64,000 nucleotides of DNA from the NCBI GenBank assembly GCA_002162675.1, contig MAAE01000028.1, forward strand, positions 1-64,000. The letters are read 5' to 3'. Origin of the DNA: Colwellia sp. 39_35_sub15_T18. GTDB lineage: Bacteria > Pseudomonadota > Gammaproteobacteria > Enterobacterales > Alteromonadaceae. Shown one piece after another: positions 1 through 64,000 of this stretch. Every line of letters starts with the position of its first letter. The first letter of the stretch is position 1. The notes under the pieces are model-generated. The model saw only the letters and a list, made by a program, of their open reading frames with translations, was not told the origin of the DNA and did no database searches. The position numbers were made by a program, and so were the translations under genes.

Positions 1-998
1 ATGTTTATACCTTAGCCGACCTCAGTGAAGCCACCATCAAGGTGCTTGAAACAAGAAATGACATTGCCTGTTTATTAATTAATCCACTGCAAGCATTTCA
101 TCCTAATGCCGATTCATTTTCTGACAATACCCTTATCACCAGTGATAGAAAAACAGCCTTTGATAAAGAAGCCTACGCAAAGTGGTTAAGCAGATTACAA
201 GTGGTTTGTAATCGCCGCAATATTATTCTCATTTTTGACGAAGTGTTTGTTGGCTTCAGGTTAGGCATGCGTGGGGCTCAAGAATATTTTAATATTCAAG
301 CCGACTTAGTTACCTACGGAAAAACCTTAGGTGGCGGCATGCCGGTAGGCGTTTTAGCCGGCCGGCATGATTTAATGAAACGCTATAGAGAAAATCAACC
401 TGCCGATGTTTCCTTTGCACGCGGTACGTTTAATTCTCATCCCGCTATTATCGGTTCAATGAATGCTTTTATTCGTCGCATCCAAACACCAGAGATACAG
501 GCAATTTATCAATCCGCCGAGCAAACTTGGAACAACCGAGTCGCGTTATTTAATGAACGCATGCTTGATAAAGACATACCGATAAAATTGTCGAATATGC
601 ACAGTATTTTAACCTTGCACTATCTTCAACCCAGCCGTTATAACTGGATGTTACAGTTCTATTTACGCAGTTCAGGGATTGAACTGAGCTGGTTAGGCAC
701 AGGACGATTCATCATGAGCCTCAGCTTTACTGATGAAGAGTTTACTGAAGTCATTGAGTGTTTTGTGGTCGCGGCCAGCCAAATGCAAGATGACGGTTGG
801 TGGTGGAATTCGCCTAAATTAACCAATCAAGCCATTAAACGTCAATTTATTTACGACATGTTAGTGACAAAATTCCCCGTACTCAATAAATGTTTAACAA
901 GCCCATTAATTAGTAAGGAAATGCGGAAAAAATCACACCATTCATCAAGTGTGAACGACACAAACGTAAATAGTAAGACCATAAATAAGGTGGGTTGA
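1..998 (+). CDS. Class III aminotransferase (PLP-dependent), 3' part only
   Basis: The reading frame is open from base 3, so the true start lies left of the window. Visible motifs are typical of class III (glutamate-1-semialdehyde aminomutase-like) aminotransferases: an IFDEV segment whose Asp contacts the PLP pyridine nitrogen, and YGKTLGGGMPVG carrying the Schiff-base lysine (coded near base 321). The C-terminal small domain is present. The substrate cannot be told. The gene ends 2 bases before the PHP-glycosyltransferase start and shares its strand, so it is probably in the same operon as the glycosyltransferase, decarboxylase and Mpo1-like genes. Family assignment is firm, role unknown. 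Confidence 0.85.
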   Translation, partial: VYTLADLSEATIKVLETRNDIACLLINPLQAFHPNADSFSDNTLITSDRKTAFDKEAYAKWLSRLQVVCNRRNIILIFDEVFVGFRLGMRGAQEYFNIQADLVTYGKTLGGGMPVGVLAGRHDLMKRYRENQPADVSFARGTFNSHPAIIGSMNAFIRRIQTPEIQAIYQSAEQTWNNRVALFNERMLDKDIPIKLSNMHSILTLHYLQPSRYNWMLQFYLRSSGIELSWLGTGRFIMSLSFTDEEFTEVIECFVVAASQMQDDGWWWNSPKLTNQAIKRQFIYDMLVTKFPVLNKCLTSPLISKEMRKKSHHSSSVNDTNVNSKTINKVG

Positions 999-1000
999 TT

Positions 1001-3727
1001 ATGCTTAATCGAATAGACGGACTAGGTAAAAGCGAATTTAGGCAGTCACTGCAAAAGGAGATGAATCAATACATTAGATCACAAGATATTCGTTTTGATA
1101 AAAAAGATTGCTTACGAGTAGATTTACATTGCCACGACTTAAATAGTGATATTCCTGACGAACTCTGGGGTCGAATTCTACGTTTACCCGAAACGTGGTT
1201 AAAAACCAAAAAATTAGTTAAACAACTCAAAAGTAATGACTGTGACGTACTTACTGTCACTAATCATAATAATGCCCGCTCTTGTTGGCAGCTGAAAAAA
1301 TCAGGTGTTGATGTTTTAGTGGCCGCTGAATTCACCTGTTTTTTTCCTGAATACGATTTATTTATCCACATTTTGACCTATGGTTTTACCCAAGAACAGG
1401 AGGTTGAACTTAATAAACTACGTCAGAATGTATATGATTTTTTACGTTATACCACGCTTCATGATATTCCCGTGATCATGCCCCACCCACTTTATTTTTA
1501 CACCAAAAATGAAAAAATGGACTTGAGCTTATTTGAAAAGTTGGCGGTGATTTTTCAACGTTTTGAAGTATTGAACGGACAACGAGATTTATGGCAAAGC
1601 GTATTAACCCTGAATTGGACACAAAGCCTAACCGCCGATAAAATTAACACCTACGCAAAACGCCATAAGCTTAATCCAGCCGATTTTGGCGTTGACCCAC
1701 AGCAACCAAAAATACTCACTGGCGGTTCAGATGATCATACGGGCATTTTTGCTGGTCTTTGTGGCTCATATTTATATGTGCCCAATTTGGCAGAAAGATT
1801 AAAAACGGAACAAGCCTCTGCGCTAGCATTAGAAGCCCTGCGCTTAGGTAATGTAGCTCCTTTTGGTCAAGTTAATGAAAACGAAAAACTAAATATAGCC
1901 CTACTTGATTACTTCGCTCAAGTGGCAACAAAGTTAAAAGATCCGGGCTTATTACGAATTTTATTACACCGCGGAAGCGCTTGGGATAAGGTTGGATGTT
2001 TTATCCTCAGCAACTTCATTTTAGAGTTGCAAAAAAGTAAAAAGTCACGCAAATTTTTTGATTTTGTCCATGAGGCGCTACAAGGTAAAAAACCTAATCT
2101 ATTACTAAAGTGGCAAATATCAAAAGATTACCGGTTCTGCATCGAGCAATTAGAAAAAATAGCTAAAAGTAAGCACCAGTCCCATGAAATATTTGTAGCA
2201 ACGGTTAATGAAGCGATACGAGAACTTTTTTCTCATCTGAATAAACTCATTGCCAAACGCATTCATTCCTTTATTGAAAATCATCAAGGAGAGAAATTAG
2301 AGGGCTTTTCGACGGAAGAATTGACGCGAAAGTTTGAAGTGCCCAGCCAACTCACCGCACTATTTTTCAACGAAGGTAAACATCAAGACAATATTAGTAA
2401 TATTAGTGTTGAGAAAATATTAGATAACCTTTCTTTCCCTGTTTTGATTAGTGCCGTTCTTGCGAGTACAAGCTTGGCGTCTACCAGAGTCTTGTATCAA
2501 AATCGTGAGTTATTGAACAACTTTTCTGACTATCTAGGTAAAAATAAGCATTCGAATCGTGCCTTATATTTAACCGATACCCTGCGCGACAATAATGGCG
2601 TTTCTAATTCTTTATCAGGTAAATTAAAAGAAATACAACGGGCTAATTTACCAGTTGATTTTCTTATTTGCGATAATAATTTTGAGTCAGAGCCTCATCT
2701 ACATGTTGTTCGTCCTATCGGCACATTCGAGGTCGCTAAATATGGCGAGCAAGAAATTCGTTTTCCAGACCTTATGGAAATAGCGCAGATTTTTTATGAA
2801 GGGGGTTATGACCGGATAATTTGCTCAACCGAAGGGCCAATGGCATTGGTTGCCATGTTTATTCAGCAAATGTTCAATGTACCCAGTTATTTTTTTATGC
2901 ATACCGACTGGATTGACTTTATTAAACATACCACAGACCTTAATCAACATGAGCGTGACCGAGTACGCCGTTTACTGCGCGCACTTTATAATCGTTTTGA
3001 TGGTGTATTTGTGCTTAACAATGACCATAAAGAGTGGTTAAGCGGCTACGAAATGTCGTTGCCTGAGGAAAAAGTATTTTTAACGGCACACCATGCAGAG
3101 CCTCGAAATATGAGTGTAAAACCGGGTAGAAAATCCGATATTATTGCCGATGCCAATGACGATACGCCCATATTGTTTATCGCATGTCGGATCAGTAAAG
3201 AAAAAGGACTTTTAGATTTACCCTTCATTATCGAAAAAGCAAAACAGCAACTACCTGATTTACGTATTGTTATAGCCGGCTCTGGCCCTGCCACTGAGGA
3301 GTTAAAACAAAGTCTTCCTCAGGCAACGTTTCTCGGTTGGCAAAGTAAAGAGCAGTTAGCATCATTATATTTAACCTTAGATTTATTTATTTTTCCGTCT
3401 CAATTTGACACTTTTGGCAATGTTATTTTGGAAGCCTTTGCTCATGGTATGCCTGCGCTCGCTTATAACACCAAAGGGCCCAAAGACATCATTCAGCATA
3501 ATATTAATGGCTTCTTAGTTGATGACATTACCGACATGAGTGATGAAATAATTCGCTTTTTCGGTGATAAAAGCTTACGAGGAACAATGCAAAGCAATGC
3601 CTTAAAACGTGCCGCACAATATCAAGCCCAGCCTATCATGGAGCAGTTTTTAACGGATATGGGCTTAGAGCTTCCAAGCAATTACAACCCTTATCGCATT
3701 GATGAACTACAGAAAACGGTAGCTTGA
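1001..3727 (+). CDS. PHP-domain / family-4 glycosyltransferase fusion protein
   Basis: Two enzymes are joined in about 908 residues. The N-terminal part (about 40-260) is a PHP metal-dependent phosphoesterase-like domain with DLHCHD at 41-46, TNHNN near 88-92 and GGSDDHTG near 241-248. After a helical linker of some 200 residues, the C-terminal third is a GT-B glycosyltransferase. It shows ACRISKEKG, IAGSGP and FPSQFDTFGNVILEAF, with the Glu that binds the sugar nucleotide. The ATG at 1001 is preferred over an in-frame TTG at 995 because AAGGTGGG sits 6 bases before it. It probably glycosylates a lipid or polyol, judging from the decarboxylase next door. The PHP substrate is unknown. Confidence 0.85.
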   Translation: MLNRIDGLGKSEFRQSLQKEMNQYIRSQDIRFDKKDCLRVDLHCHDLNSDIPDELWGRILRLPETWLKTKKLVKQLKSNDCDVLTVTNHNNARSCWQLKKSGVDVLVAAEFTCFFPEYDLFIHILTYGFTQEQEVELNKLRQNVYDFLRYTTLHDIPVIMPHPLYFYTKNEKMDLSLFEKLAVIFQRFEVLNGQRDLWQSVLTLNWTQSLTADKINTYAKRHKLNPADFGVDPQQPKILTGGSDDHTGIFAGLCGSYLYVPNLAERLKTEQASALALEALRLGNVAPFGQVNENEKLNIALLDYFAQVATKLKDPGLLRILLHRGSAWDKVGCFILSNFILELQKSKKSRKFFDFVHEALQGKKPNLLLKWQISKDYRFCIEQLEKIAKSKHQSHEIFVATVNEAIRELFSHLNKLIAKRIHSFIENHQGEKLEGFSTEELTRKFEVPSQLTALFFNEGKHQDNISNISVEKILDNLSFPVLISAVLASTSLASTRVLYQNRELLNNFSDYLGKNKHSNRALYLTDTLRDNNGVSNSLSGKLKEIQRANLPVDFLICDNNFESEPHLHVVRPIGTFEVAKYGEQEIRFPDLMEIAQIFYEGGYDRIICSTEGPMALVAMFIQQMFNVPSYFFMHTDWIDFIKHTTDLNQHERDRVRRLLRALYNRFDGVFVLNNDHKEWLSGYEMSLPEEKVFLTAHHAEPRNMSVKPGRKSDIIADANDDTPILFIACRISKEKGLLDLPFIIEKAKQQLPDLRIVIAGSGPATEELKQSLPQATFLGWQSKEQLASLYLTLDLFIFPSQFDTFGNVILEAFAHGMPALAYNTKGPKDIIQHNINGFLVDDITDMSDEIIRFFGDKSLRGTMQSNALKRAAQYQAQPIMEQFLTDMGLELPSNYNPYRIDELQKTVA

Positions 3728-3729
3728 AA

Positions 3730-4674
3730 ATGAGCGAATTTCATCAGCAAAAACAAGTGGCGACAGAGCAACTTGAGTCGAGGGGAACAGAGAAAAGGCT
3801 CATTGAAAAATTAACCTTCTCAGAGCAGCTTAATTTTTTAATAACCAATCGTATCCCCAGAAGATGGCTTACTTTTTTTGTTGGCTGGTTTAGTCAAATT
3901 AAGAGCCCAATGTTAACCAAACTTTCTATCGGTATTTGGTCAATGTTTGCTGAGGATTTAAGGCTGGAAGATGCTAAAAAATCAAAGTTTACTAGTTTAG
4001 GTGATTGTTTCACTCGGGAATTAAAACCCGGCTTAAGGCCTCTTGATGACAGCGCAGACATTGTCACCAGCCCTTGTGATGCGATTTTGGGTGCTCATGG
4101 GAAAATTGACGGTTGCACGGTTTTTCAAGCGAAAGGCTTTCCTTATGCCATTAATGAGTTAATTCCTGATTTCTTATTAGCCAATAAATATAGAAATGGT
4201 TTTTTTGCCACCTTACGATTGAAATCAAGCATGTACCATAGATTTCACGCACCAATAAACTGCAAGGTAAAGCAAGTAAATTATATATCGGGAGATACTT
4301 GGAATGTAAATCCGATTGCGCTGAAGAAAGTAGAAAAACTATTCTGTAAAAATGAACGAGCCGTAGTAGAACTAGAGACTCAGCACCCTAGTCACAGCAT
4401 TACACTAGTTCCTGTCGCTGCGGTTTTAGTGGCAAGTATGAAATTCAATTTTCTTAATCAAACATTAGATCTTAAATATAAAGGCCCTAACTATATTGAT
4501 TGTAACGCGTCGTTCAAAAAAGGTGATGAAATGGGATATTTTCAACATGGCTCAACCATCATTGTTTTTGCCAGCTCAAATTATCAATTAGTCGAAGGGC
4601 TTAAAGAAGGCATGGCGATAAAAATGGGTGAATCCTTACTTTCTGGACATACAAATGATGAACAAGATTTTTAA
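3730..4674 (+). CDS. Phosphatidylserine decarboxylase family protein (paralogue)
   Basis: This is a pyruvoyl-dependent PSD-family enzyme of about 314 residues. Family landmarks are present in order: FTRELKPGLRP (94-104), TSPCDA with the catalytic Asp117, YHRFHAP with His170/His173, and HGST with Ser275. Cleavage before Ser275 would create the pyruvoyl group and the alpha and beta chains. The usual LGST is HGST here. No transmembrane anchor is obvious. The start is the ATG at 3730, directly after the upstream stop (3725-3727). Because it lies in an aminotransferase/glycosyltransferase cluster and not beside rsgA or mscS-type genes, it may decarboxylate a modified phospholipid rather than serve bulk phosphatidylethanolamine synthesis. 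That role is inference. Confidence 0.85.
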   Translation: MSEFHQQKQVATEQLESRGTEKRLIEKLTFSEQLNFLITNRIPRRWLTFFVGWFSQIKSPMLTKLSIGIWSMFAEDLRLEDAKKSKFTSLGDCFTRELKPGLRPLDDSADIVTSPCDAILGAHGKIDGCTVFQAKGFPYAINELIPDFLLANKYRNGFFATLRLKSSMYHRFHAPINCKVKQVNYISGDTWNVNPIALKKVEKLFCKNERAVVELETQHPSHSITLVPVAAVLVASMKFNFLNQTLDLKYKGPNYIDCNASFKKGDEMGYFQHGSTIIVFASSNYQLVEGLKEGMAIKMGESLLSGHTNDEQDF

Positions 4675-4712
4675 CCTTAACTACAACTTACTATTAACTC
4701 AAAAGGCCTAAT

Positions 4713-5333
4713 ATGACTTTTTTAGAAGAACTACAAAAACAACGCTGGGATGACCATCGCTTTTATCATCACAACCGTATTAATCAATTTTTACACTTGC
4801 TCAGTGCTATCTGCTTTGTTGCTAGTTATATATTGGTATTTATTTATCCCGCAGCTGCAGCGTTAGTGGGTTGGTTATTGTCTATGGTATTGCGTCAAAC
4901 CGGGCATTTTTTCTTTGAGCCAAAAAGTTATGACAATGTTAACCAAGCAACTCATGAGTTTAAAGAAAACGTCAAGGTAGGTTATAACTTACAACGTAAA
5001 ATGGTCTTGCTTTCAATTTGGGCATTAACACCCATCGCATTATATTTTTCACCTAGCTTCTTTGGTTTATTTACCCCTTATACTTCGTTCGAAGGCTTCA
5101 TCAATACCATGGCAATTTTATGGTTATTCATTGGCTTAGGTGCGGTCATTTTTAGAACCGTGCATTTGTTTAAATTAATGGGAGTGCAATCTGGACTGGT
5201 TTGGTTTTGTAAAATACTTTCTGACCCTTTTCATGATATTAAAATTTATCGAAAATCACTGTATTACATGCTTAAAGGTGAAATGTACGACAATATGGAA
5301 GATTGGTACGACAAAACCGCCTATCAAAAGTAA
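4713..5333 (+). CDS. Mpo1-like (DUF962/YGL010w-type) membrane protein
   Basis: This is a 206-residue integral membrane protein. It has FYHHNRINQFLHLLS near the N-terminus and GHFFFEP near residue 65, placed like the conserved histidine segments of the Mpo1/DUF962 family. Several hydrophobic helices follow (about 25-58, 90-110, 130-150). Yeast Mpo1 is an iron-dependent dioxygenase in alpha-oxidation of 2-hydroxy fatty acids. Whether this bacterial relative does the same is unknown. It lies 38 bases after the decarboxylase gene and is the last gene of the lipid-like cluster, which fits an action on acyl chains. The family call rests on motif likeness only. Confidence 0.55.
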   Translation: MTFLEELQKQRWDDHRFYHHNRINQFLHLLSAICFVASYILVFIYPAAAALVGWLLSMVLRQTGHFFFEPKSYDNVNQATHEFKENVKVGYNLQRKMVLLSIWALTPIALYFSPSFFGLFTPYTSFEGFINTMAILWLFIGLGAVIFRTVHLFKLMGVQSGLVWFCKILSDPFHDIKIYRKSLYYMLKGEMYDNMEDWYDKTAYQK

Positions 5334-5726
5334 GCTAAAAAATATTGAGCGAGAAATGGCCACAGCTATTATTGAAATGTTGTGGTCGTTTTTCGTCATG
5401 CAAGTAGCAAACTTAAGCGAGTTAGCCATCATTCGCTCGATCTCTCCTGCTGAGATTTAGCCCTCTAAAAACTACGGCTCCAAACCCCTCAATTGTTTAA
5501 CTATTTAATGCTTAGACTGCTCAATTGGCAATCAATACTTGCACCAATATCAAACAATTAGTTTAAGTTGTGCACTTTCAATAAATTAAAAACACTTAAT
5601 CACACATAATCACACATAAAATAAATATAAATAATCCTCACTTTACAATGAATTATAAGAAATAATTAACTTATGACTGATATGGCACAGGACTTGAGAT
5701 AATAATCACAACTTGTATTTATATTT
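5334..5726. other. Intergenic region before the glucosylglycerate operon
   Basis: About 390 bases without a convincing gene; the short frames on both strands lack ribosome sites and family features. It is very AT-rich. A short direct repeat of AATCACACAT occurs twice near 5600-5620. The right end holds a sigma-54-like candidate at 5683-5698. Confidence 0.6.
5683..5698 (+). promoter_or_regulatory. Possible sigma-54 (-24/-12) promoter
   Basis: TGGCAC, five bases, then TTGAG resembles the RpoN consensus TGGCAC-N5-TTGCW with correct spacing, and would place transcription start near 5710, just before the kinase gene. The -12 element has GA where GC is almost invariant, so this is only a candidate. 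Confidence 0.25.
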
Positions 5727-6620
5727 ATGGTGGAAAGGATGCTGGCAACTTTTATTAAACAACACAATTTACCTGAAGATTTCAAACTCACTGTAGAAAA
5801 ATATTATCAGCCATTCGCCGAGCAATTATTTAGCCGATTTTCAGCAACGAATGACGTTTATTTTGTCGGCATAAACGGCTGTCAAGGCAGCGGCAAGTCA
5901 ACATTTACTGACTTTATTGCCAGCTACTTAACCACTCAATATCAACTCAATGTTGTCGTGATGTCTTTAGATGATTTTTATTTTTCGAGCGCAACACGAA
6001 ATAAACTCGCACAAGATATTCATCCCTTATTAGCAACAAGAGGCGTTCCAGGTACTCATGATATCGTTGAACTTCGTCATATATTGGCGCAGTTAAAACA
6101 GCAAAGCAGCGGTTTTTCAATACAAAAATTTAACAAGGCTACCGACGAACCTTTTCCTGAATCTAAATGGACGTCAGTTGAAAAGCCTGCCGATATTGTA
6201 TTATTAGAGGGCTGGTGCTGGGGCGTAAAACCACAAACAGCAGAGCAGTTAATATTGCCAATCAATGAACTTGAATGCCAATACGATAAAACGGGAGTGT
6301 GGCGAAACTATGTTAATCAGCAACTTAAAAACGCTTATCAACCTTTGTATAAAGAAATGGATTTCTGGTTAGCACTGCAAGCACCTTCATTAGATTGCGT
6401 ATATAAATGGCGTTTAGAGCAAGAACAAAAACTAAAAGTCAGGAATATGGGTATAGAGAACTCAAAAATCATGACGCCAACGGAAGTATTAAATTTCACT
6501 CAGTATTTCCAAAGGTTGAGCATTCAAGGCTGTAAAACTTTTGCACAATCTTCTGACGCTATTTTCTACTTAGGTTACGATCGTAAAATTACCGACATGT
6601 CAATCAAGGCAAGTCGATGA
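5727..6620 (+). CDS. D-glycerate kinase-like P-loop kinase
   Basis: This is a P-loop kinase of about 297 residues in the glycerate 3-kinase/uridine kinase-like group. Walker A is GCQGSGKST at 51-59, followed by SLDDFY and a basic, aromatic segment typical of plant-type GLYK and YggC/YfhQ proteins. In this setting it would phosphorylate the D-glycerate released by the phosphorylase encoded at 8730-10493, returning it to glycolysis. Two starts are possible: ATG 5727, without a clear ribosome site, or ATG 5739, with GGAAAGG directly abutting it. The stop overlaps the next ATG by four bases (ATGA), so the two are translationally coupled. The substrate is inferred from neighbours. Confidence 0.75.
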   Translation: MVERMLATFIKQHNLPEDFKLTVEKYYQPFAEQLFSRFSATNDVYFVGINGCQGSGKSTFTDFIASYLTTQYQLNVVVMSLDDFYFSSATRNKLAQDIHPLLATRGVPGTHDIVELRHILAQLKQQSSGFSIQKFNKATDEPFPESKWTSVEKPADIVLLEGWCWGVKPQTAEQLILPINELECQYDKTGVWRNYVNQQLKNAYQPLYKEMDFWLALQAPSLDCVYKWRLEQEQKLKVRNMGIENSKIMTPTEVLNFTQYFQRLSIQGCKTFAQSSDAIFYLGYDRKITDMSIKASR

Positions 6621-7450
6621 GTATGTTAAAAACGCTTATATTCAGCGACTTAGATGGTACGCTGCTTGACCATTTCACTTATCAATCTACCGCTGTAGAG
6701 AAAACACTGCAACAATTGCATAAAGCAAATATTCCGGTCATTTTAAATACCAGCAAAACATTCGCTGAGTTAGAAGTTATTCACCACGACCTTGGTTTAA
6801 GAACACCCTTTATTATAGAAAATGGCGCAGCCATATATATGCCAATAAACACCTTCAATTCACAACCTGAGGGTACAGTAATTATTGGCAATTATTGGGT
6901 GAAATCATTCAGTTTACCCAGAGAGTACTGGTTAACTTTATTGTCGAAAAATAGCCAAAAATTTAGCCCGTATTATCAAGGTTTTTCAACATTATCAGAC
7001 TCAAAATTATGCCAAATGACCGGGTTGAATATTGACGAAGCTAAACGCGCAAAGCAAAGACAATATGCCGAGCCACTGCATTGGTTGGGTGATAACCCCA
7101 CGAAGGAAGACTTTATAGCGCACTTGGTTAGCTTAGGCGCGAATGCTGTTTTCGGCGGAAGATTTATTCATGTCGGGGATTATTGCGATAAAGGCCAAGC
7201 GCTTATTTGGTTAGCTGAACGATACCGTGAACAATTTCCTAACTACGCCATTTCAACGATTGCCTTAGGTGATGGCGAAAATGATATTGCTATGTTAGAA
7301 GCTGCAGATATGGCCATTCAAATACGCTCGCCCGTGCATGATTTTCCAAGCTTATATCGTCAGCATAGCAGCACAAAAACTCAATTATATGGCCCTCAAG
7401 GTTGGGCTGAGGCAATACAAAAACTCTTAACTAATCAACTAATCAACTAA
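6617..7450 (+). CDS. gpgP: Glucosyl-/mannosyl-3-phosphoglycerate phosphatase (HAD family)
   Basis: This is a HAD phosphatase of 277 residues in the mannosyl-3-phosphoglycerate phosphatase/YedP group. Motif I is FSDLDGTLLD (nucleophile Asp11, acid Asp13), motif II lies in NTSKTF, and motif IV is GDGENDIAML. It would remove the phosphate from glucosyl-3-phosphoglycerate to give glucosylglycerate, a compatible solute. Glucosyl is preferred over mannosyl because the phosphorylase of the cluster is a GH13_18 enzyme. The gene starts within the kinase stop codon (ATGA). Its last codons and stop lie inside an 8-base tandem repeat, so the C-terminus may vary between strains. Confidence 0.8.
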   Translation: MSMLKTLIFSDLDGTLLDHFTYQSTAVEKTLQQLHKANIPVILNTSKTFAELEVIHHDLGLRTPFIIENGAAIYMPINTFNSQPEGTVIIGNYWVKSFSLPREYWLTLLSKNSQKFSPYYQGFSTLSDSKLCQMTGLNIDEAKRAKQRQYAEPLHWLGDNPTKEDFIAHLVSLGANAVFGGRFIHVGDYCDKGQALIWLAERYREQFPNYAISTIALGDGENDIAMLEAADMAIQIRSPVHDFPSLYRQHSSTKTQLYGPQGWAEAIQKLLTNQLIN

Positions 7451-7459
7451 TCAACTAAT
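7429..7459. repeat. 8-base tandem repeat over the gpgP stop codon
   Basis: The unit AACTAATC occurs three times plus seven bases of a fourth. The gpgP stop codon (7448-7450) is inside the array. The unit is not a multiple of three, so gain or loss of a copy shifts the reading frame at the C-terminus and changes the distance to the next gene. Confidence 0.9.
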
Positions 7460-7472
7460 TCAGGGGTAAATC

Positions 7473-8705
7473 ATGGCTGATTTTTATCAAAATGGTACCG
7501 TAACTACGCTGCACAATTTAGCTCAACGTGAACCATCGGATATGGCAAATGAATTATTAACGTTCTCAAAAACACGTTCATTAGGGCTGATATTACCGTC
7601 GTTGTTTTCTGAGCTAGAAGGCGAAGCCTTACCTGACATCATTAATAAAATTAAAGACGTAAAGTATTTATCTGAAATAGTCATCGGTTTAGACAGAGCC
7701 AACCTTGAACAATATCAGCATGCCTTATCATTTTTTGGTCAATTGCCTCAACATCACCGGGTATTATGGAATGATGGCCCAAGGTTACAAGCAATTGATG
7801 CAAAATTAAAAGCATTAGGGTTAGCCCCAAAAGAACTGGGTAAAGGCCGTAATGTTTGGTATTGCATGGGATACATATTAGCATCAGGTAAAGCTGAATC
7901 TATTGCATTGCACGACTGTGACATTTTGACTTATGAAAGAGATTTACTTGACCGACTACTTTACCCTGTTGCCAACCCACTGTTTAACTATGAATTTTCT
8001 AAAGGTTTTTACGCGCGCGTTGCTGGCGGGAAAATTAATGGCCGCGTCTCACGTTTATTGGTGACGCCTTTGATTAAAGCGTTGAAAAAAACGGTGGGTC
8101 ATTGTGATTACCTTGAATATATGGACAGTTTCTTATACCCACTGGCGGGTGAATTTTCATTTCGCCGAGACGTGCTAAACGACATTCGTATTCCAAGTGA
8201 TTGGGGTTTAGAAATAGGGGTATTATCAGAGATGTACCGCAATTATTCACCAAACCGTATTTGCCAAGTCGATATCGCCTCAACCTATGATCATAAACAT
8301 CAAGATATGTCTTTGGATGACTCTACTGCCGGTTTATCTAAAATGTCGATTGATATCAGTAAGGCATTCATTCGTAAACTCGCCACGCAAGGTGAAACAT
8401 TTACCACTGAAAAGTTTAGAACCTTAAAAGCAACCTACTACCGTATTGCGCTAGATTATGTTGAAACCTATCGAAATGACGCCATGATGAATGGCCTTAA
8501 GCTTGATATTCATAGTGAAGAAAAAGCGGTGGAGATGTTTGCTGAAAATATATTAACGGCAGGAAGTACCTTCTTAGAGCAGCCGATGGAAACGCCTTTT
8601 ATTCCATCTTGGAACCGTGTGGTGAGTGCGATCCCTGATATTCTAGCGCAATTAAAAGAGGCGGTTGAATTAGACAATGAAGAATTCAGTCAATCAATAA
8701 AATAG
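7473..8705 (+). CDS. gpgS: Glucosyl-3-phosphoglycerate synthase (GT81-type)
   Basis: This is a GT-A glycosyltransferase of 410 residues. It starts its catalytic core with GLILPSLFSE and carries a DCD metal/nucleotide-sugar motif at 148-150, in ALHDCDILTY, as in GT81 glucosyl-3-phosphoglycerate synthases. It would transfer glucose from an NDP-glucose to 3-phosphoglycerate. The product is the substrate of the upstream phosphatase. A good ribosome site (AGGGG at 7462-7466) precedes ATG 7473. The related GT55/GT78 mannosylglycerate enzymes are an alternative, but the phosphorylase next door points to the glucosyl form. Function is supported by family and by the complete pathway around it. Confidence 0.8.
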   Translation: MADFYQNGTVTTLHNLAQREPSDMANELLTFSKTRSLGLILPSLFSELEGEALPDIINKIKDVKYLSEIVIGLDRANLEQYQHALSFFGQLPQHHRVLWNDGPRLQAIDAKLKALGLAPKELGKGRNVWYCMGYILASGKAESIALHDCDILTYERDLLDRLLYPVANPLFNYEFSKGFYARVAGGKINGRVSRLLVTPLIKALKKTVGHCDYLEYMDSFLYPLAGEFSFRRDVLNDIRIPSDWGLEIGVLSEMYRNYSPNRICQVDIASTYDHKHQDMSLDDSTAGLSKMSIDISKAFIRKLATQGETFTTEKFRTLKATYYRIALDYVETYRNDAMMNGLKLDIHSEEKAVEMFAENILTAGSTFLEQPMETPFIPSWNRVVSAIPDILAQLKEAVELDNEEFSQSIK

Positions 8706-8729
8706 TCAGCATTGAAATAAGGAAGCACT

Positions 8730-10493
8730 ATGCAAGAGCAGGTTAATCAGCTAAAGAATAAATTAATACAGCAGCTTTCGACTATTTATCAAGATGTCCC
8801 TATGGCACAGTCATTAGACGAAATTGCGCAAGAGCTTCTTAATATTATGCGATTATCGAGCGAAGTGGCGGCTGTAAAACCATTTACCAACCATTGGTCA
8901 GAAAAAGACATTATATTGATCACTTATGGTGATAGCATCATCAAAGACTCTCACCCTCCTTTACAAACCTTAAAGCACTTTTTAGATCGTACCATTGAAA
9001 ATACGATTAATAGCGTGCATATATTGCCCTTTTTTCCCTATAGCTCTGACGATGGTTTTTCAGTGATCGATTATTCTTCAGTTAATGAATCATTGGGAAC
9101 ATGGCGAGATATTGAAGAGATAAGTAAAAACTATCATCTGATGTCTGATCTGGTCATTAATCATTGCTCAAGTCGAAGTGCTTGGTTCGACAATTTTGTT
9201 AAAAGCAAAGGACAAGGCAGCGATTACTTTTTCACCGCATTACCCGACGAAAACTTATCTGCTGTCGTTCGTCCCCGTACATCGCCGCTGCTTAAAGAAG
9301 TTGCAACGGCTAATGGCAAAAAATTTGTTTGGTGTACTTTTAGTCACGACCAAGTCGATTTTGATTTTCGTAACCCTGAAGTTTTGAAGGCCTTTACCTC
9401 AATTATAAGACAATACCTCGATATGGGCGTGAAAATATTTCGGTTAGACGCTATCGCATTTTTATGGAAAGTTGCAGGAACAAAAAGCATCAACCTACCT
9501 CAAACTCATGAAGTAGTGAGACTATTAAGAACATTAATTGAATCAGCTGAACCAGATGCCGTGATAATTACCGAAACCAATATCCCCAATACACAAAACC
9601 TGACCTACTTTGGTAATGCTAACGAAGCGCACGGTATTTATAATTTTTCATTACCCCCTTTACTGTTAAATACACTGCTGACGGGCAATTGTTTATATTT
9701 AAAACGCTGGTTAATGAGTATGCCTCCTTCGCAAGACGGTACCATGTATTTTAATTTTGTTGCCTCACATGACGGTATTGGTTTACGTCCTGCAGAAGGT
9801 TTATTAAGTGAAAGTGAACTTGATAATTTAGTTGTTACCGTAGAAAATTTTGGCGGTAAAATTTCATGGCGTACTGCTGATAATGGTGAGCAAAAAGCCT
9901 ATGAGATAAATATTTCACTCTATGATGCTATGCAAGGTACTGTGAACGGTAAAGATGAATGGAATTTTGAACGCTTTATTTGTGCTCATGCCATTATGTT
10001 TGCCCTTGAAGGAATACCTGGCCTCTATATTCATAGCCTGCTTGGCACTCAGAACGACTATAAAAAATTAGCAAATACTCACCATAACCGTTCTATTAAT
10101 CGACATCGTTGGCAAGAAGAAGCTTTAGCAGAAGCACTCGCTGATAAAAACTTACATCATGCCAAAGTACTAGCAACGTTAAAATCGTTATTAAATATTC
10201 GCATTAAGCAACCGGCATTTCATCCCAATGCAACGCAGTTTACGCTCCATTTAGGTTTACAACTATTTGGGTTTTGGCGTCAAAGCCAAGATAAAAAACA
10301 AAGCATATTTTGTGTGAGTAATATTTCTGCTCAAGCTATCGAACTACCCTTAAGTGAGCTGAATTTAATTATTACCGAATCTTGGCATGAGCTTATTAGC
10401 AAAAAAGAAATCACTGACTTAACACAAAATATTGTATTAACGCCTTATCAAACGGTTTGGCTAAGTAATGATATAAACCCATTAGTTCCTTAA
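8730..10493 (+). CDS. GH13_18 glucosylglycerate phosphorylase (sucrose phosphorylase-like)
   Basis: This is a 587-residue (beta/alpha)8-barrel enzyme of the sucrose phosphorylase group. Family residues are visible: nucleophile Asp240 in FRLDAIAF, acid/base Glu282 in ITETN, and transition-state Asp348 in ASHDGIG, plus DLVINH at 140-145. Subfamily GH13_18 includes sucrose, sucrose-6-phosphate and glucosylglycerate phosphorylases. The surrounding GpgS, GpgP and glycerate kinase genes make glucosylglycerate the likely substrate, giving glucose 1-phosphate and D-glycerate. It is the last gene of the operon, 24 bases after gpgS, with AAGGAAG before the ATG. A sucrose phosphorylase role is the main alternative. 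Confidence 0.8.
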   Translation: MQEQVNQLKNKLIQQLSTIYQDVPMAQSLDEIAQELLNIMRLSSEVAAVKPFTNHWSEKDIILITYGDSIIKDSHPPLQTLKHFLDRTIENTINSVHILPFFPYSSDDGFSVIDYSSVNESLGTWRDIEEISKNYHLMSDLVINHCSSRSAWFDNFVKSKGQGSDYFFTALPDENLSAVVRPRTSPLLKEVATANGKKFVWCTFSHDQVDFDFRNPEVLKAFTSIIRQYLDMGVKIFRLDAIAFLWKVAGTKSINLPQTHEVVRLLRTLIESAEPDAVIITETNIPNTQNLTYFGNANEAHGIYNFSLPPLLLNTLLTGNCLYLKRWLMSMPPSQDGTMYFNFVASHDGIGLRPAEGLLSESELDNLVVTVENFGGKISWRTADNGEQKAYEINISLYDAMQGTVNGKDEWNFERFICAHAIMFALEGIPGLYIHSLLGTQNDYKKLANTHHNRSINRHRWQEEALAEALADKNLHHAKVLATLKSLLNIRIKQPAFHPNATQFTLHLGLQLFGFWRQSQDKKQSIFCVSNISAQAIELPLSELNLIITESWHELISKKEITDLTQNIVLTPYQTVWLSNDINPLVP

Positions 10494-10598
10494 TGATAAC
10501 TTTCAGATAGTTGACGTAACCCTCTGAAAAGATTAATGTCTGGTTAGATAAAGTAACTTAAATCGTAAATGTACAGGAAATAAAAGAAGAAATCAGTT

Positions 10599-11525
10599 AT
10601 GGATTGGTTAAGTGATAAATCGAATTTATCTCAGCCTTTAACAACTAATACTTGGAAAGTACTTATTGTTGATGATGATGATGAAATACACAAAGTGACC
10701 CAATTATCTTTGTCAGACTTCTCTTTTGAAGATAAAAGTCTCGAGTTTATTAGTGCATACTCTGGTGACGATGCTAAAAGAATATTAAGAGAATTTGATG
10801 ACATTGCCCTAGTATTACTTGATGTTGTAATGGAGTCTGATGATGCAGGCTTAAAGGTATCGAAATATATTCGCAACGAACTGGAAAATCACTTCACGCG
10901 TGTTGTTCTTCGTACTGGACAACCAGGCTTTGCTCCAATCAATGATGTTATGCAATATTATGACATTGATGGGTACTTAGCTAAAACTGAAATTACTAAA
11001 CAAAAATTAAACCATACTTGTTATATTGCACTTCGTTCTTACCGTGATTTAACTCGTATGCAAAAATATCAAAAAGGCTTAGAAGCTGTTATCAATGCGA
11101 TAACTAATTTAACTCAAATTAATGAGGTTTTGGATTTAGCTCAAGCTGTTATCGTTCAACTAGGTTGTGTTCTGAACGCTGAACAAGCAGAGTTTGTTAT
11201 TCAAAATACCGATATATTTACCCTAACACTGAATGGCAGTGAAACATGGCGAATTATTATTGATGCTGAAAAATCAGTAATGCTAAATAAAACAGATAAG
11301 CTTGAGAAAGCTAATCAATATATTGAGTTGAGTAATATTGCCCTAGACAAAAAACAAAGCCTAGATGAGCCACCTCATTATGTAAATTATTATCAATCTA
11401 AACGCGGCACTGAAACCATTTTTTTATTAAAAACTGAGCAAAAACTAACAAAAGAAAGTAAAAAATTATTACATGCATTTTCTGTTCAGGTAGTTTTAAC
11501 ATTAGAGAATTTACTGATTAAATAA
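10599..11525 (+). CDS. Response regulator with DUF3369 domain
   Basis: This is a 308-residue cytoplasmic protein. The receiver domain (about 20-145) has the acidic pocket VDDDDE at 24-29, phospho-acceptor Asp75 in LLDVVM and a conserved Lys in AKTEIT. The rest matches the DUF3369 region that usually sits between a receiver and an HD-GYP domain. Here the protein ends after DUF3369, so no output enzyme is attached. It lies 18 bases before a histidine kinase gene and is very probably its partner. Target unknown. Confidence 0.85.
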   Translation: MDWLSDKSNLSQPLTTNTWKVLIVDDDDEIHKVTQLSLSDFSFEDKSLEFISAYSGDDAKRILREFDDIALVLLDVVMESDDAGLKVSKYIRNELENHFTRVVLRTGQPGFAPINDVMQYYDIDGYLAKTEITKQKLNHTCYIALRSYRDLTRMQKYQKGLEAVINAITNLTQINEVLDLAQAVIVQLGCVLNAEQAEFVIQNTDIFTLTLNGSETWRIIIDAEKSVMLNKTDKLEKANQYIELSNIALDKKQSLDEPPHYVNYYQSKRGTETIFLLKTEQKLTKESKKLLHAFSVQVVLTLENLLIK

Positions 11526-11543
11526 AATTTCAGAGGGTTAAAA

Positions 11544-12881
11544 ATGAAAAAAATTGACAACAATTTAAGCCACATAATTAAAAGCTTAAAATCTAGTTAT
11601 GGAACAGAATTTTTTAATAGTTTAACGCTTCAATTGCATCAATTAATCGCTTCTGATTATACCTTTATTGCTAAGCTTGATAAGGATAAATATGTATCCC
11701 AAACTATAAGTCTCGTCGCAAAAGGTGAGATTAGTGACAACTTTGAGTACTCATTAATCGACACCCCTTGCGCCAATGTGAGTGATGATACTGCTTGTAT
11801 TTACCTAGAAAAAATTTGTCAATTATATCCAAGTGATCAACTGTTGATTGATATGAAAATAGAAGGTTATATAGGCACGCCTTTGCATGATTCAAACGGT
11901 GAGATTATTGGCTTAATTGTCGCCCTATATGAGCACGCCATTACCAATAGTGATACGGTCACTGCTCTGTTCGATCTTTTTTCTGGCCGGATTTCAGCCG
12001 AACTCGAACGCGAAGACAAAGAAAAACAATTAACAGAATTAAACGATTTACTTGAAGAGAAAGTAAATGAAAGAACTTCAGAATTATCGAGTGCTATCGA
12101 TAGATTACGTTTTACTCAAGATAAATTAATAGAACAAGAAAAGATGGCATCGCTGGGTAACTTAGTTGCAGGTATCGCTCACGAGATCAATACCCCACTT
12201 GGCGTAGCGGTATTGTGCAGCTCTAATATTGAAGATGCATTAGAAAAATTGAATTCAAAAATTGAAAGTAATTCGTTAACTAAGTCAGAATTAGAAAGCT
12301 TAATATCTACCCTTAATCAATCTGAAGAATCATTATCTTTTAATTTAAGAAGAGCAGCAAACTTAGTGGATAATTTTAAAGAAATGGCTGTTAGTATCAA
12401 TAGCGATGACTTAATAGACATTAACATTTCTTCATGGTTGAATTCATTAGTGGGTAGTTTAAGACCTATGCTGTATAAGAAAAATATAACCGTTGAATTA
12501 TTGGTGGATGAGCATATAACAAGCTTTACAACATGTCCTGCCAAAATGTCACAAGTGTTCACAAACATTATATCAAATTCTTCGATACATGCTTTTGAAG
12601 AGAATGATGGCATTAGTGATCGAAATATCATTATTTCAACAAAAATTTGTAACGATATATTATCAATTAAAATTAACGATAATGGAAAAGGAATGACTGA
12701 CGAAACTATCAAAAAAATATTTGAACCATTTTACACCACCAAACGTGGAAAAGGTGGTACAGGCTTAGGTTTAAGTATTGTTCATAACATTATTATAAAT
12801 AATTTAAGCGGTAAATTAGCCGTTGAATCAACAGTAGGAAAAGGTACTTGTTTTAACTTGGAATTTCCTGCGCTAACCTAA
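11544..12881 (+). CDS. Soluble GAF-type sensor histidine kinase
   Basis: This is a 445-residue kinase without transmembrane segments. A GAF-like sensor region (about 15-155) is followed by a coiled coil (155-200), a HisKA dimerisation segment with His213 in GIAHEINTPLG, and a HATPase domain with SNSSIHA (N box), NDNGKGM (G1) and GKGGTGLGLS (G2). A clear ribosome site (AGAGGG) precedes the ATG. The pairing with the DUF3369 regulator 18 bases upstream is inferred from adjacency. The signal sensed is unknown. Confidence 0.85.
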   Translation: MKKIDNNLSHIIKSLKSSYGTEFFNSLTLQLHQLIASDYTFIAKLDKDKYVSQTISLVAKGEISDNFEYSLIDTPCANVSDDTACIYLEKICQLYPSDQLLIDMKIEGYIGTPLHDSNGEIIGLIVALYEHAITNSDTVTALFDLFSGRISAELEREDKEKQLTELNDLLEEKVNERTSELSSAIDRLRFTQDKLIEQEKMASLGNLVAGIAHEINTPLGVAVLCSSNIEDALEKLNSKIESNSLTKSELESLISTLNQSEESLSFNLRRAANLVDNFKEMAVSINSDDLIDINISSWLNSLVGSLRPMLYKKNITVELLVDEHITSFTTCPAKMSQVFTNIISNSSIHAFEENDGISDRNIIISTKICNDILSIKINDNGKGMTDETIKKIFEPFYTTKRGKGGTGLGLSIVHNIIINNLSGKLAVESTVGKGTCFNLEFPALT

Positions 12882-13357
12882 CATCGAGCGTTCTTTAATG
12901 GCTATTTCAGGCTGATTTTTGATCATGAAGTTAGTCTAAAGATTGATTCTGCCAACATCTGCTACGTCAATTATTCTTAAGTTAGTTGCTGGTTTAATTG
13001 AGACAACTAACGGGTGTACAAGTGACCTAGGCAAACTATCTCATGTTAAAATAGACTTCTCAATACGCGCTAAAGACCTTATTGCTAAATATGTATCAGG
13101 ATTGACTGCTGATCTTTCTTAGTTATTTTACTCACCACCAATAGATAAGAACTATCCATCATGCGTTCACTTTTCATGAACAAGAAGCACCCATGGGGAT
13201 TGAGCCTTCTATAATGATCGAATTACAAGAAGATTTAATCATATAAACGTTAGCGCTACTAAACCATTTAAAAATCAAGCTAATGGCAAACATTGCCAAT
13301 ATATGCCATAATTATTTGTATCTTAACAGTATAACTATAAACTTATTAGGACTGATA
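12882..13357. other. Gap with gene relics before the toxin-antitoxin pair
   Basis: There is no intact gene. An unrecognised 59-codon plus-strand frame (TTG 12943 to TAG 13120-13122) shows no family motif. An inverted repeat GTTAGTTG / CAACTAAC lies at 12981-12988 and 13004-13011. The right half holds the decayed yjbR 3' end (separate entry). The promoter of the parD-like gene must lie at its right end. Confidence 0.6.
13093..13245 (-). pseudogene. Decayed copy of the 3' end of yjbR
   Basis: This stretch aligns base by base with about 13900-14045, the 3' end of the intact yjbR gene. For example, GCTGATCTTTCTT and CCCATGGG occur in both in the same order. It carries a roughly 13-base insertion and many substitutions and cannot be translated. 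Only the last 45-50 codons are represented. The toxin-antitoxin pair lies between this relic and the intact gene. Confidence 0.8.
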
Positions 13358-13591
13358 ATGGCAACACTGAATATTTCTATCCCAAACGAAATGCGACATT
13401 GGATTGATTCACAGGTCACAAGTGGTCACTTTGCCAACGCTAGTGATTACATTAGAGATCTAATTCGTCATAATCAAAGTGAAAAAGAAGCGATACGAAT
13501 GGCTTTAATTGAAGGTGAAATGAGTGGTGAAAGTTCATTAACGGTTGCTGATATTATTAATGAACAGAAAGAAATTATAGCGAATGACTAA
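13358..13591 (+). CDS. ParD/CopG-type antitoxin
   Basis: This is a 77-residue ribbon-helix-helix protein. The N-terminal strand MATLNISIP is followed by helices with the pattern GHFANASDYIRDLIR typical of ParD antitoxins, and an acidic C-terminal tail that would wrap the toxin. The ATG at 13358 is chosen because TTAGGA lies just before it and ParD-family alignment begins there; the frame is open upstream to 13283. The gene overlaps the toxin by 8 bases, the usual arrangement, and probably represses its own promoter. Confidence 0.85.
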   Translation: MATLNISIPNEMRHWIDSQVTSGHFANASDYIRDLIRHNQSEKEAIRMALIEGEMSGESSLTVADIINEQKEIIAND

Positions 13592-13880
13592 GTACACCCT
13601 CACCCACAAAGCATCAAAAGATCTCGCTAGTATTTTTCAATACACATATAAAAACTTCAATTTAAGCCAAGCTGAGTCGTATGTATCAGAACTTGAAGAG
13701 TGCTTTATCATGCTATCAAGCCAACCGGATTTAGCACATAAAGTTGAAGATATTAGAAAAGAATATTTTCGATATTTATTTAGAAAACACGCTGTTTATT
13801 TTAAAGTTCGTAAAAACGATATTTTTATCGTGCGTGTTTTACATCAACAAATGAAATATGAGCTACATTTAACAAGCTAA
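13584..13880 (+). CDS. ParE/RelE-superfamily toxin
   Basis: This is a 98-residue protein of the ParE/RelE fold. It starts with a beta strand (YTLTHKASKDL), has two helices, and ends with FRYLFRKHAVYFKV and IVRVLHQQM, the usual C-terminal beta sheet with basic residues. ParE members poison DNA gyrase and RelE members cut mRNA; the ParD-type partner favours ParE. It ends 7 bases from the convergent yjbR stop codon. Confidence 0.85.
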   Translation: MTKYTLTHKASKDLASIFQYTYKNFNLSQAESYVSELEECFIMLSSQPDLAHKVEDIRKEYFRYLFRKHAVYFKVRKNDIFIVRVLHQQMKYELHLTS

Positions 13881-13887
13881 ACTCTGC

Positions 13888-14295
13888 TTATAGGTGTACT
13901 AAGATCGATTGCTGATCTTTCTTGGTCATTTTACTGACCACCAATAAATATGAATTATCCATCATCCGCTCAATCTCACCCATGGGAATTGAGCCGTCGA
14001 GAATGACACTGTTCCAGTTGGCTTTATTCATGTGATAGCCAGGAATAACAGCAGGAAAAATATCACGGAGCATTACTGCTTCGTCGGGATCACATTTTAA
14101 GTTCATCCAATAATGTTTTTTCACCGTATCTGCTACTTGCGCGCTTTTTGCCGTTTGACCCAGTGCTATGGTCGCGAACATTTTCTTTTTCACTCTAAAT
14201 ACTTTTATATCGTCACCAAAAGGATAATACAAAGACGTTTCGGGTTTTGACAGCAGGTATTTTTCTGCTTGTTGCTCGTTTAAACTATCACTCAT
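13888..14295 (-). CDS. yjbR: MmcQ/YjbR family DNA-binding protein
   Basis: This is a 135-residue protein of the MmcQ/YjbR (CyaY-like fold) family. Typical segments are KPETSLYYPFG, KVFRVKKKMFA, NLKCDPDEA, GYHMNKANWNSV and DNSYLLVVSKM. The family is regarded as DNA-binding on structural grounds, but its function is not established. A ribosome site AGGGAA precedes the ATG. The 3' end has a decayed second copy beyond the toxin-antitoxin pair. Confidence 0.85.
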   Translation of the reverse strand: MSDSLNEQQAEKYLLSKPETSLYYPFGDDIKVFRVKKKMFATIALGQTAKSAQVADTVKKHYWMNLKCDPDEAVMLRDIFPAVIPGYHMNKANWNSVILDGSIPMGEIERMMDNSYLLVVSKMTKKDQQSILVHL

Positions 14296-14396
14296 TATAT
14301 TCCCTTACTTTTTTAACTAATATCATGACCATAACTTACAGGCTTTCATTTATCTTGAAAAGACGATAAATAAAAAATGTTAAACTCAAGCCATGA

Positions 14397-14573
14397 TTAC
14401 TTCTCTCTTCCTCTGGTGCCACGCTGCTCATTTTTTAGCATTTTTGCCGCGATTTCTGCTTCAATATTTATCCCTTGCCAATGGGCGATGTCTAAGACTC
14501 TCAGAATGATGTCAGCAAGTTCTTCTCCAAAGGTATCGCTCGGTTTTTCATGTCGGCATTTAAAAATACGAGT
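14397..14573 (-). pseudogene. Truncated MazG-like nucleotide pyrophosphohydrolase
   Basis: The minus strand reads RHEKPSDTFGEELADIILRV and then LDIAHWQGINIEAEIAAKM before a stop. This is the C-terminal half of a MazG-like NTP pyrophosphohydrolase, in which the EELAD segment supplies magnesium ligands. An in-frame stop at 14574-14576 and the lack of an initiation codon show the N-terminal half is gone. A short hairpin (14568-14585) sits at the break. The remaining bases of the 14296-14710 gap show nothing but the promoter region of the following TonB receptor. Confidence 0.75.
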
Positions 14574-14710
14574 TTACAAACTCGTCGTGATTAATAAAAG
14601 TGACACATTTTCTTAACGGAAAAGTCATTATTTTCAAGCTGTTCTGTCATATTTTAAAACCATACTGCCGCACATTATAAATACTTAAAATATGTTCTTA
14701 AGGGATACTT

Positions 14711-16999
14711 ATGTACAACGCACCTAAAAAAAGTTTAATTGCTTTAGCTATATCGTCAACATTTGCATTTAATGCTATTGCAGAAGACGTGGTCAATGAA
14801 GAAAGCACCATGGAAGAAGTTTCTGTGGTTGCCAAAAAATTATCTCATGCTAATCATGAGATTGACGTAAAGATGGCACAGCAACAATCCAGCATATCTA
14901 GTGTATTAGCTATGATGGACAACTTACCCGGTATCAGTATCAATGAAGGCGATGCCTTTGGTGGTGATGATTGGTCTACCTCTATTACCATGCGTGGCTT
15001 TACTATTGACGGTAACCAACAACAATTAGGTATGACCATTGACGGTATTCCAAATGGTGGCTCTAACTACGGTGGTGGCGCTAAGGCAAACCGTTATATT
15101 GATTCGGAAAACCTAGAGACTATTCAGGTTTCACAGGGTACTTCAGATATTTCTTCAGCGTCGTTAGAAGCACTTGGCGGTACCTTTAACTTTGTTAGTG
15201 CCATGCCAGCATTTGAAAAAAGTACTAAATTTGCTTTCACTAACGGTGATCATGATGCGACACGCTATTTTGTTCGCCATGATACCGGCAAAATATTTGA
15301 TAATACTTATGCTTATGCTAGCTATTCATCAACGTCAACGAGCCGTTGGGTAGGTGAAGGCTCTAACGGTGGTATGACTAGAGAGCATGCCGAATTTAAG
15401 TTTATCACTGAATTAGGTAACTTAAATATTACTGGCCGTCTGTCTTATGATGATGCCGATGAAGATAACTACAACTCAGTCAGTAAAGAACAGTTTGAAC
15501 AAACCCCTGATTGGGATCAATTAACTTGGAATTGGACTGGCATTCCTCATTTTGATCAAATGTTTGCTGAAGGCTGGTCAACATTACGTGAAAATACCTT
15601 AGGTTATGTGAAGTTTGAATACGATATTTCATCAAACATGCACTTCCAAATCACACCTTATATACACAAAAATGAAGGTCGTGGTGACTGGATCCCACCT
15701 TATTTAGTAGCGGCGGTTGATGAGCAAGGTAACCCAACCACAGAAGGTGGCACCATTGCAGGTTCTTATGGGTTTACCGACCAATTAGGTAATCCATTGG
15801 CACCTGCTGATGGTTGTACTGACAACTTATCTTGGCCTTGGAATTCAGGCCCTGGTTTAGCGCCTTCTTGTTACGACCAGAGCGCTATTCCTGTGATGTC
15901 ATACCGTCACACTCACTATGAAAAAGAACGTATAGGCGTAACCGCTAACTTTGATTGGTCAATTGGCATTAACGATATTGCCCTGGGTTTATGGTCTGAA
16001 TCTGCCGACCGTGATGAATCACGTGATTGGCACAAAGTAGTTGATGCCCGTGTTTACCATCATTTTGATTCAACTCCTTACTGGACACAATATAGCAACA
16101 GTTTCCAAACAGATACCTTAAAACTATATGCTCAAGACACGCTTGATTTTGGTGACCTTAGCGTCAATGTTGGTGTGCAAAAGTACTTTGTTGATATAGA
16201 AAAGTATGACAATTTTGCCAAAGCAGTTACCGGTAAAGTAAATAGTGACTCGGATGTTTTGTTTAGCACCGGTGCCGTTTATCAAATAAATAACGACGTG
16301 GAAATATTTGCTGGTTACAGTGAAAACTTCGCAGCCATTAAAGACGGTGTTTTAGAGCGTGATGCGTCAGCACTGAGTGAAATAGAGCCAGAAACTGCTG
16401 AAAATATTGATGTAGGTATTCGTTATAGCAATGACAATCTTAATTTCTCTGCAACTTACTACACAATTACCTTTGATAATCGCATCACCTTCATTGCTCC
16501 GGGTAGTGATACCTCAGGTATTGATTACACCATAGGTACCAACGGTACTTACTTAAATGTTGGTGGCATCGAGTCAGACGGCTTTGAATTAAGTGCTAGC
16601 TATCGCTTTAACGATAATTGGGATATTTACTCATCATACACTAACAATGATTCAACTTATGTGGGCAATGCTCCTGGCTTCGAAGCTGGAGATAAAGTAG
16701 TTGATTCTGTTGATGATATGTTTGTATTGTCTACCAACTATACGTTTGAAAGCTTCCGTGCTGGTCTTTCTGTTAAATATACTGGCGAGCGTGGCGATGC
16801 TGATTCATACACTATTGTTGATTTTAATGCTGGTTACTCTGCAGCCATTGACAGCAATGTTTTCAAATCATTTGATTTAGCATTTGTTGTTAACAACTTA
16901 ACAGACGAAGATTACCTATCTACGGGTACAGGTAATGGTGAAACCTTCTTCATTGGCGCACCTCGTACCGCATCAATGACATTTACTGTTAATTTCTAA
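14711..16999 (+). CDS. TonB-dependent outer membrane receptor
   Basis: This is a 762-residue receptor with signal peptide (cut after about 24, NAIAEDV). The plug domain (about 50-170) has ITMRGFTIDG and VSQGTSDISS, followed by a long beta-barrel. It ends NNLTDEDYLS...SMTFTVNF with the terminal Phe expected for BAM-dependent insertion. It imports an unknown ligand with TonB energy. Two secreted phosphatase-type enzymes follow on the same strand, suggesting a phosphorylated organic substrate, but a hairpin at 17028-17058 separates them, so joint transcription would be partial. Confidence 0.85.
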   Translation: MYNAPKKSLIALAISSTFAFNAIAEDVVNEESTMEEVSVVAKKLSHANHEIDVKMAQQQSSISSVLAMMDNLPGISINEGDAFGGDDWSTSITMRGFTIDGNQQQLGMTIDGIPNGGSNYGGGAKANRYIDSENLETIQVSQGTSDISSASLEALGGTFNFVSAMPAFEKSTKFAFTNGDHDATRYFVRHDTGKIFDNTYAYASYSSTSTSRWVGEGSNGGMTREHAEFKFITELGNLNITGRLSYDDADEDNYNSVSKEQFEQTPDWDQLTWNWTGIPHFDQMFAEGWSTLRENTLGYVKFEYDISSNMHFQITPYIHKNEGRGDWIPPYLVAAVDEQGNPTTEGGTIAGSYGFTDQLGNPLAPADGCTDNLSWPWNSGPGLAPSCYDQSAIPVMSYRHTHYEKERIGVTANFDWSIGINDIALGLWSESADRDESRDWHKVVDARVYHHFDSTPYWTQYSNSFQTDTLKLYAQDTLDFGDLSVNVGVQKYFVDIEKYDNFAKAVTGKVNSDSDVLFSTGAVYQINNDVEIFAGYSENFAAIKDGVLERDASALSEIEPETAENIDVGIRYSNDNLNFSATYYTITFDNRITFIAPGSDTSGIDYTIGTNGTYLNVGGIESDGFELSASYRFNDNWDIYSSYTNNDSTYVGNAPGFEAGDKVVDSVDDMFVLSTNYTFESFRAGLSVKYTGERGDADSYTIVDFNAGYSAAIDSNVFKSFDLAFVVNNLTDEDYLSTGTGNGETFFIGAPRTASMTFTVNF

Positions 17000-17027
17000 C
17001 CGTAATCAGTAAAAAGCATACCTAATG

Positions 17028-17058
17028 ATAACCAAGCAAATACTCTTTGCTTGGTTAT
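17028..17058 (+). terminator. Hairpin terminator after the TonB receptor
   Basis: A perfect 13-base stem (ATAACCAAGCAAA with its complement) closes on a 5-base loop, TACTC. It is followed by an imperfect T-rich run (ATTTCACTTTT). It lies 29 bases after the receptor stop. Confidence 0.65.
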
Positions 17059-17093
17059 TTCACTTTTAAAAACTCTATAAATTGGTTAGCAAC

Positions 17094-18251
17094 ATGTCTA
17101 AATATCTACTCATCGCCTTACTATTCATAAGCGCTATTTCTTTGGCTGAGGCTGGCACAACGGCCACAGCTCACTCAAAAGCTAACAGCGCCAAGAACTT
17201 AATATTAATTACCATCGACGGTTTACGTTGGCAGGAGCTTTTTGGTGGCGCTGACATTAATTTACTTGATAATGAAAAGTTTGTACGTAAATCAAGCGAC
17301 ACTAAAGAGCATTTTTGGCATGACAACGAAGCAAAGCGTCGCCAACTGTTAATGCCGTTTTTCTGGAATACCATCGCGAAAGAAGGTGTTGTTATCGGTA
17401 ATAGAAAGTTAGGCTCAACCATGTCGGTATCCAATAACTGGCACTTTTCATATCCGGGTTACAGTGAAATATTTACTGGCATTGCCGACCCTAAGCTAAA
17501 CAGCAATGAAAAAGTGCCTAATCCGCATGTTTCATTTATTGAATGGTTAAATAACCAAGAGTCATTTGACCATAAACTTGCCGCTTTTGGCAGCTGGGAT
17601 GTTTTTCCCGCTATTTTTAATGTTGACCGTAATAAAATGCATGTTAATGCCGGATTTATGCCCGCTCAAGGTTACCCTCTATCTAATGAAATGAAGCTAC
17701 TTAATACTATGCAGCAGGAAATCCCTAGCCCATGGCACAATGTCAGATTAGATAGTTTTACTTATCGCTTTGCTAAAGATTATTTAGTAAACCAAAAACC
17801 CAGAGTGATGACTATTTCATTTGGAGAAACCGATGATTTTGCCCATGACGGTCATTATGACAGTTACTTAAGTTCGGCTCATCAAACAGATAAATTTATT
17901 GAAGACTTATGGAATACCATTCAAACCACGCCTGAATATAAAGATAACACAGTGTTATTAATCACCACAGATCATGGCCGCGGCAGCAATGCCAATGACT
18001 GGCAGCATCATGCCTCTGAAGATGCAGTAAAAGAGTACATGAAAAATTTAGATACTTTTCCTAAAGGAGTCATTGGCTCTGAAAATATTTGGTTTGCGGC
18101 TATGGGCGCAGGTATAGCGGCAAAAGGACAAGTCATTACTGACAGCGAAATTAAGCAAAATCAAATTGCCGCCACGGCGTTAACGTTATTAGGCGAAGAC
18201 CCTCATGCCTTTAACCCCGAAATAGGGAAGAAAATTGAGGAAGTTTTCTAA
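17094..18251 (+). CDS. Secreted alkaline phosphatase-superfamily hydrolase
   Basis: This is a protein of about 385 residues with a signal peptide (MSKYLLIALLFISAISLAEA). It belongs to the alkaline phosphatase/sulfatase/phosphodiesterase superfamily. Metal ligands are seen in ITIDGLRW, in the ETDDFAHDGH segment, in TTDHGRG and in the WQHHAS histidine. The segment SMSVSNNW holds the likely nucleophile region. ATG 17094 is preferred to an in-frame TTG at 17082 because the signal peptide begins there. The stop overlaps the next start (TAATG), so it is coupled to the PhoD-like gene. The exact substrate class (phosphomonoester, diester or sulfate) is not decided by sequence. Confidence 0.75.
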   Translation: MSKYLLIALLFISAISLAEAGTTATAHSKANSAKNLILITIDGLRWQELFGGADINLLDNEKFVRKSSDTKEHFWHDNEAKRRQLLMPFFWNTIAKEGVVIGNRKLGSTMSVSNNWHFSYPGYSEIFTGIADPKLNSNEKVPNPHVSFIEWLNNQESFDHKLAAFGSWDVFPAIFNVDRNKMHVNAGFMPAQGYPLSNEMKLLNTMQQEIPSPWHNVRLDSFTYRFAKDYLVNQKPRVMTISFGETDDFAHDGHYDSYLSSAHQTDKFIEDLWNTIQTTPEYKDNTVLLITTDHGRGSNANDWQHHASEDAVKEYMKNLDTFPKGVIGSENIWFAAMGAGIAAKGQVITDSEIKQNQIAATALTLLGEDPHAFNPEIGKKIEEVF

Positions 18252-19303
18252 TGAGAAGTTCAAGTTTAACGGTGTTGCTTGTTATTAGCTGTACTTTTGG
18301 CATGTTTTCAGCGCAAGCAAAAGTAGAAAAAATACTGTTTGGCTCTTGTAGTCATCAAGATAAAAGTATGCCGATTTTAGACGCTATTAATAAAGAGAAT
18401 GCGGATTTATTTATCTTTTTAGGTGATAACGTTTATGGCGATACCGAAAGCATGCAAGAGCTTGCGGATAAGTATGAACGCTTAGGCAATATATCAGGCA
18501 TTAAAACATTACGTAAAAATACTGACACCATCGCCATTTGGGATGATCATGATTACGGTGAAAATGATGCCGGTGCAGAATATCCTGAAAAGGAAGCCTC
18601 TCGAAAGTTAATGCTAGACTTTTGGCAAGAGCCTAAAAGTTCGGCACGTTATACGCGTAAAACAGGCATATATACCTCGTATATGTACGGTACGGATGCA
18701 CAAAAAGTACAGGTTATTTTACCCGACTTACGTTGGAACAGAGACACCTTAAATCATGTTTCTAAACTGGATTATGCCCTTAAACGTTCACCTAAAAACA
18801 TGGGTCCCTATTCACCTAGCACAGTTAAAAAGGCGTCAATGTTAGGGGAAGAGCAATGGCAGTGGTTAGAAGCTGAATTGAAAAAACCTTCGGCGATAAA
18901 AATAATAGCTTCAAGTTTACAGCTGTTACCTGAATTTACCGGTTGGGAGTCATGGGCGAACTTTCCCGAGGATCGAAAACGATTATTTACGCTCATCAAA
19001 AAACATAACGTAAATGGTGTGTTGATCATCAGTGGTGATACTCATTGGGGGGAAATATCGAAAGTATCATCGACATTAGATTACCCGCTGTGGGAAGTCA
19101 CCAGCTCAGGTTTAACGCAAGAATGGAAAGATGTTAGCCCTAATAAACATCGTGTGGGTGATTTTACCAGTAAGGTAAACTACGGTGAATTACTCATTGA
19201 CTGGCAGCTTAACGATCCCACCATCACTTTACGGTTAAAAGACGTTGAGGGTAGTATTTTCACGCAACATATTGTCAAGTTGTCGGATATTAGTCCGTAT
19301 TAA
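18251..19303 (+). CDS. PhoD-like secreted phosphodiesterase/alkaline phosphatase
   Basis: This is a 350-residue protein with an N-terminal signal peptide ending near AQA. It has the PhoD-type metallophosphatase core: FGSCSHQD, FLGDNVYGD, WDDHDYGENDAG and, near the C-terminus, SGDTHWGE. It lacks the N-terminal extra domain of classical PhoD, like many marine short forms. It starts one base inside the stop of the upstream phosphatase. Together with the TonB receptor this looks like a phosphorus-scavenging locus. The role is inferred from family. Confidence 0.85.
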   Translation: MRSSSLTVLLVISCTFGMFSAQAKVEKILFGSCSHQDKSMPILDAINKENADLFIFLGDNVYGDTESMQELADKYERLGNISGIKTLRKNTDTIAIWDDHDYGENDAGAEYPEKEASRKLMLDFWQEPKSSARYTRKTGIYTSYMYGTDAQKVQVILPDLRWNRDTLNHVSKLDYALKRSPKNMGPYSPSTVKKASMLGEEQWQWLEAELKKPSAIKIIASSLQLLPEFTGWESWANFPEDRKRLFTLIKKHNVNGVLIISGDTHWGEISKVSSTLDYPLWEVTSSGLTQEWKDVSPNKHRVGDFTSKVNYGELLIDWQLNDPTITLRLKDVEGSIFTQHIVKLSDISPY

Positions 19304-19336
19304 TTGATTGCTTGGTTGATTTTTAATTTATCAATG

Positions 19337-19816
19337 TTATTGCAGTAACCATTGTCTTAACATTGCTTGATTAACCAAGCCACTTTTACCGTGAAATTTA
19401 CCATTACTTTCAATAAAGTAACTGCGTGGTAATTCACCGTACCAACTGGCATCAATAAGAAAGCGACTTTGAGCGCCCTTACCGTCAATAAAATGAAAAT
19501 TGCTCAAACGGCTTAATTCAAATTTTTTAATAATGTCATCACGCTCGGCATTGATTTCATCATTAGCATCGGTATTAATAATCACTATGGCTAAGTCATT
19601 ATGTTGCTTTTGCAGTTGTTGAATGATCGCCAGCTCTTTAAAACAAGGCGGGCAATCAACTGACCACAACAACATTAGCCATTGCTTACCCATGTTTTGT
19701 GTTTTAATCGTAGCCAATTGCTGTTTATTAAATTCTATGGAACTTGCCTTAGCGTTGCCAGCAAAAAGTAAACAAACAACAAGTAAAACACCGTGGATAT
19801 TTTTCAAAAACTTCAT
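19337..19816 (-). CDS. TlpA-like periplasmic thioredoxin-fold protein
   Basis: This is a protein of about 159 residues with signal peptide MKFLKNIHGVLLVVCLLFAG. A thioredoxin fold carries the active-site motif CPPC in WSVDCPPCFKEL. Pro is not at the usual cis-position motif, but ELPRSYF probably supplies it. It would act as a periplasmic disulfide reductase or isomerase. Its start codon overlaps the stop of the BNR-repeat gene (ATGA), so it is coupled to it. The partner may be the cysteine-rich BNR protein. Confidence 0.8.
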   Translation of the reverse strand: MKFLKNIHGVLLVVCLLFAGNAKASSIEFNKQQLATIKTQNMGKQWLMLLWSVDCPPCFKELAIIQQLQKQHNDLAIVIINTDANDEINAERDDIIKKFELSRLSNFHFIDGKGAQSRFLIDASWYGELPRSYFIESNGKFHGKSGLVNQAMLRQWLLQ

Positions 19817-21087
19817 AAGGCCTGTACCCAATGACCTTGTTTAGGGCGATGCCATGACACATAACTGGTCTTGCCGTTTTTAATAATGAATGGCCTATCA
19901 GAGCCTTCAGTGGCAGTTGCCAGCAACACAGCATTGTTAAATGATTTACCATTATTTGGTGAGCGCTGATGCCATAACTCATGCTCCGTGCCATTAAATT
20001 GCGTCCAGACAATGTCGATATTATTGCCATTCGTATTCAAGTGTGGGTGCGCTGCTTGTGCGGCTTGCACACCAACAGATATTGGTTTGGTTAACGATTT
20101 TCCTTGATCATGACTTGATGCATAAAAAATACCTTTACCAACATCCCCCTGATTAAACCACACTAAATGGTAGCGATTATTTTCATTAATACTGATGGCG
20201 CCACCTTGATGAGGGCAGCCGTTAATTTTCCAATGATCGTAACTGATTTGATAAGGCACCTGTTGTACCTTTTCGCCGTTAGCAAGTGTTAGCAAAGCAA
20301 ATTCGCGAATATTATCGCCATAAATATGTCGCCAAAATATTGCTAATTCACCTTGGTTGTTATAATCGATGGCAATGCGACAACAAACACAGGTATTATT
20401 TGCTAGCTGCTCATTTGAAAAACCTAGATCACTTTTTCTATAATTAGCTTTACCAAGATACAATGCTGAACCATTGGTTGGCTTTCCTTCTTTTCGCAGT
20501 TGATAAGTTAAGCGAGAGTCAAGCCAAACAAGACTGATATCACCTTCATCCGTCACCAGCATTTCATTAAAACTATGACCTGTCAGCAGGTTGTCGTCAT
20601 TAACCGTTACTGGCTTAGTAAAGGTTTTGCCGTAATCACTAGAATAGCTAAAACGTATATCTGCGCTATATTTCTTCTCTTTTGGTGATGCCCATGACAC
20701 ATAAACACCTTGATAGTTGTCGAAAGCTATTTTCGGCCGATTTTCATTGCGAGCAGATATTTTTTCTTTATCAATGGCAATGCGACTACTGGCTGAAAAT
20801 GTTAAGCCGTTATCCGTTGATATTTGAAAATACAAACTCGCATTTATCGCCCACAATCGCCATAAGTCACCATTGGGCGCAAACGCTGAGGTAACCGTTT
20901 TCGCACAAACTATATTTGTTTCTGCACAAGGTACAGTTTGCGCCATTTTTGCTGGCGTTTCCTTTGTTAGTGCTGCTGTTACTGATGCTGATTGATGATT
21001 ATGCTCTGCGGCAACACTGTTGTTTACACTAAGCAGCAATGAAACAAACACAGTCAAAAATAATGATTTATAAATCAATGTCGGCAT
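19813..21087 (-). CDS. Secreted BNR/sialidase-like beta-propeller protein
   Basis: This is a 424-residue exported protein (signal peptide ending near SVAA). Repeated BNR/Asp-box segments occur, such as STDNGLTFS, SSDYGKTFT, SHDQGKSLT and SPNNGKSFN, which form a sialidase-type propeller. It contains an unusual CVCC motif and further cysteines (CAETNIVC, GCPHQG). No full set of sialidase catalytic residues was identified, so a binding or structural role is possible. It lies between a TonB receptor (9 bases upstream) and the TlpA-like gene, and the three form one operon. Confidence 0.75.
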   Translation of the reverse strand: MPTLIYKSLFLTVFVSLLLSVNNSVAAEHNHQSASVTAALTKETPAKMAQTVPCAETNIVCAKTVTSAFAPNGDLWRLWAINASLYFQISTDNGLTFSASSRIAIDKEKISARNENRPKIAFDNYQGVYVSWASPKEKKYSADIRFSYSSDYGKTFTKPVTVNDDNLLTGHSFNEMLVTDEGDISLVWLDSRLTYQLRKEGKPTNGSALYLGKANYRKSDLGFSNEQLANNTCVCCRIAIDYNNQGELAIFWRHIYGDNIREFALLTLANGEKVQQVPYQISYDHWKINGCPHQGGAISINENNRYHLVWFNQGDVGKGIFYASSHDQGKSLTKPISVGVQAAQAAHPHLNTNGNNIDIVWTQFNGTEHELWHQRSPNNGKSFNNAVLLATATEGSDRPFIIKNGKTSYVSWHRPKQGHWVQAL

Positions 21088-21096
21088 AATTTTCCT

Positions 21097-23199
21097 TTAC
21101 CACTTATAGCTTAAGCCAATATAGGCTGTTCTTGGCGCACCTGGCGAAAATTTGGTTTTACCATATCGATAAGAGGCTTCTTGCGCATATTCTTCATCAG
21201 AAACATTTAATATTCTGGCATGAAGTGCAAACTGCTCAGAGACTTGGTAGCGCGCTTTTAAATTACCAATAGTATAACCCTCTTCAATGCGGTCATTACC
21301 CTCATCATCTTGGCTGTTATCATCGTCTAGCCAATATTCACCAATAGATTGTAGCTCTAACATAGCAGTAAAGCCTTGCAGAAAAGCCGGCATATAACGC
21401 ACACGCACATTAGCAATATAATCGGGTGCCGCTGCCATTTCATTACCAGCAAGATCTTCATATTCATCGAACTCATGCTTTGATTGACTATAAGCGGTAC
21501 TAATATTTAGCTGCTCATTAATCTGCCATGAAATGGAGGCTTCAATGCCTTTATGGATAACGCGCGTAGCATTAGTTAAATAACGTTGACCATCATCGTT
21601 ATAGGCATGAACAATACCGTCATCAACATCCATATAATAAACCGCAGTATCAAAAGAAACTGTTTTCCAGTTGGCTTTATAACCTAGCTCAAAAGTATCA
21701 GACGTTTCTGGGTCAACCGCTTCTGCATCGCCATCATCTTTTGTAGTTAAATGATATATGCTACCCGCAGTAGGTAAACGGAAACTATTGGCGTAACGCA
21801 CATAAACGCTGCTGTCTGCGGTTAAATGATAGTTCAAGCTTGCTTTAGGGCTAAAGTGATTAAAATCATCACTTCTGTTTGCTATGCTTATTTTGCCATG
21901 ACCAATATCACCATAAACCCCTAAGTGATTATCAAAGTCATACTTTGCATAGTCATAACGAGCACCTAAGGTTAAATCTAACTTGTCAGTTAAGCTACGT
22001 TTGTGCTGGATATAAGGAGATATACTGATAAATTGCGTGGTGTCATCGTAGAATTTTTCGCCCTTAACAAAGGTATCAGCCCCCCAACCTGTGGTAGTAA
22101 AGTCAAGTGGTTGGTAAGACAGTTGCTCACCTTCGGTCAATTCAATATCTATACCTGTTGTTGTTTCGCTATTACTGTTGTGTTCAAAATTGGCTAGGGC
22201 TAATAAACCTAAGGTTTGCACTTCAGACTCTACTTTTGGCATATTTTCGTTCCAAGTAGCCGTATAGTCATTGGTACGATAACGATAGTAAGGAATAAGC
22301 GAGTAAAAGTTATTACCAACCGTTTTATCCCACTGCGTTGCAAGGCGCATATACTGTGTTTTACGCAATGGATCGCTGGCTAAAACAGTGTCTGAAAGCC
22401 CTGAATTAGTCTTATCATTTGAATATAAATCTTCTGTTAGACTAGCAGCCATTTCTTGTTCGAGATCTGAGGCAATAAACGAGGTCACTAAGCGCTCATT
22501 ATCGCCTAAATCAAGTTCATGACGGAAAGTTAACTCGCCACGTTCAGAGCCGGTGTGATCACGCCAGCCGTCATTCTTTAAATACGATCCTGACACTCGA
22601 AAGCCCTGTGTGTTAGATATTTTATTACTATGACTGGCTTGTACTTTAGTGTACTCGTCTTCACCTAGCATCAAATCAATACTGGTTTCTGGCGCCTGCG
22701 CAACATCTGCCGATAAAATATTTACTGTCGCAGCTACTGCGCCTGAGCCGTAAAGTGCGGTGCCAGCACCTTTTAGTACTTCCATGCGCGCCACATTGGA
22801 ATTAAAGCTAGACCACCACAAGGCATTATGGTTAAAAAAGGCCGCTGATTGCAGGGGAATGTTATCTTGTAAGTATAAGTAGTAACCACCAGTATTCATT
22901 GGCATTCTGATGGCGGCTTTATGACCTTGACCACCAGAAAGTTGGTCAATTAACACCCCTGAAATACTGTTCAATGATTCAGCAACATGTTGGCCATTAT
23001 CAAGTGCTAATTCATCTTTACCTACGCCTTTTACTGACATGGCTAAGTCTGTGTCTAAAGACTCTTGGCGCGTTGCGGTGACGGTAATTCGTTCAAAACC
23101 ATCATCGTCATCGGCTACAAAAGGTGTTTCCGCATATACAGAACCACAATATTGGCTAACAATAAGGGACAGCAGGGATATTTTTATTTTTGTATTCAT
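21097..23199 (-). CDS. TonB-dependent outer membrane receptor
   Basis: This is a receptor of about 700 residues. A signal peptide ends near VYA, then comes a TonB-box-like segment ERITVTAT, a plug with IRMPMNTGG and GAGTALYGSGAVAATVN, and a barrel ending in AYIGLSYKW. The start is ATG 23199, one codon after an in-frame GTG. It heads the operon with the BNR-repeat and TlpA-like genes. The ligand is unknown; the plug resembles vitamin B12/siderophore-type receptors only in general features. Confidence 0.85.
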   Translation of the reverse strand: MNTKIKISLLSLIVSQYCGSVYAETPFVADDDDGFERITVTATRQESLDTDLAMSVKGVGKDELALDNGQHVAESLNSISGVLIDQLSGGQGHKAAIRMPMNTGGYYLYLQDNIPLQSAAFFNHNALWWSSFNSNVARMEVLKGAGTALYGSGAVAATVNILSADVAQAPETSIDLMLGEDEYTKVQASHSNKISNTQGFRVSGSYLKNDGWRDHTGSERGELTFRHELDLGDNERLVTSFIASDLEQEMAASLTEDLYSNDKTNSGLSDTVLASDPLRKTQYMRLATQWDKTVGNNFYSLIPYYRYRTNDYTATWNENMPKVESEVQTLGLLALANFEHNSNSETTTGIDIELTEGEQLSYQPLDFTTTGWGADTFVKGEKFYDDTTQFISISPYIQHKRSLTDKLDLTLGARYDYAKYDFDNHLGVYGDIGHGKISIANRSDDFNHFSPKASLNYHLTADSSVYVRYANSFRLPTAGSIYHLTTKDDGDAEAVDPETSDTFELGYKANWKTVSFDTAVYYMDVDDGIVHAYNDDGQRYLTNATRVIHKGIEASISWQINEQLNISTAYSQSKHEFDEYEDLAGNEMAAAPDYIANVRVRYMPAFLQGFTAMLELQSIGEYWLDDDNSQDDEGNDRIEEGYTIGNLKARYQVSEQFALHARILNVSDEEYAQEASYRYGKTKFSPGAPRTAYIGLSYKW

Positions 23200-23202
23200 C
23201 AC

Positions 23203-23567
23203 GTGGTGTTTTTTCGATTATTAAGATTAACGCTATGATAAAATATTTTTGAGTTGTTGCAGTGTGACATAATGTCGCGAAAGCGGATTTAGATGGGTAA
23301 TATTTTGTATTGTAATCAAAATATTACCCTCATTTTTTCACGGCTGAAGTTATTTAAAACAAAAGGAAATAGCCAATACGCGACAATTGATCACCGGGTA
23401 AAACAGCCTCATTTGATATAGCGCAAGTAAGACAAAAATTTTATTACAAAATGTTAAGTGATAAATACCAATTTGATTAAATTTCTTCCCAACTCAGAAC
23501 TTAATCAACTTGGTATACTACGCAGACAGTGGCACAATAGGATGGTAATTTTTTAACAGGAATGTAA
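23203..23567. other. Divergent promoter region with inverted repeat
   Basis: These 365 bases lie between divergent genes (TonB receptor and S1C protease). No gene was seen. It must contain both promoters. The right half carries the inverted repeat at 23465-23516. Confidence 0.7.
23465..23516. repeat. Inverted repeat, 16-base arms
   Basis: ATACCAATTTGATTAA (23465-23480) and TTAATCAACTTGGTAT (23501-23516) match as inverted arms at 15 of 16 positions around a 20-base loop. It looks like a dispersed intergenic palindromic element. No second copy was found in this window, so its repeat nature is inferred. Confidence 0.6.
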
Positions 23568-24836
23568 ATGAAAGCTTTTTTTAGCTTAGTCTTTTTTTGG
23601 CTAAGCGTTTTACTAAGCAGTAGTAGTTATGCCACTGAACAAGCAGAGCAACTATTTAATCAATTGAAACCGTCTCTTTATCAAATAAAATTAATAGACA
23701 AAGCCAGTGGTGAAAAATCCTCTATTGGTTCAGGCTTTCAAATCAGCAAAGATGGCATTATCGCCACTAACTATCATGTTATTTCAAGCTATGCTTTGCA
23801 TCCTAAAAAATATCGAATTGAATACTTAGACAATCAAGGTAACAAGGGACGTTTAACACTGAAAAGTGTCGACGTTATTAACGATTTAGCCTTAGTTAGA
23901 CGTGATGTTGAGCAAGATATGGCCTTTTTTCAGCTATCACAAAGTGCCCCCCATAAAGGTGAGCAGTTATTCTCACTAGGTAATCCCCATGATTTAGGCA
24001 TGATTGTTGTGCCCGGCACTTACAATGGCTTAAAAAAAGAATCATTTAATGAACGTATTCATTTTACTGGCTCAATTAATTCCGGCATGAGTGGCGGCCC
24101 TGTTGTTAATAAACAAGCGGAAGTGGTCGGTGTTAATGTGGCAACATCAGGTAATTCCATTGGTTTTTTAGTGCCACACGATAAGTTAGTTAATTTATAC
24201 CAAGCTTTCCTACAAATACCACCTGAGTCTATTGAAGCGCAAATGGCACAACAGTTAACTGCTAATCAAGACAAGCTAATGACTGAAATTCTCAGTAGCA
24301 CATGGCAGGCTAAAAAGCTTGGTGAGCAAGGCAGCATTCCTATTATTGACGTACCTTTTATTCGCTGTTGGGGGGATTCAAATGCGGATAAAGCCGACGC
24401 TCTTATTTTAACCGCTGTCGCCAACTGCTCGTTGGATGAAAATACTTACCTGTCGTCACGATTTTTTACTGGTTCAATGGAAATTGAATTTCGTACTATG
24501 CAGGCCAAAAATATTGGCGCTAACAAATTTTACCATCTATACCAACAACAAATTGCTCGAGCTGGCGCAGGTAACCGTGCCGGTAAAGATAATGTCACCG
24601 AATATCAATGTCACCATGACTTAGTGATGCCAGATAACCAAGCCATTAACAATAAAAGTATTTTTTGTACCCGCGCTTATAAAAAATTTCCTGACTTATT
24701 TGATGTACTTTACTTAAGTGCTTCTGTTGATAAAGATAAGCAAGCATTAGTAAGCCATTTTACCATCGCCGGTATTAATCAAGCCAATGCCCTAGCCTTT
24801 ACCCGTAAATTTATGGAGGCAGTGTCATGGCAGTAG
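23568..24836 (+). CDS. Secreted trypsin-like (S1C/HtrA-type) serine protease
   Basis: This is a 422-residue protein with a signal peptide ending near YA at 21-22. The protease domain (about 35-215) has the full triad: His70 in TNYHV, Asp106 in NDLALV and Ser175 in GMSGGP. No PDZ domain follows. Instead there is a C-terminal region of about 200 residues of unknown fold with several cysteines (RCWGDSN, NCSLDE, YQCHHD, FCTRAY). The gene overlaps the FHA gene by 10 bases. The target protein is unknown. Confidence 0.8.
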   Translation: MKAFFSLVFFWLSVLLSSSSYATEQAEQLFNQLKPSLYQIKLIDKASGEKSSIGSGFQISKDGIIATNYHVISSYALHPKKYRIEYLDNQGNKGRLTLKSVDVINDLALVRRDVEQDMAFFQLSQSAPHKGEQLFSLGNPHDLGMIVVPGTYNGLKKESFNERIHFTGSINSGMSGGPVVNKQAEVVGVNVATSGNSIGFLVPHDKLVNLYQAFLQIPPESIEAQMAQQLTANQDKLMTEILSSTWQAKKLGEQGSIPIIDVPFIRCWGDSNADKADALILTAVANCSLDENTYLSSRFFTGSMEIEFRTMQAKNIGANKFYHLYQQQIARAGAGNRAGKDNVTEYQCHHDLVMPDNQAINNKSIFCTRAYKKFPDLFDVLYLSASVDKDKQALVSHFTIAGINQANALAFTRKFMEAVSWQ

Positions 24837-25891
24837 ACTACATAGAAACAGAGAGTATAGAAGCAGAGAATATAGAAATAGAGGATATGGAACTGAAAAA
24901 TATCGCCGCTGAAGAAATGACAACCGAGATTATCATTGAAGAAATCAGCAAGGGTCATAAACTGCTGCATCGCCATAAGTTAACCAAAAAACAAATACAT
25001 ATAGGCAGAGATTATCATAATGACATTATAATCTCTGATCCTCATATTTGTCCCGGTCATCTCAGCCTAGAATTTGTTGAGGGTCACTGGCACATTACGG
25101 ATCACCAAACCGTTAATGGCACTTTTGTTGAAAATCCAAAGCAGCAAAAACATAATGCCAATCAACATAAAATAAACAACGGCGACATTATTAGCTTAGG
25201 TAAAAGCCAATTACGCATACTTTTTAGTGATCATAAAGTTGCCCCTACTCTTGCTTTTAGCCCTTTTGAAAGCTTTATCGATTTAATGCGTCACCCGGTA
25301 GCGCTATTTTTGAGTATGGTATTTTTTACCTTAATTGCTGGCGGAATTTTCTATCTAAACAAGCCAGTAGAGGTTAATTTCAGCCAACTCTTCGTTCCTG
25401 CTATCGGTATGGCACTAGGTTTTGCCTTATGGCCAGCAGGCGTTGCACTGGTTTCCCATTTAAGCAAGCAAGATGCGCGGATGATGGCACAACTTGGGGT
25501 GAGTTTCGCCTTCTTTAACCTTATGTGGTTCAGTGATGTGTTAGAAAGTATTGCTGCCTTTAATAGCGCTAGCAACTCGGTATTACCTTTATTAGTGATG
25601 TTAATTTCTGTCGCGTTAGCTTTCAGTTTGTTTTGGTTAAATGGCTATATTGGTTTTCACATGACTGCCAGACGTCGCATTATTGTTGCCGCAAGCATTA
25701 CTATGCTGCTCTTTGGTGGTGGTTATCTAGTGCAGTATAGTAACAAGCCAGAGTTTAATCCTAGACCGCAATATAATGCCACTATTATGATGCCAAGTTT
25801 TTTACTGGCACAAAGTAGTAGTGTTGATGAATTTATTGCAGACAGCAGTAAGCTTTTTGATAAAACTAAGAAAAGAGCTTTAAAGGAATAG
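24827..25891 (+). CDS. FHA-domain integral membrane protein
   Basis: This is a 354-residue protein. An acidic, repetitive N-terminal stretch (about 1-40, rich in IE and EN steps) precedes an FHA domain (about 50-130) with HIGRDYHNDI, PGHLSL and VNGTFVE, the phosphothreonine-binding loops. The usual SRxH serine/arginine are replaced by CPGH, so phosphopeptide binding may be altered. Four or so hydrophobic helices follow (about 160-300). It starts inside the protease gene and is translationally coupled to it, so it may relay a cytoplasmic signal to the secreted protease. That link is inference. Confidence 0.75.
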   Translation: MAVDYIETESIEAENIEIEDMELKNIAAEEMTTEIIIEEISKGHKLLHRHKLTKKQIHIGRDYHNDIIISDPHICPGHLSLEFVEGHWHITDHQTVNGTFVENPKQQKHNANQHKINNGDIISLGKSQLRILFSDHKVAPTLAFSPFESFIDLMRHPVALFLSMVFFTLIAGGIFYLNKPVEVNFSQLFVPAIGMALGFALWPAGVALVSHLSKQDARMMAQLGVSFAFFNLMWFSDVLESIAAFNSASNSVLPLLVMLISVALAFSLFWLNGYIGFHMTARRRIIVAASITMLLFGGGYLVQYSNKPEFNPRPQYNATIMMPSFLLAQSSSVDEFIADSSKLFDKTKKRALKE

Positions 25892-25905
25892 GTAAGTTAC
25901 CAGCC

Positions 25906-25937
25906 GCGAGTTACGAACATAGTAACTCGCCGCTTTT
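25906..25937. terminator. Hairpin between convergent FHA gene and trpS
   Basis: GCGAGTTAC (25906-25914) pairs with GTAACTCGC (25922-25930) and is followed by CGCTTTT on the plus strand. It fits a terminator for the FHA gene, and the stem could also serve trpS. Confidence 0.65.
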
Positions 25938-25952
25938 AACTTGTGCCTGTAA

Positions 25953-26957
25953 CTATGGGCGCGGAATAAAGCCTACCGCGTCATACACTGAAGTTAATAT
26001 ATTGCTGGCACGAAGCGACGCTTTTTCAGCACCTTGTTTCATCACTTGTTCAAGAAAAGCGTGATCGGCACGGTACTGATGATATTTAGCTTGAATAGGC
26101 TCCAACATGGTTACAACCGCGTCAGCAACATCACCTTTTAAATGACCATACATTTTATCTTCATATTCTGGCACTAGGCTAGCAATTGATTTACCGGTAG
26201 CACATGACAGCAAAGATAATAAATTCGACACGCCGGGCTTTTCTGCCACATTATAATAAATACGCGCTTGCTCATCAGAGTCGGTCACGGCACGTTTTAT
26301 TTTCTTGGCAATTTTTTTCGGCTCTTCTAACAAACCAATAAAGTTACCGGGATTAGTATCTGATTTCGACATTTTCTTGGTCGGTTCAAGTAAACTCATT
26401 ACTCGCGCGCCGTCCTTTGGAATGAAAGGGTCTGGCACGGTAAAAATATCACCATAAAGGTTATTAAAACGAGTGGCAATATCCCGCGCTAATTCTAAAT
26501 GCTGCTTTTGATCATCACCAACAGGCACAGTATCAGCACCATATAACAAAATATCAGCCGCCATGAGTACCGGATAAGTAAATAACCCTGCGTTCATATT
26601 CGCTTCAGATTTTTGCGACTTATCTTTATATTGCGTCATGCGATTTAGCTCGCCCATTTGCGTGTAGCAATTTAATACCCAACTCAGCTGCGCATGCTCT
26701 GGTACGTGAGATTGAATAAAAATAGTGCTTTGCTGTGGATCGACACCACAAGCAAGATAAAGCGCTAAACCATCTAGCGTCGCTTTACGTAAGTCTTCGG
26801 CTTTAGGACGAACAGTAATCGCATGCTGATCCACCAGCATGTAATAACACTCATGGCTAGGTTGCATATTGACCCATTGCTTTAATGCGCCTAAATAATT
26901 GCCAATGGTTAATTCACCTGATGGCTGACAGCCACTTAATACAATAGGTTTACTCAT
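25953..26957 (-). CDS. trpS: Tryptophanyl-tRNA synthetase
   Basis: This is a class I aminoacyl-tRNA synthetase of 334 residues, the normal bacterial length. It has the HIGH-equivalent TIGN at 17-20 in [16 protein letters not shown] and KMSKS at 195-199. It also shows the GDDQKQH segment of TrpRS. It charges tRNA-Trp. It lies 62 bases after rpe on the same strand, as in the conserved dam-rpe-gph-trpS order, but gph is missing between them. Confidence 0.97.
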
Positions 26958-27019
26958 TTCTTTCCTTTAACGGTATTTTTTACCTTAAAAATTTTAACTT
27001 TACCTAACTTTAGTTAAGC

Positions 27020-27694
27020 TTACTTCGACACTGTTGCTAACTCTGCGCGCATTTCATCAATAGCGGCCTTGTAATCGGTTTGTGAAAATATCGCACTGCC
27101 GGCAACAAACATATCGGCACCAGCAGCAGCAATTTCAGCAATATTGTTCGCCTTCACGCCACCATCAACTTGTAAGCGAATATCATGGCCGCTTTGGTTA
27201 ATTCTTTCTTTGACTAAACGCAATTTATCTAACGTGGTTGGGATAAATGATTGTCCACCAAAGCCCGGATTCACTGACATTAATAAAATAACGTCTAATT
27301 TATCCATAACAAAGTCTAAGTAATGTAGCGGTGTCGCAGGATTTAATACTAAGCCAGCTTTACAACCATGATCTTTAATTAGCTGTAGGGTACGGTCAAC
27401 ATGATCACTCGCTTCTGGATGAAAAGTAATAATGTCGGCACCGGCTTTAGCAAATTGGGGAATTAAGCTATCGACAGGTTTCACCATTAAATGTACATCA
27501 ATGGGGGCTGTAATACCGTAATCGCGTAACGACTGACAAATCATAGGCCCAAAAGTAAGATTAGGAACAAAATGATTGTCCATAACATCAAAGTGAACGA
27601 CGTCTGCACCTGCAGATAAAACCTTGGCAACATCATCGCCTAAACGAGCAAAATCGGCGGATAAAATAGAAGGGGCAATTAAAAAAGAGGACAT
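27020..27694 (-). CDS. rpe: Ribulose-phosphate 3-epimerase
   Basis: This is a 224-residue TIM-barrel epimerase converting ribulose 5-phosphate to xylulose 5-phosphate. Signatures are [25 protein letters not shown] (metal-binding His and Asp), [16 protein letters not shown] and [10 protein letters not shown] 27694 is used; a GTG lies one codon earlier. In relatives it follows dam in the aroK-aroB-damX-dam operon. Here that operon is interrupted and rpe must use its own promoter. Confidence 0.97.
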
Positions 27695-27697
27695 CAC

Positions 27698-28000
27698 TTA
27701 GGCTCAATAAAAAAAGATGCGGGTATTATACCCAAGACAACTGTAAATGCGAGTATCACTGCATTTTAGAAAAACATAAAAGTCATAAAAAACATTGCAC
27801 TTTATTTGCACAATAAATTTAAATGCGCACCATTTTAGCGCGTTTCGGCAACATTATGCGATTAAATTCAGCAGAGATAAAAACATAATCAACTGTTTAA
27901 CAATGAATTTTTATAAGAATTCATACTTAGCCTAACTAGGGCATCATCTTTGCTTTATGGGTACTAGGTTCAATTTTTTATAATAATTAAAGAGAGAAAC
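27698..28000. other. Divergent intergenic region, rpe and TorF-like porin
   Basis: No gene was seen in these 303 bases. On the minus strand a TATAAT (27725-27730) lies about 30 bases before the rpe ATG, inside the small palindrome GGGTAT-T-ATACCC (27721-27733), and could be its -10 box; no good -35 box was found. The right end carries the ribosome site of the porin (AAAGAGAGAAAC). Confidence 0.45.
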
Positions 28001-28654
28001 ATGAAAAAATCACTATTAAGCCTTACACTTACTTCACTATTAGCCAGTTCAGTATTTATATCAACGCAAGCCTCTGCTGTTGAAGGACTTAGTGCTAACG
28101 CCGCCGTTGTTTCACAATACTTTTTCCGTGGTATAGCGCAAACTACTACCGCAACTGCTAGCGCAGGTGTTGATTATGAAAATGGCAACTTTTCTGTTGG
28201 TACTTGGGTTGCAGACGTACAAGACGGTTTAGAAATTGACCTTTACGGCAGCTACGGTAATGAACTTGATAATGGTTTCGGTTATAGCGTTGGTTTTACT
28301 TCATACCAATACACAGGTGATTTTGACTCTGCATACAACGAAGTAAATCTAGGCGCATCTTATAGCTTCTTTTCATTATCATATAACGTTGGTGAGCATG
28401 ACGAAGATGCTGCATTAGGTATTGTTGAAGCTGATTATGACTTTTTATCATTAACTGCTGAGTACGAAGGCTTTTATGCCACTTATGGTACTTGGGGTAA
28501 AGATTTTGACGGTGACTACCTTGAAGTAGGCTATGGTACTGATGTTTCAGGTTTTGACTTAGGTGTTGCTGTAATTGTTAACTCTAAAGAACTAGATGTT
28601 GAAACAGGCGAAGGCGATGAAACATTAGTTTTTAGCATTAGCAAATCATTCTAA
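28001..28654 (+). CDS. TorF family putative outer membrane porin
   Basis: This is a 217-residue protein with a signal peptide ending near ASA. The opening SANAAVVSQYFFRGIAQT is characteristic of the TorF/Gcw_chp family of small beta-barrel proteins. Alternating strands rich in Tyr, Gly and acidic residues follow, and it ends VFSISKSF with terminal Phe. It probably forms an outer membrane channel of unknown specificity. It has a strong ribosome site and a strong terminator of its own. Confidence 0.85.
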   Translation: MKKSLLSLTLTSLLASSVFISTQASAVEGLSANAAVVSQYFFRGIAQTTTATASAGVDYENGNFSVGTWVADVQDGLEIDLYGSYGNELDNGFGYSVGFTSYQYTGDFDSAYNEVNLGASYSFFSLSYNVGEHDEDAALGIVEADYDFLSLTAEYEGFYATYGTWGKDFDGDYLEVGYGTDVSGFDLGVAVIVNSKELDVETGEGDETLVFSISKSF

Positions 28655-28669
28655 AAGATAAATGACAAT

Positions 28670-28708
28670 AAAGGGCTAATTGGTTACACTATGACCAATT
28701 AGCCCTTT
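28670..28708 (+). terminator. Intrinsic terminator after the TorF-like porin
   Basis: AAAGGGCTAATTGGT pairs perfectly with ACCAATTAGCCCTTT over 15 bases with a 9-base loop, and ends in a TTTT run. It lies 15 bases after the stop codon. Confidence 0.9.
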
Positions 28709-28738
28709 TCGTTGTTTTTAATTTAAATGGAGATTCAA

Positions 28739-29029
28739 ATGTCAAAACGGATGATGACAAAATTAACAACTTTTGCTTTCGCATTAACCCTAACCCTAAC
28801 CTTAACGGTTACCCTTAATTTAAGTGGTCATACTTTCAATGATCAAACTGATTTACTTGACTCATGCATGGCTGTTGAGTCAAACCTGCCAATGAACCAT
28901 AGCAACCACCCGTGCAATGCCGCTTATATGCAAAATAAAAGTTGGTTATCTTGGTTTGCCAACGATAAAAAATCAGCACACCTACATTTTTTAGATTTAG
29001 TTGAGCTTTTGCATTATAGTTTTCATTAG
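28739..29029 (+). CDS. Small exported protein of unknown function
   Basis: This is a 96-residue protein, start ATG 28739 with GGAGA five bases upstream; an earlier ATG at 28727 lacks a site. The hydrophobic N-terminus contains an LTLTLTLTVTLNL run coded by CCCTAA-like DNA repeats, and probably acts as a signal or anchor. The rest contains two Cys and several His (SCMAVE, MNHSNHPCNA, AHLHFL). No family recognised. Confidence 0.55.
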   Translation: MSKRMMTKLTTFAFALTLTLTLTVTLNLSGHTFNDQTDLLDSCMAVESNLPMNHSNHPCNAAYMQNKSWLSWFANDKKSAHLHFLDLVELLHYSFH

Positions 29030-29059
29030 GTATTCATTGTTAAGCTAAGTTAATTCTAA

Positions 29060-29260
29060 ATGACTGATAAAACGCCTTCACTTAAAGACACCTTTAAAAG
29101 CGTTGCTGCTGCCTTTTTTGGCGTGCAAAGTAACAAAAATAGAGAAAAAGATTTTAGCCAAGGAAAGATAAGCCACTTTATTATTGTCGGCATTATCAGT
29201 GTTATTATTTTTATTGTTGGTTTAATTGCCGTGGTTAGCTTGGTAATACCGGCTAACTAG
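29060..29260 (+). CDS. DUF2970 small membrane protein
   Basis: This is a 66-residue protein matching the DUF2970 pattern: an N-terminal LKDTFKSVAAAFFGVQS segment, a basic linker and one C-terminal transmembrane helix (about 40-62). The function of the family is unknown. In relatives such genes are found near dam and rpe, so it probably belongs to the original chromosomal neighbourhood. Confidence 0.75.
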   Translation: MTDKTPSLKDTFKSVAAAFFGVQSNKNREKDFSQGKISHFIIVGIISVIIFIVGLIAVVSLVIPAN

Positions 29261-29291
29261 TTTCGAGTGCCGTCACTAGCCTACTGGTAAT

Positions 29292-29411
29292 TTATTTATA
29301 TAACGCCAACAATTCAGCCACTTTTTTACGCTTATGGCCTTTTTGACTAATGGTACGCGCTACCTGAATAGATTTAGCTTTAGCGGCGTGTTCATAAATT
29401 TTACGTGTCCA
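29292..29411 (-). pseudogene. dam: Orphan C-terminal tail of a Dam methylase
   Basis: The minus strand encodes TRKIYEHAAKAKSIQV, then ARTISQKGHKRKKVAELLALYK and a stop (29292-29294). This matches the extreme C-terminus of Dam (E. coli VRRSIS...RKKVDELLALYK) and also the tail of the complete dam at 46743. Similarity stops upstream of TRKIY, next to the inverted repeat at 29415-29448. It points the same way as rpe and damX. It is best read as the 3' remnant of the native dam gene. Confidence 0.85.
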
Positions 29412-29414
29412 AAT

Positions 29415-29448
29415 AGTATAGCTAACGGCACCTGCTGTTAGCTATACT
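29415..29448. repeat. Perfect inverted repeat at the dam breakpoint
   Basis: AGTATAGCTAAC (29415-29426) and GTTAGCTATACT (29437-29448) form a perfect 12-base inverted repeat with a 10-base loop. It lies exactly between the orphan dam tail and the last gene of the urease operon. It could be that operon's terminator stem, although no T run follows on the minus strand, or a mark of the insertion end. Confidence 0.75.
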
Positions 29449-29455
29449 CCTAAAT

Positions 29456-29635
29456 TTACAATGCTTTCATTTTTTTTCTTAGCCATTTAAAACCCGTTAC
29501 GGTAACCGCAACCAGTAAAAAGAATAAAACGGTGTGTATCACATCGTGGCCGATGCTTTCACCTAAAAAATGGTCGTTATGCGCTTGCGCTTGTACGCTA
29601 AAAATAAAAGCTAAGATATACGTTAAAAATTTCAT
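29456..29635 (-). CDS. Small membrane protein at the end of the urease operon
   Basis: This is a 59-residue protein, start ATG 29635 with GGAG six bases upstream. It has a signal peptide-like N-terminus (MKFLTYILAFIFSVQAQA), a short His/Asp-rich stretch (HNDHFLGESIGHDVIH) and one transmembrane helix ending in WLRKKMKAL. It lies 71 bases after ureG on the same strand. The His-rich start after the signal recalls HupE/UreJ nickel permeases, but only one helix follows. No known family is assigned; a nickel-related role is a guess. Confidence 0.6.
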   Translation of the reverse strand: MKFLTYILAFIFSVQAQAHNDHFLGESIGHDVIHTVLFFLLVAVTVTGFKWLRKKMKAL

Positions 29636-29706
29636 TATTATCTCCAATAATTGTTTGATGCTTATTATGTGCTATGTGATTTTTACTAAGTATAAATGTA
29701 TAAAAC

Positions 29707-30324
29707 CTATACGGTTAACATGCCTTCGCTTTCAATAAAGTTAATTATCTCAGCAAGGCCTTGTTTCGTTTTCATATTGCTAAAAATAAAGGGTCTGTCA
29801 TCGCGCATTTTTTTAGTGTCTCTGTCCATGACTTCAAGTGAAGCGCCAACTAAGTCAGCAACATCAATTTTATTAATAATTAATAAATCAGATTTAGTAA
29901 TGCCGGGACCCCCTTTACGTGGAATTTTATCACCTGCAGATACATCAATCACATAAAGCGTTAAATCTGACAGTTCAGGGCTGAATGTCGCACTGAGGTT
30001 ATCGCCACCACTTTCAACGAGTACAAAATCTAAATCAGGGTGACGTTCTTGTAATTCATCAATCGCGGCTAAGTTCATTGACGCGTCTTCTCTAATCGCG
30101 GTATGTGGACAGCCGCCTGTTTCTACCCCAATAATACGATCTTCAGCTAAGGCATTGTTTTTTGTCAAAAACTCAGCGTCTTCTCGGGTATAAATATCGT
30201 TAGTGACAACAGCCATGTTGTATCGGTTACTGAGTGCTGAACATAAGTTGCGTAATAAAGCGGTTTTACCTGAGCCTACGGGGCCGCCAACACCTATGCG
30301 TAATACTTGTTTTTTATTCATCAT
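29707..30324 (-). CDS. ureG: Urease accessory GTPase UreG
   Basis: This is a 205-residue SIMIBI-class GTPase that drives nickel insertion into urease with UreD, UreF and UreE. The P-loop GPVGSGKT is at 14-21, then the metal-binding CPH in [23 protein letters not shown] and [11 protein letters not shown]. Length is normal. It is separated from ureF by about 220 bases that hold a repeat-like segment, an unusual gap in such operons. Confidence 0.97.
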
Positions 30325-30546
30325 GATATGACCTTTTGTTAATTATTTTGTATTTATTCAGCTTAGAAATATTTACCACAGAGAGCACCGAGGTGTTAAC
30401 GCACGACACTGAACATAACAAAGTCTCTGTGTCGGCTCGAAGAGCCCTCTGTCAAGCATCGCGGCTCGGTGGTGAACAGTTACATTATTTTTTAAACTAT
30501 CTGTTACTGATTAACTACGCTTAGTCCCTAAAGCGAGTGACTAATT
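30325..30546. other. Spacer with repeat-like sequence between ureF and ureG
   Basis: Related motifs recur on both strands: ACCACAGAGAGCACCGAGG near 30374, CTCTGTGTCGG near 30424, and GCTCGGTGGT near 30465. The segment is less AT-rich than its surroundings and looks like a degenerate dispersed element inserted in the urease operon. No coding function seen. Confidence 0.45.
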
Positions 30547-31260
30547 TTAACTCCTAAATAAACGCGTATATTGTGTTTCGTGCCAAGCACTTGCCATGGC
30601 TAAATGAGGCAGACTGGCACCAATTTCATCATCGGGTAATTCATTAGCAATATGCATAGCACGCTCAACTTGTTCCGTTAATTCAAATAACAGATTTTGA
30701 GATTGAGTTTGTCCTAACGGTACTAATTTGGTTGCTGCCGCGACCTGATTATCAATATAGGTCCAGCAAAATCCACTTTGTGCATAATGTAGGTCTAATT
30801 CAAATAAATGGGCTGCCACGGTAAAAGCACTAACAAAGCTGACATTTTTTTGCACTAAAATGGCTTGATATTGGTCGGTGTCAACAGAAGTTAACAAGGT
30901 TAATAACCTAACCAGTGCTTTACCCATCGCAAGATCGGCCAGTCGAAATTCATTACTTTCTCTAGTGGCAATGAGGAGTTGATTCCATTGGTTAAATTCA
31001 TCAAAATTATTGTTTTGTAATGCACAATATAGGCGTTTTATTACGGCTAAATCCGTCGGTGCAATGGCTTGTGTTAAGGTTAAAGCCACCCAGTCATAAG
31101 TTTCTTTATCATTGTTTATCCAACCACTGTCGATGGCGTACTCTAAACCTTGCGAAAATGAAAATCCACCCACAGGTAAATTGGCACTGCATAATTGCAG
31201 CAACCGATTTAATTTTAGCGGCGTAGTTTGTTGCAATACGCTATTAATGCGAGTGGTCAT
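30547..31260 (-). CDS. ureF: Urease accessory protein UreF
   Basis: This is an all-helical urease chaperone of about 237 residues. It shows the family opening [21 protein letters not shown] and later [21 protein letters not shown]. It joins UreD and UreG in the apo-urease activation complex. ATG 31260 (MTTRIN) is chosen because the family alignment begins there, although the frame is open to 31365. The start overlaps the end of ureE by 17 bases. Confidence 0.95.
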
Positions 31261-31738
31261 GGCTGTGTTCGTGGTTGCTACTGTGTGAATGACTTTGTTT
31301 GTTTTTAGATGATTTACTGCCATAAGCACCGCTTTCAGGCTCAAAAATTGCGGGTGTTTTATCAACGGTTAAACCGTAGTTCTCAGCCAACTCTTCCAAC
31401 ACATGATCTGGTTTGAAACGTAACCATAATTCGCCGATTTGCATTGACGTATGGCGGTTTCCAAGGTGATAACACACTTTGGAAAACGATAACCAGTCGG
31501 TAGCACTTGCGGTAGAAACAGGCTCAGCCTGACCTTTTACTTCAACAAATTGCCCACATTCACTTTTTAAAATTTCCCCCACCAATAACGGATGACCACG
31601 TTCAACAAAAATGCCAATATCAGCCCCTTTATCGGTGGTGCTCTTTATCCGTGCTTTTTTACGGGTCTCTTGATCTAAGGTGATCGAATCTGTGATTGGC
31701 TCATGGCAATGCGACAATCGTTCGTATACTTTTATCAT
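31244..31738 (-). CDS. ureE: Urease accessory nickel chaperone UreE
   Basis: This is a 164-residue metallochaperone. Family segments are [29 protein letters not shown] (metal His) and [14 protein letters not shown]. It ends in a His-rich tail ([16 protein letters not shown]) that binds nickel. Start ATG 31738 has AGGAAAAATC in front; the open frame runs further upstream into ureC. It lies 44 bases after ureC. Confidence 0.95.
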
Positions 31739-31782
31739 GATTTTTCCTGTGTTTTTATTGCTTGTTTTAATTGTTACGTTTA

Positions 31783-33486
31783 TTAAAACAAGCAATAACG
31801 TTGGGCGAGTGGCAGCTCGGTAGCGGGTTCACACGTTAATAATTCGCCATTAGCTCTTACTTCATACGTTTGTGCATCCACTTCTATTTTGGGTTGCCAA
31901 TTGTTATGAATCATATCGTCTTTGCCAATATTCCGGGTATTTTTACACTCGCCAATCATGCGAGTCATACCGACTTTTTCAGGTACCTTTTTTTCAATCG
32001 ACGCTTTAGACATAAAGGTCATTGAAATTTTGGCTGCGGCGAGTCCGTGCGCACCAAACATTGGACGATAATATACTGGCTGTGGTGTTGGAATTGACGC
32101 ATTGGCATCTCCCATGGGGGCTGCCGCAATAAAGCCAGATTTTAAAATCATAGCGGGTTTTATGCCAAAAAATGCCGGTTTCCATAACACTAAGTCCGCT
32201 AATTTACCCACTTCAATTGAGCCCACTTCATGACTGATACCATGGCTGATTGCAGGGTTAATGGTATATTTTGCAATATAACGTTTCAGGCGGAAGTTAT
32301 CATTTTGCTCGGTATCGGGCGCTAATGGACCGCGCTGTTGTTTCATTTTATGGGCTGTTTGCCAAGTACGGGTGATCATTTCACCAACGCGTCCCATGGC
32401 TTGAGAATCAGAGGCAATCATACTTATTGCGCCTAAATCATGCATAACGTCTTCTGCGGCGATACTTTCTTTACGGATACGCGAATCAGCAAAAGCAACA
32501 TCTTCAGGGATAGAGGGATCTAAGTGATGGCAAACCATTAACATATCTAAATGTTCATCAATGGTATTGATGGTGTATGGACGTGTTGGATTCGTTGATG
32601 AAGGCAATACATTAGGTTCGCCACAGGCACGAATAATATCAGGTGAATGTCCGCCACCTGCACCTTCGGTATGGTAAGTATGAATAGTACGGCCTTTAAA
32701 AGCGCCAATGGTGTCTTCAACAAAACCTGATTCATTTAAGGTGTCAGTATGAATGGCTATTTGCACGTCATATTTTTCGGCAACCGATAAGCAGTTATCA
32801 ATAGAGGCAGGGGTTGTCCCCCAATCTTCATGCAGTTTTAAACCACAAACACCTGCTTCAATTTGCTCTTCTAGGGCAAGCGGTAAACTTGTATTACCTT
32901 TGCCTAAAAAGCCAAAGTTCATGGGGAAGTCATTGGTTGCTTGTAGCATTTTATGAATATACCAAGGCCCGGGTGTACACGTGGTAGCGTTAGAACCTGT
33001 TGCCGGTCCTGTTCCGCCACCAATCATAGTGGTTACACCAGACATCAGCGCTTCTTCAACTTGCTGGGGACAAATAAAATGAATATGTGCATCGATACCG
33101 CCAGCAGTAAGTATTTGTCCTTCACCTGCGATAACTTCAGTACCTGGGCCAATCTCAATATCTATATTGTCTTGAATGTCAGGGTTGCCCGCTTTACCAA
33201 TAATGGCGATACGCCCGTCTTTAATCCCCACATCGGCTTTAACAATCCCCCAATGGTCAAGAATAAGTGCATTGGTGATCACTAAATCGACGGTTGCATA
33301 ACATGACGCCTGACTTTGCCCCATGCCGTCGCGAATAACTTTACCGCCACCAAATTTAACTTCTTCGCCATATTCGGTGAAATCTTGTTCAACTTCCAAC
33401 CACAGGTCGGTATCAGCTAAGCGAACCTTGTCACCTACTGTTGGACCAAACATATTCGCGTAAGCCTGTTTATCGATTGTAGCCAT
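31783..33486 (-). CDS. ureC: Urease alpha subunit
   Basis: This is the catalytic subunit, 567 residues, normal length. All active-site residues are visible: His134 and His136 (DAHIHF), carbamylated Lys217 (GLKLHED), His246, His272, and the flap Cys319/His320 (MVCHHLDPS). It hydrolyses urea to ammonia and carbamate at a two-nickel centre. It is two bases from ureB. The neighbouring urt genes supply urea. Confidence 0.98.
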
Positions 33487-33488
33487 GG

Positions 33489-33806
33489 TTATCTATTTCC
33501 TTCTATGTGGCCTTGCACGTCGCCGCGAAAACCAAATATGCGGCGTTTACCGCGATACGCAATTAACGTCACTTCGCGTTGTTGTCCGGGTTCAAACCTA
33601 ACGGCGGTACCTGAGGTAATGTCTAAGCGATAACCTTTGCAAGTTTCGCGGTCAAATTTTAAGGCTGGATTTACTTCATAAAAGTGATAATGAGAGCCGA
33701 TCTGAATGGGGCGGTCACCTGAATTTGCCACGGTAACGACTATTGGTTCACAACCGACATTAAGCTGATGAACGCCTTCAGCAGTTATTATTTCACCAGG
33801 TATCAT
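33489..33806 (-). CDS. ureB: Urease beta subunit
   Basis: This small structural subunit has about 105 residues, with [11 protein letters not shown] at its start and [12 protein letters not shown] and [16 protein letters not shown] further on. ATG 33806 is chosen because GGAG lies six bases before it and MIPGE is the family start; an ATG at 33818 overlaps the ureA stop. It is coupled to ureA. Confidence 0.96.
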
Positions 33807-33817
33807 ATTGAACTCCA

Positions 33818-34120
33818 TTAAACGATAGGGTTATGCACAGTAACGAGCTTGGTGCCGTCGGGAAATGTTGCCTCAACCTGCACATCAGGAATTAACGTGG
33901 CAATGCCGTCCATGACTTGCTCGCTGCTGAGTAATGTTTTGCCATAATCCATTAACTCAGCAACGGTTTTTCCATCGCGTGCACCTTCAATGATTTCCAT
34001 TGAAATATAGGCCATCGCTTCAGGGTAATTTAATTTTAACCCTCGATTTAAACGACGTTCCGCTAATAATGCGGCGGTAAAAATTAGTAATTTGTCTTTT
34101 TCTCTCGGTAATAAATCCAT
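33818..34120 (-). CDS. ureA: Urease gamma subunit
   Basis: This is a 100-residue subunit with the family sequence [29 protein letters not shown] and a [13 protein letters not shown] end. Separate gamma and beta genes are the usual bacterial form. It lies 62 bases after ureD. Confidence 0.97.
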
Positions 34121-34182
34121 AAGTTTCTCGGTTATCGCTATGGTTAAATTTCATTTAAAATGAGTCATTGTATTTTACTGTG

Positions 34183-35112
34183 TTAGGTATACCAAATACG
34201 GGGTTGAGTCGCTTGTTTCTCTACGGTTAAGGGTCTAACTATTTGCCACAATAAAAGGAAAAACTTTTTACATTGTTCCGCATGATGACCTAAATAACGT
34301 ATGACTAATAAACCGTCAATATCGGTAATGCTAATGTGTTTTTGTGCTTGATTATTTTCGACAATAGCACGCATTGCTGCAATCGCTGTTTTACGTTGGG
34401 ACTTGTTTAATTGCTGTGGAGCGTACACTAAGAAGGTTGCAAAAACGCTATTGCCAGCCAATCCCGCAGGATGATGCAATACGTTGTTTTTTGCGGTGAC
34501 GGCAATGCGATCATGATATTGCAATGTCCCTTCAACAAAGACACGATTCAACTGACTATATTGACCTTGTGTAAATAGTTGTTCAGAGCTAGGCAAGCCC
34601 ATGCAAGTAATATCCCACCCTAAATAAACACTGGTATTGGTTAAGTGAATGTCGACGGTATTAAATCCGTCAGCGCCATTATAAACGATGGTCTCTTGTG
34701 GGAAATTTTCACATTTCGCTTGATTTTTTACATTGAGCGTTGTGATTTGTATTTGCTTAGAGATGCCAATATTGGCATCTGTCCGTGCACGATAAAAGCG
34801 ATTAGCACCTGGGGTGGTGACTAAGGTATGTGCTCTGTCATCAAGGTTAATCTCTACATGCAACTCGTCACCTGAAACGATTCCGGCGGGTGGGTGTAAT
34901 AAATAGATGTGAGCGCAGTCTCTTCCTTCCGGATAAAAAGCTTTTTGTACCGTTAAAGGGCCATTTCGTCGGGTTCGGCGCAACTGAGTACCTAAGGCAG
35001 TACAGCTAAAGTCGAGCGCTAAACTGGCGAGCCACTGCCTGCTTTTACTCTCCCTTAGTGCTGAAGCCGCTATGGTGTTAATTACCGTACTGGTTGCTGT
35101 GCTTTGTGTCAT
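34183..35112 (-). CDS. ureD: Urease accessory protein UreD
   Basis: This is a 309-residue scaffold protein of the urease activation complex. Recognisable segments are FYPEGRDCAHIYLLHPPAGI, GDELHVEI, ITTPGANRFYR-like VTTPGANRFYRA and ETIVYNGA. It binds apo-urease before UreF and UreG. It comes directly after urtE, linking transporter and enzyme in one operon. Confidence 0.94.
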   Translation of the reverse strand: MTQSTATSTVINTIAASALRESKSRQWLASLALDFSCTALGTQLRRTRRNGPLTVQKAFYPEGRDCAHIYLLHPPAGIVSGDELHVEINLDDRAHTLVTTPGANRFYRARTDANIGISKQIQITTLNVKNQAKCENFPQETIVYNGADGFNTVDIHLTNTSVYLGWDITCMGLPSSEQLFTQGQYSQLNRVFVEGTLQYHDRIAVTAKNNVLHHPAGLAGNSVFATFLVYAPQQLNKSQRKTAIAAMRAIVENNQAQKHISITDIDGLLVIRYLGHHAEQCKKFFLLLWQIVRPLTVEKQATQPRIWYT

Positions 35113-35175
35113 TTCTACTATGTTGCCTTAAAATGATTTCCAATAGTGTTGAGTTAGCTGCCAAATACTAGGCCA

Positions 35176-35877
35176 TTAAACCGCTAGATATTTACCCACT
35201 AATTCGTCGGTTAAATCAGTCATTGGCCCCGATGCTATCACGTGGCCTTTTTCCATTAAATGAAACGCTTGACCCACGGCTCTAGCAAAGGGTAATTTTT
35301 GTTCTACTAAGATTATTGTCATGCCGCTTTCTTCATTTAACCTCAGTAATACATCACGAATAAGCTGCACAATATTTGGCTGAATACCTTCGTTTGGCTC
35401 ATCTAAAATAAGTATATTTGGATTAAGAACTAAAGCTCTGCCAATTGCAAGTTGCTGCTGCTGACCGCCTGATAAATCACCACCTCGTCGGTGTAACATT
35501 TCTTTAAGCACCGGAAACAATTCATAAATATGTTCAGGAATTGTTTTACTGGTTTGGCGTTTACAGTTAAGGCTAAGTTTTAAATTTTCTTCGACGGTTA
35601 ATTGCGGGAAAATATGGCGGCCTTGTGGCACATACCCTATGCCTAACTCAGGCCGTGATTCTACAGAGGCTTTAACGCAATCTTGGCCGTTAATGACTAA
35701 TGACCCCGTGCTAATGGGTAACATGCCCATAATGGTTTTTAATAAGGTGGTTTTACCTACGCCATTTCGTCCCATGATACAGGTACGAGAGCCTTTTTTT
35801 ATGGCTAAATCTAAATCCCAAAGAATTTGTGTGCCACCATATTTTTGATTTACATTTTTTAATTCAATCATAATCAT
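35176..35877 (-). CDS. urtE: Urea ABC transporter ATP-binding protein UrtE
   Basis: This is a LivF-type ATPase of 233 residues. Walker A is GRNGVGKTT near 36-44, signature LSGGQQQQLAIGRAL, Walker B LILDEPNEG and the H-loop/switch region VEQKL. It powers high-affinity urea uptake with UrtD. Two starts (35877 and 35871) are possible, two codons apart. Confidence 0.95.
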   Translation of the reverse strand: MIMIELKNVNQKYGGTQILWDLDLAIKKGSRTCIMGRNGVGKTTLLKTIMGMLPISTGSLVINGQDCVKASVESRPELGIGYVPQGRHIFPQLTVEENLKLSLNCKRQTSKTIPEHIYELFPVLKEMLHRRGGDLSGGQQQQLAIGRALVLNPNILILDEPNEGIQPNIVQLIRDVLLRLNEESGMTIILVEQKLPFARAVGQAFHLMEKGHVIASGPMTDLTDELVGKYLAV

Positions 35878-35907
35878 TCTCTTACTGTCGTGCTTTATTA
35901 GTATGCG

Positions 35908-36732
35908 TTACTGCTTTGGTTCGCTATCACCATCTTCACCAAGGTACACTTGAATCACTTCAGGATTTGATTGAATTTCACTCATGGTGCCTTCAGCAAG
36001 CACCGAACCTTGATGTAATACAGTAACGGTTTTTGCAATAGAACGAACAAAGGCCATGTCGTGTTCAACCACTATCACGGAATGTTCACCCGCCAATGAC
36101 GTTAACAATTCAGCGGTACGTTCAGTTTCTTGTCCTGTCATGCCGGCTACGGGTTCGTCCACTAAAAGCACACGTGGTTTAGCGGCTAACAACATGCCAA
36201 TTTCTAACCATTGTTTTTGCCCATGTGATAACCGGCCTGCTGGGTAGTGCGCTTCTGTTAGTAAACCGATAGTATCAAGAATTTCACCAATACGGTCTTT
36301 ATCTTCACCAGACAATTTATGAAACAGAGAAGTCCATATCCCTTTATCGCCCGCCAGACTCAGCTCTATATTTTCAAAGACGGATAACGCTTCAAAAACC
36401 GTTGGCTTTTGAAATTTACGACCAATACCTGCCAGAGCAATTTCAGACTCATCTAGTTGTAATAAATCAATTTGTTGCCCAAAACTCACTTTACCGGTAT
36501 CAGGCCGTATTTTTCCGGTAATAACGTCCATTAATGTTGTTTTTCCAGCACCGTTAGCGCCAATTAAACAACGTAGTTCTCCGTCATTAATATATAAATT
36601 TAAATCGTTTAAGGCTTTAAAACCATCGAAGCTAACGCTGACATTTTCTGCATATAAAATAACACCATGACGAGTATCAGGTTTTATATTGTCGGTTGCG
36701 TAAAGTGGCGAACCTGCTTTATTTACTATCAT
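35908..36732 (-). CDS. urtD: Urea ABC transporter ATP-binding protein UrtD
   Basis: This is a LivG-type ATPase of 274 residues. Walker A GANGAGKTT, signature LSHGQKQWLEIGMLL (the LSHGQ variant typical of UrtD) and VDEPVAGMT are present. A 25-residue N-terminal extension precedes the ATPase core. It overlaps urtC by four bases. Confidence 0.95.
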   Translation of the reverse strand: MIVNKAGSPLYATDNIKPDTRHGVILYAENVSVSFDGFKALNDLNLYINDGELRCLIGANGAGKTTLMDVITGKIRPDTGKVSFGQQIDLLQLDESEIALAGIGRKFQKPTVFEALSVFENIELSLAGDKGIWTSLFHKLSGEDKDRIGEILDTIGLLTEAHYPAGRLSHGQKQWLEIGMLLAAKPRVLLVDEPVAGMTGQETERTAELLTSLAGEHSVIVVEHDMAFVRSIAKTVTVLHQGSVLAEGTMSEIQSNPEVIQVYLGEDGDSEPKQ

Positions 36733-37901
36733 GACTTCATCTCCGCGTCAGCGACTTTTTCTTTATCAATGTCACCTTTAGCGGCATCAACTTTAACTAT
36801 GGATAATTTATCAAATAAGTTAGCCAACAAACCGGCAATACCTTTTGGTAAATACAAGGTTACCAAAACAAATAATCCGCCTAAACCAAATAACCAAGCT
36901 TCAGGCATGATCGCGGTAAAACGTGTTTTTGCGTAGCTCACTGCTATGGCGCCAATGATTGCGCCGTATAAAGTACAGCGACCACCAATAGCTACCCAAA
37001 TAACCATTTCAATAGAGTTTAATGGCGAGAATTCACCCGGATTAATAATACCAACTTGCGGCACATATAACGCGCCGGCAATACCGGCTAATATAGCAGA
37101 CACCACAAATATCCAAACTTTGTAATGTTCAGGTTTAAAACCTACAAAGCGAACACGATTCTCTGCATCACGGGTTGCGGTAATAACACGGCCCATTTTA
37201 GAGTTAACGATATAATTACTGATAAAATAACCTATGGCTAAGGCAAATGCTGTCGCTATAAATAAAGCCAGTTTTGTATGCGGGTTTTGCAGCGAGTAAC
37301 CCAAAATTTCTTTAAAGTCAGTCAAGCCATTATTCCCACCAAAACCCATTTCATTTCTGAAAAAAGCGAGCATTAGCGCGTAAGTCATTGCTTGTGTCAT
37401 TATGGATAGATATACGCCACTGACACGTGAACGAAACGCCATCATGCCAAACACGTAAGCTAACAAACCAGGGCCAATGAAGACCATGGCAACCATCCAC
37501 CAAACGCTGCTGGAACCTGCCCAAAACCATGGCAGTTCTGTTAAGTTTAAAAATACCATAAAGTCAGGTAAATCTGGATTACCGTAAACACCTCGGTCAC
37601 CAATTTGGCGCATTAAATACATCCCCATGGCGTAACCACCTAAGGTGAAAAACGCACCATGTCCTAAGCTTAAAATACCGCAGTATCCCCAAACTAAATC
37701 AATGGCTAGCGCGAGAAGGGCATAACATAAATACTTGCCTAATAAGCTTACGGTATAGTTGCTCACATGAAGCAACGAGCCTTCAGTAAAAAACAAGTTA
37801 CATACCGTAACGTATAAAGTAGCGATAAAAAGTGTGCCAACGACAATATGTAGATGGCTTAACTTAGTGATGGATTTTTGAAAAAGAGTTGATAATTGCA
37901 T
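36729..37901 (-). CDS. urtC: Urea ABC transporter permease UrtC
   Basis: This is a LivM-type inner membrane permease of 390 residues with about ten transmembrane helices. Typical are LVWGYCGILSLGHGAFFTLGGY, GNNGLTDF and SIEMVIWVAIGGRCTLYG. The charged C-terminal tail is rich in Lys and Asp. It lies 12 bases after urtB. Confidence 0.95.
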   Translation of the reverse strand: MQLSTLFQKSITKLSHLHIVVGTLFIATLYVTVCNLFFTEGSLLHVSNYTVSLLGKYLCYALLALAIDLVWGYCGILSLGHGAFFTLGGYAMGMYLMRQIGDRGVYGNPDLPDFMVFLNLTELPWFWAGSSSVWWMVAMVFIGPGLLAYVFGMMAFRSRVSGVYLSIMTQAMTYALMLAFFRNEMGFGGNNGLTDFKEILGYSLQNPHTKLALFIATAFALAIGYFISNYIVNSKMGRVITATRDAENRVRFVGFKPEHYKVWIFVVSAILAGIAGALYVPQVGIINPGEFSPLNSIEMVIWVAIGGRCTLYGAIIGAIAVSYAKTRFTAIMPEAWLFGLGGLFVLVTLYLPKGIAGLLANLFDKLSIVKVDAAKGDIDKEKVADAEMKS

Positions 37902-37913
37902 GTTAGCTACCTA

Positions 37914-39584
37914 TTAGTCTGACGCACGGCCTTTTTGAGGAAATAAGCCTTTAGGTCGTTTTTGAATAAACAATACTAATCCGACTAATACAATGATATT
38001 GGCTAATACAGAACCGGTGATAGGTTCTAAAAACTTATTAATTGAACCTAACGACATTGCCGCCACTAAGGTTCCCCATAAGCTCCCAACACCACCAAAG
38101 ACAACCACTAAGAATGAGTCAATAATATAGGCTTGACCTAAGTTAGGACCTACATTGGTTAGTTGGCTAAGAACTACACCCGCAACACCTGCAACACCTG
38201 ACCCTAAGCCAAAGGTAGCAGCGTCTACCCAGTCACTTTTTATACTTAATGCTCTAGCCATCTCACGGTCTTGAGACACGGCACGTACATGCAAGCCGAG
38301 TGAGGTTTTTTTCAAAATCATCAATAAAGCAAAGAATACCAATAAGGAGAATAACAAGATGTATAAACGGTTATAAGTTAATGCAAAAACAGGATTTATT
38401 TGTAAAGAACCTGTCATCCATTCTGGTGCTTGTACTTGACGGTTTAACGGCGAAAACACCGTTCGTACTAACTGTTGTAGCATTAAAGAAATACCAAAGG
38501 TGGCTAATAACGTTTCAAGCGGTCGCCCTTTGAGGTGGCGTATTACACCACGTTCAATAATAATACCGACAAAGCCTGAGACGAGAAAAGCGGCAGGAAC
38601 AGCCATTAATAAAGAGTATTCAATTAAATTTGGAAATGCTAACTGAATAACATAGGTAGTATAGGCACCTAACATCATCATTTCGCCATGTGCCATGTTG
38701 ATAACACCCATCACACCAAAAGTAATGGTTAGCCCGATGGCTGCTAACAACAAGACCGAACCTAGGCTTAAACCAAAAAATATTGTTTCAAGATAACCAA
38801 AGAGGTCTCGTTTGCCATCAATCGACTTAATTGCCTTAGTGAGGTTCGCAGCAAGTATTTTTTCTTCTGTTGATTTATTATTAGTGGGTAAATTGTCGAG
38901 CAATTGCGTCATAGCATTTTTAACAACTGGCTGCAGTGAGTCTTCAATTTGCTTAATTGCTGCAATTTTTTCAGCATGGCTACCGTGTTTAAGTTGTTCG
39001 GTAAGCAAAGTAACATTCATGAGTTCACGTACGTCATCATTTTGCTCTGTTGCCAATAAAGCTCGAACAGCAGATAAGCCGGGTTTGGAAGGATTGGATA
39101 ATATTTGGTTAATGGCATCAATACGTGTGTTTTTATCGCTTGAACTTAAATCTATTTTGGCAATATATCCACGAATTTCACCACGCAATCTATTGTTGGT
39201 TTTTATTTTTTTAATTTTTGATTTATTAACGGGAGCAAACGTTTCGTCGGCTAAAATATCGGTGAGTGTATAGGTTTTGTTTTCACCGTTCACGGCACGT
39301 ACAACGTGTTTATTGGCTTTAATATAATAAAGTTCACCGTCAACCAGGTATTGTAAAACATCACGCGTTTTTTTTGTGTTTTTTAAGGTGGCGGTTGAGG
39401 CTAATTGCTCAACTAAAACAGGGAGTTTTTTGAGTTTAGTAACGGGCAATTTTTGCACTAGCTCAATGAGTACCGCAGAATGTTTGTCAACGGTAGGCGC
39501 TGTGTCAGCATTAATAACTTGGTCGTTAGCTAGAGCTTGCCAGGATATTATACCGCTGATCAACACAGACAATAGTCGCATCAT
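37914..39584 (-). CDS. urtB: Urea ABC transporter permease UrtB
   Basis: This is a LivH-type permease of 556 residues. As in other UrtB proteins, it has a signal peptide and a helical periplasmic region (about 20-255) before the membrane part. The permease part has MGVINMAHGEMMMLGAY, GVIRHLKGRPLETLLATFG and FGGVGSLWGT. A terminator-like hairpin lies between urtA and this gene, so expression is probably lower than that of the binding protein. Confidence 0.95.
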   Translation of the reverse strand: MMRLLSVLISGIISWQALANDQVINADTAPTVDKHSAVLIELVQKLPVTKLKKLPVLVEQLASTATLKNTKKTRDVLQYLVDGELYYIKANKHVVRAVNGENKTYTLTDILADETFAPVNKSKIKKIKTNNRLRGEIRGYIAKIDLSSSDKNTRIDAINQILSNPSKPGLSAVRALLATEQNDDVRELMNVTLLTEQLKHGSHAEKIAAIKQIEDSLQPVVKNAMTQLLDNLPTNNKSTEEKILAANLTKAIKSIDGKRDLFGYLETIFFGLSLGSVLLLAAIGLTITFGVMGVINMAHGEMMMLGAYTTYVIQLAFPNLIEYSLLMAVPAAFLVSGFVGIIIERGVIRHLKGRPLETLLATFGISLMLQQLVRTVFSPLNRQVQAPEWMTGSLQINPVFALTYNRLYILLFSLLVFFALLMILKKTSLGLHVRAVSQDREMARALSIKSDWVDAATFGLGSGVAGVAGVVLSQLTNVGPNLGQAYIIDSFLVVVFGGVGSLWGTLVAAMSLGSINKFLEPITGSVLANIIVLVGLVLFIQKRPKGLFPQKGRASD

Positions 39585-39602
39585 TGCGTTTTCCTTTTAA
39601 TT

Positions 39603-39649
39603 AAAAAAATGAGATTGACCTAATCGATGTAATGTAAGGGTCAATCTCA
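39603..39649 (-). terminator. Attenuating terminator between urtA and urtB
   Basis: Read on the minus strand, TGAGATTGACC and GGTCAATCTCA form a perfect 11-base stem with an 18-base loop. A run of seven T follows at once (the A run at 39603-39609). It lies 18 bases before the urtB start and is a good intrinsic terminator inside the operon, probably leaky. Confidence 0.8.
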
Positions 39650-39874
39650 GTGCGAAGTTTAATAAAAATAATAAACATACACTCAAAACATTATTTTTAA
39701 GTACCGTGTTAACTAATTCTTTGTTAATTAGGTTGCGATAAACGCAAAAATTGCTTTGAGTATATGGGAGACAAAAGCGAAAGTTATTCAGGTTTCGTTT
39801 ATCATCGCCATATAGCATTATAAAAATAAACGGTCATTTAATAGGGAATAAAATGACCGTTGAGAGGCTAAACT

Positions 39875-41158
39875 TTAGAAGTTTTGACCTGAACATTTAG
39901 CTGTTTTTACATCGAAGCTGCCACATTCAATAGGTGCAGTCCAATCTGAAATAAGGTTTTTTGAGCTAGGTAAAAAATCTGACCATGCGTCGCCAATCAC
40001 TGTATCTGGCGTTGAAGAAACCACTTCAAATTGACCATCTGCTTGAATCTCACCAATAAGTACAGGCTTAGATAAGTGATGGTTAGGGTTCATCACGGCA
40101 ATACCGCCAGTAAGGTTAGGTACCGCAACACCAATAAGCGCTTGCTCAACTGCATCTACGTCAGTAGTACCTGCTTTCTCAACGGCTTTTACCCACATTT
40201 TGAAACCAATGTAAGTCGCTTCCATTGGATCATTTGTTACACGCTTGTCATCACCAATGTATTTTTTCCAGCTAGCGATAAAGGCTTCGTTCTCGTCAGA
40301 CTCAACACTTTGGAAATAGTTCCATGCTGCCAAGTGACCGATAAGTGGTTTAGTATCAAAACCAGAAAGCTCTTCTTCACCAACAGAGAATGCAACAACC
40401 GGAATGTCTTCAGCTGATATACCTTGGTTACCTAGTTCCTTGTAGAAAGGAATGTTAGCATCACCATTAATAGTTGAAACTACAGCCGTTTTCTTACCTG
40501 CTGAGCCAAACTTTTTAATGTCTGAAACAATACCTTGCCAATCAGAATGTCCAAATGGTGTGTAGTTGACCATGATATCTGCATCTTTAACGCCTTTAGA
40601 TTTTAAGTACGCTTTTAAGATTTTATTGGTTGTACGAGGGTAAACGTAATCCGTACCCGCTAACACCCAACGTGTAGCACCGATTTCTTCCATTAAATAA
40701 TCAACTGCTGGAATAGCTTGTTGGTTTGGCGCAGCACCGGTGTAAAATACGTTTTTAGAGGATTCTTCACCTTCGTATTGTACGGGGTAGAATAATAAAC
40801 CGTTCAACTCTTCAAGTACTGGTAACGCAGACTTGCGAGAAACCGAGGTCCAACAACCGAAGATAACGTCTACTTTTTCTTTGGCTAAAAGTTCACGTGT
40901 TTTTTCAGCAAATAGAGGCCAGTTTGATGCAGGATCAACCACAACAGGCTCAAGTTGCTTACCTAAAACACCGCCCGCTTTATTTTGTTCCTCGATCATC
41001 ATTAAAACAGTGTCTTTCAACGTAGTTTCACTGATGGCCATGGTGCCTGATAAGGAATGTAAAACACCTACTTTTATGGTGTCGGCTGCGTTTGCAAAGT
41101 TGGCCATTAAACCACTTGCTACGATTGAACTTGCTACTAAGAGCTTTTTAAATTTCAT
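39875..41158 (-). CDS. urtA: Urea ABC transporter substrate-binding protein UrtA
   Basis: This is a 427-residue periplasmic binding protein with signal peptide (cut near NAA). Family segments are IKVGVLHSLSGTMAISE, GGVLGKQLEPVVVDPASNWP, IFGCWTSVSRKSALPV, QYEGEESS and the C-terminal SDWTAPIECG. It captures urea for UrtBCDE. It lies 30 bases after the porin gene and is followed by a hairpin terminator. Confidence 0.97.
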   Translation of the reverse strand: MKFKKLLVASSIVASGLMANFANAADTIKVGVLHSLSGTMAISETTLKDTVLMMIEEQNKAGGVLGKQLEPVVVDPASNWPLFAEKTRELLAKEKVDVIFGCWTSVSRKSALPVLEELNGLLFYPVQYEGEESSKNVFYTGAAPNQQAIPAVDYLMEEIGATRWVLAGTDYVYPRTTNKILKAYLKSKGVKDADIMVNYTPFGHSDWQGIVSDIKKFGSAGKKTAVVSTINGDANIPFYKELGNQGISAEDIPVVAFSVGEEELSGFDTKPLIGHLAAWNYFQSVESDENEAFIASWKKYIGDDKRVTNDPMEATYIGFKMWVKAVEKAGTTDVDAVEQALIGVAVPNLTGGIAVMNPNHHLSKPVLIGEIQADGQFEVVSSTPDTVIGDAWSDFLPSSKNLISDWTAPIECGSFDVKTAKCSGQNF

Positions 41159-41188
41159 TATTTTTCCTTATCGTGTAAATTTGTTTGG

Positions 41189-42163
41189 TTAGAAAGTAAT
41201 TAAGGCTTCAAGAGCGATAGAATCAACATCTACATCGTTGATTTCGTCCATGCGGTATTCAAAAACAATTAATAAATTGTCGTTAACGACATAACTAGGA
41301 GAAATAGTGATACCACTTGCATCTTCAACTGTTGCGCCGCTTGCATCTTCAATTTCCCAGTCGTTGTAACGAAGAGTTAATCCAACCTTGTCACTTATCG
41401 CGTAATTTGCCATAAATAAATAACCAGTCGCTTCAGAATCAATGCCGAATCTACCCGCATAAGCACCCGCATTTTCAGACATGTTGTATTCAACCGCTAA
41501 GGTTAAAGCGTCTTTTGAATAACTAGCCCATGTATTAATTAACGTTGTATCTTCATCTGTCCCTGCTAAGTCATCGACAGAGTAAAAAGCTTTAATGGTA
41601 ATTTCATCTGTTGGCATTAACGCTAACATTGTTTCGATACCTGGCTTTTCTGAATCAGTTGCGCTTGGGTCTGCTAAATCATTAACAACAGAAACGGCTA
41701 TCGCGTATTTTTCAGTGCTATAAAGACCCGAAATACCTTGTTGATAGTAACCGTAGAAATATGGTGCATAACCAGTAGCAGAGTATTGAAATAAACCCGT
41801 TGGCTCTTCAGTTTCCCAGCCGGTATAACTTAAGAAGCGACCTGCTTTAACACTCAAGTTATCGCTTAAGGCATAAGTAATGAATGCTTGTTCAAGGTCA
41901 ACACCTTCATCTTCATTTTGGTATTCAACATCAACACTTGCTGTTAATTTGTTACCAAAGTCATAAGAAATATTAATCTCAACTTGGTCAAGACCTGAAT
42001 CAGAAGTACTACTTTCACCATCGATATCGCTATACAAGTAAGACATGTCAATAAAGCCAGAAATACTTAGTGGATCTTTCTTATCTTCTGCTTGAGCTGA
42101 TGTGGCACCTAATGCCAGTAGTAAAGTAGCCGCGACCGGTGTTAATTTAGTGCTTAGTTTCAT
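41189..42163 (-). CDS. Outer membrane beta-barrel porin, first gene of the urea operon
   Basis: This is a protein of about 324 residues with signal peptide ending SAQA. It is a beta-barrel with SISGFIDMSYLYSD at the start, alternating strands, and a C-terminal ALEALITF. It resembles the OmpL-like (BBP2) putative porins. ATG 42163 is preferred (GGGAA upstream) over 42199. As it directly precedes urtA, it probably lets urea or related small amides through the outer membrane; that role is inferred. The upstream gap to the divergent sensor gene holds the operon promoter; no convincing consensus sites were found in it. Confidence 0.75.
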   Translation of the reverse strand: MKLSTKLTPVAATLLLALGATSAQAEDKKDPLSISGFIDMSYLYSDIDGESSTSDSGLDQVEINISYDFGNKLTASVDVEYQNEDEGVDLEQAFITYALSDNLSVKAGRFLSYTGWETEEPTGLFQYSATGYAPYFYGYYQQGISGLYSTEKYAIAVSVVNDLADPSATDSEKPGIETMLALMPTDEITIKAFYSVDDLAGTDEDTTLINTWASYSKDALTLAVEYNMSENAGAYAGRFGIDSEATGYLFMANYAISDKVGLTLRYNDWEIEDASGATVEDASGITISPSYVVNDNLLIVFEYRMDEINDVDVDSIALEALITF

Positions 42164-42452
42164 ATTAAATTCCCAGTAAGTAAAAGTGAAAGCGTGCATT
42201 AGGTTATCTTTTTAGTTGATAACTCTTTAACGCAAGGCTATTTCGAACTGGAGCTAGTATGTCGATTTTGGTCAATGATAGAAATTCGTAAAAGCGCGCA
42301 ATAGCCTACGCAAAAATGCGCATACTAATTTTGCTTTTGGTTGTGTAGGATGACCATGTGCGCGCGAGCGTTATAATATATTTTGGTGATGTTTGTTTTA
42401 TTGCCTGTTTATTTTTATTTGAAAAAATTTATTTCGAGCAAGCTATTTTTGT

Positions 42453-45400
42453 ATGCAGTCTAATCAAAAAATATTACCTACACGAAGAACGTATAATAAG
42501 CTGGTCGCTAATGAAATGATGGAGGATTTTGCTCTACGTTTTACCGCCCGAAGAGCAAGACATTGGTCACTGAGTCGTATTGCAATTACCGCATTAGGCA
42601 TTGTTTCTTTTCTTGTTTTAGAGGCGATTGGTGGTGCAATTACCCTAAGTTATGGTTTTGAAAACTCAGCATGGGCTATTCTGGCAGTCATGTCCGTTGT
42701 TTTCTTAACCGGCTTACCCATTAGTTATTACGCCGCTAAATACGGTGTCGATATCGATTTACTGAGCCGAGGTGCTGGGTTTGGTTATATTGGCTCTACC
42801 ATTGCATCGTTAATTTATGCCTCATTTACGTTCATATTTTTCGCCCTTGAAGCGGCCATTATGTCAATGGCATTACAAATTTTATTTGGCATACCGCTCA
42901 GTATTGGCTATGTCATTAGCGCTATTATCGTTATCCCGTTAGTCACTCATGGTATTGCGTATATCAGTCGATTTCAGGTATGGACACAGCCCTTATGGAT
43001 TATTTTACAATGCCTGCCGTTGTATTTTGTTTTCAACCATGATGATAGTCACTTACAGGGGTGGATAAGTTTTACGGGGCAAGCTAGCGAGCAAGGCAGT
43101 TCTTTTAATCTTTTGCTTTTTGGCGCGGCATCATCCGTCTTACTTTCGCTCGTTGCGCAAATTGGTGAGCAAGTAGATTTCTTGCGTTTTTTACCTGAAA
43201 AACCTAAAAAACAGACGTGGCGTTGGTGGTGTGCCCTTATTGCGGCAGGACCCGGTTGGATATTATTTGGCGCTTTAAAACTATTTTTAGGCTCATTTCT
43301 AGCGTATTTAGCGTTGCAGCAGGGCGTACCTGCCAACCTAGCCGACGACCCCGCTCATATGTATCAATTAGCATACGGTTATGTGTTTGATAACCCTGAT
43401 CTTGTAGTGATTTTTGCCTGTGTATTTGTGGTTATTTCACAATTAAAAATTAATGTCGCTAATGCCTACGCCGGCTCATTGGCTTGGTCTAATTTTTTCT
43501 CTCGAGTTACCCATACACATCCCGGGCGTGTGGTATGGATGATTTTTAACGTAGCCATTGCTTTATTGTTAATGGAATTAGGTATTTATCAAACCATTGA
43601 AAGCATGTTGTCGGTTTATTCGGTCATTGTGTTGGCTTGGTTGAGTTCTGTTGTAGCGGATTTAGTGATTAATAAGCCACTAGGTATTAGCCCTAAACAT
43701 ATCGAATTTAAACGTTCGCACTTATATGACATTAACCCCGTTGGTGTTGGCTCGATGTTAATTGCTTCACTGGCCGGTTTTACTGCGCACCTTGGCTGGT
43801 ATGGCGATACTATAAAGGCGTTAGCGTCTTTTATCGCCTGTGGATTACCTTTTATTACGGTTCCCCTTATTGGATGGCTCACCCAGGGAAAGTATTATTT
43901 AATAAACCCTGATAGAGAAGAGGTGACTCAGGTTACTCAATGTCATATCTGTGAAAACAGCTTTGATAAAGAAGATATGACTTTCTGTCCTGCTTACGGC
44001 AAAGCGATTTGTTCGTTATGTTGTAGTTTGGATGTACGTTGTGGTGATCAATGCCGTACAGAAGCAACGTTATCTAAACAGTCACATCACTTTTTAAAAC
44101 GATTTTTCAGTGAACGCTTTTTACGTAACGTATCAAAACCGTTTATGCATTTTATTACCGTGACTTTAGGGTTAAGTTTTATTGGCGCAGGTATTCTTTT
44201 TCTTATTTATATTCAACTGCCAATGGAAAGCGATGAAATTAAACATGTGTTTGCTAACACGTTAATTAAAATATTCTTCTTGTTAGTTATTATTATTGGT
44301 GTCGTGAGTTGGCTGTTTACACTAGCACGTAATAGTAATGTCTTGGCGCTTAGAGAATTACGCTCACAAACTAAGGCTCTTGCTAACGAATTTAGCGCTC
44401 ATGAAAAAACGTCGTTGGCGTTACAGAATTCTAAAGAAGTTGCTGAGGCAGCTAATGAGGCAAAAAGTCGTTATCTTGCCGGCTTAAGTCATGAATTAAG
44501 AACGCCACTTAATGTGTTGTTAGGCTATGCTCAATTACTCAGTCAAGATCAAGATTTACCTTCAAAACAACGAGAAACACTCGCTATTGTTAAACGCAAC
44601 GGCGAGCATTTAGCTGACTTAATTGAAGGGCTGTTAGAGATATCTAAAATAGAAGCAGGCCGTGTAACGCTTCAGCGCGACGAATTTAATTTAAAAGCGA
44701 TTATGTATCAGCTCGTAGAAATGTTTCAAATGCAAGCAAACCAAAGAGGTATAGCCTTTAATTATATTACTAAAGGGTCATTGCCAGATTATGTCGCGAC
44801 AGATAAACAACGATTTCGCCAAATATTAATTAATCTAATTTCTAATGCGATCAAGTACACCGAGCAAGGCTCAGTTACGTTTGAGCTTAACTATCGTAAT
44901 CAAGTAGCACATTTTAGTGTTACCGATACCGGCGTTGGTATCTCTCAAGAAAACCAAGAGCTGATTTTCAAACCTTTCGAACAAGTACGTAATGCCCATA
45001 CTCAAATGATTGGCGGCACTGGCTTAGGGTTAACTATTTCACGTTCACTAGCAGAGCTGATGGGAGGTGAAATATCCTTAACCAGTGTATTAGGGCAAGG
45101 TTCTACCTTTAAGTTTCGTTTAATGTTATCAACGATTCAACGAGAACAAAGCGAACCTGAATATGCAAAAACAAAAGCGATTGGTTATGATGGTACACGT
45201 CAAACGATATTAGTGGTTGATGATGATGATGATCAGCGTCAATTAATGGACTATTTGCTCGCACCATTAGGTTTTACGGTGTTATGCGCACATGATGCCG
45301 AACAAGGGTTCAGCTTTTTAGCGCAGCAACATGTTGATTTAATATTACTTGATGTCTGTATGCCTGATATTGACGGTTGGCAAATGGTACGAATATTACG

Positions 45401-45830
45401 AGAAAAAAAATATTTAATGCCCGTTATTATGATCTCAGCAAATGCCCGTGACGCAGAATTTAACTTACAAGCAGAAGGTTATCATAATGAGTATGTTGCG
45501 AAACCTGTTAATTTTGATACCTTGCTTGGAAAAATTGCACGCTTATTAGAGCTACGTTGGCAATACCAGAACATACAAAAAACTAAGTTATTACCGTTAG
45601 ATAATAATGACTTATTAAAGCCTGTTGTGACAGCTGTAGAGTATCAGGCGTTAATGGCATTGGCGGAAATTGGCTACTTGTCTGGTTTTAAAAATAAACT
45701 TTCTGAGTTCAATGATCAATTTTATTTACCCGATGATGTTCAGTCACAGCTAGCTGATTATCTTGAACTTTGTAATTTTCCAGCCATTATTCAGTACTTA
45801 AATGAGATCAACCATGAACAAACAAATTAG
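42453..45830 (+). CDS. NCS1-transporter / histidine kinase / receiver hybrid sensor
   Basis: This is a 1125-residue fusion. Residues about 20-480 form an NCS1 (cytosine/purine/allantoin permease-like) membrane domain of about 12 helices. A Cys-rich module follows (about 497-533, CHIC, CSLCC, RCGDQC) that could bind zinc. Then come two more helices (about 560-630), a HisKA domain with His680 in GLSHELRTPLN, a HATPase domain (SNAIKYT, GTGLGLTI) and a receiver with Asp967 in LLDVCMPD. It is divergent from the urea operon and overlaps the LuxR-type regulator gene. It probably senses urea or a related nitrogen compound through the transporter domain; this is inferred. Confidence 0.85.
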   Translation: MQSNQKILPTRRTYNKLVANEMMEDFALRFTARRARHWSLSRIAITALGIVSFLVLEAIGGAITLSYGFENSAWAILAVMSVVFLTGLPISYYAAKYGVDIDLLSRGAGFGYIGSTIASLIYASFTFIFFALEAAIMSMALQILFGIPLSIGYVISAIIVIPLVTHGIAYISRFQVWTQPLWIILQCLPLYFVFNHDDSHLQGWISFTGQASEQGSSFNLLLFGAASSVLLSLVAQIGEQVDFLRFLPEKPKKQTWRWWCALIAAGPGWILFGALKLFLGSFLAYLALQQGVPANLADDPAHMYQLAYGYVFDNPDLVVIFACVFVVISQLKINVANAYAGSLAWSNFFSRVTHTHPGRVVWMIFNVAIALLLMELGIYQTIESMLSVYSVIVLAWLSSVVADLVINKPLGISPKHIEFKRSHLYDINPVGVGSMLIASLAGFTAHLGWYGDTIKALASFIACGLPFITVPLIGWLTQGKYYLINPDREEVTQVTQCHICENSFDKEDMTFCPAYGKAICSLCCSLDVRCGDQCRTEATLSKQSHHFLKRFFSERFLRNVSKPFMHFITVTLGLSFIGAGILFLIYIQLPMESDEIKHVFANTLIKIFFLLVIIIGVVSWLFTLARNSNVLALRELRSQTKALANEFSAHEKTSLALQNSKEVAEAANEAKSRYLAGLSHELRTPLNVLLGYAQLLSQDQDLPSKQRETLAIVKRNGEHLADLIEGLLEISKIEAGRVTLQRDEFNLKAIMYQLVEMFQMQANQRGIAFNYITKGSLPDYVATDKQRFRQILINLISNAIKYTEQGSVTFELNYRNQVAHFSVTDTGVGISQENQELIFKPFEQVRNAHTQMIGGTGLGLTISRSLAELMGGEISLTSVLGQGSTFKFRLMLSTIQREQSEPEYAKTKAIGYDGTRQTILVVDDDDDQRQLMDYLLAPLGFTVLCAHDAEQGFSFLAQQHVDLILLDVCMPDIDGWQMVRILREKKYLMPVIMISANARDAEFNLQAEGYHNEYVAKPVNFDTLLGKIARLLELRWQYQNIQKTKLLPLDNNDLLKPVVTAVEYQALMALAEIGYLSGFKNKLSEFNDQFYLPDDVQSQLADYLELCNFPAIIQYLNEINHEQTN

Positions 45831-46701
45831 TGATGTTGTGCTTGTTGTTGATGATTCACCTGAATCATTAGGCATGTTAAACATTGCCCTAAATATTCAA
45901 GGTTATACTGCATTGGTTGCCTTAAATGGTATTCAGGCGCTAGCAATATGTGACAAAATTAAGCCAGACATCATTTTATTAGACGCAGTAATGCCTGAAA
46001 TGGATGGTTTTGAAACCTGTAAAAGGCTTAAAGTCCTTTTACCTAACACGCCCATTATTTTTATGACCGGCCTCACGGATGTTGAAGATGTTGTTAAAGG
46101 CTTTGAAGCGGGCGGCATTGATTATGTCACGAAGCCGATATCACCTGATGAAGTGATTGCGCGTATTAAAACGCATATTCAAACCGCAAAACTTGCGCTA
46201 AGTACACAAGATGCACTGGATCATGTGGGTAATAATGTTTTTTGTGTAAATAATGAAGGCTACCTTTCTTGGGCAACCCCTCATGTGCATGCGTTAATTG
46301 AAAAAACAGCAACAGAGGATAAAAGTCCTTGGGCAACCCTTGCAAGTTATTTTCAAGATTGGTTACAAAGCGACGTATCCACTAATTTACACGTAAAGTG
46401 CTTTAATGAACCGATTGAAATAGTGTATGAACGTGCGCAGAAAAATATGCATTTATTGCATATTGAAGAGTATAAACAAGCAAAAAGTGCCGATGATTTA
46501 AAAGAAAACTTACCTATTACCAAACGTGAATCAGAAGTGTTGTTTTGGGTTTCATATGGCAAAACTAGTTGGGAAATTTCACAAATTCTTGCCATGAGCC
46601 CAAGAACAGTTAATAAACATTTAGAACAAATATTCCGCAAGCTTGGCGTAGATAATAGAACTTCAGCGGCGGCTATTTCAATAAGAATATTAGAGGCTTA
46701 A
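45814..46701 (+). CDS. LuxR-family response regulator
   Basis: This is a regulator of about 295 residues. The receiver (about 5-120) has VVDDSPES, phospho-acceptor Asp in ILLDAVMPEMDG and Lys in VTKPIS. The C-terminal LuxR/NarL helix-turn-helix has TKRESEVLFWVSYGKTSWEI and SPRTVNKHLEQIFRKLGV. The middle 100 residues are unassigned. ATG 45814 overlaps the sensor gene by 17 bases, so the pair is co-translated. The likely target is the divergent porin-urt-ure operon. Confidence 0.85.
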   Translation: MNKQISDVVLVVDDSPESLGMLNIALNIQGYTALVALNGIQALAICDKIKPDIILLDAVMPEMDGFETCKRLKVLLPNTPIIFMTGLTDVEDVVKGFEAGGIDYVTKPISPDEVIARIKTHIQTAKLALSTQDALDHVGNNVFCVNNEGYLSWATPHVHALIEKTATEDKSPWATLASYFQDWLQSDVSTNLHVKCFNEPIEIVYERAQKNMHLLHIEEYKQAKSADDLKENLPITKRESEVLFWVSYGKTSWEISQILAMSPRTVNKHLEQIFRKLGVDNRTSAAAISIRILEA

Positions 46702-46742
46702 TAAATAATATTTACCCGTAATTTACGTAGGATAAGAGAATA

Positions 46743-47579
46743 CTATTTATAAAGCGCCATCAATTCACCAACTTTAATTCGGCCCTGCCCTTTGCGGCTA
46801 ATGGAACGACGTACCTTTAAGGTAGACAGCTTATTTGCACCATTATAAATTTCACGAGTAAATTTAAGGTCGTGGTTAGAGATTAAAGTAGGAATGCCCT
46901 CCTTTCTTACTGTTTCCGCACATTTAACTAATCGTATTTGTTCTTCATCGTCAAACGTATTGCCTGCATATGAAGTAAAATTAGACGTTCTATTTATTGG
47001 TGAATAGGGCGGATCACAATATATAACATCACCAATTTCAGCTTGGCTAAAAGCAACATCAAAATCACCCTGCATAAACTCAGCACGTTGAGATTTTTCT
47101 GCAAAAAACTCCAGCTCAGCTTTTGGAAAGTAAGGTTTTTTATATCGACCAAAAGGAACATTATAACCACCTGATTTGTTATATCGGCATAAACCGTTAT
47201 AACCATGGCGATTCATATAAAGGAAAATTAATGAACGATAAAAAGGATCAGCCGACGCATTAAACTTCTTTCTTAGCTCATAGTATTGCTCAGGAATATT
47301 GTAGTGACTTTGAAAAAAATGCTCGGCTTCAGTTATAAACTTAGAAGAGTCATTTTTCATGATATTGAATAAATTGATCAAGTCCTTGTTCATATCAACA
47401 AGTAAGTACTCATCAAACTCCATGTTTAAGAACACAGAGCCACCACCAACAAAAGGCTCTATTAACCTTTTCTTGTTTTTCAATGGAAGTAACCCTTTGA
47501 TATCGTCTACAAGTTTTTTCTTTCCTCCAGCCCATTTAAGTGCGGAACGCATATCTTTTGTGTTATTACGTTCAGCCAA
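46743..47579 (-). CDS. dam: DNA adenine methylase (Dam), complete
   Basis: This is a GATC-type N6-adenine methylase of about 278 residues. AdoMet motif I region is LKWAGGKKKL and EPFVGGGSVFLN; the catalytic DPPY is at 189-192 in IYCDPPYSP. Target-recognition segments RHGYNGLCRYN and VPFGRYKKPYFP match E. coli Dam. It ends VGELMALYK. The start may be TTG 47579 (AGAGG upstream) or ATG 47552. It overlaps the preceding short frame by 8 bases. Separate remnants of another dam lie at 29292 and 47725-47763, so this copy is probably not the native one. Confidence 0.92.
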   Translation of the reverse strand: MAERNNTKDMRSALKWAGGKKKLVDDIKGLLPLKNKKRLIEPFVGGGSVFLNMEFDEYLLVDMNKDLINLFNIMKNDSSKFITEAEHFFQSHYNIPEQYYELRKKFNASADPFYRSLIFLYMNRHGYNGLCRYNKSGGYNVPFGRYKKPYFPKAELEFFAEKSQRAEFMQGDFDVAFSQAEIGDVIYCDPPYSPINRTSNFTSYAGNTFDDEEQIRLVKCAETVRKEGIPTLISNHDLKFTREIYNGANKLSTLKVRRSISRKGQGRIKVGELMALYK

Positions 47580-47763
47580 TGAATACCTCTGGATTATTAT
47601 TCTTATGCTCTAAGGGAAGACTTCTTTCAATTAAGTTAGTGATTATACATTGAACATCAAATTTCATACATTCAAAATTAACGTTATCGTAGCAGTATGA
47701 CTTCTTACTTTTCTCGTAGGAGTAGCCAGCCCACTTTAAAAACGCACGATTTTTCTTACTCAT
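47572..47763 (-). pseudogene. Dam N-terminal remnant joined to an unrelated tail
   Basis: The first 13-14 codons, MSKKNRAFLKWAG, are the canonical Dam N-terminus (E. coli MKKNRAFLKWAGGKY). From about 47724 the frame continues as YSYEKSKKSYCYDNVNFE and about 30 more residues with no Dam similarity, up to a stop at 47572-47574 that overlaps the start of the complete dam. The tail could be the end of a gene that accompanied the incoming dam, for example a restriction enzyme. It might be translated, but as a chimera. Confidence 0.7.
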
Positions 47764-47819
47764 ACTACTGCTATACTAGTTTTACTATGTTTATTTTGAG
47801 GAGTGGATTGTAGCTTGTA

Positions 47820-49235
47820 TTACTGATTAACGATATTTATTTCACGCTTAATTGTTGCAACCGATTTTAAAAATGATCCCAGGCTCTTTATGACTTCAGG
47901 CAAGCCATTCATTGCCACTATTGCTTGTGCTTTATCGCTATATATCTTAGTGGTTAGTACAATAAACTGTTGAGAATTTAAATTTTTCTGATAACTAAAG
48001 TATTCTAAGTCTTTATTTTTTTTAATAAATGTGGCCAGTCTTGATAGATTAGTAAAACCCGTTATTTGCACAACATAGCCTTCTTCGGCATTCAAATAAT
48101 ATTGTTCAGTTAATATTACCGGTAATAGCGGTAATAGCGGTAACTGATTTGGCTCATCTAGCTTCACCTCGTTAGGTTTAACTAGTTTTGGCGTTATATT
48201 GATATTTGTTAACGCTGGTATTGATGTTGATGTTGCCGCAGGCTCATCAATATTAACAGCTACATTAGTGTTGTTTATCCTTGGCTCAGCAAGCACTAAG
48301 GCTTGTAAAATATCATCCCTTTCAGCAGTGGCTAATAATAACTGTTTACTGCTATTTTGACCTAACAAGGCAAGGTTAATATCAGCCGTGCTGGCAAATT
48401 TACTGCGTGCAGTTTTACTTGGTGTGATTAGAGCGGGAGTTTCTTGCGGTACTATTTTAGGCGTTTCAGCTATTGGTGGCTTAACAGGTAAATCCGTCAA
48501 ACTAAAGTTTTCATATTCAGCTAAGAAAAACCAAGAGGTGAATGCTATCAGCATAGCAACCAACGCAGCAAGGCTGAGCTTTAACCATGTGTCGCTTTTA
48601 AATGCTGTGGTTTTATTTTTAAACCTTGCATGGTCTAAGGCAAGAACTTGGCCATTACTTGCGTCGATAATACTGGTTTTCTTATCAAAAAGTGTTCTAT
48701 TCTGCGCGACTTCTTGTGCTGCTTGTTCTAAGCCAAAGATGACAACATTAATATTATTTTGTGTTTTCTTTGCCACATCAACCAGTTGACAAAGCTCATA
48801 CTTAACTTGTAATGACAAAGTCTGAGCGTGCTCAATAAGAATAGTAATAGTGTCATTATTTTGCTTAACTAAACGCAAAATACTGACCGCCAGTGATTGT
48901 TCTGGGTCGAACAGAGTGTTGGCAAATAATTGTTCAATTAAACGACAACGCATTTGAATGTCATTTAATTTACTCGATGCTGCAACGAAGGCAACATTCA
49001 CCTCTTGCTTGCTAGATTCTTGGCTTATATGAGCTAAGTATTGACGTGCTAATTGAGAATAGACCGCAGGGTTTTTATCAACCACCACGGTCAACTGTTT
49101 TGAAAAACGTTGTATATAATCAATGCGAGCCGTAACGCTAATGGCTGTAGTTGTGCTCTCTACTGCATCAACATCAATATGAATCGATTCATTGCTCATA
49201 TTTTGATTTGCTCGCGTGTTCGCTTGTGCGGACAT
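47820..49235 (-). CDS. damX: DamX-like SPOR-domain cell division protein
   Basis: This is a protein of about 471 residues. An AAA-like N-terminal part (about 30-200, with GLEQAA and LARQYLAHI) is followed by one transmembrane helix (about 220-240, ALVAMLIAFTSWFF), a long low-complexity periplasmic linker and a C-terminal SPOR domain (about 385-460) with EEGYVVQITGF. SPOR domains bind denuded septal peptidoglycan. ATG 49235 has AAGGG six bases ahead. A 9-base tandem repeat (48121-48143) codes for LPLLP in the linker. Its place after aroB is conserved in gammaproteobacteria. Confidence 0.88.
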   Translation of the reverse strand: MSAQANTRANQNMSNESIHIDVDAVESTTTAISVTARIDYIQRFSKQLTVVVDKNPAVYSQLARQYLAHISQESSKQEVNVAFVAASSKLNDIQMRCRLIEQLFANTLFDPEQSLAVSILRLVKQNNDTITILIEHAQTLSLQVKYELCQLVDVAKKTQNNINVVIFGLEQAAQEVAQNRTLFDKKTSIIDASNGQVLALDHARFKNKTTAFKSDTWLKLSLAALVAMLIAFTSWFFLAEYENFSLTDLPVKPPIAETPKIVPQETPALITPSKTARSKFASTADINLALLGQNSSKQLLLATAERDDILQALVLAEPRINNTNVAVNIDEPAATSTSIPALTNINITPKLVKPNEVKLDEPNQLPLLPLLPVILTEQYYLNAEEGYVVQITGFTNLSRLATFIKKNKDLEYFSYQKNLNSQQFIVLTTKIYSDKAQAIVAMNGLPEVIKSLGSFLKSVATIKREINIVNQ

Positions 49236-49291
49236 ATTCAACCCTTTCTATAATGCTTGCCTGCTATTAATATTTAGCAAGCAAAAAACAG

Positions 49292-50356
49292 TTATAAAAT
49301 TTGCTGAAGCATCTCTATGGTCACATCATCGCGAATTTCTGATTGGCCAATACCCGTAGGTATAATAAAACGAAGTTTACCACCAATATTTTTTTTATCG
49401 CGTCGTATATGACGAACAAAATCGTCTAGGCTCATGCTATCTGGCGCTATTAATGGTAAATCAAAGGCGTTAATAAGTGACTCAATCCGACAAAGTTCTG
49501 ACACTTCAAGCAAATTCATTGCTACTGCTAGTTTGGCAGCAAGTACCATGCCAGTGGCAACTGCCTCACCATGCAGCCAGTTCCCATAGCCTTGTTCAGC
49601 CTCGATGGCATGACCAAAAGTATGACCTAAGTTTAATAAGGCGCGTACACCTGCCTCTGTTTCATCACTAGCAACAATATCAGCCTTACACTGACAGCAT
49701 TTTTCTATCATTAACGATAAAGTTTGCTTATCATTCGACTTAATCGCCGCTATATTATTTTCAAGCCAAGTAAAGAAGCTTTTATCGCCCAAAATACCAT
49801 ATTTGATCACTTCAGCCATACCAGCATTAAACTCTCTCACTGGCAGTGTTGATAAACTATTGATGTCAATGATCACGGCTTTAGGTTGATAGAAAGCGCC
49901 TATCATATTTTTGCCTAAAGGATGATTTACTGCGGTTTTTCCGCCGACAGAAGAGTCAACTTGAGAAAGTACCGTGGTTGGCACTTGAATAAAATCAATG
50001 CCTCGCTGATAGCATGCTGCGGCAAAACCGGTGATATCACCGATCACACCGCCACCTAAAGCAATCAAGGTGGTGTCTCGGCCGTGCTCATTTGAGAGTA
50101 AGTGCGACATGATACGCTCAAAATTCGCTAAACTTTTTTCAGCTTCGCCATCAGGTAAGATAACTTCATCAAGAGAAAATTGTGTTAACTTTTTCTTGAT
50201 TTTATCAAGATATAAAGGGGCGACAACGGTATTAGTAACAATACACACTCGTTGACCACGAATGTGTTTAGCAAACAGATCTGTTCTTTCAAACAGACCT
50301 GAATCAATATAAATGGGGTAACTGCGGGCGCCTAAATCAAGGTGAATGGTGGCCAT
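49292..50356 (-). CDS. aroB: 3-dehydroquinate synthase
   Basis: This is a 354-residue enzyme of the shikimate pathway that turns DAHP into 3-dehydroquinate. NAD-binding and metal sites are recognisable: [54 protein letters not shown] and HGEAVATGM. Length is normal. It is 32 bases after aroK. Confidence 0.97.
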
Positions 50357-50388
50357 TGGTGGTAACTACTCAATAAGAAGAATATAAA

Positions 50389-50907
50389 TTAAAAGTCTAA
50401 ACGCTCAATAATTTTATGAGCAACAACTTTAGCACTTTGATCATCAGTTTTAATAACCACATCGGCTATTTCTTCATAAAGAGGATTACGTTCTACCGCT
50501 AAATTCTCTAATACTGTGCGTGGTTTTTCTTTGGTTTGTAGTAAAGGACGTCGACGATCTCGTTGAGTACGTGCTACTTGTTTATCAATAGTAGTTTCAA
50601 GGTAAACAACAATGCCGCGCGCTGATAAGCGATTGCGAACTTGATCACTAAGAACAGAACCGCCGCCAGTTGCTAAAACAATACCTTGTTTTTCACTTAA
50701 GTCTTCAATAACAGTTTCTTCTCTTTTACGAAAGCCTTCTTCGCCTTCAAGATCAAAAACCCAAGCAATATCTGCTCCTGTACGACGTTCAATTTCTTGA
50801 TCGGAATCGAAAAATTCAAGATGCAGCCTGTCAGCAAGCTCTCGACCAATAGTACTTTTACCTGCGCCCATAGGGCCAATTAGGAAGATATTTCTTTTTT
50901 CTGCCAT
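50389..50907 (-). CDS. aroK: Shikimate kinase I
   Basis: This is a 172-residue kinase. Walker A is GPMGAGKST near 11-19. Shikimate-binding Asp is in [13 protein letters not shown] and LATGGGSV is present, with the lid segment [11 protein letters not shown]. It phosphorylates shikimate at the 3-hydroxyl. It starts the aroK-aroB-damX block about 200 bases after pilQ. Confidence 0.97.
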
Positions 50908-51056
50908 TAGAATTACTTAATACTCGTTTGTTACGGGTCTAGCAAAGGGAAGATTTACAGTGACTGCCAATGACCCTTTGACGTTATAGAGGTCTCCCTC
51001 GGAAATTTCAAGGGCGTAATTATCGCAATTGTTGGGGTAAGATTGCAAGTAACATT

Positions 51057-51090
51057 GTCAGTAAGTAAGGTAAAAAGCTCACTTACTGAC
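51057..51090 (-). terminator. Hairpin downstream of pilQ
   Basis: Arms GTCAGTAAGTAAG and CTCACTTACTGAC match at 12 of 13 positions with an 8-base loop, about 20 bases after the pilQ stop. No clear T run follows on the minus strand, so it may be an mRNA 3' stabiliser or a weak terminator between pilQ and aroK. Confidence 0.5.
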
Positions 51091-51110
51091 TAAGATACTA
51101 ATAATTAATG

Positions 51111-53198
51111 TTAAAAATGTTCGGTTACCACACGCGGCGTAACAAAAATAAGCAACTCTTTTTTCTCATTAAATTGACTGCTATTTCTAAATAGCCAACC
51201 AAAATAAGGAATATCACCGAATACCGGTACTTTAGAGACAGTACTTATAATTGATTGCTGGTATATACCACCCAGTACAATCGTTTCACCATTATTCACC
51301 AATACTTGCGTGCCAATACGTTGGGTGTCGATTGCCGGTGCTGAGCCACTTTGTACATCAGAAACGGTATCTTGCGTTACCACCAAGTCTAAAATAATTT
51401 TATTATCTGGCGTGATGTGCGGCGTAACCGTTAAACTCAACACCGCTTTTTTAAACTGCGTGGCTGTTGCACCACTTGAAGAGGCTTCTTGATAAGGTAT
51501 TTCAACACCCTGCTCAATATAGGCTTCTTTTTGGTTTGCCGTGGTTATGCGCGGGCTAGCAATGATTTCACCTTTATTCTCTTTTTCCATGGCACTTAAT
51601 TCAAGATCCAAAATAGTGCCATCCGCCAAGCGCGCCACTTGAAACGCCAAGGCTCCAGCAGGGCTAGCTACTGGTAAGTTAACATTTAACCGATCGGGTA
51701 ATGCAGGCACTGAGCCCGTACCTGCAGTGTTAGCACCTTCTAAAGAGCCTGCGGTTGAATACTCGCCATCGGTATCAGTAATGCCCCAACGGATACCTAA
51801 CTCTTCATTGATGTTATCTTTTACTGTCACCATACGAGCTTCAATAATCACTTGGCGCACAGGAATATCTAAAATATTAACCATACGCTTAATATCTTCA
51901 ATGCTTTTAGCGGTATCTCTAATCAATAAAGTATTGGTACGTTCATCAACGGAAACACTGCCTCGAGTTGAAAGAATACTGGTGTCTTCATTTTTGATTA
52001 ACTCGGCAAACTCACCTGCTTTCGCATAGTTAATTTGCACATACTCTGAGTAAAGTGGTGCTAATTCTTCAACTTGTTGTTGGGCTTGTAAATTTTTAGC
52101 TTCTCGTGCTGCCAATTCATCACTAGGTGCCACCATTAAAATGTTACCCTGCATGCGCTTATCAAGACCTTTAACTTTCAGAATAATATCAAGCGCTTGA
52201 TCCCATGGCACACCATCTAAACGTAAAGTAATATTACCCGTGACAGTATCACTAGTGATTAAATTAAATTCGTTATAATCGGCGATAATTTGTAAAACGG
52301 TTCTAACAGGAATATCTTGGAAGTTAAGTGAAATTGTCCGGCCAGTAAAATCTTCGCTATCACCTAAATACCCTGGTGCTTCTTTTTCTTTTTCCGTAAC
52401 AGTCAGTACAAATAGGTTGTCGTTTTGTTGGTGTGAAAAATCAAAATGTGAATTAACATCAATCACTAAACGCGCATTGCGGCCGTCTTTAAAGGTTTCA
52501 ATGCCTGTTACTATAGTGCCAAAATCAGTAACATCTAATTTATACAATAAGTCTTCAATTATTTCAGTATTATGAAACTCAATATTTATTTTGCCCAGTT
52601 TATCATTAACATCAACAGCAACCATGCTGTCTTCTAGATAAACTAGCACTTCCGCGGCATTATTTTCCCCTAAGCGAAAATCTAATGATTTAACATGATT
52701 AATAAATTGCTCACCCGCGGGACTTAATGTTTCGACAATCTCTGCTGATTGACCATAATTAAAGGTGATTGAAAACTGTTTTTCATTCAAAGCGACATCA
52801 AACACAGACAGTTTTTCTAAGTTAATTAAAGCAACAACCTTACCTGAACTATCATCTAGTGCCACATTAGTAATACTGGCATGGTTCACTAAAGTTTCTC
52901 TCAGCTTTTCATCATAAGAGTCAGCCATAAAGCTAACTTCGACATAAGCAGGACTCATTGATGTTTGCACAGCAGGCAAGGCAGATATCTCATTTGAAAA
53001 CTCAAATACCAACTGGATTTGGTCATCTTGAATCGTATTATAGGAGATACCTAACAGCTTACTATTATCTGCCTGCTCAGCTCGAACATTGAATGCTGTA
53101 ACAGTCAGAGCTAGCATAGTTAAAGCAACCAACCAAGACCATTGACTACTGCCAACTCCAGTAAAGATTTTATAATTTTTCATTTTAGTAAATAGCAT
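51111..53198 (-). CDS. pilQ: Type IV pilus secretin PilQ
   Basis: This outer membrane secretin has about 695 residues. A signal peptide (ends near VRA) is followed by two AMIN domains (about 40-280), an STN/N0 domain with ISLNFQDIPVRTVLQIIAD, an N1 domain and the secretin core with VPVFGDIPYFGWLFRN near the end. It forms the pilus exit pore. ATG 53198 has AAGGAAATAAT in front and lies just after the pilP stop; the open frame upstream overlaps pilP and is not used. Confidence 0.95.
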   Translation of the reverse strand: MLFTKMKNYKIFTGVGSSQWSWLVALTMLALTVTAFNVRAEQADNSKLLGISYNTIQDDQIQLVFEFSNEISALPAVQTSMSPAYVEVSFMADSYDEKLRETLVNHASITNVALDDSSGKVVALINLEKLSVFDVALNEKQFSITFNYGQSAEIVETLSPAGEQFINHVKSLDFRLGENNAAEVLVYLEDSMVAVDVNDKLGKINIEFHNTEIIEDLLYKLDVTDFGTIVTGIETFKDGRNARLVIDVNSHFDFSHQQNDNLFVLTVTEKEKEAPGYLGDSEDFTGRTISLNFQDIPVRTVLQIIADYNEFNLITSDTVTGNITLRLDGVPWDQALDIILKVKGLDKRMQGNILMVAPSDELAAREAKNLQAQQQVEELAPLYSEYVQINYAKAGEFAELIKNEDTSILSTRGSVSVDERTNTLLIRDTAKSIEDIKRMVNILDIPVRQVIIEARMVTVKDNINEELGIRWGITDTDGEYSTAGSLEGANTAGTGSVPALPDRLNVNLPVASPAGALAFQVARLADGTILDLELSAMEKENKGEIIASPRITTANQKEAYIEQGVEIPYQEASSSGATATQFKKAVLSLTVTPHITPDNKIILDLVVTQDTVSDVQSGSAPAIDTQRIGTQVLVNNGETIVLGGIYQQSIISTVSKVPVFGDIPYFGWLFRNSSQFNEKKELLIFVTPRVVTEHF

Positions 53199-53209
53199 TA
53201 TTATTTCCT

Positions 53210-53734
53210 TTACCCTTGTGACTCTGTTTGAGCAATTTCCATTATGGTTTCTCGCTCCACCCAACAACCTGCACCATCAGGTGTTAATTCTATTACTTTC
53301 ACGCTTTTAGTACTCACTTCTGTAATACGGCCATTAAATAAACCGAGGTAACTTCCTTTCGAAACTCTATGTAACGTCAGATCTGAAGCTTCAACTAAAG
53401 CCCACAACATGCCATCATCTCCCATTGTCCCCCGCATAGTTAAATCAATCATGGCAAATTTTTCCAACGGCTGCCTACGGCGGCGAGGATCTGGGCTTAA
53501 ACATCCCGATCTCTGTTGTATTTTTTGCTGAATAACTTCTGGTCTAGGGAGCACAAAGGGACTACGAAGTTCGTGAGCCGAGTAATCAAAGTGATTAAAA
53601 GGATGAACTTCTGGCATAGGGGCTATTTGACTCGTTGTAGTCGCCTTGACTTGTTCCATGTGTGCGGTAAGGTCGCTAGTATCATCAAAACAGCCGCTGA
53701 TAAAAGCCAAAACAAATAAAACTAATATTCTCAT
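53210..53734 (-). CDS. pilP: Type IV pilus assembly lipoprotein PilP
   Basis: This is a 174-residue lipoprotein with lipobox FISGC at 13-17. It has the PilP beta-domain with LEKFAMIDLTMRGTM, WALVEASDLTLHRV and GSYLGLFNGRI. It links the PilNO inner membrane complex with PilQ. It overlaps pilO by four bases. Confidence 0.94.
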   Translation of the reverse strand: MRILVLFVLAFISGCFDDTSDLTAHMEQVKATTTSQIAPMPEVHPFNHFDYSAHELRSPFVLPRPEVIQQKIQQRSGCLSPDPRRRRQPLEKFAMIDLTMRGTMGDDGMLWALVEASDLTLHRVSKGSYLGLFNGRITEVSTKSVKVIELTPDGAGCWVERETIMEIAQTESQG

Positions 53735-54327
53735 TTTATTTCAGCTCCTTGATAGCGATAGGTTTTTGCCTCAAGCTTTAAGTTTAGCATTTCTGCACCA
53801 GTTTGAGTTATATCTATGGTGAAATCATGCAATGTTACAATACGAGGTAAACCCGCAATTTTACTAACAAAATTACCAAAAGAATGGTATGAACCATTAA
53901 CTTCAATATCGATGGGAAGCTCAATATAAATTTCTTTACTTATTTCGGGCTGCCATTGCAGCTTAACAAACTCGAGACCACTGGTAGCACCAATAAAGGT
54001 AATATCATCAAGTAAACCTGGGGTTTCATGGCTGTTAGGTAAACTTCTTAATTGGTTAGCAAAAATATCTTCTGCTTCAATCATTTGTGCTCTAAATAAT
54101 TCTAAATTAGCCGCAACATGATGCTTAACTCGGTACGAGTCTTTTAGGGTTTTTTCTTCAGCAACAACACGATCAAGCTGATCGATTCTGTCACTTACTA
54201 AACCGACATAGCCTAAGCCAATAACCACAATCGCAAGGAATATAGTTAACACTAATTTTGCCGCTGCTGGCCACTGGCCAATATTATCTAACTCAAGATT
54301 TTCAAATTGCGAAGCATCAAATTTCAT
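53731..54327 (-). CDS. pilO: Type IV pilus alignment protein PilO
   Basis: This is a 198-residue inner membrane protein with one transmembrane helix (about 22-44, AAKLVLTIFLAIVVIGLGYV), a coiled coil, and a ferredoxin-like periplasmic domain (DDITFIGATSGLEF, GSYHSFGNFVSKIAGLPRIV). It pairs with PilN. It overlaps both neighbours by four bases. Confidence 0.94.
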   Translation of the reverse strand: MKFDASQFENLELDNIGQWPAAAKLVLTIFLAIVVIGLGYVGLVSDRIDQLDRVVAEEKTLKDSYRVKHHVAANLELFRAQMIEAEDIFANQLRSLPNSHETPGLLDDITFIGATSGLEFVKLQWQPEISKEIYIELPIDIEVNGSYHSFGNFVSKIAGLPRIVTLHDFTIDITQTGAEMLNLKLEAKTYRYQGAEIK

Positions 54328-54917
54328 TTATTAGCTCCCTTGGCTGCATTGGTAAGCCCTGCATCAGGATCACTAACTAAACCTTTTATTTTCACTTTCA
54401 TTTTGAAGTTACTCAATAATTTAGGTGAACCATCATCTGAGGTTATAGACTCTGGTGTAGCGTCAGTAAATAAGTCTGATAATTCTATGGCACGAATCAT
54501 ATTAGCTAAATGGTTATTTGATTCGCTTTTGCCAGTGATCTGAATAGCGTTACCCTTCTTGTCTAATTGAGTAATATAAATACCATTAGGGATTATTTTA
54601 GCTATTTCATCTAACACCTGTGTACCCACGTTTCGACTACGCTGCAGCTGCTCAACAACATCAATTCTTTTCTGTAGTGCTGCTTTTTTATCATTTAAGG
54701 TTTTAATTTCAGCAATTTGAATATCAAGTTTTTGAATTTCGTTTTTCAAAAATTGATTACGTGCCGTTTGACCATCAACTCGAGCTTGAAAATATAAATT
54801 AACTGAGAAGATCAATGCAAAAGCACACAAGCAAACCGCGGCTAATAACGTAAAGAATTCTTTTTGTGTAGCCTTGAGTGCTTCTTCGCGCCAAGGTAGC
54901 AGATTTATATATGCCAT
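54324..54917 (-). CDS. pilN: Type IV pilus assembly protein PilN
   Basis: This is a 197-residue protein. The N-terminal INLLPWREEA binds PilM, followed by one membrane helix (about 22-44), a coiled coil and a ferredoxin-like periplasmic domain. It overlaps pilM by 13 bases. Confidence 0.94.
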   Translation of the reverse strand: MAYINLLPWREEALKATQKEFFTLLAAVCLCAFALIFSVNLYFQARVDGQTARNQFLKNEIQKLDIQIAEIKTLNDKKAALQKRIDVVEQLQRSRNVGTQVLDEIAKIIPNGIYITQLDKKGNAIQITGKSESNNHLANMIRAIELSDLFTDATPESITSDDGSPKLLSNFKMKVKIKGLVSDPDAGLTNAAKGANK

Positions 54918-55984
54918 GGCGTGAAACTCCTTAATGCTAAACCTGTAGCAACCATGAGTTGCGGTGCCACTTTAGTTATATCTTCTTCATCAATTGTTGC
55001 TGCTATTTCCATATTACCAAATGGGTTAGCAATAATGGTGTGTATGCCAAGTTCATCCGTTAGTAATTTATCAACGCCTTCAATAGCAGCAGAACCGCCT
55101 GAAACAATTAAATAATCCACTTTATCGACACCACTTGAGGTCAAAAACATTTGAATAGCACGACGTATTTGCTGCATTAAAATAGTATGAAAAGGCGCTA
55201 AAACTTCAAAGGTATAATTAGGCGGTAAATCATTGGTTATTTTTGCCACTTCGGCATCTTCAAAAGATTTATTGTAATAAGAGACAATTGAGCGCGTATA
55301 TTGCTCACCACCAAACATTTGATCTCGGCTATAAACATGTTTACCAGCTTTAGTGGCAGAGAATAGGGTCATGGTGGCACCAATATCTACGATAGCAACC
55401 ATTTTATCCGCGGCATCATCGGGCAGTTGTGACAAACATAAGTCGTGCGAGCGACTAACCGCATAAGACTCAACATCAATAACTTTAGTATTAAAGTCTC
55501 CAAACTCTAAGGCCGCAACCCGAGCTTCAATAGACTCGGTACGTGCTGCACTAAGTAAAACATTAACTTTACTGGGATCTGATTCATTTATATCGAGTGT
55601 TTCAAAGTCAAGGCTGACTTCATCTAGCGGATAGGGAATCAAACTATCGGCTTCAATTTCAATTTGACTGGCGAGCTCATCTTCACTCAGCGCTACATCC
55701 ATATAAATTATTTTAGTGATAACCGTTTGACCTGACACCGCCGCTGCTGCGTCTTTTGCTTTCATAGAAATATTTTGACGAATTTTAGCAATGACACTAC
55801 CCACCGCTTCAATATCCTGAATTTCACGGTCAATAACAGCACCACGAGTCATAGGTTCAATAGCATAGTCTTCTAAAATATAGCCATCACTGCCTTGGCT
55901 GAGTAAAACTGCTTTGACAGCATGGGAGCCAATGTCTATCCCAACCATCATAGTAGTTTTCTTTTTCCATAGATTATCTAGCAT
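54905..55984 (-). CDS. pilM: Type IV pilus assembly ATPase-like protein PilM
   Basis: This is a 359-residue actin-like cytoplasmic protein. VGIDIGSHAVKAVLL at 14-28 is the phosphate-1 loop; VDIGATMTLFS and IVSGGSAAIEG are the later nucleotide loops. It docks on PilN inside the cell. It is the first gene of pilMNOPQ, divergent from mrcA with 128 bases between. Confidence 0.95.
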   Translation of the reverse strand: MLDNLWKKKTTMMVGIDIGSHAVKAVLLSQGSDGYILEDYAIEPMTRGAVIDREIQDIEAVGSVIAKIRQNISMKAKDAAAAVSGQTVITKIIYMDVALSEDELASQIEIEADSLIPYPLDEVSLDFETLDINESDPSKVNVLLSAARTESIEARVAALEFGDFNTKVIDVESYAVSRSHDLCLSQLPDDAADKMVAIVDIGATMTLFSATKAGKHVYSRDQMFGGEQYTRSIVSYYNKSFEDAEVAKITNDLPPNYTFEVLAPFHTILMQQIRRAIQMFLTSSGVDKVDYLIVSGGSAAIEGVDKLLTDELGIHTIIANPFGNMEIAATIDEEDITKVAPQLMVATGLALRSFTPWHI

Positions 55985-56112
55985 AACAGCCCACTAAATT
56001 ATATTGTTGTAATTATTTTAGACATGTTTTTCACATAAATACATTTATTACATGGTTTTACAAGATATACTAGTCCTATCTGCCAAATTTATCCACAAAT
56101 AGAGCTATTGTT

Positions 56113-58701
56113 GTGCTTTCAGTTAAAAAAATTTTCAAATTCGCCCTGGCTGTGCTTTTTCTCGTTATTTTTTGTACGTTTGTACTGTACTTGAATTTAC
56201 GTAATGAGCTGCCAAACATTGAATCTTTACAAGATGTGCAATGGCAAACCCCTATGCAAATCTATAGTAGTGATGGTTTATTAATCTCTCAGTTTGGTGA
56301 AAAGAAGCGAGTTCCTCTCACCTTTGATGAAATTCCTCAACAATTAATTGAAGCACTATTGGCAACTGAGGATGATCGTTTCTATTTTCATTTTGGCGTT
56401 GATCCCATTGGTATGGCAAGGGCTGTGTTAGGACAACTTACCGGAAATAACCGTGGTGGTGCGAGTACTATTACCATGCAAGTTGCACGAAATTTCTTTT
56501 TAACACGTGAACAAACCTATATTAGAAAGATTCGTGAAATTTTCTTATCTTTTCATATCGAAAGCTTATTAACTAAAGATGAAATTTTAGCCCTCTACAT
56601 TAATAAAATTTCTTTGGGACACCGAGCTTTTGGTTTCGGCGCTGCGGCACAAGTTTATTACGGAAAAAATATAAAGGAGCTTAATCTCGCCCAAATTGCA
56701 GTACTAGCGGGACTACCAAAAGCTCCGTCGACTTATAACCCAATAAGTAGACCTGACCGTGCAAAAATACGCCGTACTACGGTATTACAGCGTATGTTAA
56801 TAAGTGGTTACATCAATGAGCAAGCATATCAATCAGCAAAAAATGCTGCTATCACAGGTAAACGCCATGGAGCAAAAATTGCCTTAAATGCGCCTTATGT
56901 GGCTGAAATGGCTCACCAAGAAATGATTGACAAATATGGTAAAGAAAAAGCTTACACCGGTGGTTATAAAGTTTTTACCACGGTGAGTAGTAAGTTACAA
57001 AGTGCAGCATATAATGCGGTAACAAACAATTTACTTCGTTATGACCAACGTCATGGTTACCGTGGTGCCGAATTAAATTTACGCCCTGAGCAGAGCCCAA
57101 CAGACGACAAACTAGCGAGTAACTCAATGAATAGTGCCAAGAGTACCGCTACTGAAATCTTACCTTTAACTGCGGCTGAAATCACGAATGCACTTGCTAG
57201 TGTCCGCTATTATCAAATGCTTGAGCCCGCAGTGGTTACCCAAGTTGGTGAACGCTCAGTGAATATAACGCTTCGAGAAAACAAACAAGCGCTCATTCCT
57301 TGGTCAGGTTTAGCTTGGGCACGCGCTTACATTAATGATAGAAAGCAAGGCCCTGCACCTAAAATTGCCGATGAAATTTTAAAAATTGGCGATGTGATTC
57401 TGGTGAGCCAAGAACACAATAGTGACTACAGACTTAGCCAGCTGCCACTAGCCAGTGCGGCTATGGTGTCAGTCTCTCCTGACAATGGCGCTATCAAGGC
57501 AGCTGTTGGTGGCTTTAGCTTTAAACAAAGTCAGTTTAACCGAGTGACTCAAGCAAAGCGTCAAGTTGGCTCAAATATCAAACCTTTTATTTATTCTGCG
57601 GCCTTAGATAGTGGCTTTACCCTAGCATCATTAGTGAACGATGCACCCATTAACCAATGGGATAGAAGCTCAGGACAAGTTTGGCGGCCAAAAAATTCTC
57701 CCCCAACTTATGTCGGCCCCATAAGAGTGCGCTTAGCATTGGCACAGTCTAAAAATGTTATTGCGGTCAGGTTATTAAAAAGTATTGGACTCGATAAGGC
57801 GATTAATTACTTATCAAATTTTGGCTTTGCACCAGATGAACTGCCACGTAACGAATCATTAGCTTTAGGTTCAGCCTCTTTAACACCATTGGAAGTTGTT
57901 ACTGGCTTCGCCACCTTTGCCAATGGAGGCTTTTTAGTAGACCCCTACTTAATTGAGCGTATTGAAAACCCTGAAGGTGACATAATTTATCAAGCCAATC
58001 CAAGTTTAGCCTGTGATCCTTGTGAATTAAATACTAGCACTCTTGAAGATTCAGACACTCACCTTGAGCGAGAACCTTTACATCAATTAGATGATGCCGT
58101 TGTACTTCCTCAAATAATTTCTGCACCCAGAGTGATCACAGCGCAAAATGCCTTTTTAATCACTCAGGCACTCAATAGTGCTATCTGGGGTGCTGACTGG
58201 TCAGCTGAAAATGGCTGGCAAGGCACCGGGTGGCGCGCCAGATCATTAAAACGTAGAGACATTGCCGGTAAAACAGGTACTACCAATGAAGCAAAAGATG
58301 CTTGGTTCTCTGGCTTTTCTCGCCGCTTAGTAACAACCTCGTGGATAGGTTTTGATGATCCTAGCCGTAATTTAGGGCAATCTGTTTACAATAATAATTT
58401 AGGAAAAAATCAAATCACAGGCAAAGAATTTGGCGCAAAATCAGCACAGCCCGCTTGGATAGACTTTATGAAAGTGGCATTAGCTGACTTAGCTGTTGAG
58501 CCTTTTGAGACTCCTGCCGACATACTCTCGGTACGTATTGATAAAACGACTGGCAAACTAAGTACAAATATTAATAAAAGCAGCTTGTTTGAATACTTTC
58601 AGATGAATACGGCCCCCACTGAGTATGTTAGCCAAGACAATAGTATTGATATTTTTCAAAGTGAAGATGGCGTGACAGCTGAAGATGATGAGCTTTTTTA
58701 A
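56113..58701 (+). CDS. mrcA: Penicillin-binding protein 1A (bifunctional)
   Basis: This is a class A PBP of 862 residues with one N-terminal membrane helix. The glycosyltransferase domain has catalytic Glu86 in ATEDDRFYFHFGVD and GGASTITMQVARNFF. An OB-like insert follows. The transpeptidase has SNIK at 487-490, SKN at 546-548 and KTGT at 720-723. It polymerises and cross-links peptidoglycan. It starts with GTG. Position opposite pilM is conserved in gammaproteobacteria. Confidence 0.96.
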   Translation: MLSVKKIFKFALAVLFLVIFCTFVLYLNLRNELPNIESLQDVQWQTPMQIYSSDGLLISQFGEKKRVPLTFDEIPQQLIEALLATEDDRFYFHFGVDPIGMARAVLGQLTGNNRGGASTITMQVARNFFLTREQTYIRKIREIFLSFHIESLLTKDEILALYINKISLGHRAFGFGAAAQVYYGKNIKELNLAQIAVLAGLPKAPSTYNPISRPDRAKIRRTTVLQRMLISGYINEQAYQSAKNAAITGKRHGAKIALNAPYVAEMAHQEMIDKYGKEKAYTGGYKVFTTVSSKLQSAAYNAVTNNLLRYDQRHGYRGAELNLRPEQSPTDDKLASNSMNSAKSTATEILPLTAAEITNALASVRYYQMLEPAVVTQVGERSVNITLRENKQALIPWSGLAWARAYINDRKQGPAPKIADEILKIGDVILVSQEHNSDYRLSQLPLASAAMVSVSPDNGAIKAAVGGFSFKQSQFNRVTQAKRQVGSNIKPFIYSAALDSGFTLASLVNDAPINQWDRSSGQVWRPKNSPPTYVGPIRVRLALAQSKNVIAVRLLKSIGLDKAINYLSNFGFAPDELPRNESLALGSASLTPLEVVTGFATFANGGFLVDPYLIERIENPEGDIIYQANPSLACDPCELNTSTLEDSDTHLEREPLHQLDDAVVLPQIISAPRVITAQNAFLITQALNSAIWGADWSAENGWQGTGWRARSLKRRDIAGKTGTTNEAKDAWFSGFSRRLVTTSWIGFDDPSRNLGQSVYNNNLGKNQITGKEFGAKSAQPAWIDFMKVALADLAVEPFETPADILSVRIDKTTGKLSTNINKSSLFEYFQMNTAPTEYVSQDNSIDIFQSEDGVTAEDDELF

Positions 58702-58769
58702 GTAACCTTATATTCAAGCCACTTCAATAAGCATTGATCAAAGGTATTTATATCAATTGCTCAACAAGT

Positions 58770-60224
58770 CTACTTTTTATTCAACAAGGGCTTTAGCAAC
58801 ATTAGCCCTTGCTTGATTTTTGCTTCACTTTGCCCGGCAAAACCCAAGCGAATAAACTTATTCTCGTTGTTTTTTTGGTTTAAATGAAAGGCACTTTCCG
58901 CCAGTAAAAATATACCTTGGCTTTTGGCTAAATCAGCAATTTCCTGGGCATTTTTTCCTATATTTACCCACAGCGCCATACCGCCTTTTGGCATAGTAAA
59001 TTCAATAGCAATTCCTTCATCAATAAAAGCATTAAGCAGTTCAACCATACATTTTCTGCGTTTTTGATACTGACGAGTCGCTTTACGCAAATGTCGCTCA
59101 AAACCACCATCGCTCATCCACCTTGCTACGGCATCTTGTAACAATACGTTGGCTTTATGATTAATAAGGCTTCGATAACTGACAATATGTGGCGCTAATA
59201 CTTTATCGACGGCAATAATACCAAGACGAATACCAGGAAACATAATTTTAGAAAAACTTGATAAGTAAATGACGATCCCAGCTGGATCATTAGCTGCCAT
59301 TGGTGGTAAAGGCTGGCTATTATAATGAAATTCATGATCGTAATCATCTTCAATAATGGGGATGTTATATTGCTGAGCGAGACGATAAATCTTCACTCGC
59401 TTTTCAGCTGATAAAGTGACTGTCGTTGGGTATTGATGTAAAGGTGTTAAATACAATAACCGAATTTTATGCTGTTTAATTAATGACTCAAAATCATCGA
59501 CGTCAATACCTTGCTCAGTTTGTTTTATTCCAATCAATTCCGCTCCTGCATTTTGCAGCGCTGACCATGCGGGGCGATAGCCTAAGTTTTCAACGGCAAC
59601 TTTATCTCCTACTTTTAACAACACTTGCGAAACAACATACAAGGCTTCTTGCGAACCATTAACTACAATAACTTCTTTATCAGTTATTGCTCTCACTCGG
59701 CGTAAATAAGTACTCACTTCTTTAATAAAGGGCTGAAAACCAGCATTATCACCGTAGTTTAATTCTTTGACTGTTGGGCGGTTTAAAGCGTCATTGATAA
59801 AACCTCTAAATTCATTGAAAGGAAACTGTTCAATATCTGGATTACCGCCAGCAAAGTTAAATACGTAATCATGGGCAGGTCGATTAAAGGACTCTTGGCT
59901 TGGCTTCACGATTCGCCATGCGTGCTTATCGACTGTTTTAACATGTACCTTATCGTTGACTAAGGCACGGTAAACAGGAAGTGTTCGCACCACGGTGTAA
60001 CCTTGCCGCTGTTTTGCTTCAACCCAGCCCTGAGCCACTAATTCATCATAAGCCGCCATAATGGTGTGACGATTAACAGATAATTGCGCTGCCAAAGCCC
60101 GTGCTGAAGGTAGCTTTTCACTAGGCGTTACTGTGCCATTTTCAATGGCACGACGAATTGCAGCAGCAATCTGCAAATACCGTTTTGTGTGAGTACTATC
60201 AAAAGAGAGGGTTAAGGTTTTCAT
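58770..60224 (-). CDS. MocR/PdxR-type GntR regulator with aminotransferase domain
   Basis: This is a 484-residue regulator. The N-terminal GntR winged helix (about 10-80) has LPSARALAAQLSVNRHTI. The C-terminal fold-type I aminotransferase domain has PLP Lys326 in LSSFSKIMFPGIRLG and the IIEDDYDHEF segment with the PLP-binding Asp. Such proteins sense PLP or amino compounds and seldom catalyse. It is divergent from the GNAT-PaiB pair and probably controls it. The PdxR versus other MocR assignment is open. Confidence 0.87.
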   Translation of the reverse strand: MKTLTLSFDSTHTKRYLQIAAAIRRAIENGTVTPSEKLPSARALAAQLSVNRHTIMAAYDELVAQGWVEAKQRQGYTVVRTLPVYRALVNDKVHVKTVDKHAWRIVKPSQESFNRPAHDYVFNFAGGNPDIEQFPFNEFRGFINDALNRPTVKELNYGDNAGFQPFIKEVSTYLRRVRAITDKEVIVVNGSQEALYVVSQVLLKVGDKVAVENLGYRPAWSALQNAGAELIGIKQTEQGIDVDDFESLIKQHKIRLLYLTPLHQYPTTVTLSAEKRVKIYRLAQQYNIPIIEDDYDHEFHYNSQPLPPMAANDPAGIVIYLSSFSKIMFPGIRLGIIAVDKVLAPHIVSYRSLINHKANVLLQDAVARWMSDGGFERHLRKATRQYQKRRKCMVELLNAFIDEGIAIEFTMPKGGMALWVNIGKNAQEIADLAKSQGIFLLAESAFHLNQKNNENKFIRLGFAGQSEAKIKQGLMLLKPLLNKK

Positions 60225-60232
60225 AAACGTTT

Positions 60233-60275
60233 TGGTATAGACTAAATTTAAATACTGGTTGTTTTATTTATACCA
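60233..60275. promoter_or_regulatory. Inverted repeat, possible MocR operator
   Basis: TGGTATA (60233-60239) and TATACCA (60269-60275) lie in the 94-base divergent spacer between the MocR gene and the GNAT gene. The spacing and symmetry fit a regulator site, but MocR proteins often bind direct repeats, so this is a weak call. Confidence 0.35.
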
Positions 60276-60318
60276 TAGATAGGCAAAATAGTAGTTATAA
60301 ATTCTATGGAGTATTAAG

Positions 60319-60918
60319 ATGTTTAAACCAAAAACTACCACCTTAAGCAGTAACAGAGTCACACTACGGCCATTAACTATGGAACATTTTACTGATTTTT
60401 TTAACGCTGGTTCTTTTCCTGAAATTTGGACTTGGTCGTTACCTGATAAATGTAGTTCTATTGAAGCAACAGCAGACTGGCTGGCTTATTCCGAAAAAAT
60501 GACAGCCAACGGAGAACATGTCTCTTTTGCTATATTTGATAATGACAGCGGACAATTTGTCGGTAGCACTCGCTATTGCTCTATAAACACAGCAGATAAA
60601 AGCTTAGAAGTGGGTTTTACTTTTATTACCCCTGAATTTCAACGCAGTTACATTAATACTCATGCCAAATACTGCTTGTTAAAACATGCCTTTGAAGAGC
60701 TTGGCGCGATTCGAGTAGAGTTTAAAACTCATGAAAGCAACAACAAATCACGCAAGGCGATTGAAAGATTAGGAGCAAAATTTGAGGGGGTATTACGTAA
60801 TCAACGCATTTTACCAGACGGTAGTTACCGAAATACCGCTATTTTTTCAGTCATAGCTACTGAATGGCCAACAGTGAAAAAAACTTTACAAGAAAAAATG
60901 GAGTGTGTTTATGACTAG
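60319..60918 (+). CDS. RimJ/RimL-type GNAT acetyltransferase
   Basis: This is a 199-residue GNAT enzyme of the RimL group. It has LRPLTMEHFTDFF at the start, a VGFTFITPEFQRS strand-loop, and FKTHESNNKSRKAIERLGA with FEGVLRNQRI near the end, which form the acetyl-CoA and substrate sites. Substrate unknown. A GGAG lies before the ATG. It overlaps the PaiB gene by 8 bases. Confidence 0.85.
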   Translation: MFKPKTTTLSSNRVTLRPLTMEHFTDFFNAGSFPEIWTWSLPDKCSSIEATADWLAYSEKMTANGEHVSFAIFDNDSGQFVGSTRYCSINTADKSLEVGFTFITPEFQRSYINTHAKYCLLKHAFEELGAIRVEFKTHESNNKSRKAIERLGAKFEGVLRNQRILPDGSYRNTAIFSVIATEWPTVKKTLQEKMECVYD

Positions 60919-61519
60919 GCTAATTTCCGAAAACCAAGTACGCAAAAGTCTAACACCCGAAGAAGAGGCGATTATTAAATCTCATGCTTTTGCACAAATA
61001 CTCTCCGCATCAACGCATAATATCGACTTTGCTGAACTGGTTTATTGCCCACTACAATTACTTGAAGATAATAATTTGTTAGGGCATTTACCAAAAAACA
61101 ATCCATTAATAAAAGCAGTAAAAGAAAACGCTTTAGTTAAGGCGATATTCACTGGTCCTCATGGCTATATATCACCGCGCTGGCACAGTGAACAAATGGT
61201 GCCAACATGGAACTATTCAACCGTTTCACTGACTTGCAAGATTACTTTCATCGAAAATAGTAATGACAAATTGCAGGCCATGGATAAAATCAGTCATTAT
61301 TTTGATCCTCAGTGGAATTTTGCTGAATTTAACCATCAAGGCAACGCCAAAAATGTGCAGCAAATGTTGTCCGCAATTACAGTATTTACTTTAGAAATTA
61401 TTGACGTTCAGAGCAAATTTAAACTATCACAAAATCGCTCGATTGCATGTCGAACCGCCTTTCAAAAAAATTTACAATTACAAGGAAATATTGATTTAGC
61501 AAATATACAGCTGATGTAA
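60911..61519 (+). CDS. PaiB-like FMN-binding protein
   Basis: This is a protein of about 202 residues in the PaiB family (FMN-binding split barrel). Family segments are GHLPKNNPL, FTGPHGYISPRWH and VPTWNYSTV. Bacillus PaiB works with the acetyltransferase PaiA; here a GNAT gene overlaps upstream, repeating that pairing. ATG 60911 is used with GGAG ahead. Function in this organism is unknown. Confidence 0.85.
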   Translation: MTRLISENQVRKSLTPEEEAIIKSHAFAQILSASTHNIDFAELVYCPLQLLEDNNLLGHLPKNNPLIKAVKENALVKAIFTGPHGYISPRWHSEQMVPTWNYSTVSLTCKITFIENSNDKLQAMDKISHYFDPQWNFAEFNHQGNAKNVQQMLSAITVFTLEIIDVQSKFKLSQNRSIACRTAFQKNLQLQGNIDLANIQLM

Positions 61520-61718
61520 CTCAGTAAGATCAAACATTTAACTAGAATAATAAGCATTGAAAGTTAATGCTGGTATTGTTCTTCTCATGCACTATTTTTG
61601 TCGTTCATTGGCTTTAAAAAATGGCACATAGTGCCTCACCCACATCTGGGCTTTAAAACATATAACTAATGAAAAAGAATACATGATGATGATAAAAAGT
61701 AAATATCGCTTCTTTCTG

Positions 61719-63041
61719 CTATTGAATATATTTGATAAACACTTTTGACTTGCGCTGAAAGTTATACATTTTTTGCTTACCTTCAGGCAATTTGTCCATG
61801 GGTTGCTCAATAAAGCCTTGATCTTGGAACCAGTGCCCACTGACGGTCGTTAACACAAATATCGACATTAATTGTTGCTGTTTTGCTTCATGCTCTAACG
61901 CTGAAATCAAACGGCCACCGCGGTTACCTTTACGATAATCAGGGTGAATAGCAACACAAGCCACTTCACCTGTCTGTGCATCTTCATAAGGATAAAGTGC
62001 AGCACAGGCAATAATTACATCTTCCTTTTTAAGGACAATAAATTGGTCTATTTCAACTTCGAGTAATTCACGGGAGCGCTTAACTAAAATACCTTCCGCT
62101 TCAAGTGGTGCTAATAGTTCTAAAATACCAGCGACATCATCAATAGTGGCTGTTGATAGTTGCTCTTTGTGATCTTTGGCGATAAGTGTTCCTGAACCAT
62201 CACGGGTAAATAGCTCTTGCAACAAAGCAGTATCACTTTGGTAGCTTACGCAATGACAGCGTTCGACACCATTTTCTCCGCTTTGAATTATCGCACGAAG
62301 CAGTAACTGACGAACATGGCAATCCTTTTCATCTAACAAGGTTTTAACTCGACGAACACCACAGCTTTTAATTAACGTACCAGCTTCATCTAAAAGCCCT
62401 TCATCTTCGGTTAAAGTAATGAGTTTATCAGCCTTTAAGGCTATCGCCGTTTGTGCCGCAACATCTTCTAAAGCCAAATTAAATACTTCACCTGTTGGTG
62501 AATAGCCGATAGGAGAAAGTAGCACAATAGAGCCATAATCTAACTGCATGTTAATGCCATCAGAGTCTATTCTACGCACCATGCCAGTATATTTGAAATC
62601 AACACCATCACGAACGCCCATAGGCTTAGCAATAACAAAATTCCCCGTACTGACTCTAATGTGCGAGCCATGCATGGGAGAATTAGCTAAACCTGTGGTT
62701 AGTAAGGCTTCAATATGTAAACGTAAAGAGCCCGTGGCATCTTTAACCGCGCCAAGTGTGTCTGCGTTGGTAACACGAATGTTATTTTCAATAGTGGGTA
62801 CAATACCGCGTTGCGCCATGCGCTCTTCAATTTGTGGTCGTGCGCCATGTACAACCACTAACTTGACTCCTAGACTGCGCAACAAGGAGATATCATGAAT
62901 AATATTGGCAAAATTTGGATGTAAAACCGCTTCGCCACCAAACATCAGCACCACCGTTTTACCACGATGGGCATTGATATAAGGGGCAGCATTTCTAAAC
63001 CATTTAACGTAATTTTGATCGCTATTATTCATGTTTTCCAT
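61719..63041 (-). CDS. argA: N-acetylglutamate synthase (amino-acid kinase-like plus GNAT)
   Basis: This is a 440-residue ArgA. The N-terminal amino-acid kinase-like domain (about 1-285), with VLMFGGEAVLHPNFANIIHD, binds arginine for feedback control. The C-terminal GNAT domain (about 295-435) has AIHPDYRKGNRGGRLI for acetyl-CoA. It makes N-acetylglutamate, the first step of arginine synthesis. The next gene upstream, argH(A), carries a second synthase domain. The start may also be the ATG at 63032. Confidence 0.95.
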   Translation of the reverse strand: MENMNNSDQNYVKWFRNAAPYINAHRGKTVVLMFGGEAVLHPNFANIIHDISLLRSLGVKLVVVHGARPQIEERMAQRGIVPTIENNIRVTNADTLGAVKDATGSLRLHIEALLTTGLANSPMHGSHIRVSTGNFVIAKPMGVRDGVDFKYTGMVRRIDSDGINMQLDYGSIVLLSPIGYSPTGEVFNLALEDVAAQTAIALKADKLITLTEDEGLLDEAGTLIKSCGVRRVKTLLDEKDCHVRQLLLRAIIQSGENGVERCHCVSYQSDTALLQELFTRDGSGTLIAKDHKEQLSTATIDDVAGILELLAPLEAEGILVKRSRELLEVEIDQFIVLKKEDVIIACAALYPYEDAQTGEVACVAIHPDYRKGNRGGRLISALEHEAKQQQLMSIFVLTTVSGHWFQDQGFIEQPMDKLPEGKQKMYNFQRKSKVFIKYIQ

Positions 63042-63125
63042 TCTTTAAAAGAGATATTCGCGGTTCAGGTTTTTTAGTTCCAGACAAAACCTATGTACCT
63101 ACGCCCGTTTAGGCAGAAACCGTGC

Positions 63126-64000
63126 CTACAATTTAACAATATATTCCATCGCCACTTCATCAGCGGGATCTTTATGCAGGCTTGGTTCACTGTCTTCAAT
63201 AATATTGTCTGCTAAGGAATTTTTATCAATATTATTAAAACCCAGTTTAGTGAAATACGCTGGAATGTAAGTTAGAACAATAATCTGTTCTAATTCCATT
63301 TGATGAGCAAATTCAAGTAAATATTGCACTAGTGCCTGACCTTGACCTTGGTCTTGAGCACTTTCTTCAACCACTACCGAGCGAATTTCAGCAAGGCCTG
63401 TTTGATAAATATAAAGTGATGCACAACCAACCACTTTACCGTCCAGCTCGGCAACCACAAAATTTTGAATATCATGAATAATATTATCAAGCGAGCGTGG
63501 TAATATTTCACCTTTATCAGCCTGAACATTGACTAGTTGATGTATTTTATCAACATCTGACATGCGCGCTCTACGTACTGACATAGCCGCAGCTCGCTGA
63601 GCATTCAAACGTTGTTTCACTTGTTTAAGCGCTATTTGAGTTTGCTGCTTACCTGGCGCACCCACAACTTGCTCGTTTAAAATCGCTTCATTACCAGACT
63701 GTGTAGTTGCTAACGCTTTTTCAACTTGTGAACGTGAAGTACCACCAAGCGCTTCACGCTTATTTAGCGTCGATTCAATTGAAAGGTGTTGATATACATC
63801 TTGTTCAATTTGATCGCTAAACTCTTGCAGCTGAGCGAGTGTTAGATCTTCTAACGGACAACCTTCTGCTATCGCTGCTAACACAACTTCACCGACAATA
63901 TGATGAGCTTCACGAAATGGAATATTTTTACCCACTAAGTAATCAGCAAGCTCTGTGGCATTAGCATAGCCCTGTTGTGCTGCGGCTAATGTACGTGAGC
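63126..64000 (-). CDS. argH: Argininosuccinate lyase / N-acetylglutamate synthase fusion ArgH(A), C-terminal part
   Basis: The frame continues past the right edge, so only the C-terminal part is seen. It starts with ArgH sequence ([25 protein letters not shown] and GGTSRSQV), the last part of the lyase fold. From about 63560 downward a GNAT domain follows ([36 protein letters not shown]). This fusion, argH(A), is known from marine Moritella and relatives. The lyase makes arginine and fumarate; the GNAT part makes N-acetylglutamate. It lies 84 bases before argA on the same strand. Confidence 0.93.

Follow-up and report, generated by a model that had tools for sequence, protein, structure and literature searches.

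The native dam gene (dam2) at the damX-dam-rpe locus of the analyzed window, a stretch of 64,000 nucleotides, survives only at its two ends, between which lie a complete Dam gene foreign to the genus (dam1-W) and a urea module. We consider it fairly probable that a substitute dam, expressed by translational coupling, took the place of dam2 and that the urea genes are cargo beside it; an integrase step is putative for the window.

The C-terminal fragment (remC, Table 1) agrees with the C-terminus of the native dam2 of G030 at 36/40 amino acid positions, compared to only 21/39 for the complete Dam of the window, and its DNA is identical at 100/123 positions to G008 and at 99/123 to G030. At the other end, the N-terminal fragment (remN) shares 36/39 nucleotides with the start of dam2 in G013, a score that none of 60 shuffles equalled. 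Dam-like DNA breaks off at position 47725: the alignments to the 12 best-matching dam starts stop at query base 45-46. These alignments establish the 13 and the 40 codons as the two ends of one native dam2, as the first-pass annotation had proposed. It had further described the gene as split; both ends do survive, but the damage exceeds a split, since codons 14 to ~230 of the native 272 (~217 middle codons) are gone. From damX into the dam2 start and from the dam2 end into rpe the sequence is continuous, with the target gene itself interrupted. No direct repeats at the two ends of the insert were noticed by eye in the junction sequences; the ~217 codons between the two ends are lost.

Table 1. 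Features of the interrupted dam locus (positions in the window).
Feature	Position	Strand	Evidence
remC, last 40 codons of dam2 and flanking stop (IWTRKIYEHAAKAKSIQVARTISQKGHKRKKVAELLALYK*)	29292..29411	-	G030 amino acid match, G008 nucleotide match
12-bp perfect inverted repeat (hairpin) 3' of ure operon	29415..29448	-	MFE -20.3 kcal/mol, z -3.8
59-aa small protein	29456..29635	-	63% and 49% matches adjoining ureG in G009, G012
ureD, ureA, ureB, ureC, ureE, ureF, ureG (urease operon)	29707..35112	-	Pfam
urtA, urtB, urtC, urtD, urtE (urea ABC transporter)	35176..41158	-	TIGR03407, 03409, 03408, 03410; urtD from position and ABC_tran
BBP2/OmpL-like porin, urea module	41189..42199	-	PF07642
Hybrid sensor histidine kinase, urea module	42453..45830	+	HisKA, HATPase_c, Response_reg
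Response regulator (receiver and LuxR-type domain), end gene of urea module	45802..46701	+	PF00072, PF00196; 88% to G009
Complete replacement Dam (dam1-W), 278 aa	46743..47579	-	TIGR00571, PF02086; 79% to G383-element dam
63-codon frame, dam2 start and leader; TGA overlaps dam1-W TTG (TTGGCTGA)	47572..47763	-	
Leader of dam1-W, starts TACTCCTACG	47580..47724	-	
remN, codons 1-13 of dam2 (MSKKNRAFLKWAG)	47725..47763	-	G013 match, dam-like DNA ends here

The complete Dam matches the TIGR00571 profile over its full length with 296.8 bits (curated cut-off 114.85) and shares 66-71% identity with other dam1 genes of the same genus. In a Dam tree of 38 rows, the AU test rejected grouping the window dam with clade A (p 0.0036) or with A+B+G125 (p 0.008); in a tree of 40 rows, it rejected the window and G383 dams together with clade A (p 0.006), and the window and G383-element dams clustered with support of 96/88. 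For both trees, rows were picked from those at hand, excluding G009, whose frame is broken at KWAG, and some of the dam2 rows. The nearest kin of dam1-W, at 79%, is the dam in G383, which belongs to a different family. A dam-sequence search of 79 relatives, 295 family and 394 order genomes returned none closer, and no donor is therefore known. Based on these comparisons, dam1-W is established as foreign to the genus and as coming from another deep dam lineage; the identities and AU rejections also bear out the earlier view that the dam between the remnants is a different, replacement gene.

Upstream of dam1-W, the frame running from the dam2 start through the leader stays open (shuffle P 0.011), and a ribosome-binding-like AGAGG lies 6 nt ahead of the TTG. 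The first ten bases of the leader are alike at 9/10 positions in G027 at the same junction. When the leader was compared with those of clade A, the fraction of shuffles scoring as well was 0.003 for G003, 0.010 for G027 and 0.030 for G018, and 0.18-0.85 for the remaining five. The likeness is considered weak, because the dam2 control G006 reached 0.04, about level with the third-best clade-A leader. No similarity beyond chance was found between the window and G383 leaders (shuffle fraction 0.68), and a search of its own genome for repeats of the leader gave just one further match (19 bp, E 0.37).

Across 38 same-genus relatives, the damX-dam-rpe locus holds dam1 in 22 (including G037, which has both types) and dam2 in 16. 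All of these 16 lack urea genes at dam, so that relatives with a dam and no urea block, for which the first-pass annotation had proposed a check, do exist. One of them, G009, has a dam2 that is frame-broken near its start; this may be a sequencing error, since ureC of G009 is in pieces too. On a species tree of 37 rows (8 without MrcA), the dam type changes six or seven times, according to how the window is coded, and G003, the sister species of the window, has dam1-A. Relics of the dam2 start, cut after the same codon as in the window (KWAG, codon 13), were recognized upstream of dam1 in 6/21 dam1 relatives (G027, G011, G015, G005, G010 and G029). They are decayed, and none is accompanied by urea genes at dam; in G011 and G015 the urea module lies elsewhere in the genome. 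The cut at codon 13 thus need not stem from the urea block, to which it had initially been attributed. It occurs in four lineages (window, G027, G011/G015, G005/G010/G029), and each counted relic is nearest to a dam2 type from its own part of the genus: in a panel of 12 starts, the closest was G013 for the window, G006 for G011 and G015, G016 for G005 and G010, and G021 for G029. Two dam relics are stacked in G027, and G022 carries an in-frame dam2/dam1 chimera at KWAGGK. No relic was recognized in 15/21 dam1 relatives, although old relics decay: that of G024 is borderline (1/60 shuffles as good), and G003, G017, G018, G019 and G026 have no significant 39-nt relic, that of G017 being suggestive only in a gapped alignment. 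A counterpart of remC was found in none of the relatives compared. Both fragments without a urea block had been named as evidence against an urea block splitting dam; the N-terminal one does occur in this way, whereas the C-terminal one was found in the window alone. These results indicate that dam takeovers at this locus are recurrent in the genus; in G383, from another family, an integrase still adjoins the new dam.

In G383, a unit that carries a complete replacement dam and a tyrosine recombinase interrupts the native dam at its CDPPY codons (~180). The two native dam pieces of G383 cover the intact dam of G048 with a 4-bp overlap, and such splitting was seen in 1/11 species of its genus, the other ten having one full-length dam. 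As in the window, the native dam of G383 is split, a complete dam of the dam1-W type lies towards damX and the dam tail towards rpe, and other genes lie in between; in both, the truncated native frame is open and its stop overlaps the start of the new dam. Unlike the window, it retains a recombinase, was entered at codon ~180 rather than 13 and has lost no dam sequence. The earlier statement that no integrase is visible in the window holds: a Pfam scan of 17 block genes revealed none, and the two G383 integrase genes, used as tblastn queries on the 64-kb window, produced a single match with E = 2. The dam-rpe gap holds other cargo in G003, G004, G008, G010, G017, G029 and G037; no integrase was noticed by eye among the presumptively named ORFs there. 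A phage or plasmid source of dam1-W was discarded, as none of the 50,697 phage and 72,556 plasmid records searched gave a hit of at least 60% identity. In the list of 80 viral contigs, matches to dam1-W did not exceed 49%, and a search of genome contigs with dam1-W gave no match. The G383 integrase has no relative in the viral contigs, in which the junction pattern matched once, to an unrelated small protein, and was treated as a chance hit.

In the takeover that we favor, foreign dam1-W would have replaced dam2 at the damX-dam-rpe locus, brought in as the replacement gene carried by a unit that entered dam and whose integrase, if any, has since been lost. Ribosomes would start at the old dam2 start and read the 63-codon frame of relic and leader, and the overlap of its stop with the TTG would express the new dam by putative translational coupling. 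The urea module, from regulator, kinase and porin through urt and ure to the end hairpin, would have inserted as cargo between dam1-W and the tail of dam2. The right-hand end of the module was presumably joined at ATACT, a 5-bp identity between the hairpin and dam2 at a joint where recipient dam2 DNA is deleted; codons 14 to ~230 may have been lost in the same step or later. Speaking against this history are the lack of an integrase in the window, the differing entry codons, the dissimilar window and G383 leaders, the brevity of ATACT, the relics unseen in most dam1 relatives, the weak clade-A leader likeness and the dam1-A of the sister species.

The shared entry site at codon 13 can also be explained by relic-mediated recombination. 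A donor's relic, leader, dam1-W and urea genes would then have recombined with an intact dam2 start, the relic serving as homology arm, followed by illegitimate joining at the other end, with no integrase ever involved in the window lineage. We regard this as possible but rather doubtful. The dam2 start is well conserved, unlike damX; in several lineages the junction follows the same codon and the leader starts with similar bases, yet their relics are of local type. The G022 chimera, the cargo spot without a noticed integrase, the ATACT at the right joint and the similar way in which Vibrio T6SS modules are proposed to displace one another (PMC5361080) also fit. However, the putative left arm measures just 39 bp, the genome searches gave no dam more than 79% alike, and G383 shows that an integrase route exists.

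Entry of the 18-kb block into dam2 as a single unit, bringing the urea genes together with a dam of its own, is unlikely. In its favor, the two dam2 fragments are similarly well preserved, and the same borders enclose dam and the urea genes; Pfam and TIGR matches also confirm the ure, urt and sensor genes noted there earlier. Against a single entry, the urea module adjoins dam in 0/10 relatives whose module was fetched, so that dam and the urea genes probably did not originate as a single unit, contrary to the claim that the block carries its own dam, and start-relics with the same cut occur without urea genes at dam. In gene content and order, the module equals those of G009, G011, G015 and G021, its kinase is 81-82% identical to those of G011, G014, G015 and G021, and the linkage of kinase, regulator and urt was also found in more remote bacteria. 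Among the genomes inspected, it lies at dam in the window alone, and no Dam was detected at E 1e-8 in any of the 80 listed loci matching the regulator alignment. These comparisons establish the urea module as separate from dam, and together with the codon-13 relics they make the takeover of dam and the arrival of the urea genes separable. The 59-aa protein matched no Pfam family. An assembly or binning artefact fusing unrelated pieces is very improbable: the genome is a draft of 72 contigs with a contamination value of 2.76, but everything lies on one 158-kb contig with a GC of 0.36-0.40 across block, dam and flanks, the flanking core genes on both sides match relatives, and the relic frame runs unbroken into dam1.

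Dam has a guiding role in mismatch repair, in the timing of replication and in gene switches. Genomic islands that enter conserved genes are known to rebuild the end of the gene concerned. Islands that integrate in a conserved gene include SGI1 at the trmE 3' end and Vibrio islands at dusA (PMC8409611). As with these islands, a housekeeping gene was entered in the window and its function is predicted to be kept; unlike them, a whole divergent orthologue replaces the old gene, which is left as two scraps, and no integrase was found. T6SS effector genes show sequential displacement with retained orphan genes (PMC5361080). The dam locus is similar in that incoming modules oust resident ones at a single locus, with relics remaining (two stacked in G027), but what is displaced here encodes a DNA methylase, and an overlapping stop and start joins the relic to the new gene. 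In titles and abstract openings, a literature search returned nothing on dam as an integration site.

We tentatively propose, while thinking it somewhat improbable in this general form, that a class of mobile units captures gammaproteobacterial dam. Such units would enter in frame at strictly conserved codons (KWAG 13, CDPPY ~180), express a complete substitute dam from the host start via a coupled leader and disable the old dam, leaving the host dependent on them. Captures would have followed one another in the genus of the window (nested in G027), integrases would soon be lost, and cargo such as urease would be parked beside the new dam. If a conserved dam is exchanged time and again for foreign copies from deep branches, a core epigenetic enzyme would act as a displaceable allele, and exchanges that damage the old gene would model islands that retain themselves by replacing the gene they broke. 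A dam at the right locus may not be the ancestral dam. The host of the analyzed locus is a marine bacterium, whose own DNA-methylation gene survives as two tips only.

On the minus strand of the window, aroK, aroB and damX lead to a dam start fragment, which a complete dam follows. Next come the urea block and then a dam end fragment, with small genes, rpe and trpS after it. The first-pass annotation regarded the fragments as the two ends of a native dam, and this observation is sound, both matching the ends of the native dam of relatives (dam2). The end fragment shares 36/40 positions with dam2 of relative G030 and 21/39 with the complete dam beside it; the start fragment matches relative G013 at 36/39 nucleotides (equally good shuffles 0/60), and dam-like DNA stops at 47725. 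Both fragments are therefore ends of one native dam2, of which codons 14 to about 230 are absent.

Coordinates of dam fragments, dam relics and neighbouring elements (L, locus stretches with their own coordinates; G, genomes)
Feature	Location	Strand	Content
dam start fragment	window, 47725-47763	-	13 codons
dam end fragment	window, 29292-29411	-	40 codons
G383 unit	L325, 4900-11300		native dam split at VVY/CDPPY; replacement dam, tyrosine recombinase, 534-aa gene
G373 second dam C-terminal copy and surroundings	L360, 948-1702 and 10109-11077		
G027 start relics	L121, 3545-3967		two, stacked upstream of dam1, both cut after the KWAG codon
G022 dam	L114, 1610-2428		in-frame fusion of dam2 start and dam1 body, joint at KWAGGK
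G009 dam2	L101, 2557-3360		reading frame broken precisely at the KWAG codons
dam-rpe gap cargo	L100, 3821-8900; L109, 2149-5710; L095, 2968-3982; L133, 2165-7154		unrelated cargo

Besides the window's own genome, the panel of 79 comprised 38 relatives from the same genus, 9 further members of the family and 31 further ones of the order; dam was found in 77 of the 79. Two kinds occupy one and the same locus within the genus: dam1 in 22 genomes (66-71% identity to the window's complete dam), including the possibly contaminated G037, which carries dam2 too, and dam2 in 16 (54-59%). The damX-rpe interval was compared in all 38 same-genus relatives; in G007, G022, G026 and G030 it is split between contigs or runs off the end of one. 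No urea-module genes were found in these intervals, four of them incomplete, the sole two matches (27-29%) both falling on an unrelated ABC transporter in G037. Strains with dam2 and no urea genes at dam, as the first-pass annotation envisaged, do exist (16/38); in G009, counted among the 16, the reading frame is broken near the dam2 start, perhaps through a sequencing error, the assembly being noisy. The pattern named as contrary to that annotation, both dam fragments without a urea block, was encountered for the start fragment only: a second dam C-terminal piece was detected in 0/38 intervals (tblastn, E 0.01). The dam-rpe gap of other relatives holds unrelated cargo, whose genes were named provisionally from their sequence; no integrase was noticed there by eye.

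Dam starts cut after KWAG, the window's codon, lie upstream of dam1 at 6/21 dam1 loci (G027, G011, G015, G005, G010, G029; equally good shuffles 0/60), none with urea genes at dam. Cutting at codon 13 is therefore recurrent and does not require urea genes at that locus. G024 is borderline (1/60 shuffles as good), and the chimeric G022 was left out of the count. The counted relic of G027 is a dam1 start, preceded by a decayed dam2 start recognised by alignment. Each counted dam2 relic is closest, of the starts compared, to a dam2 type from its own part of the genus, a kinship statement made with G005 absent from the species tree. The first ten bases past the cut resemble the window at 9/10 and 8/10 (two relics of G027), 7/10 (G011) and 6/10 (G015) and, shifted by one base, at 8/10 (G010), 7/10 (G029) and 5/10 (G005).

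A species tree of MrcA, AroB and Rpe (37 rows) places the window sister to G003, which has dam1, and implies at least 6 or 7 switches of dam type, depending on the coding of the window. The Dam tree built with the complete copy, as first suggested, kept it apart from the dam1 clades of the genus: the AU test rejects a grouping with clade A (p 0.0036) or with clades A and B plus G125 (p 0.008) and, once the G383 dam is added, one of window, G383 and clade A (p 0.006). By these tests the window's dam is not that of its neighbours and differs from theirs in origin.

Across 394 genomes of the order, the window's dam is matched best (79%) by a dam of G383, which belongs to a different family. There the native dam lies in two separated pieces (matching window-dam residues 11-187 and 185-277), which together span the whole of G048's intact dam and overlap by 4 bp; between them are a complete dam of the window's type and two larger genes. 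A phage-integrase domain (E 7e-11) is present in one of these genes; the other resembles a site-specific integrase model weakly, scoring well short of the model's cut-off. A single dam match is found in 10/11 species of this genus. In G373, of another family, a second dam end from YCDPPY on, resembling the end of the complete dam in protein by eye, adjoins an integrase fragment (68% identity to that of G383) about 9 kb from the complete dam. Relatives of the G383 integrase occur in 18/394 genomes at E 1e-20, these two included; the others adjoin what we take to be nth or queA-tgt genes in 8/11 places examined. Related clusters of three or four genes (L350-L357) have a presumed nth-like gene as neighbour in seven genomes; in one, presumed queA/tgt-like genes are nearby.

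In the window, the relic frame continues through the leader, and its stop codon, a TGA, shares bases with the TTG at which the new dam starts (TTGGCTGA); the truncated native frame of G383 continues likewise and stops at ATGCCTGA. Open frames that long arise in 1.1% (window) and 0.08% (G383) of shuffled leaders. The new dam may thus be translated by coupling to the relic-leader frame, so that the newcomer would use the host gene's own start. Its entry could have been integrase-driven, on the pattern of G383, or could have used the relic itself for recombination. The window yielded no integrase; window and G383 differ in entry codon, and their leaders are not alike.

The entry of dam and urea genes as a single block, as first proposed, is weakened: the dam fragments stand, but codon-13 relics occur without urea genes at dam, and no dam lies beside the urea module in 10/10 relatives examined for it (G009, G011, G012, G014, G015, G021, G022, G041, G045, G047; E 0.01, about 1.1 kb or more searched on either side; only the ure part in G012 and G045). 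Recurrent takeover of dam with cargo alongside is better supported. No description of dam as such an entry site was found in the titles and abstract openings of the literature searched.

Among the 38 same-genus relatives, seven have ureC at E 1e-100, in pieces in G009; G011 and G015 carry the module elsewhere than dam. The module closest to the window's is that of G009 (urtA 96%, regulator 88%), flanked by a presumed efflux-like cluster and LysR-like gene. The window's module spans from a 59-aa end gene to the regulator, with a hairpin at its end; the hairpin finishes in ATACT, a base run that dam2 likewise has at the break point in four of eight genomes compared (G030, G008, G006, G016).
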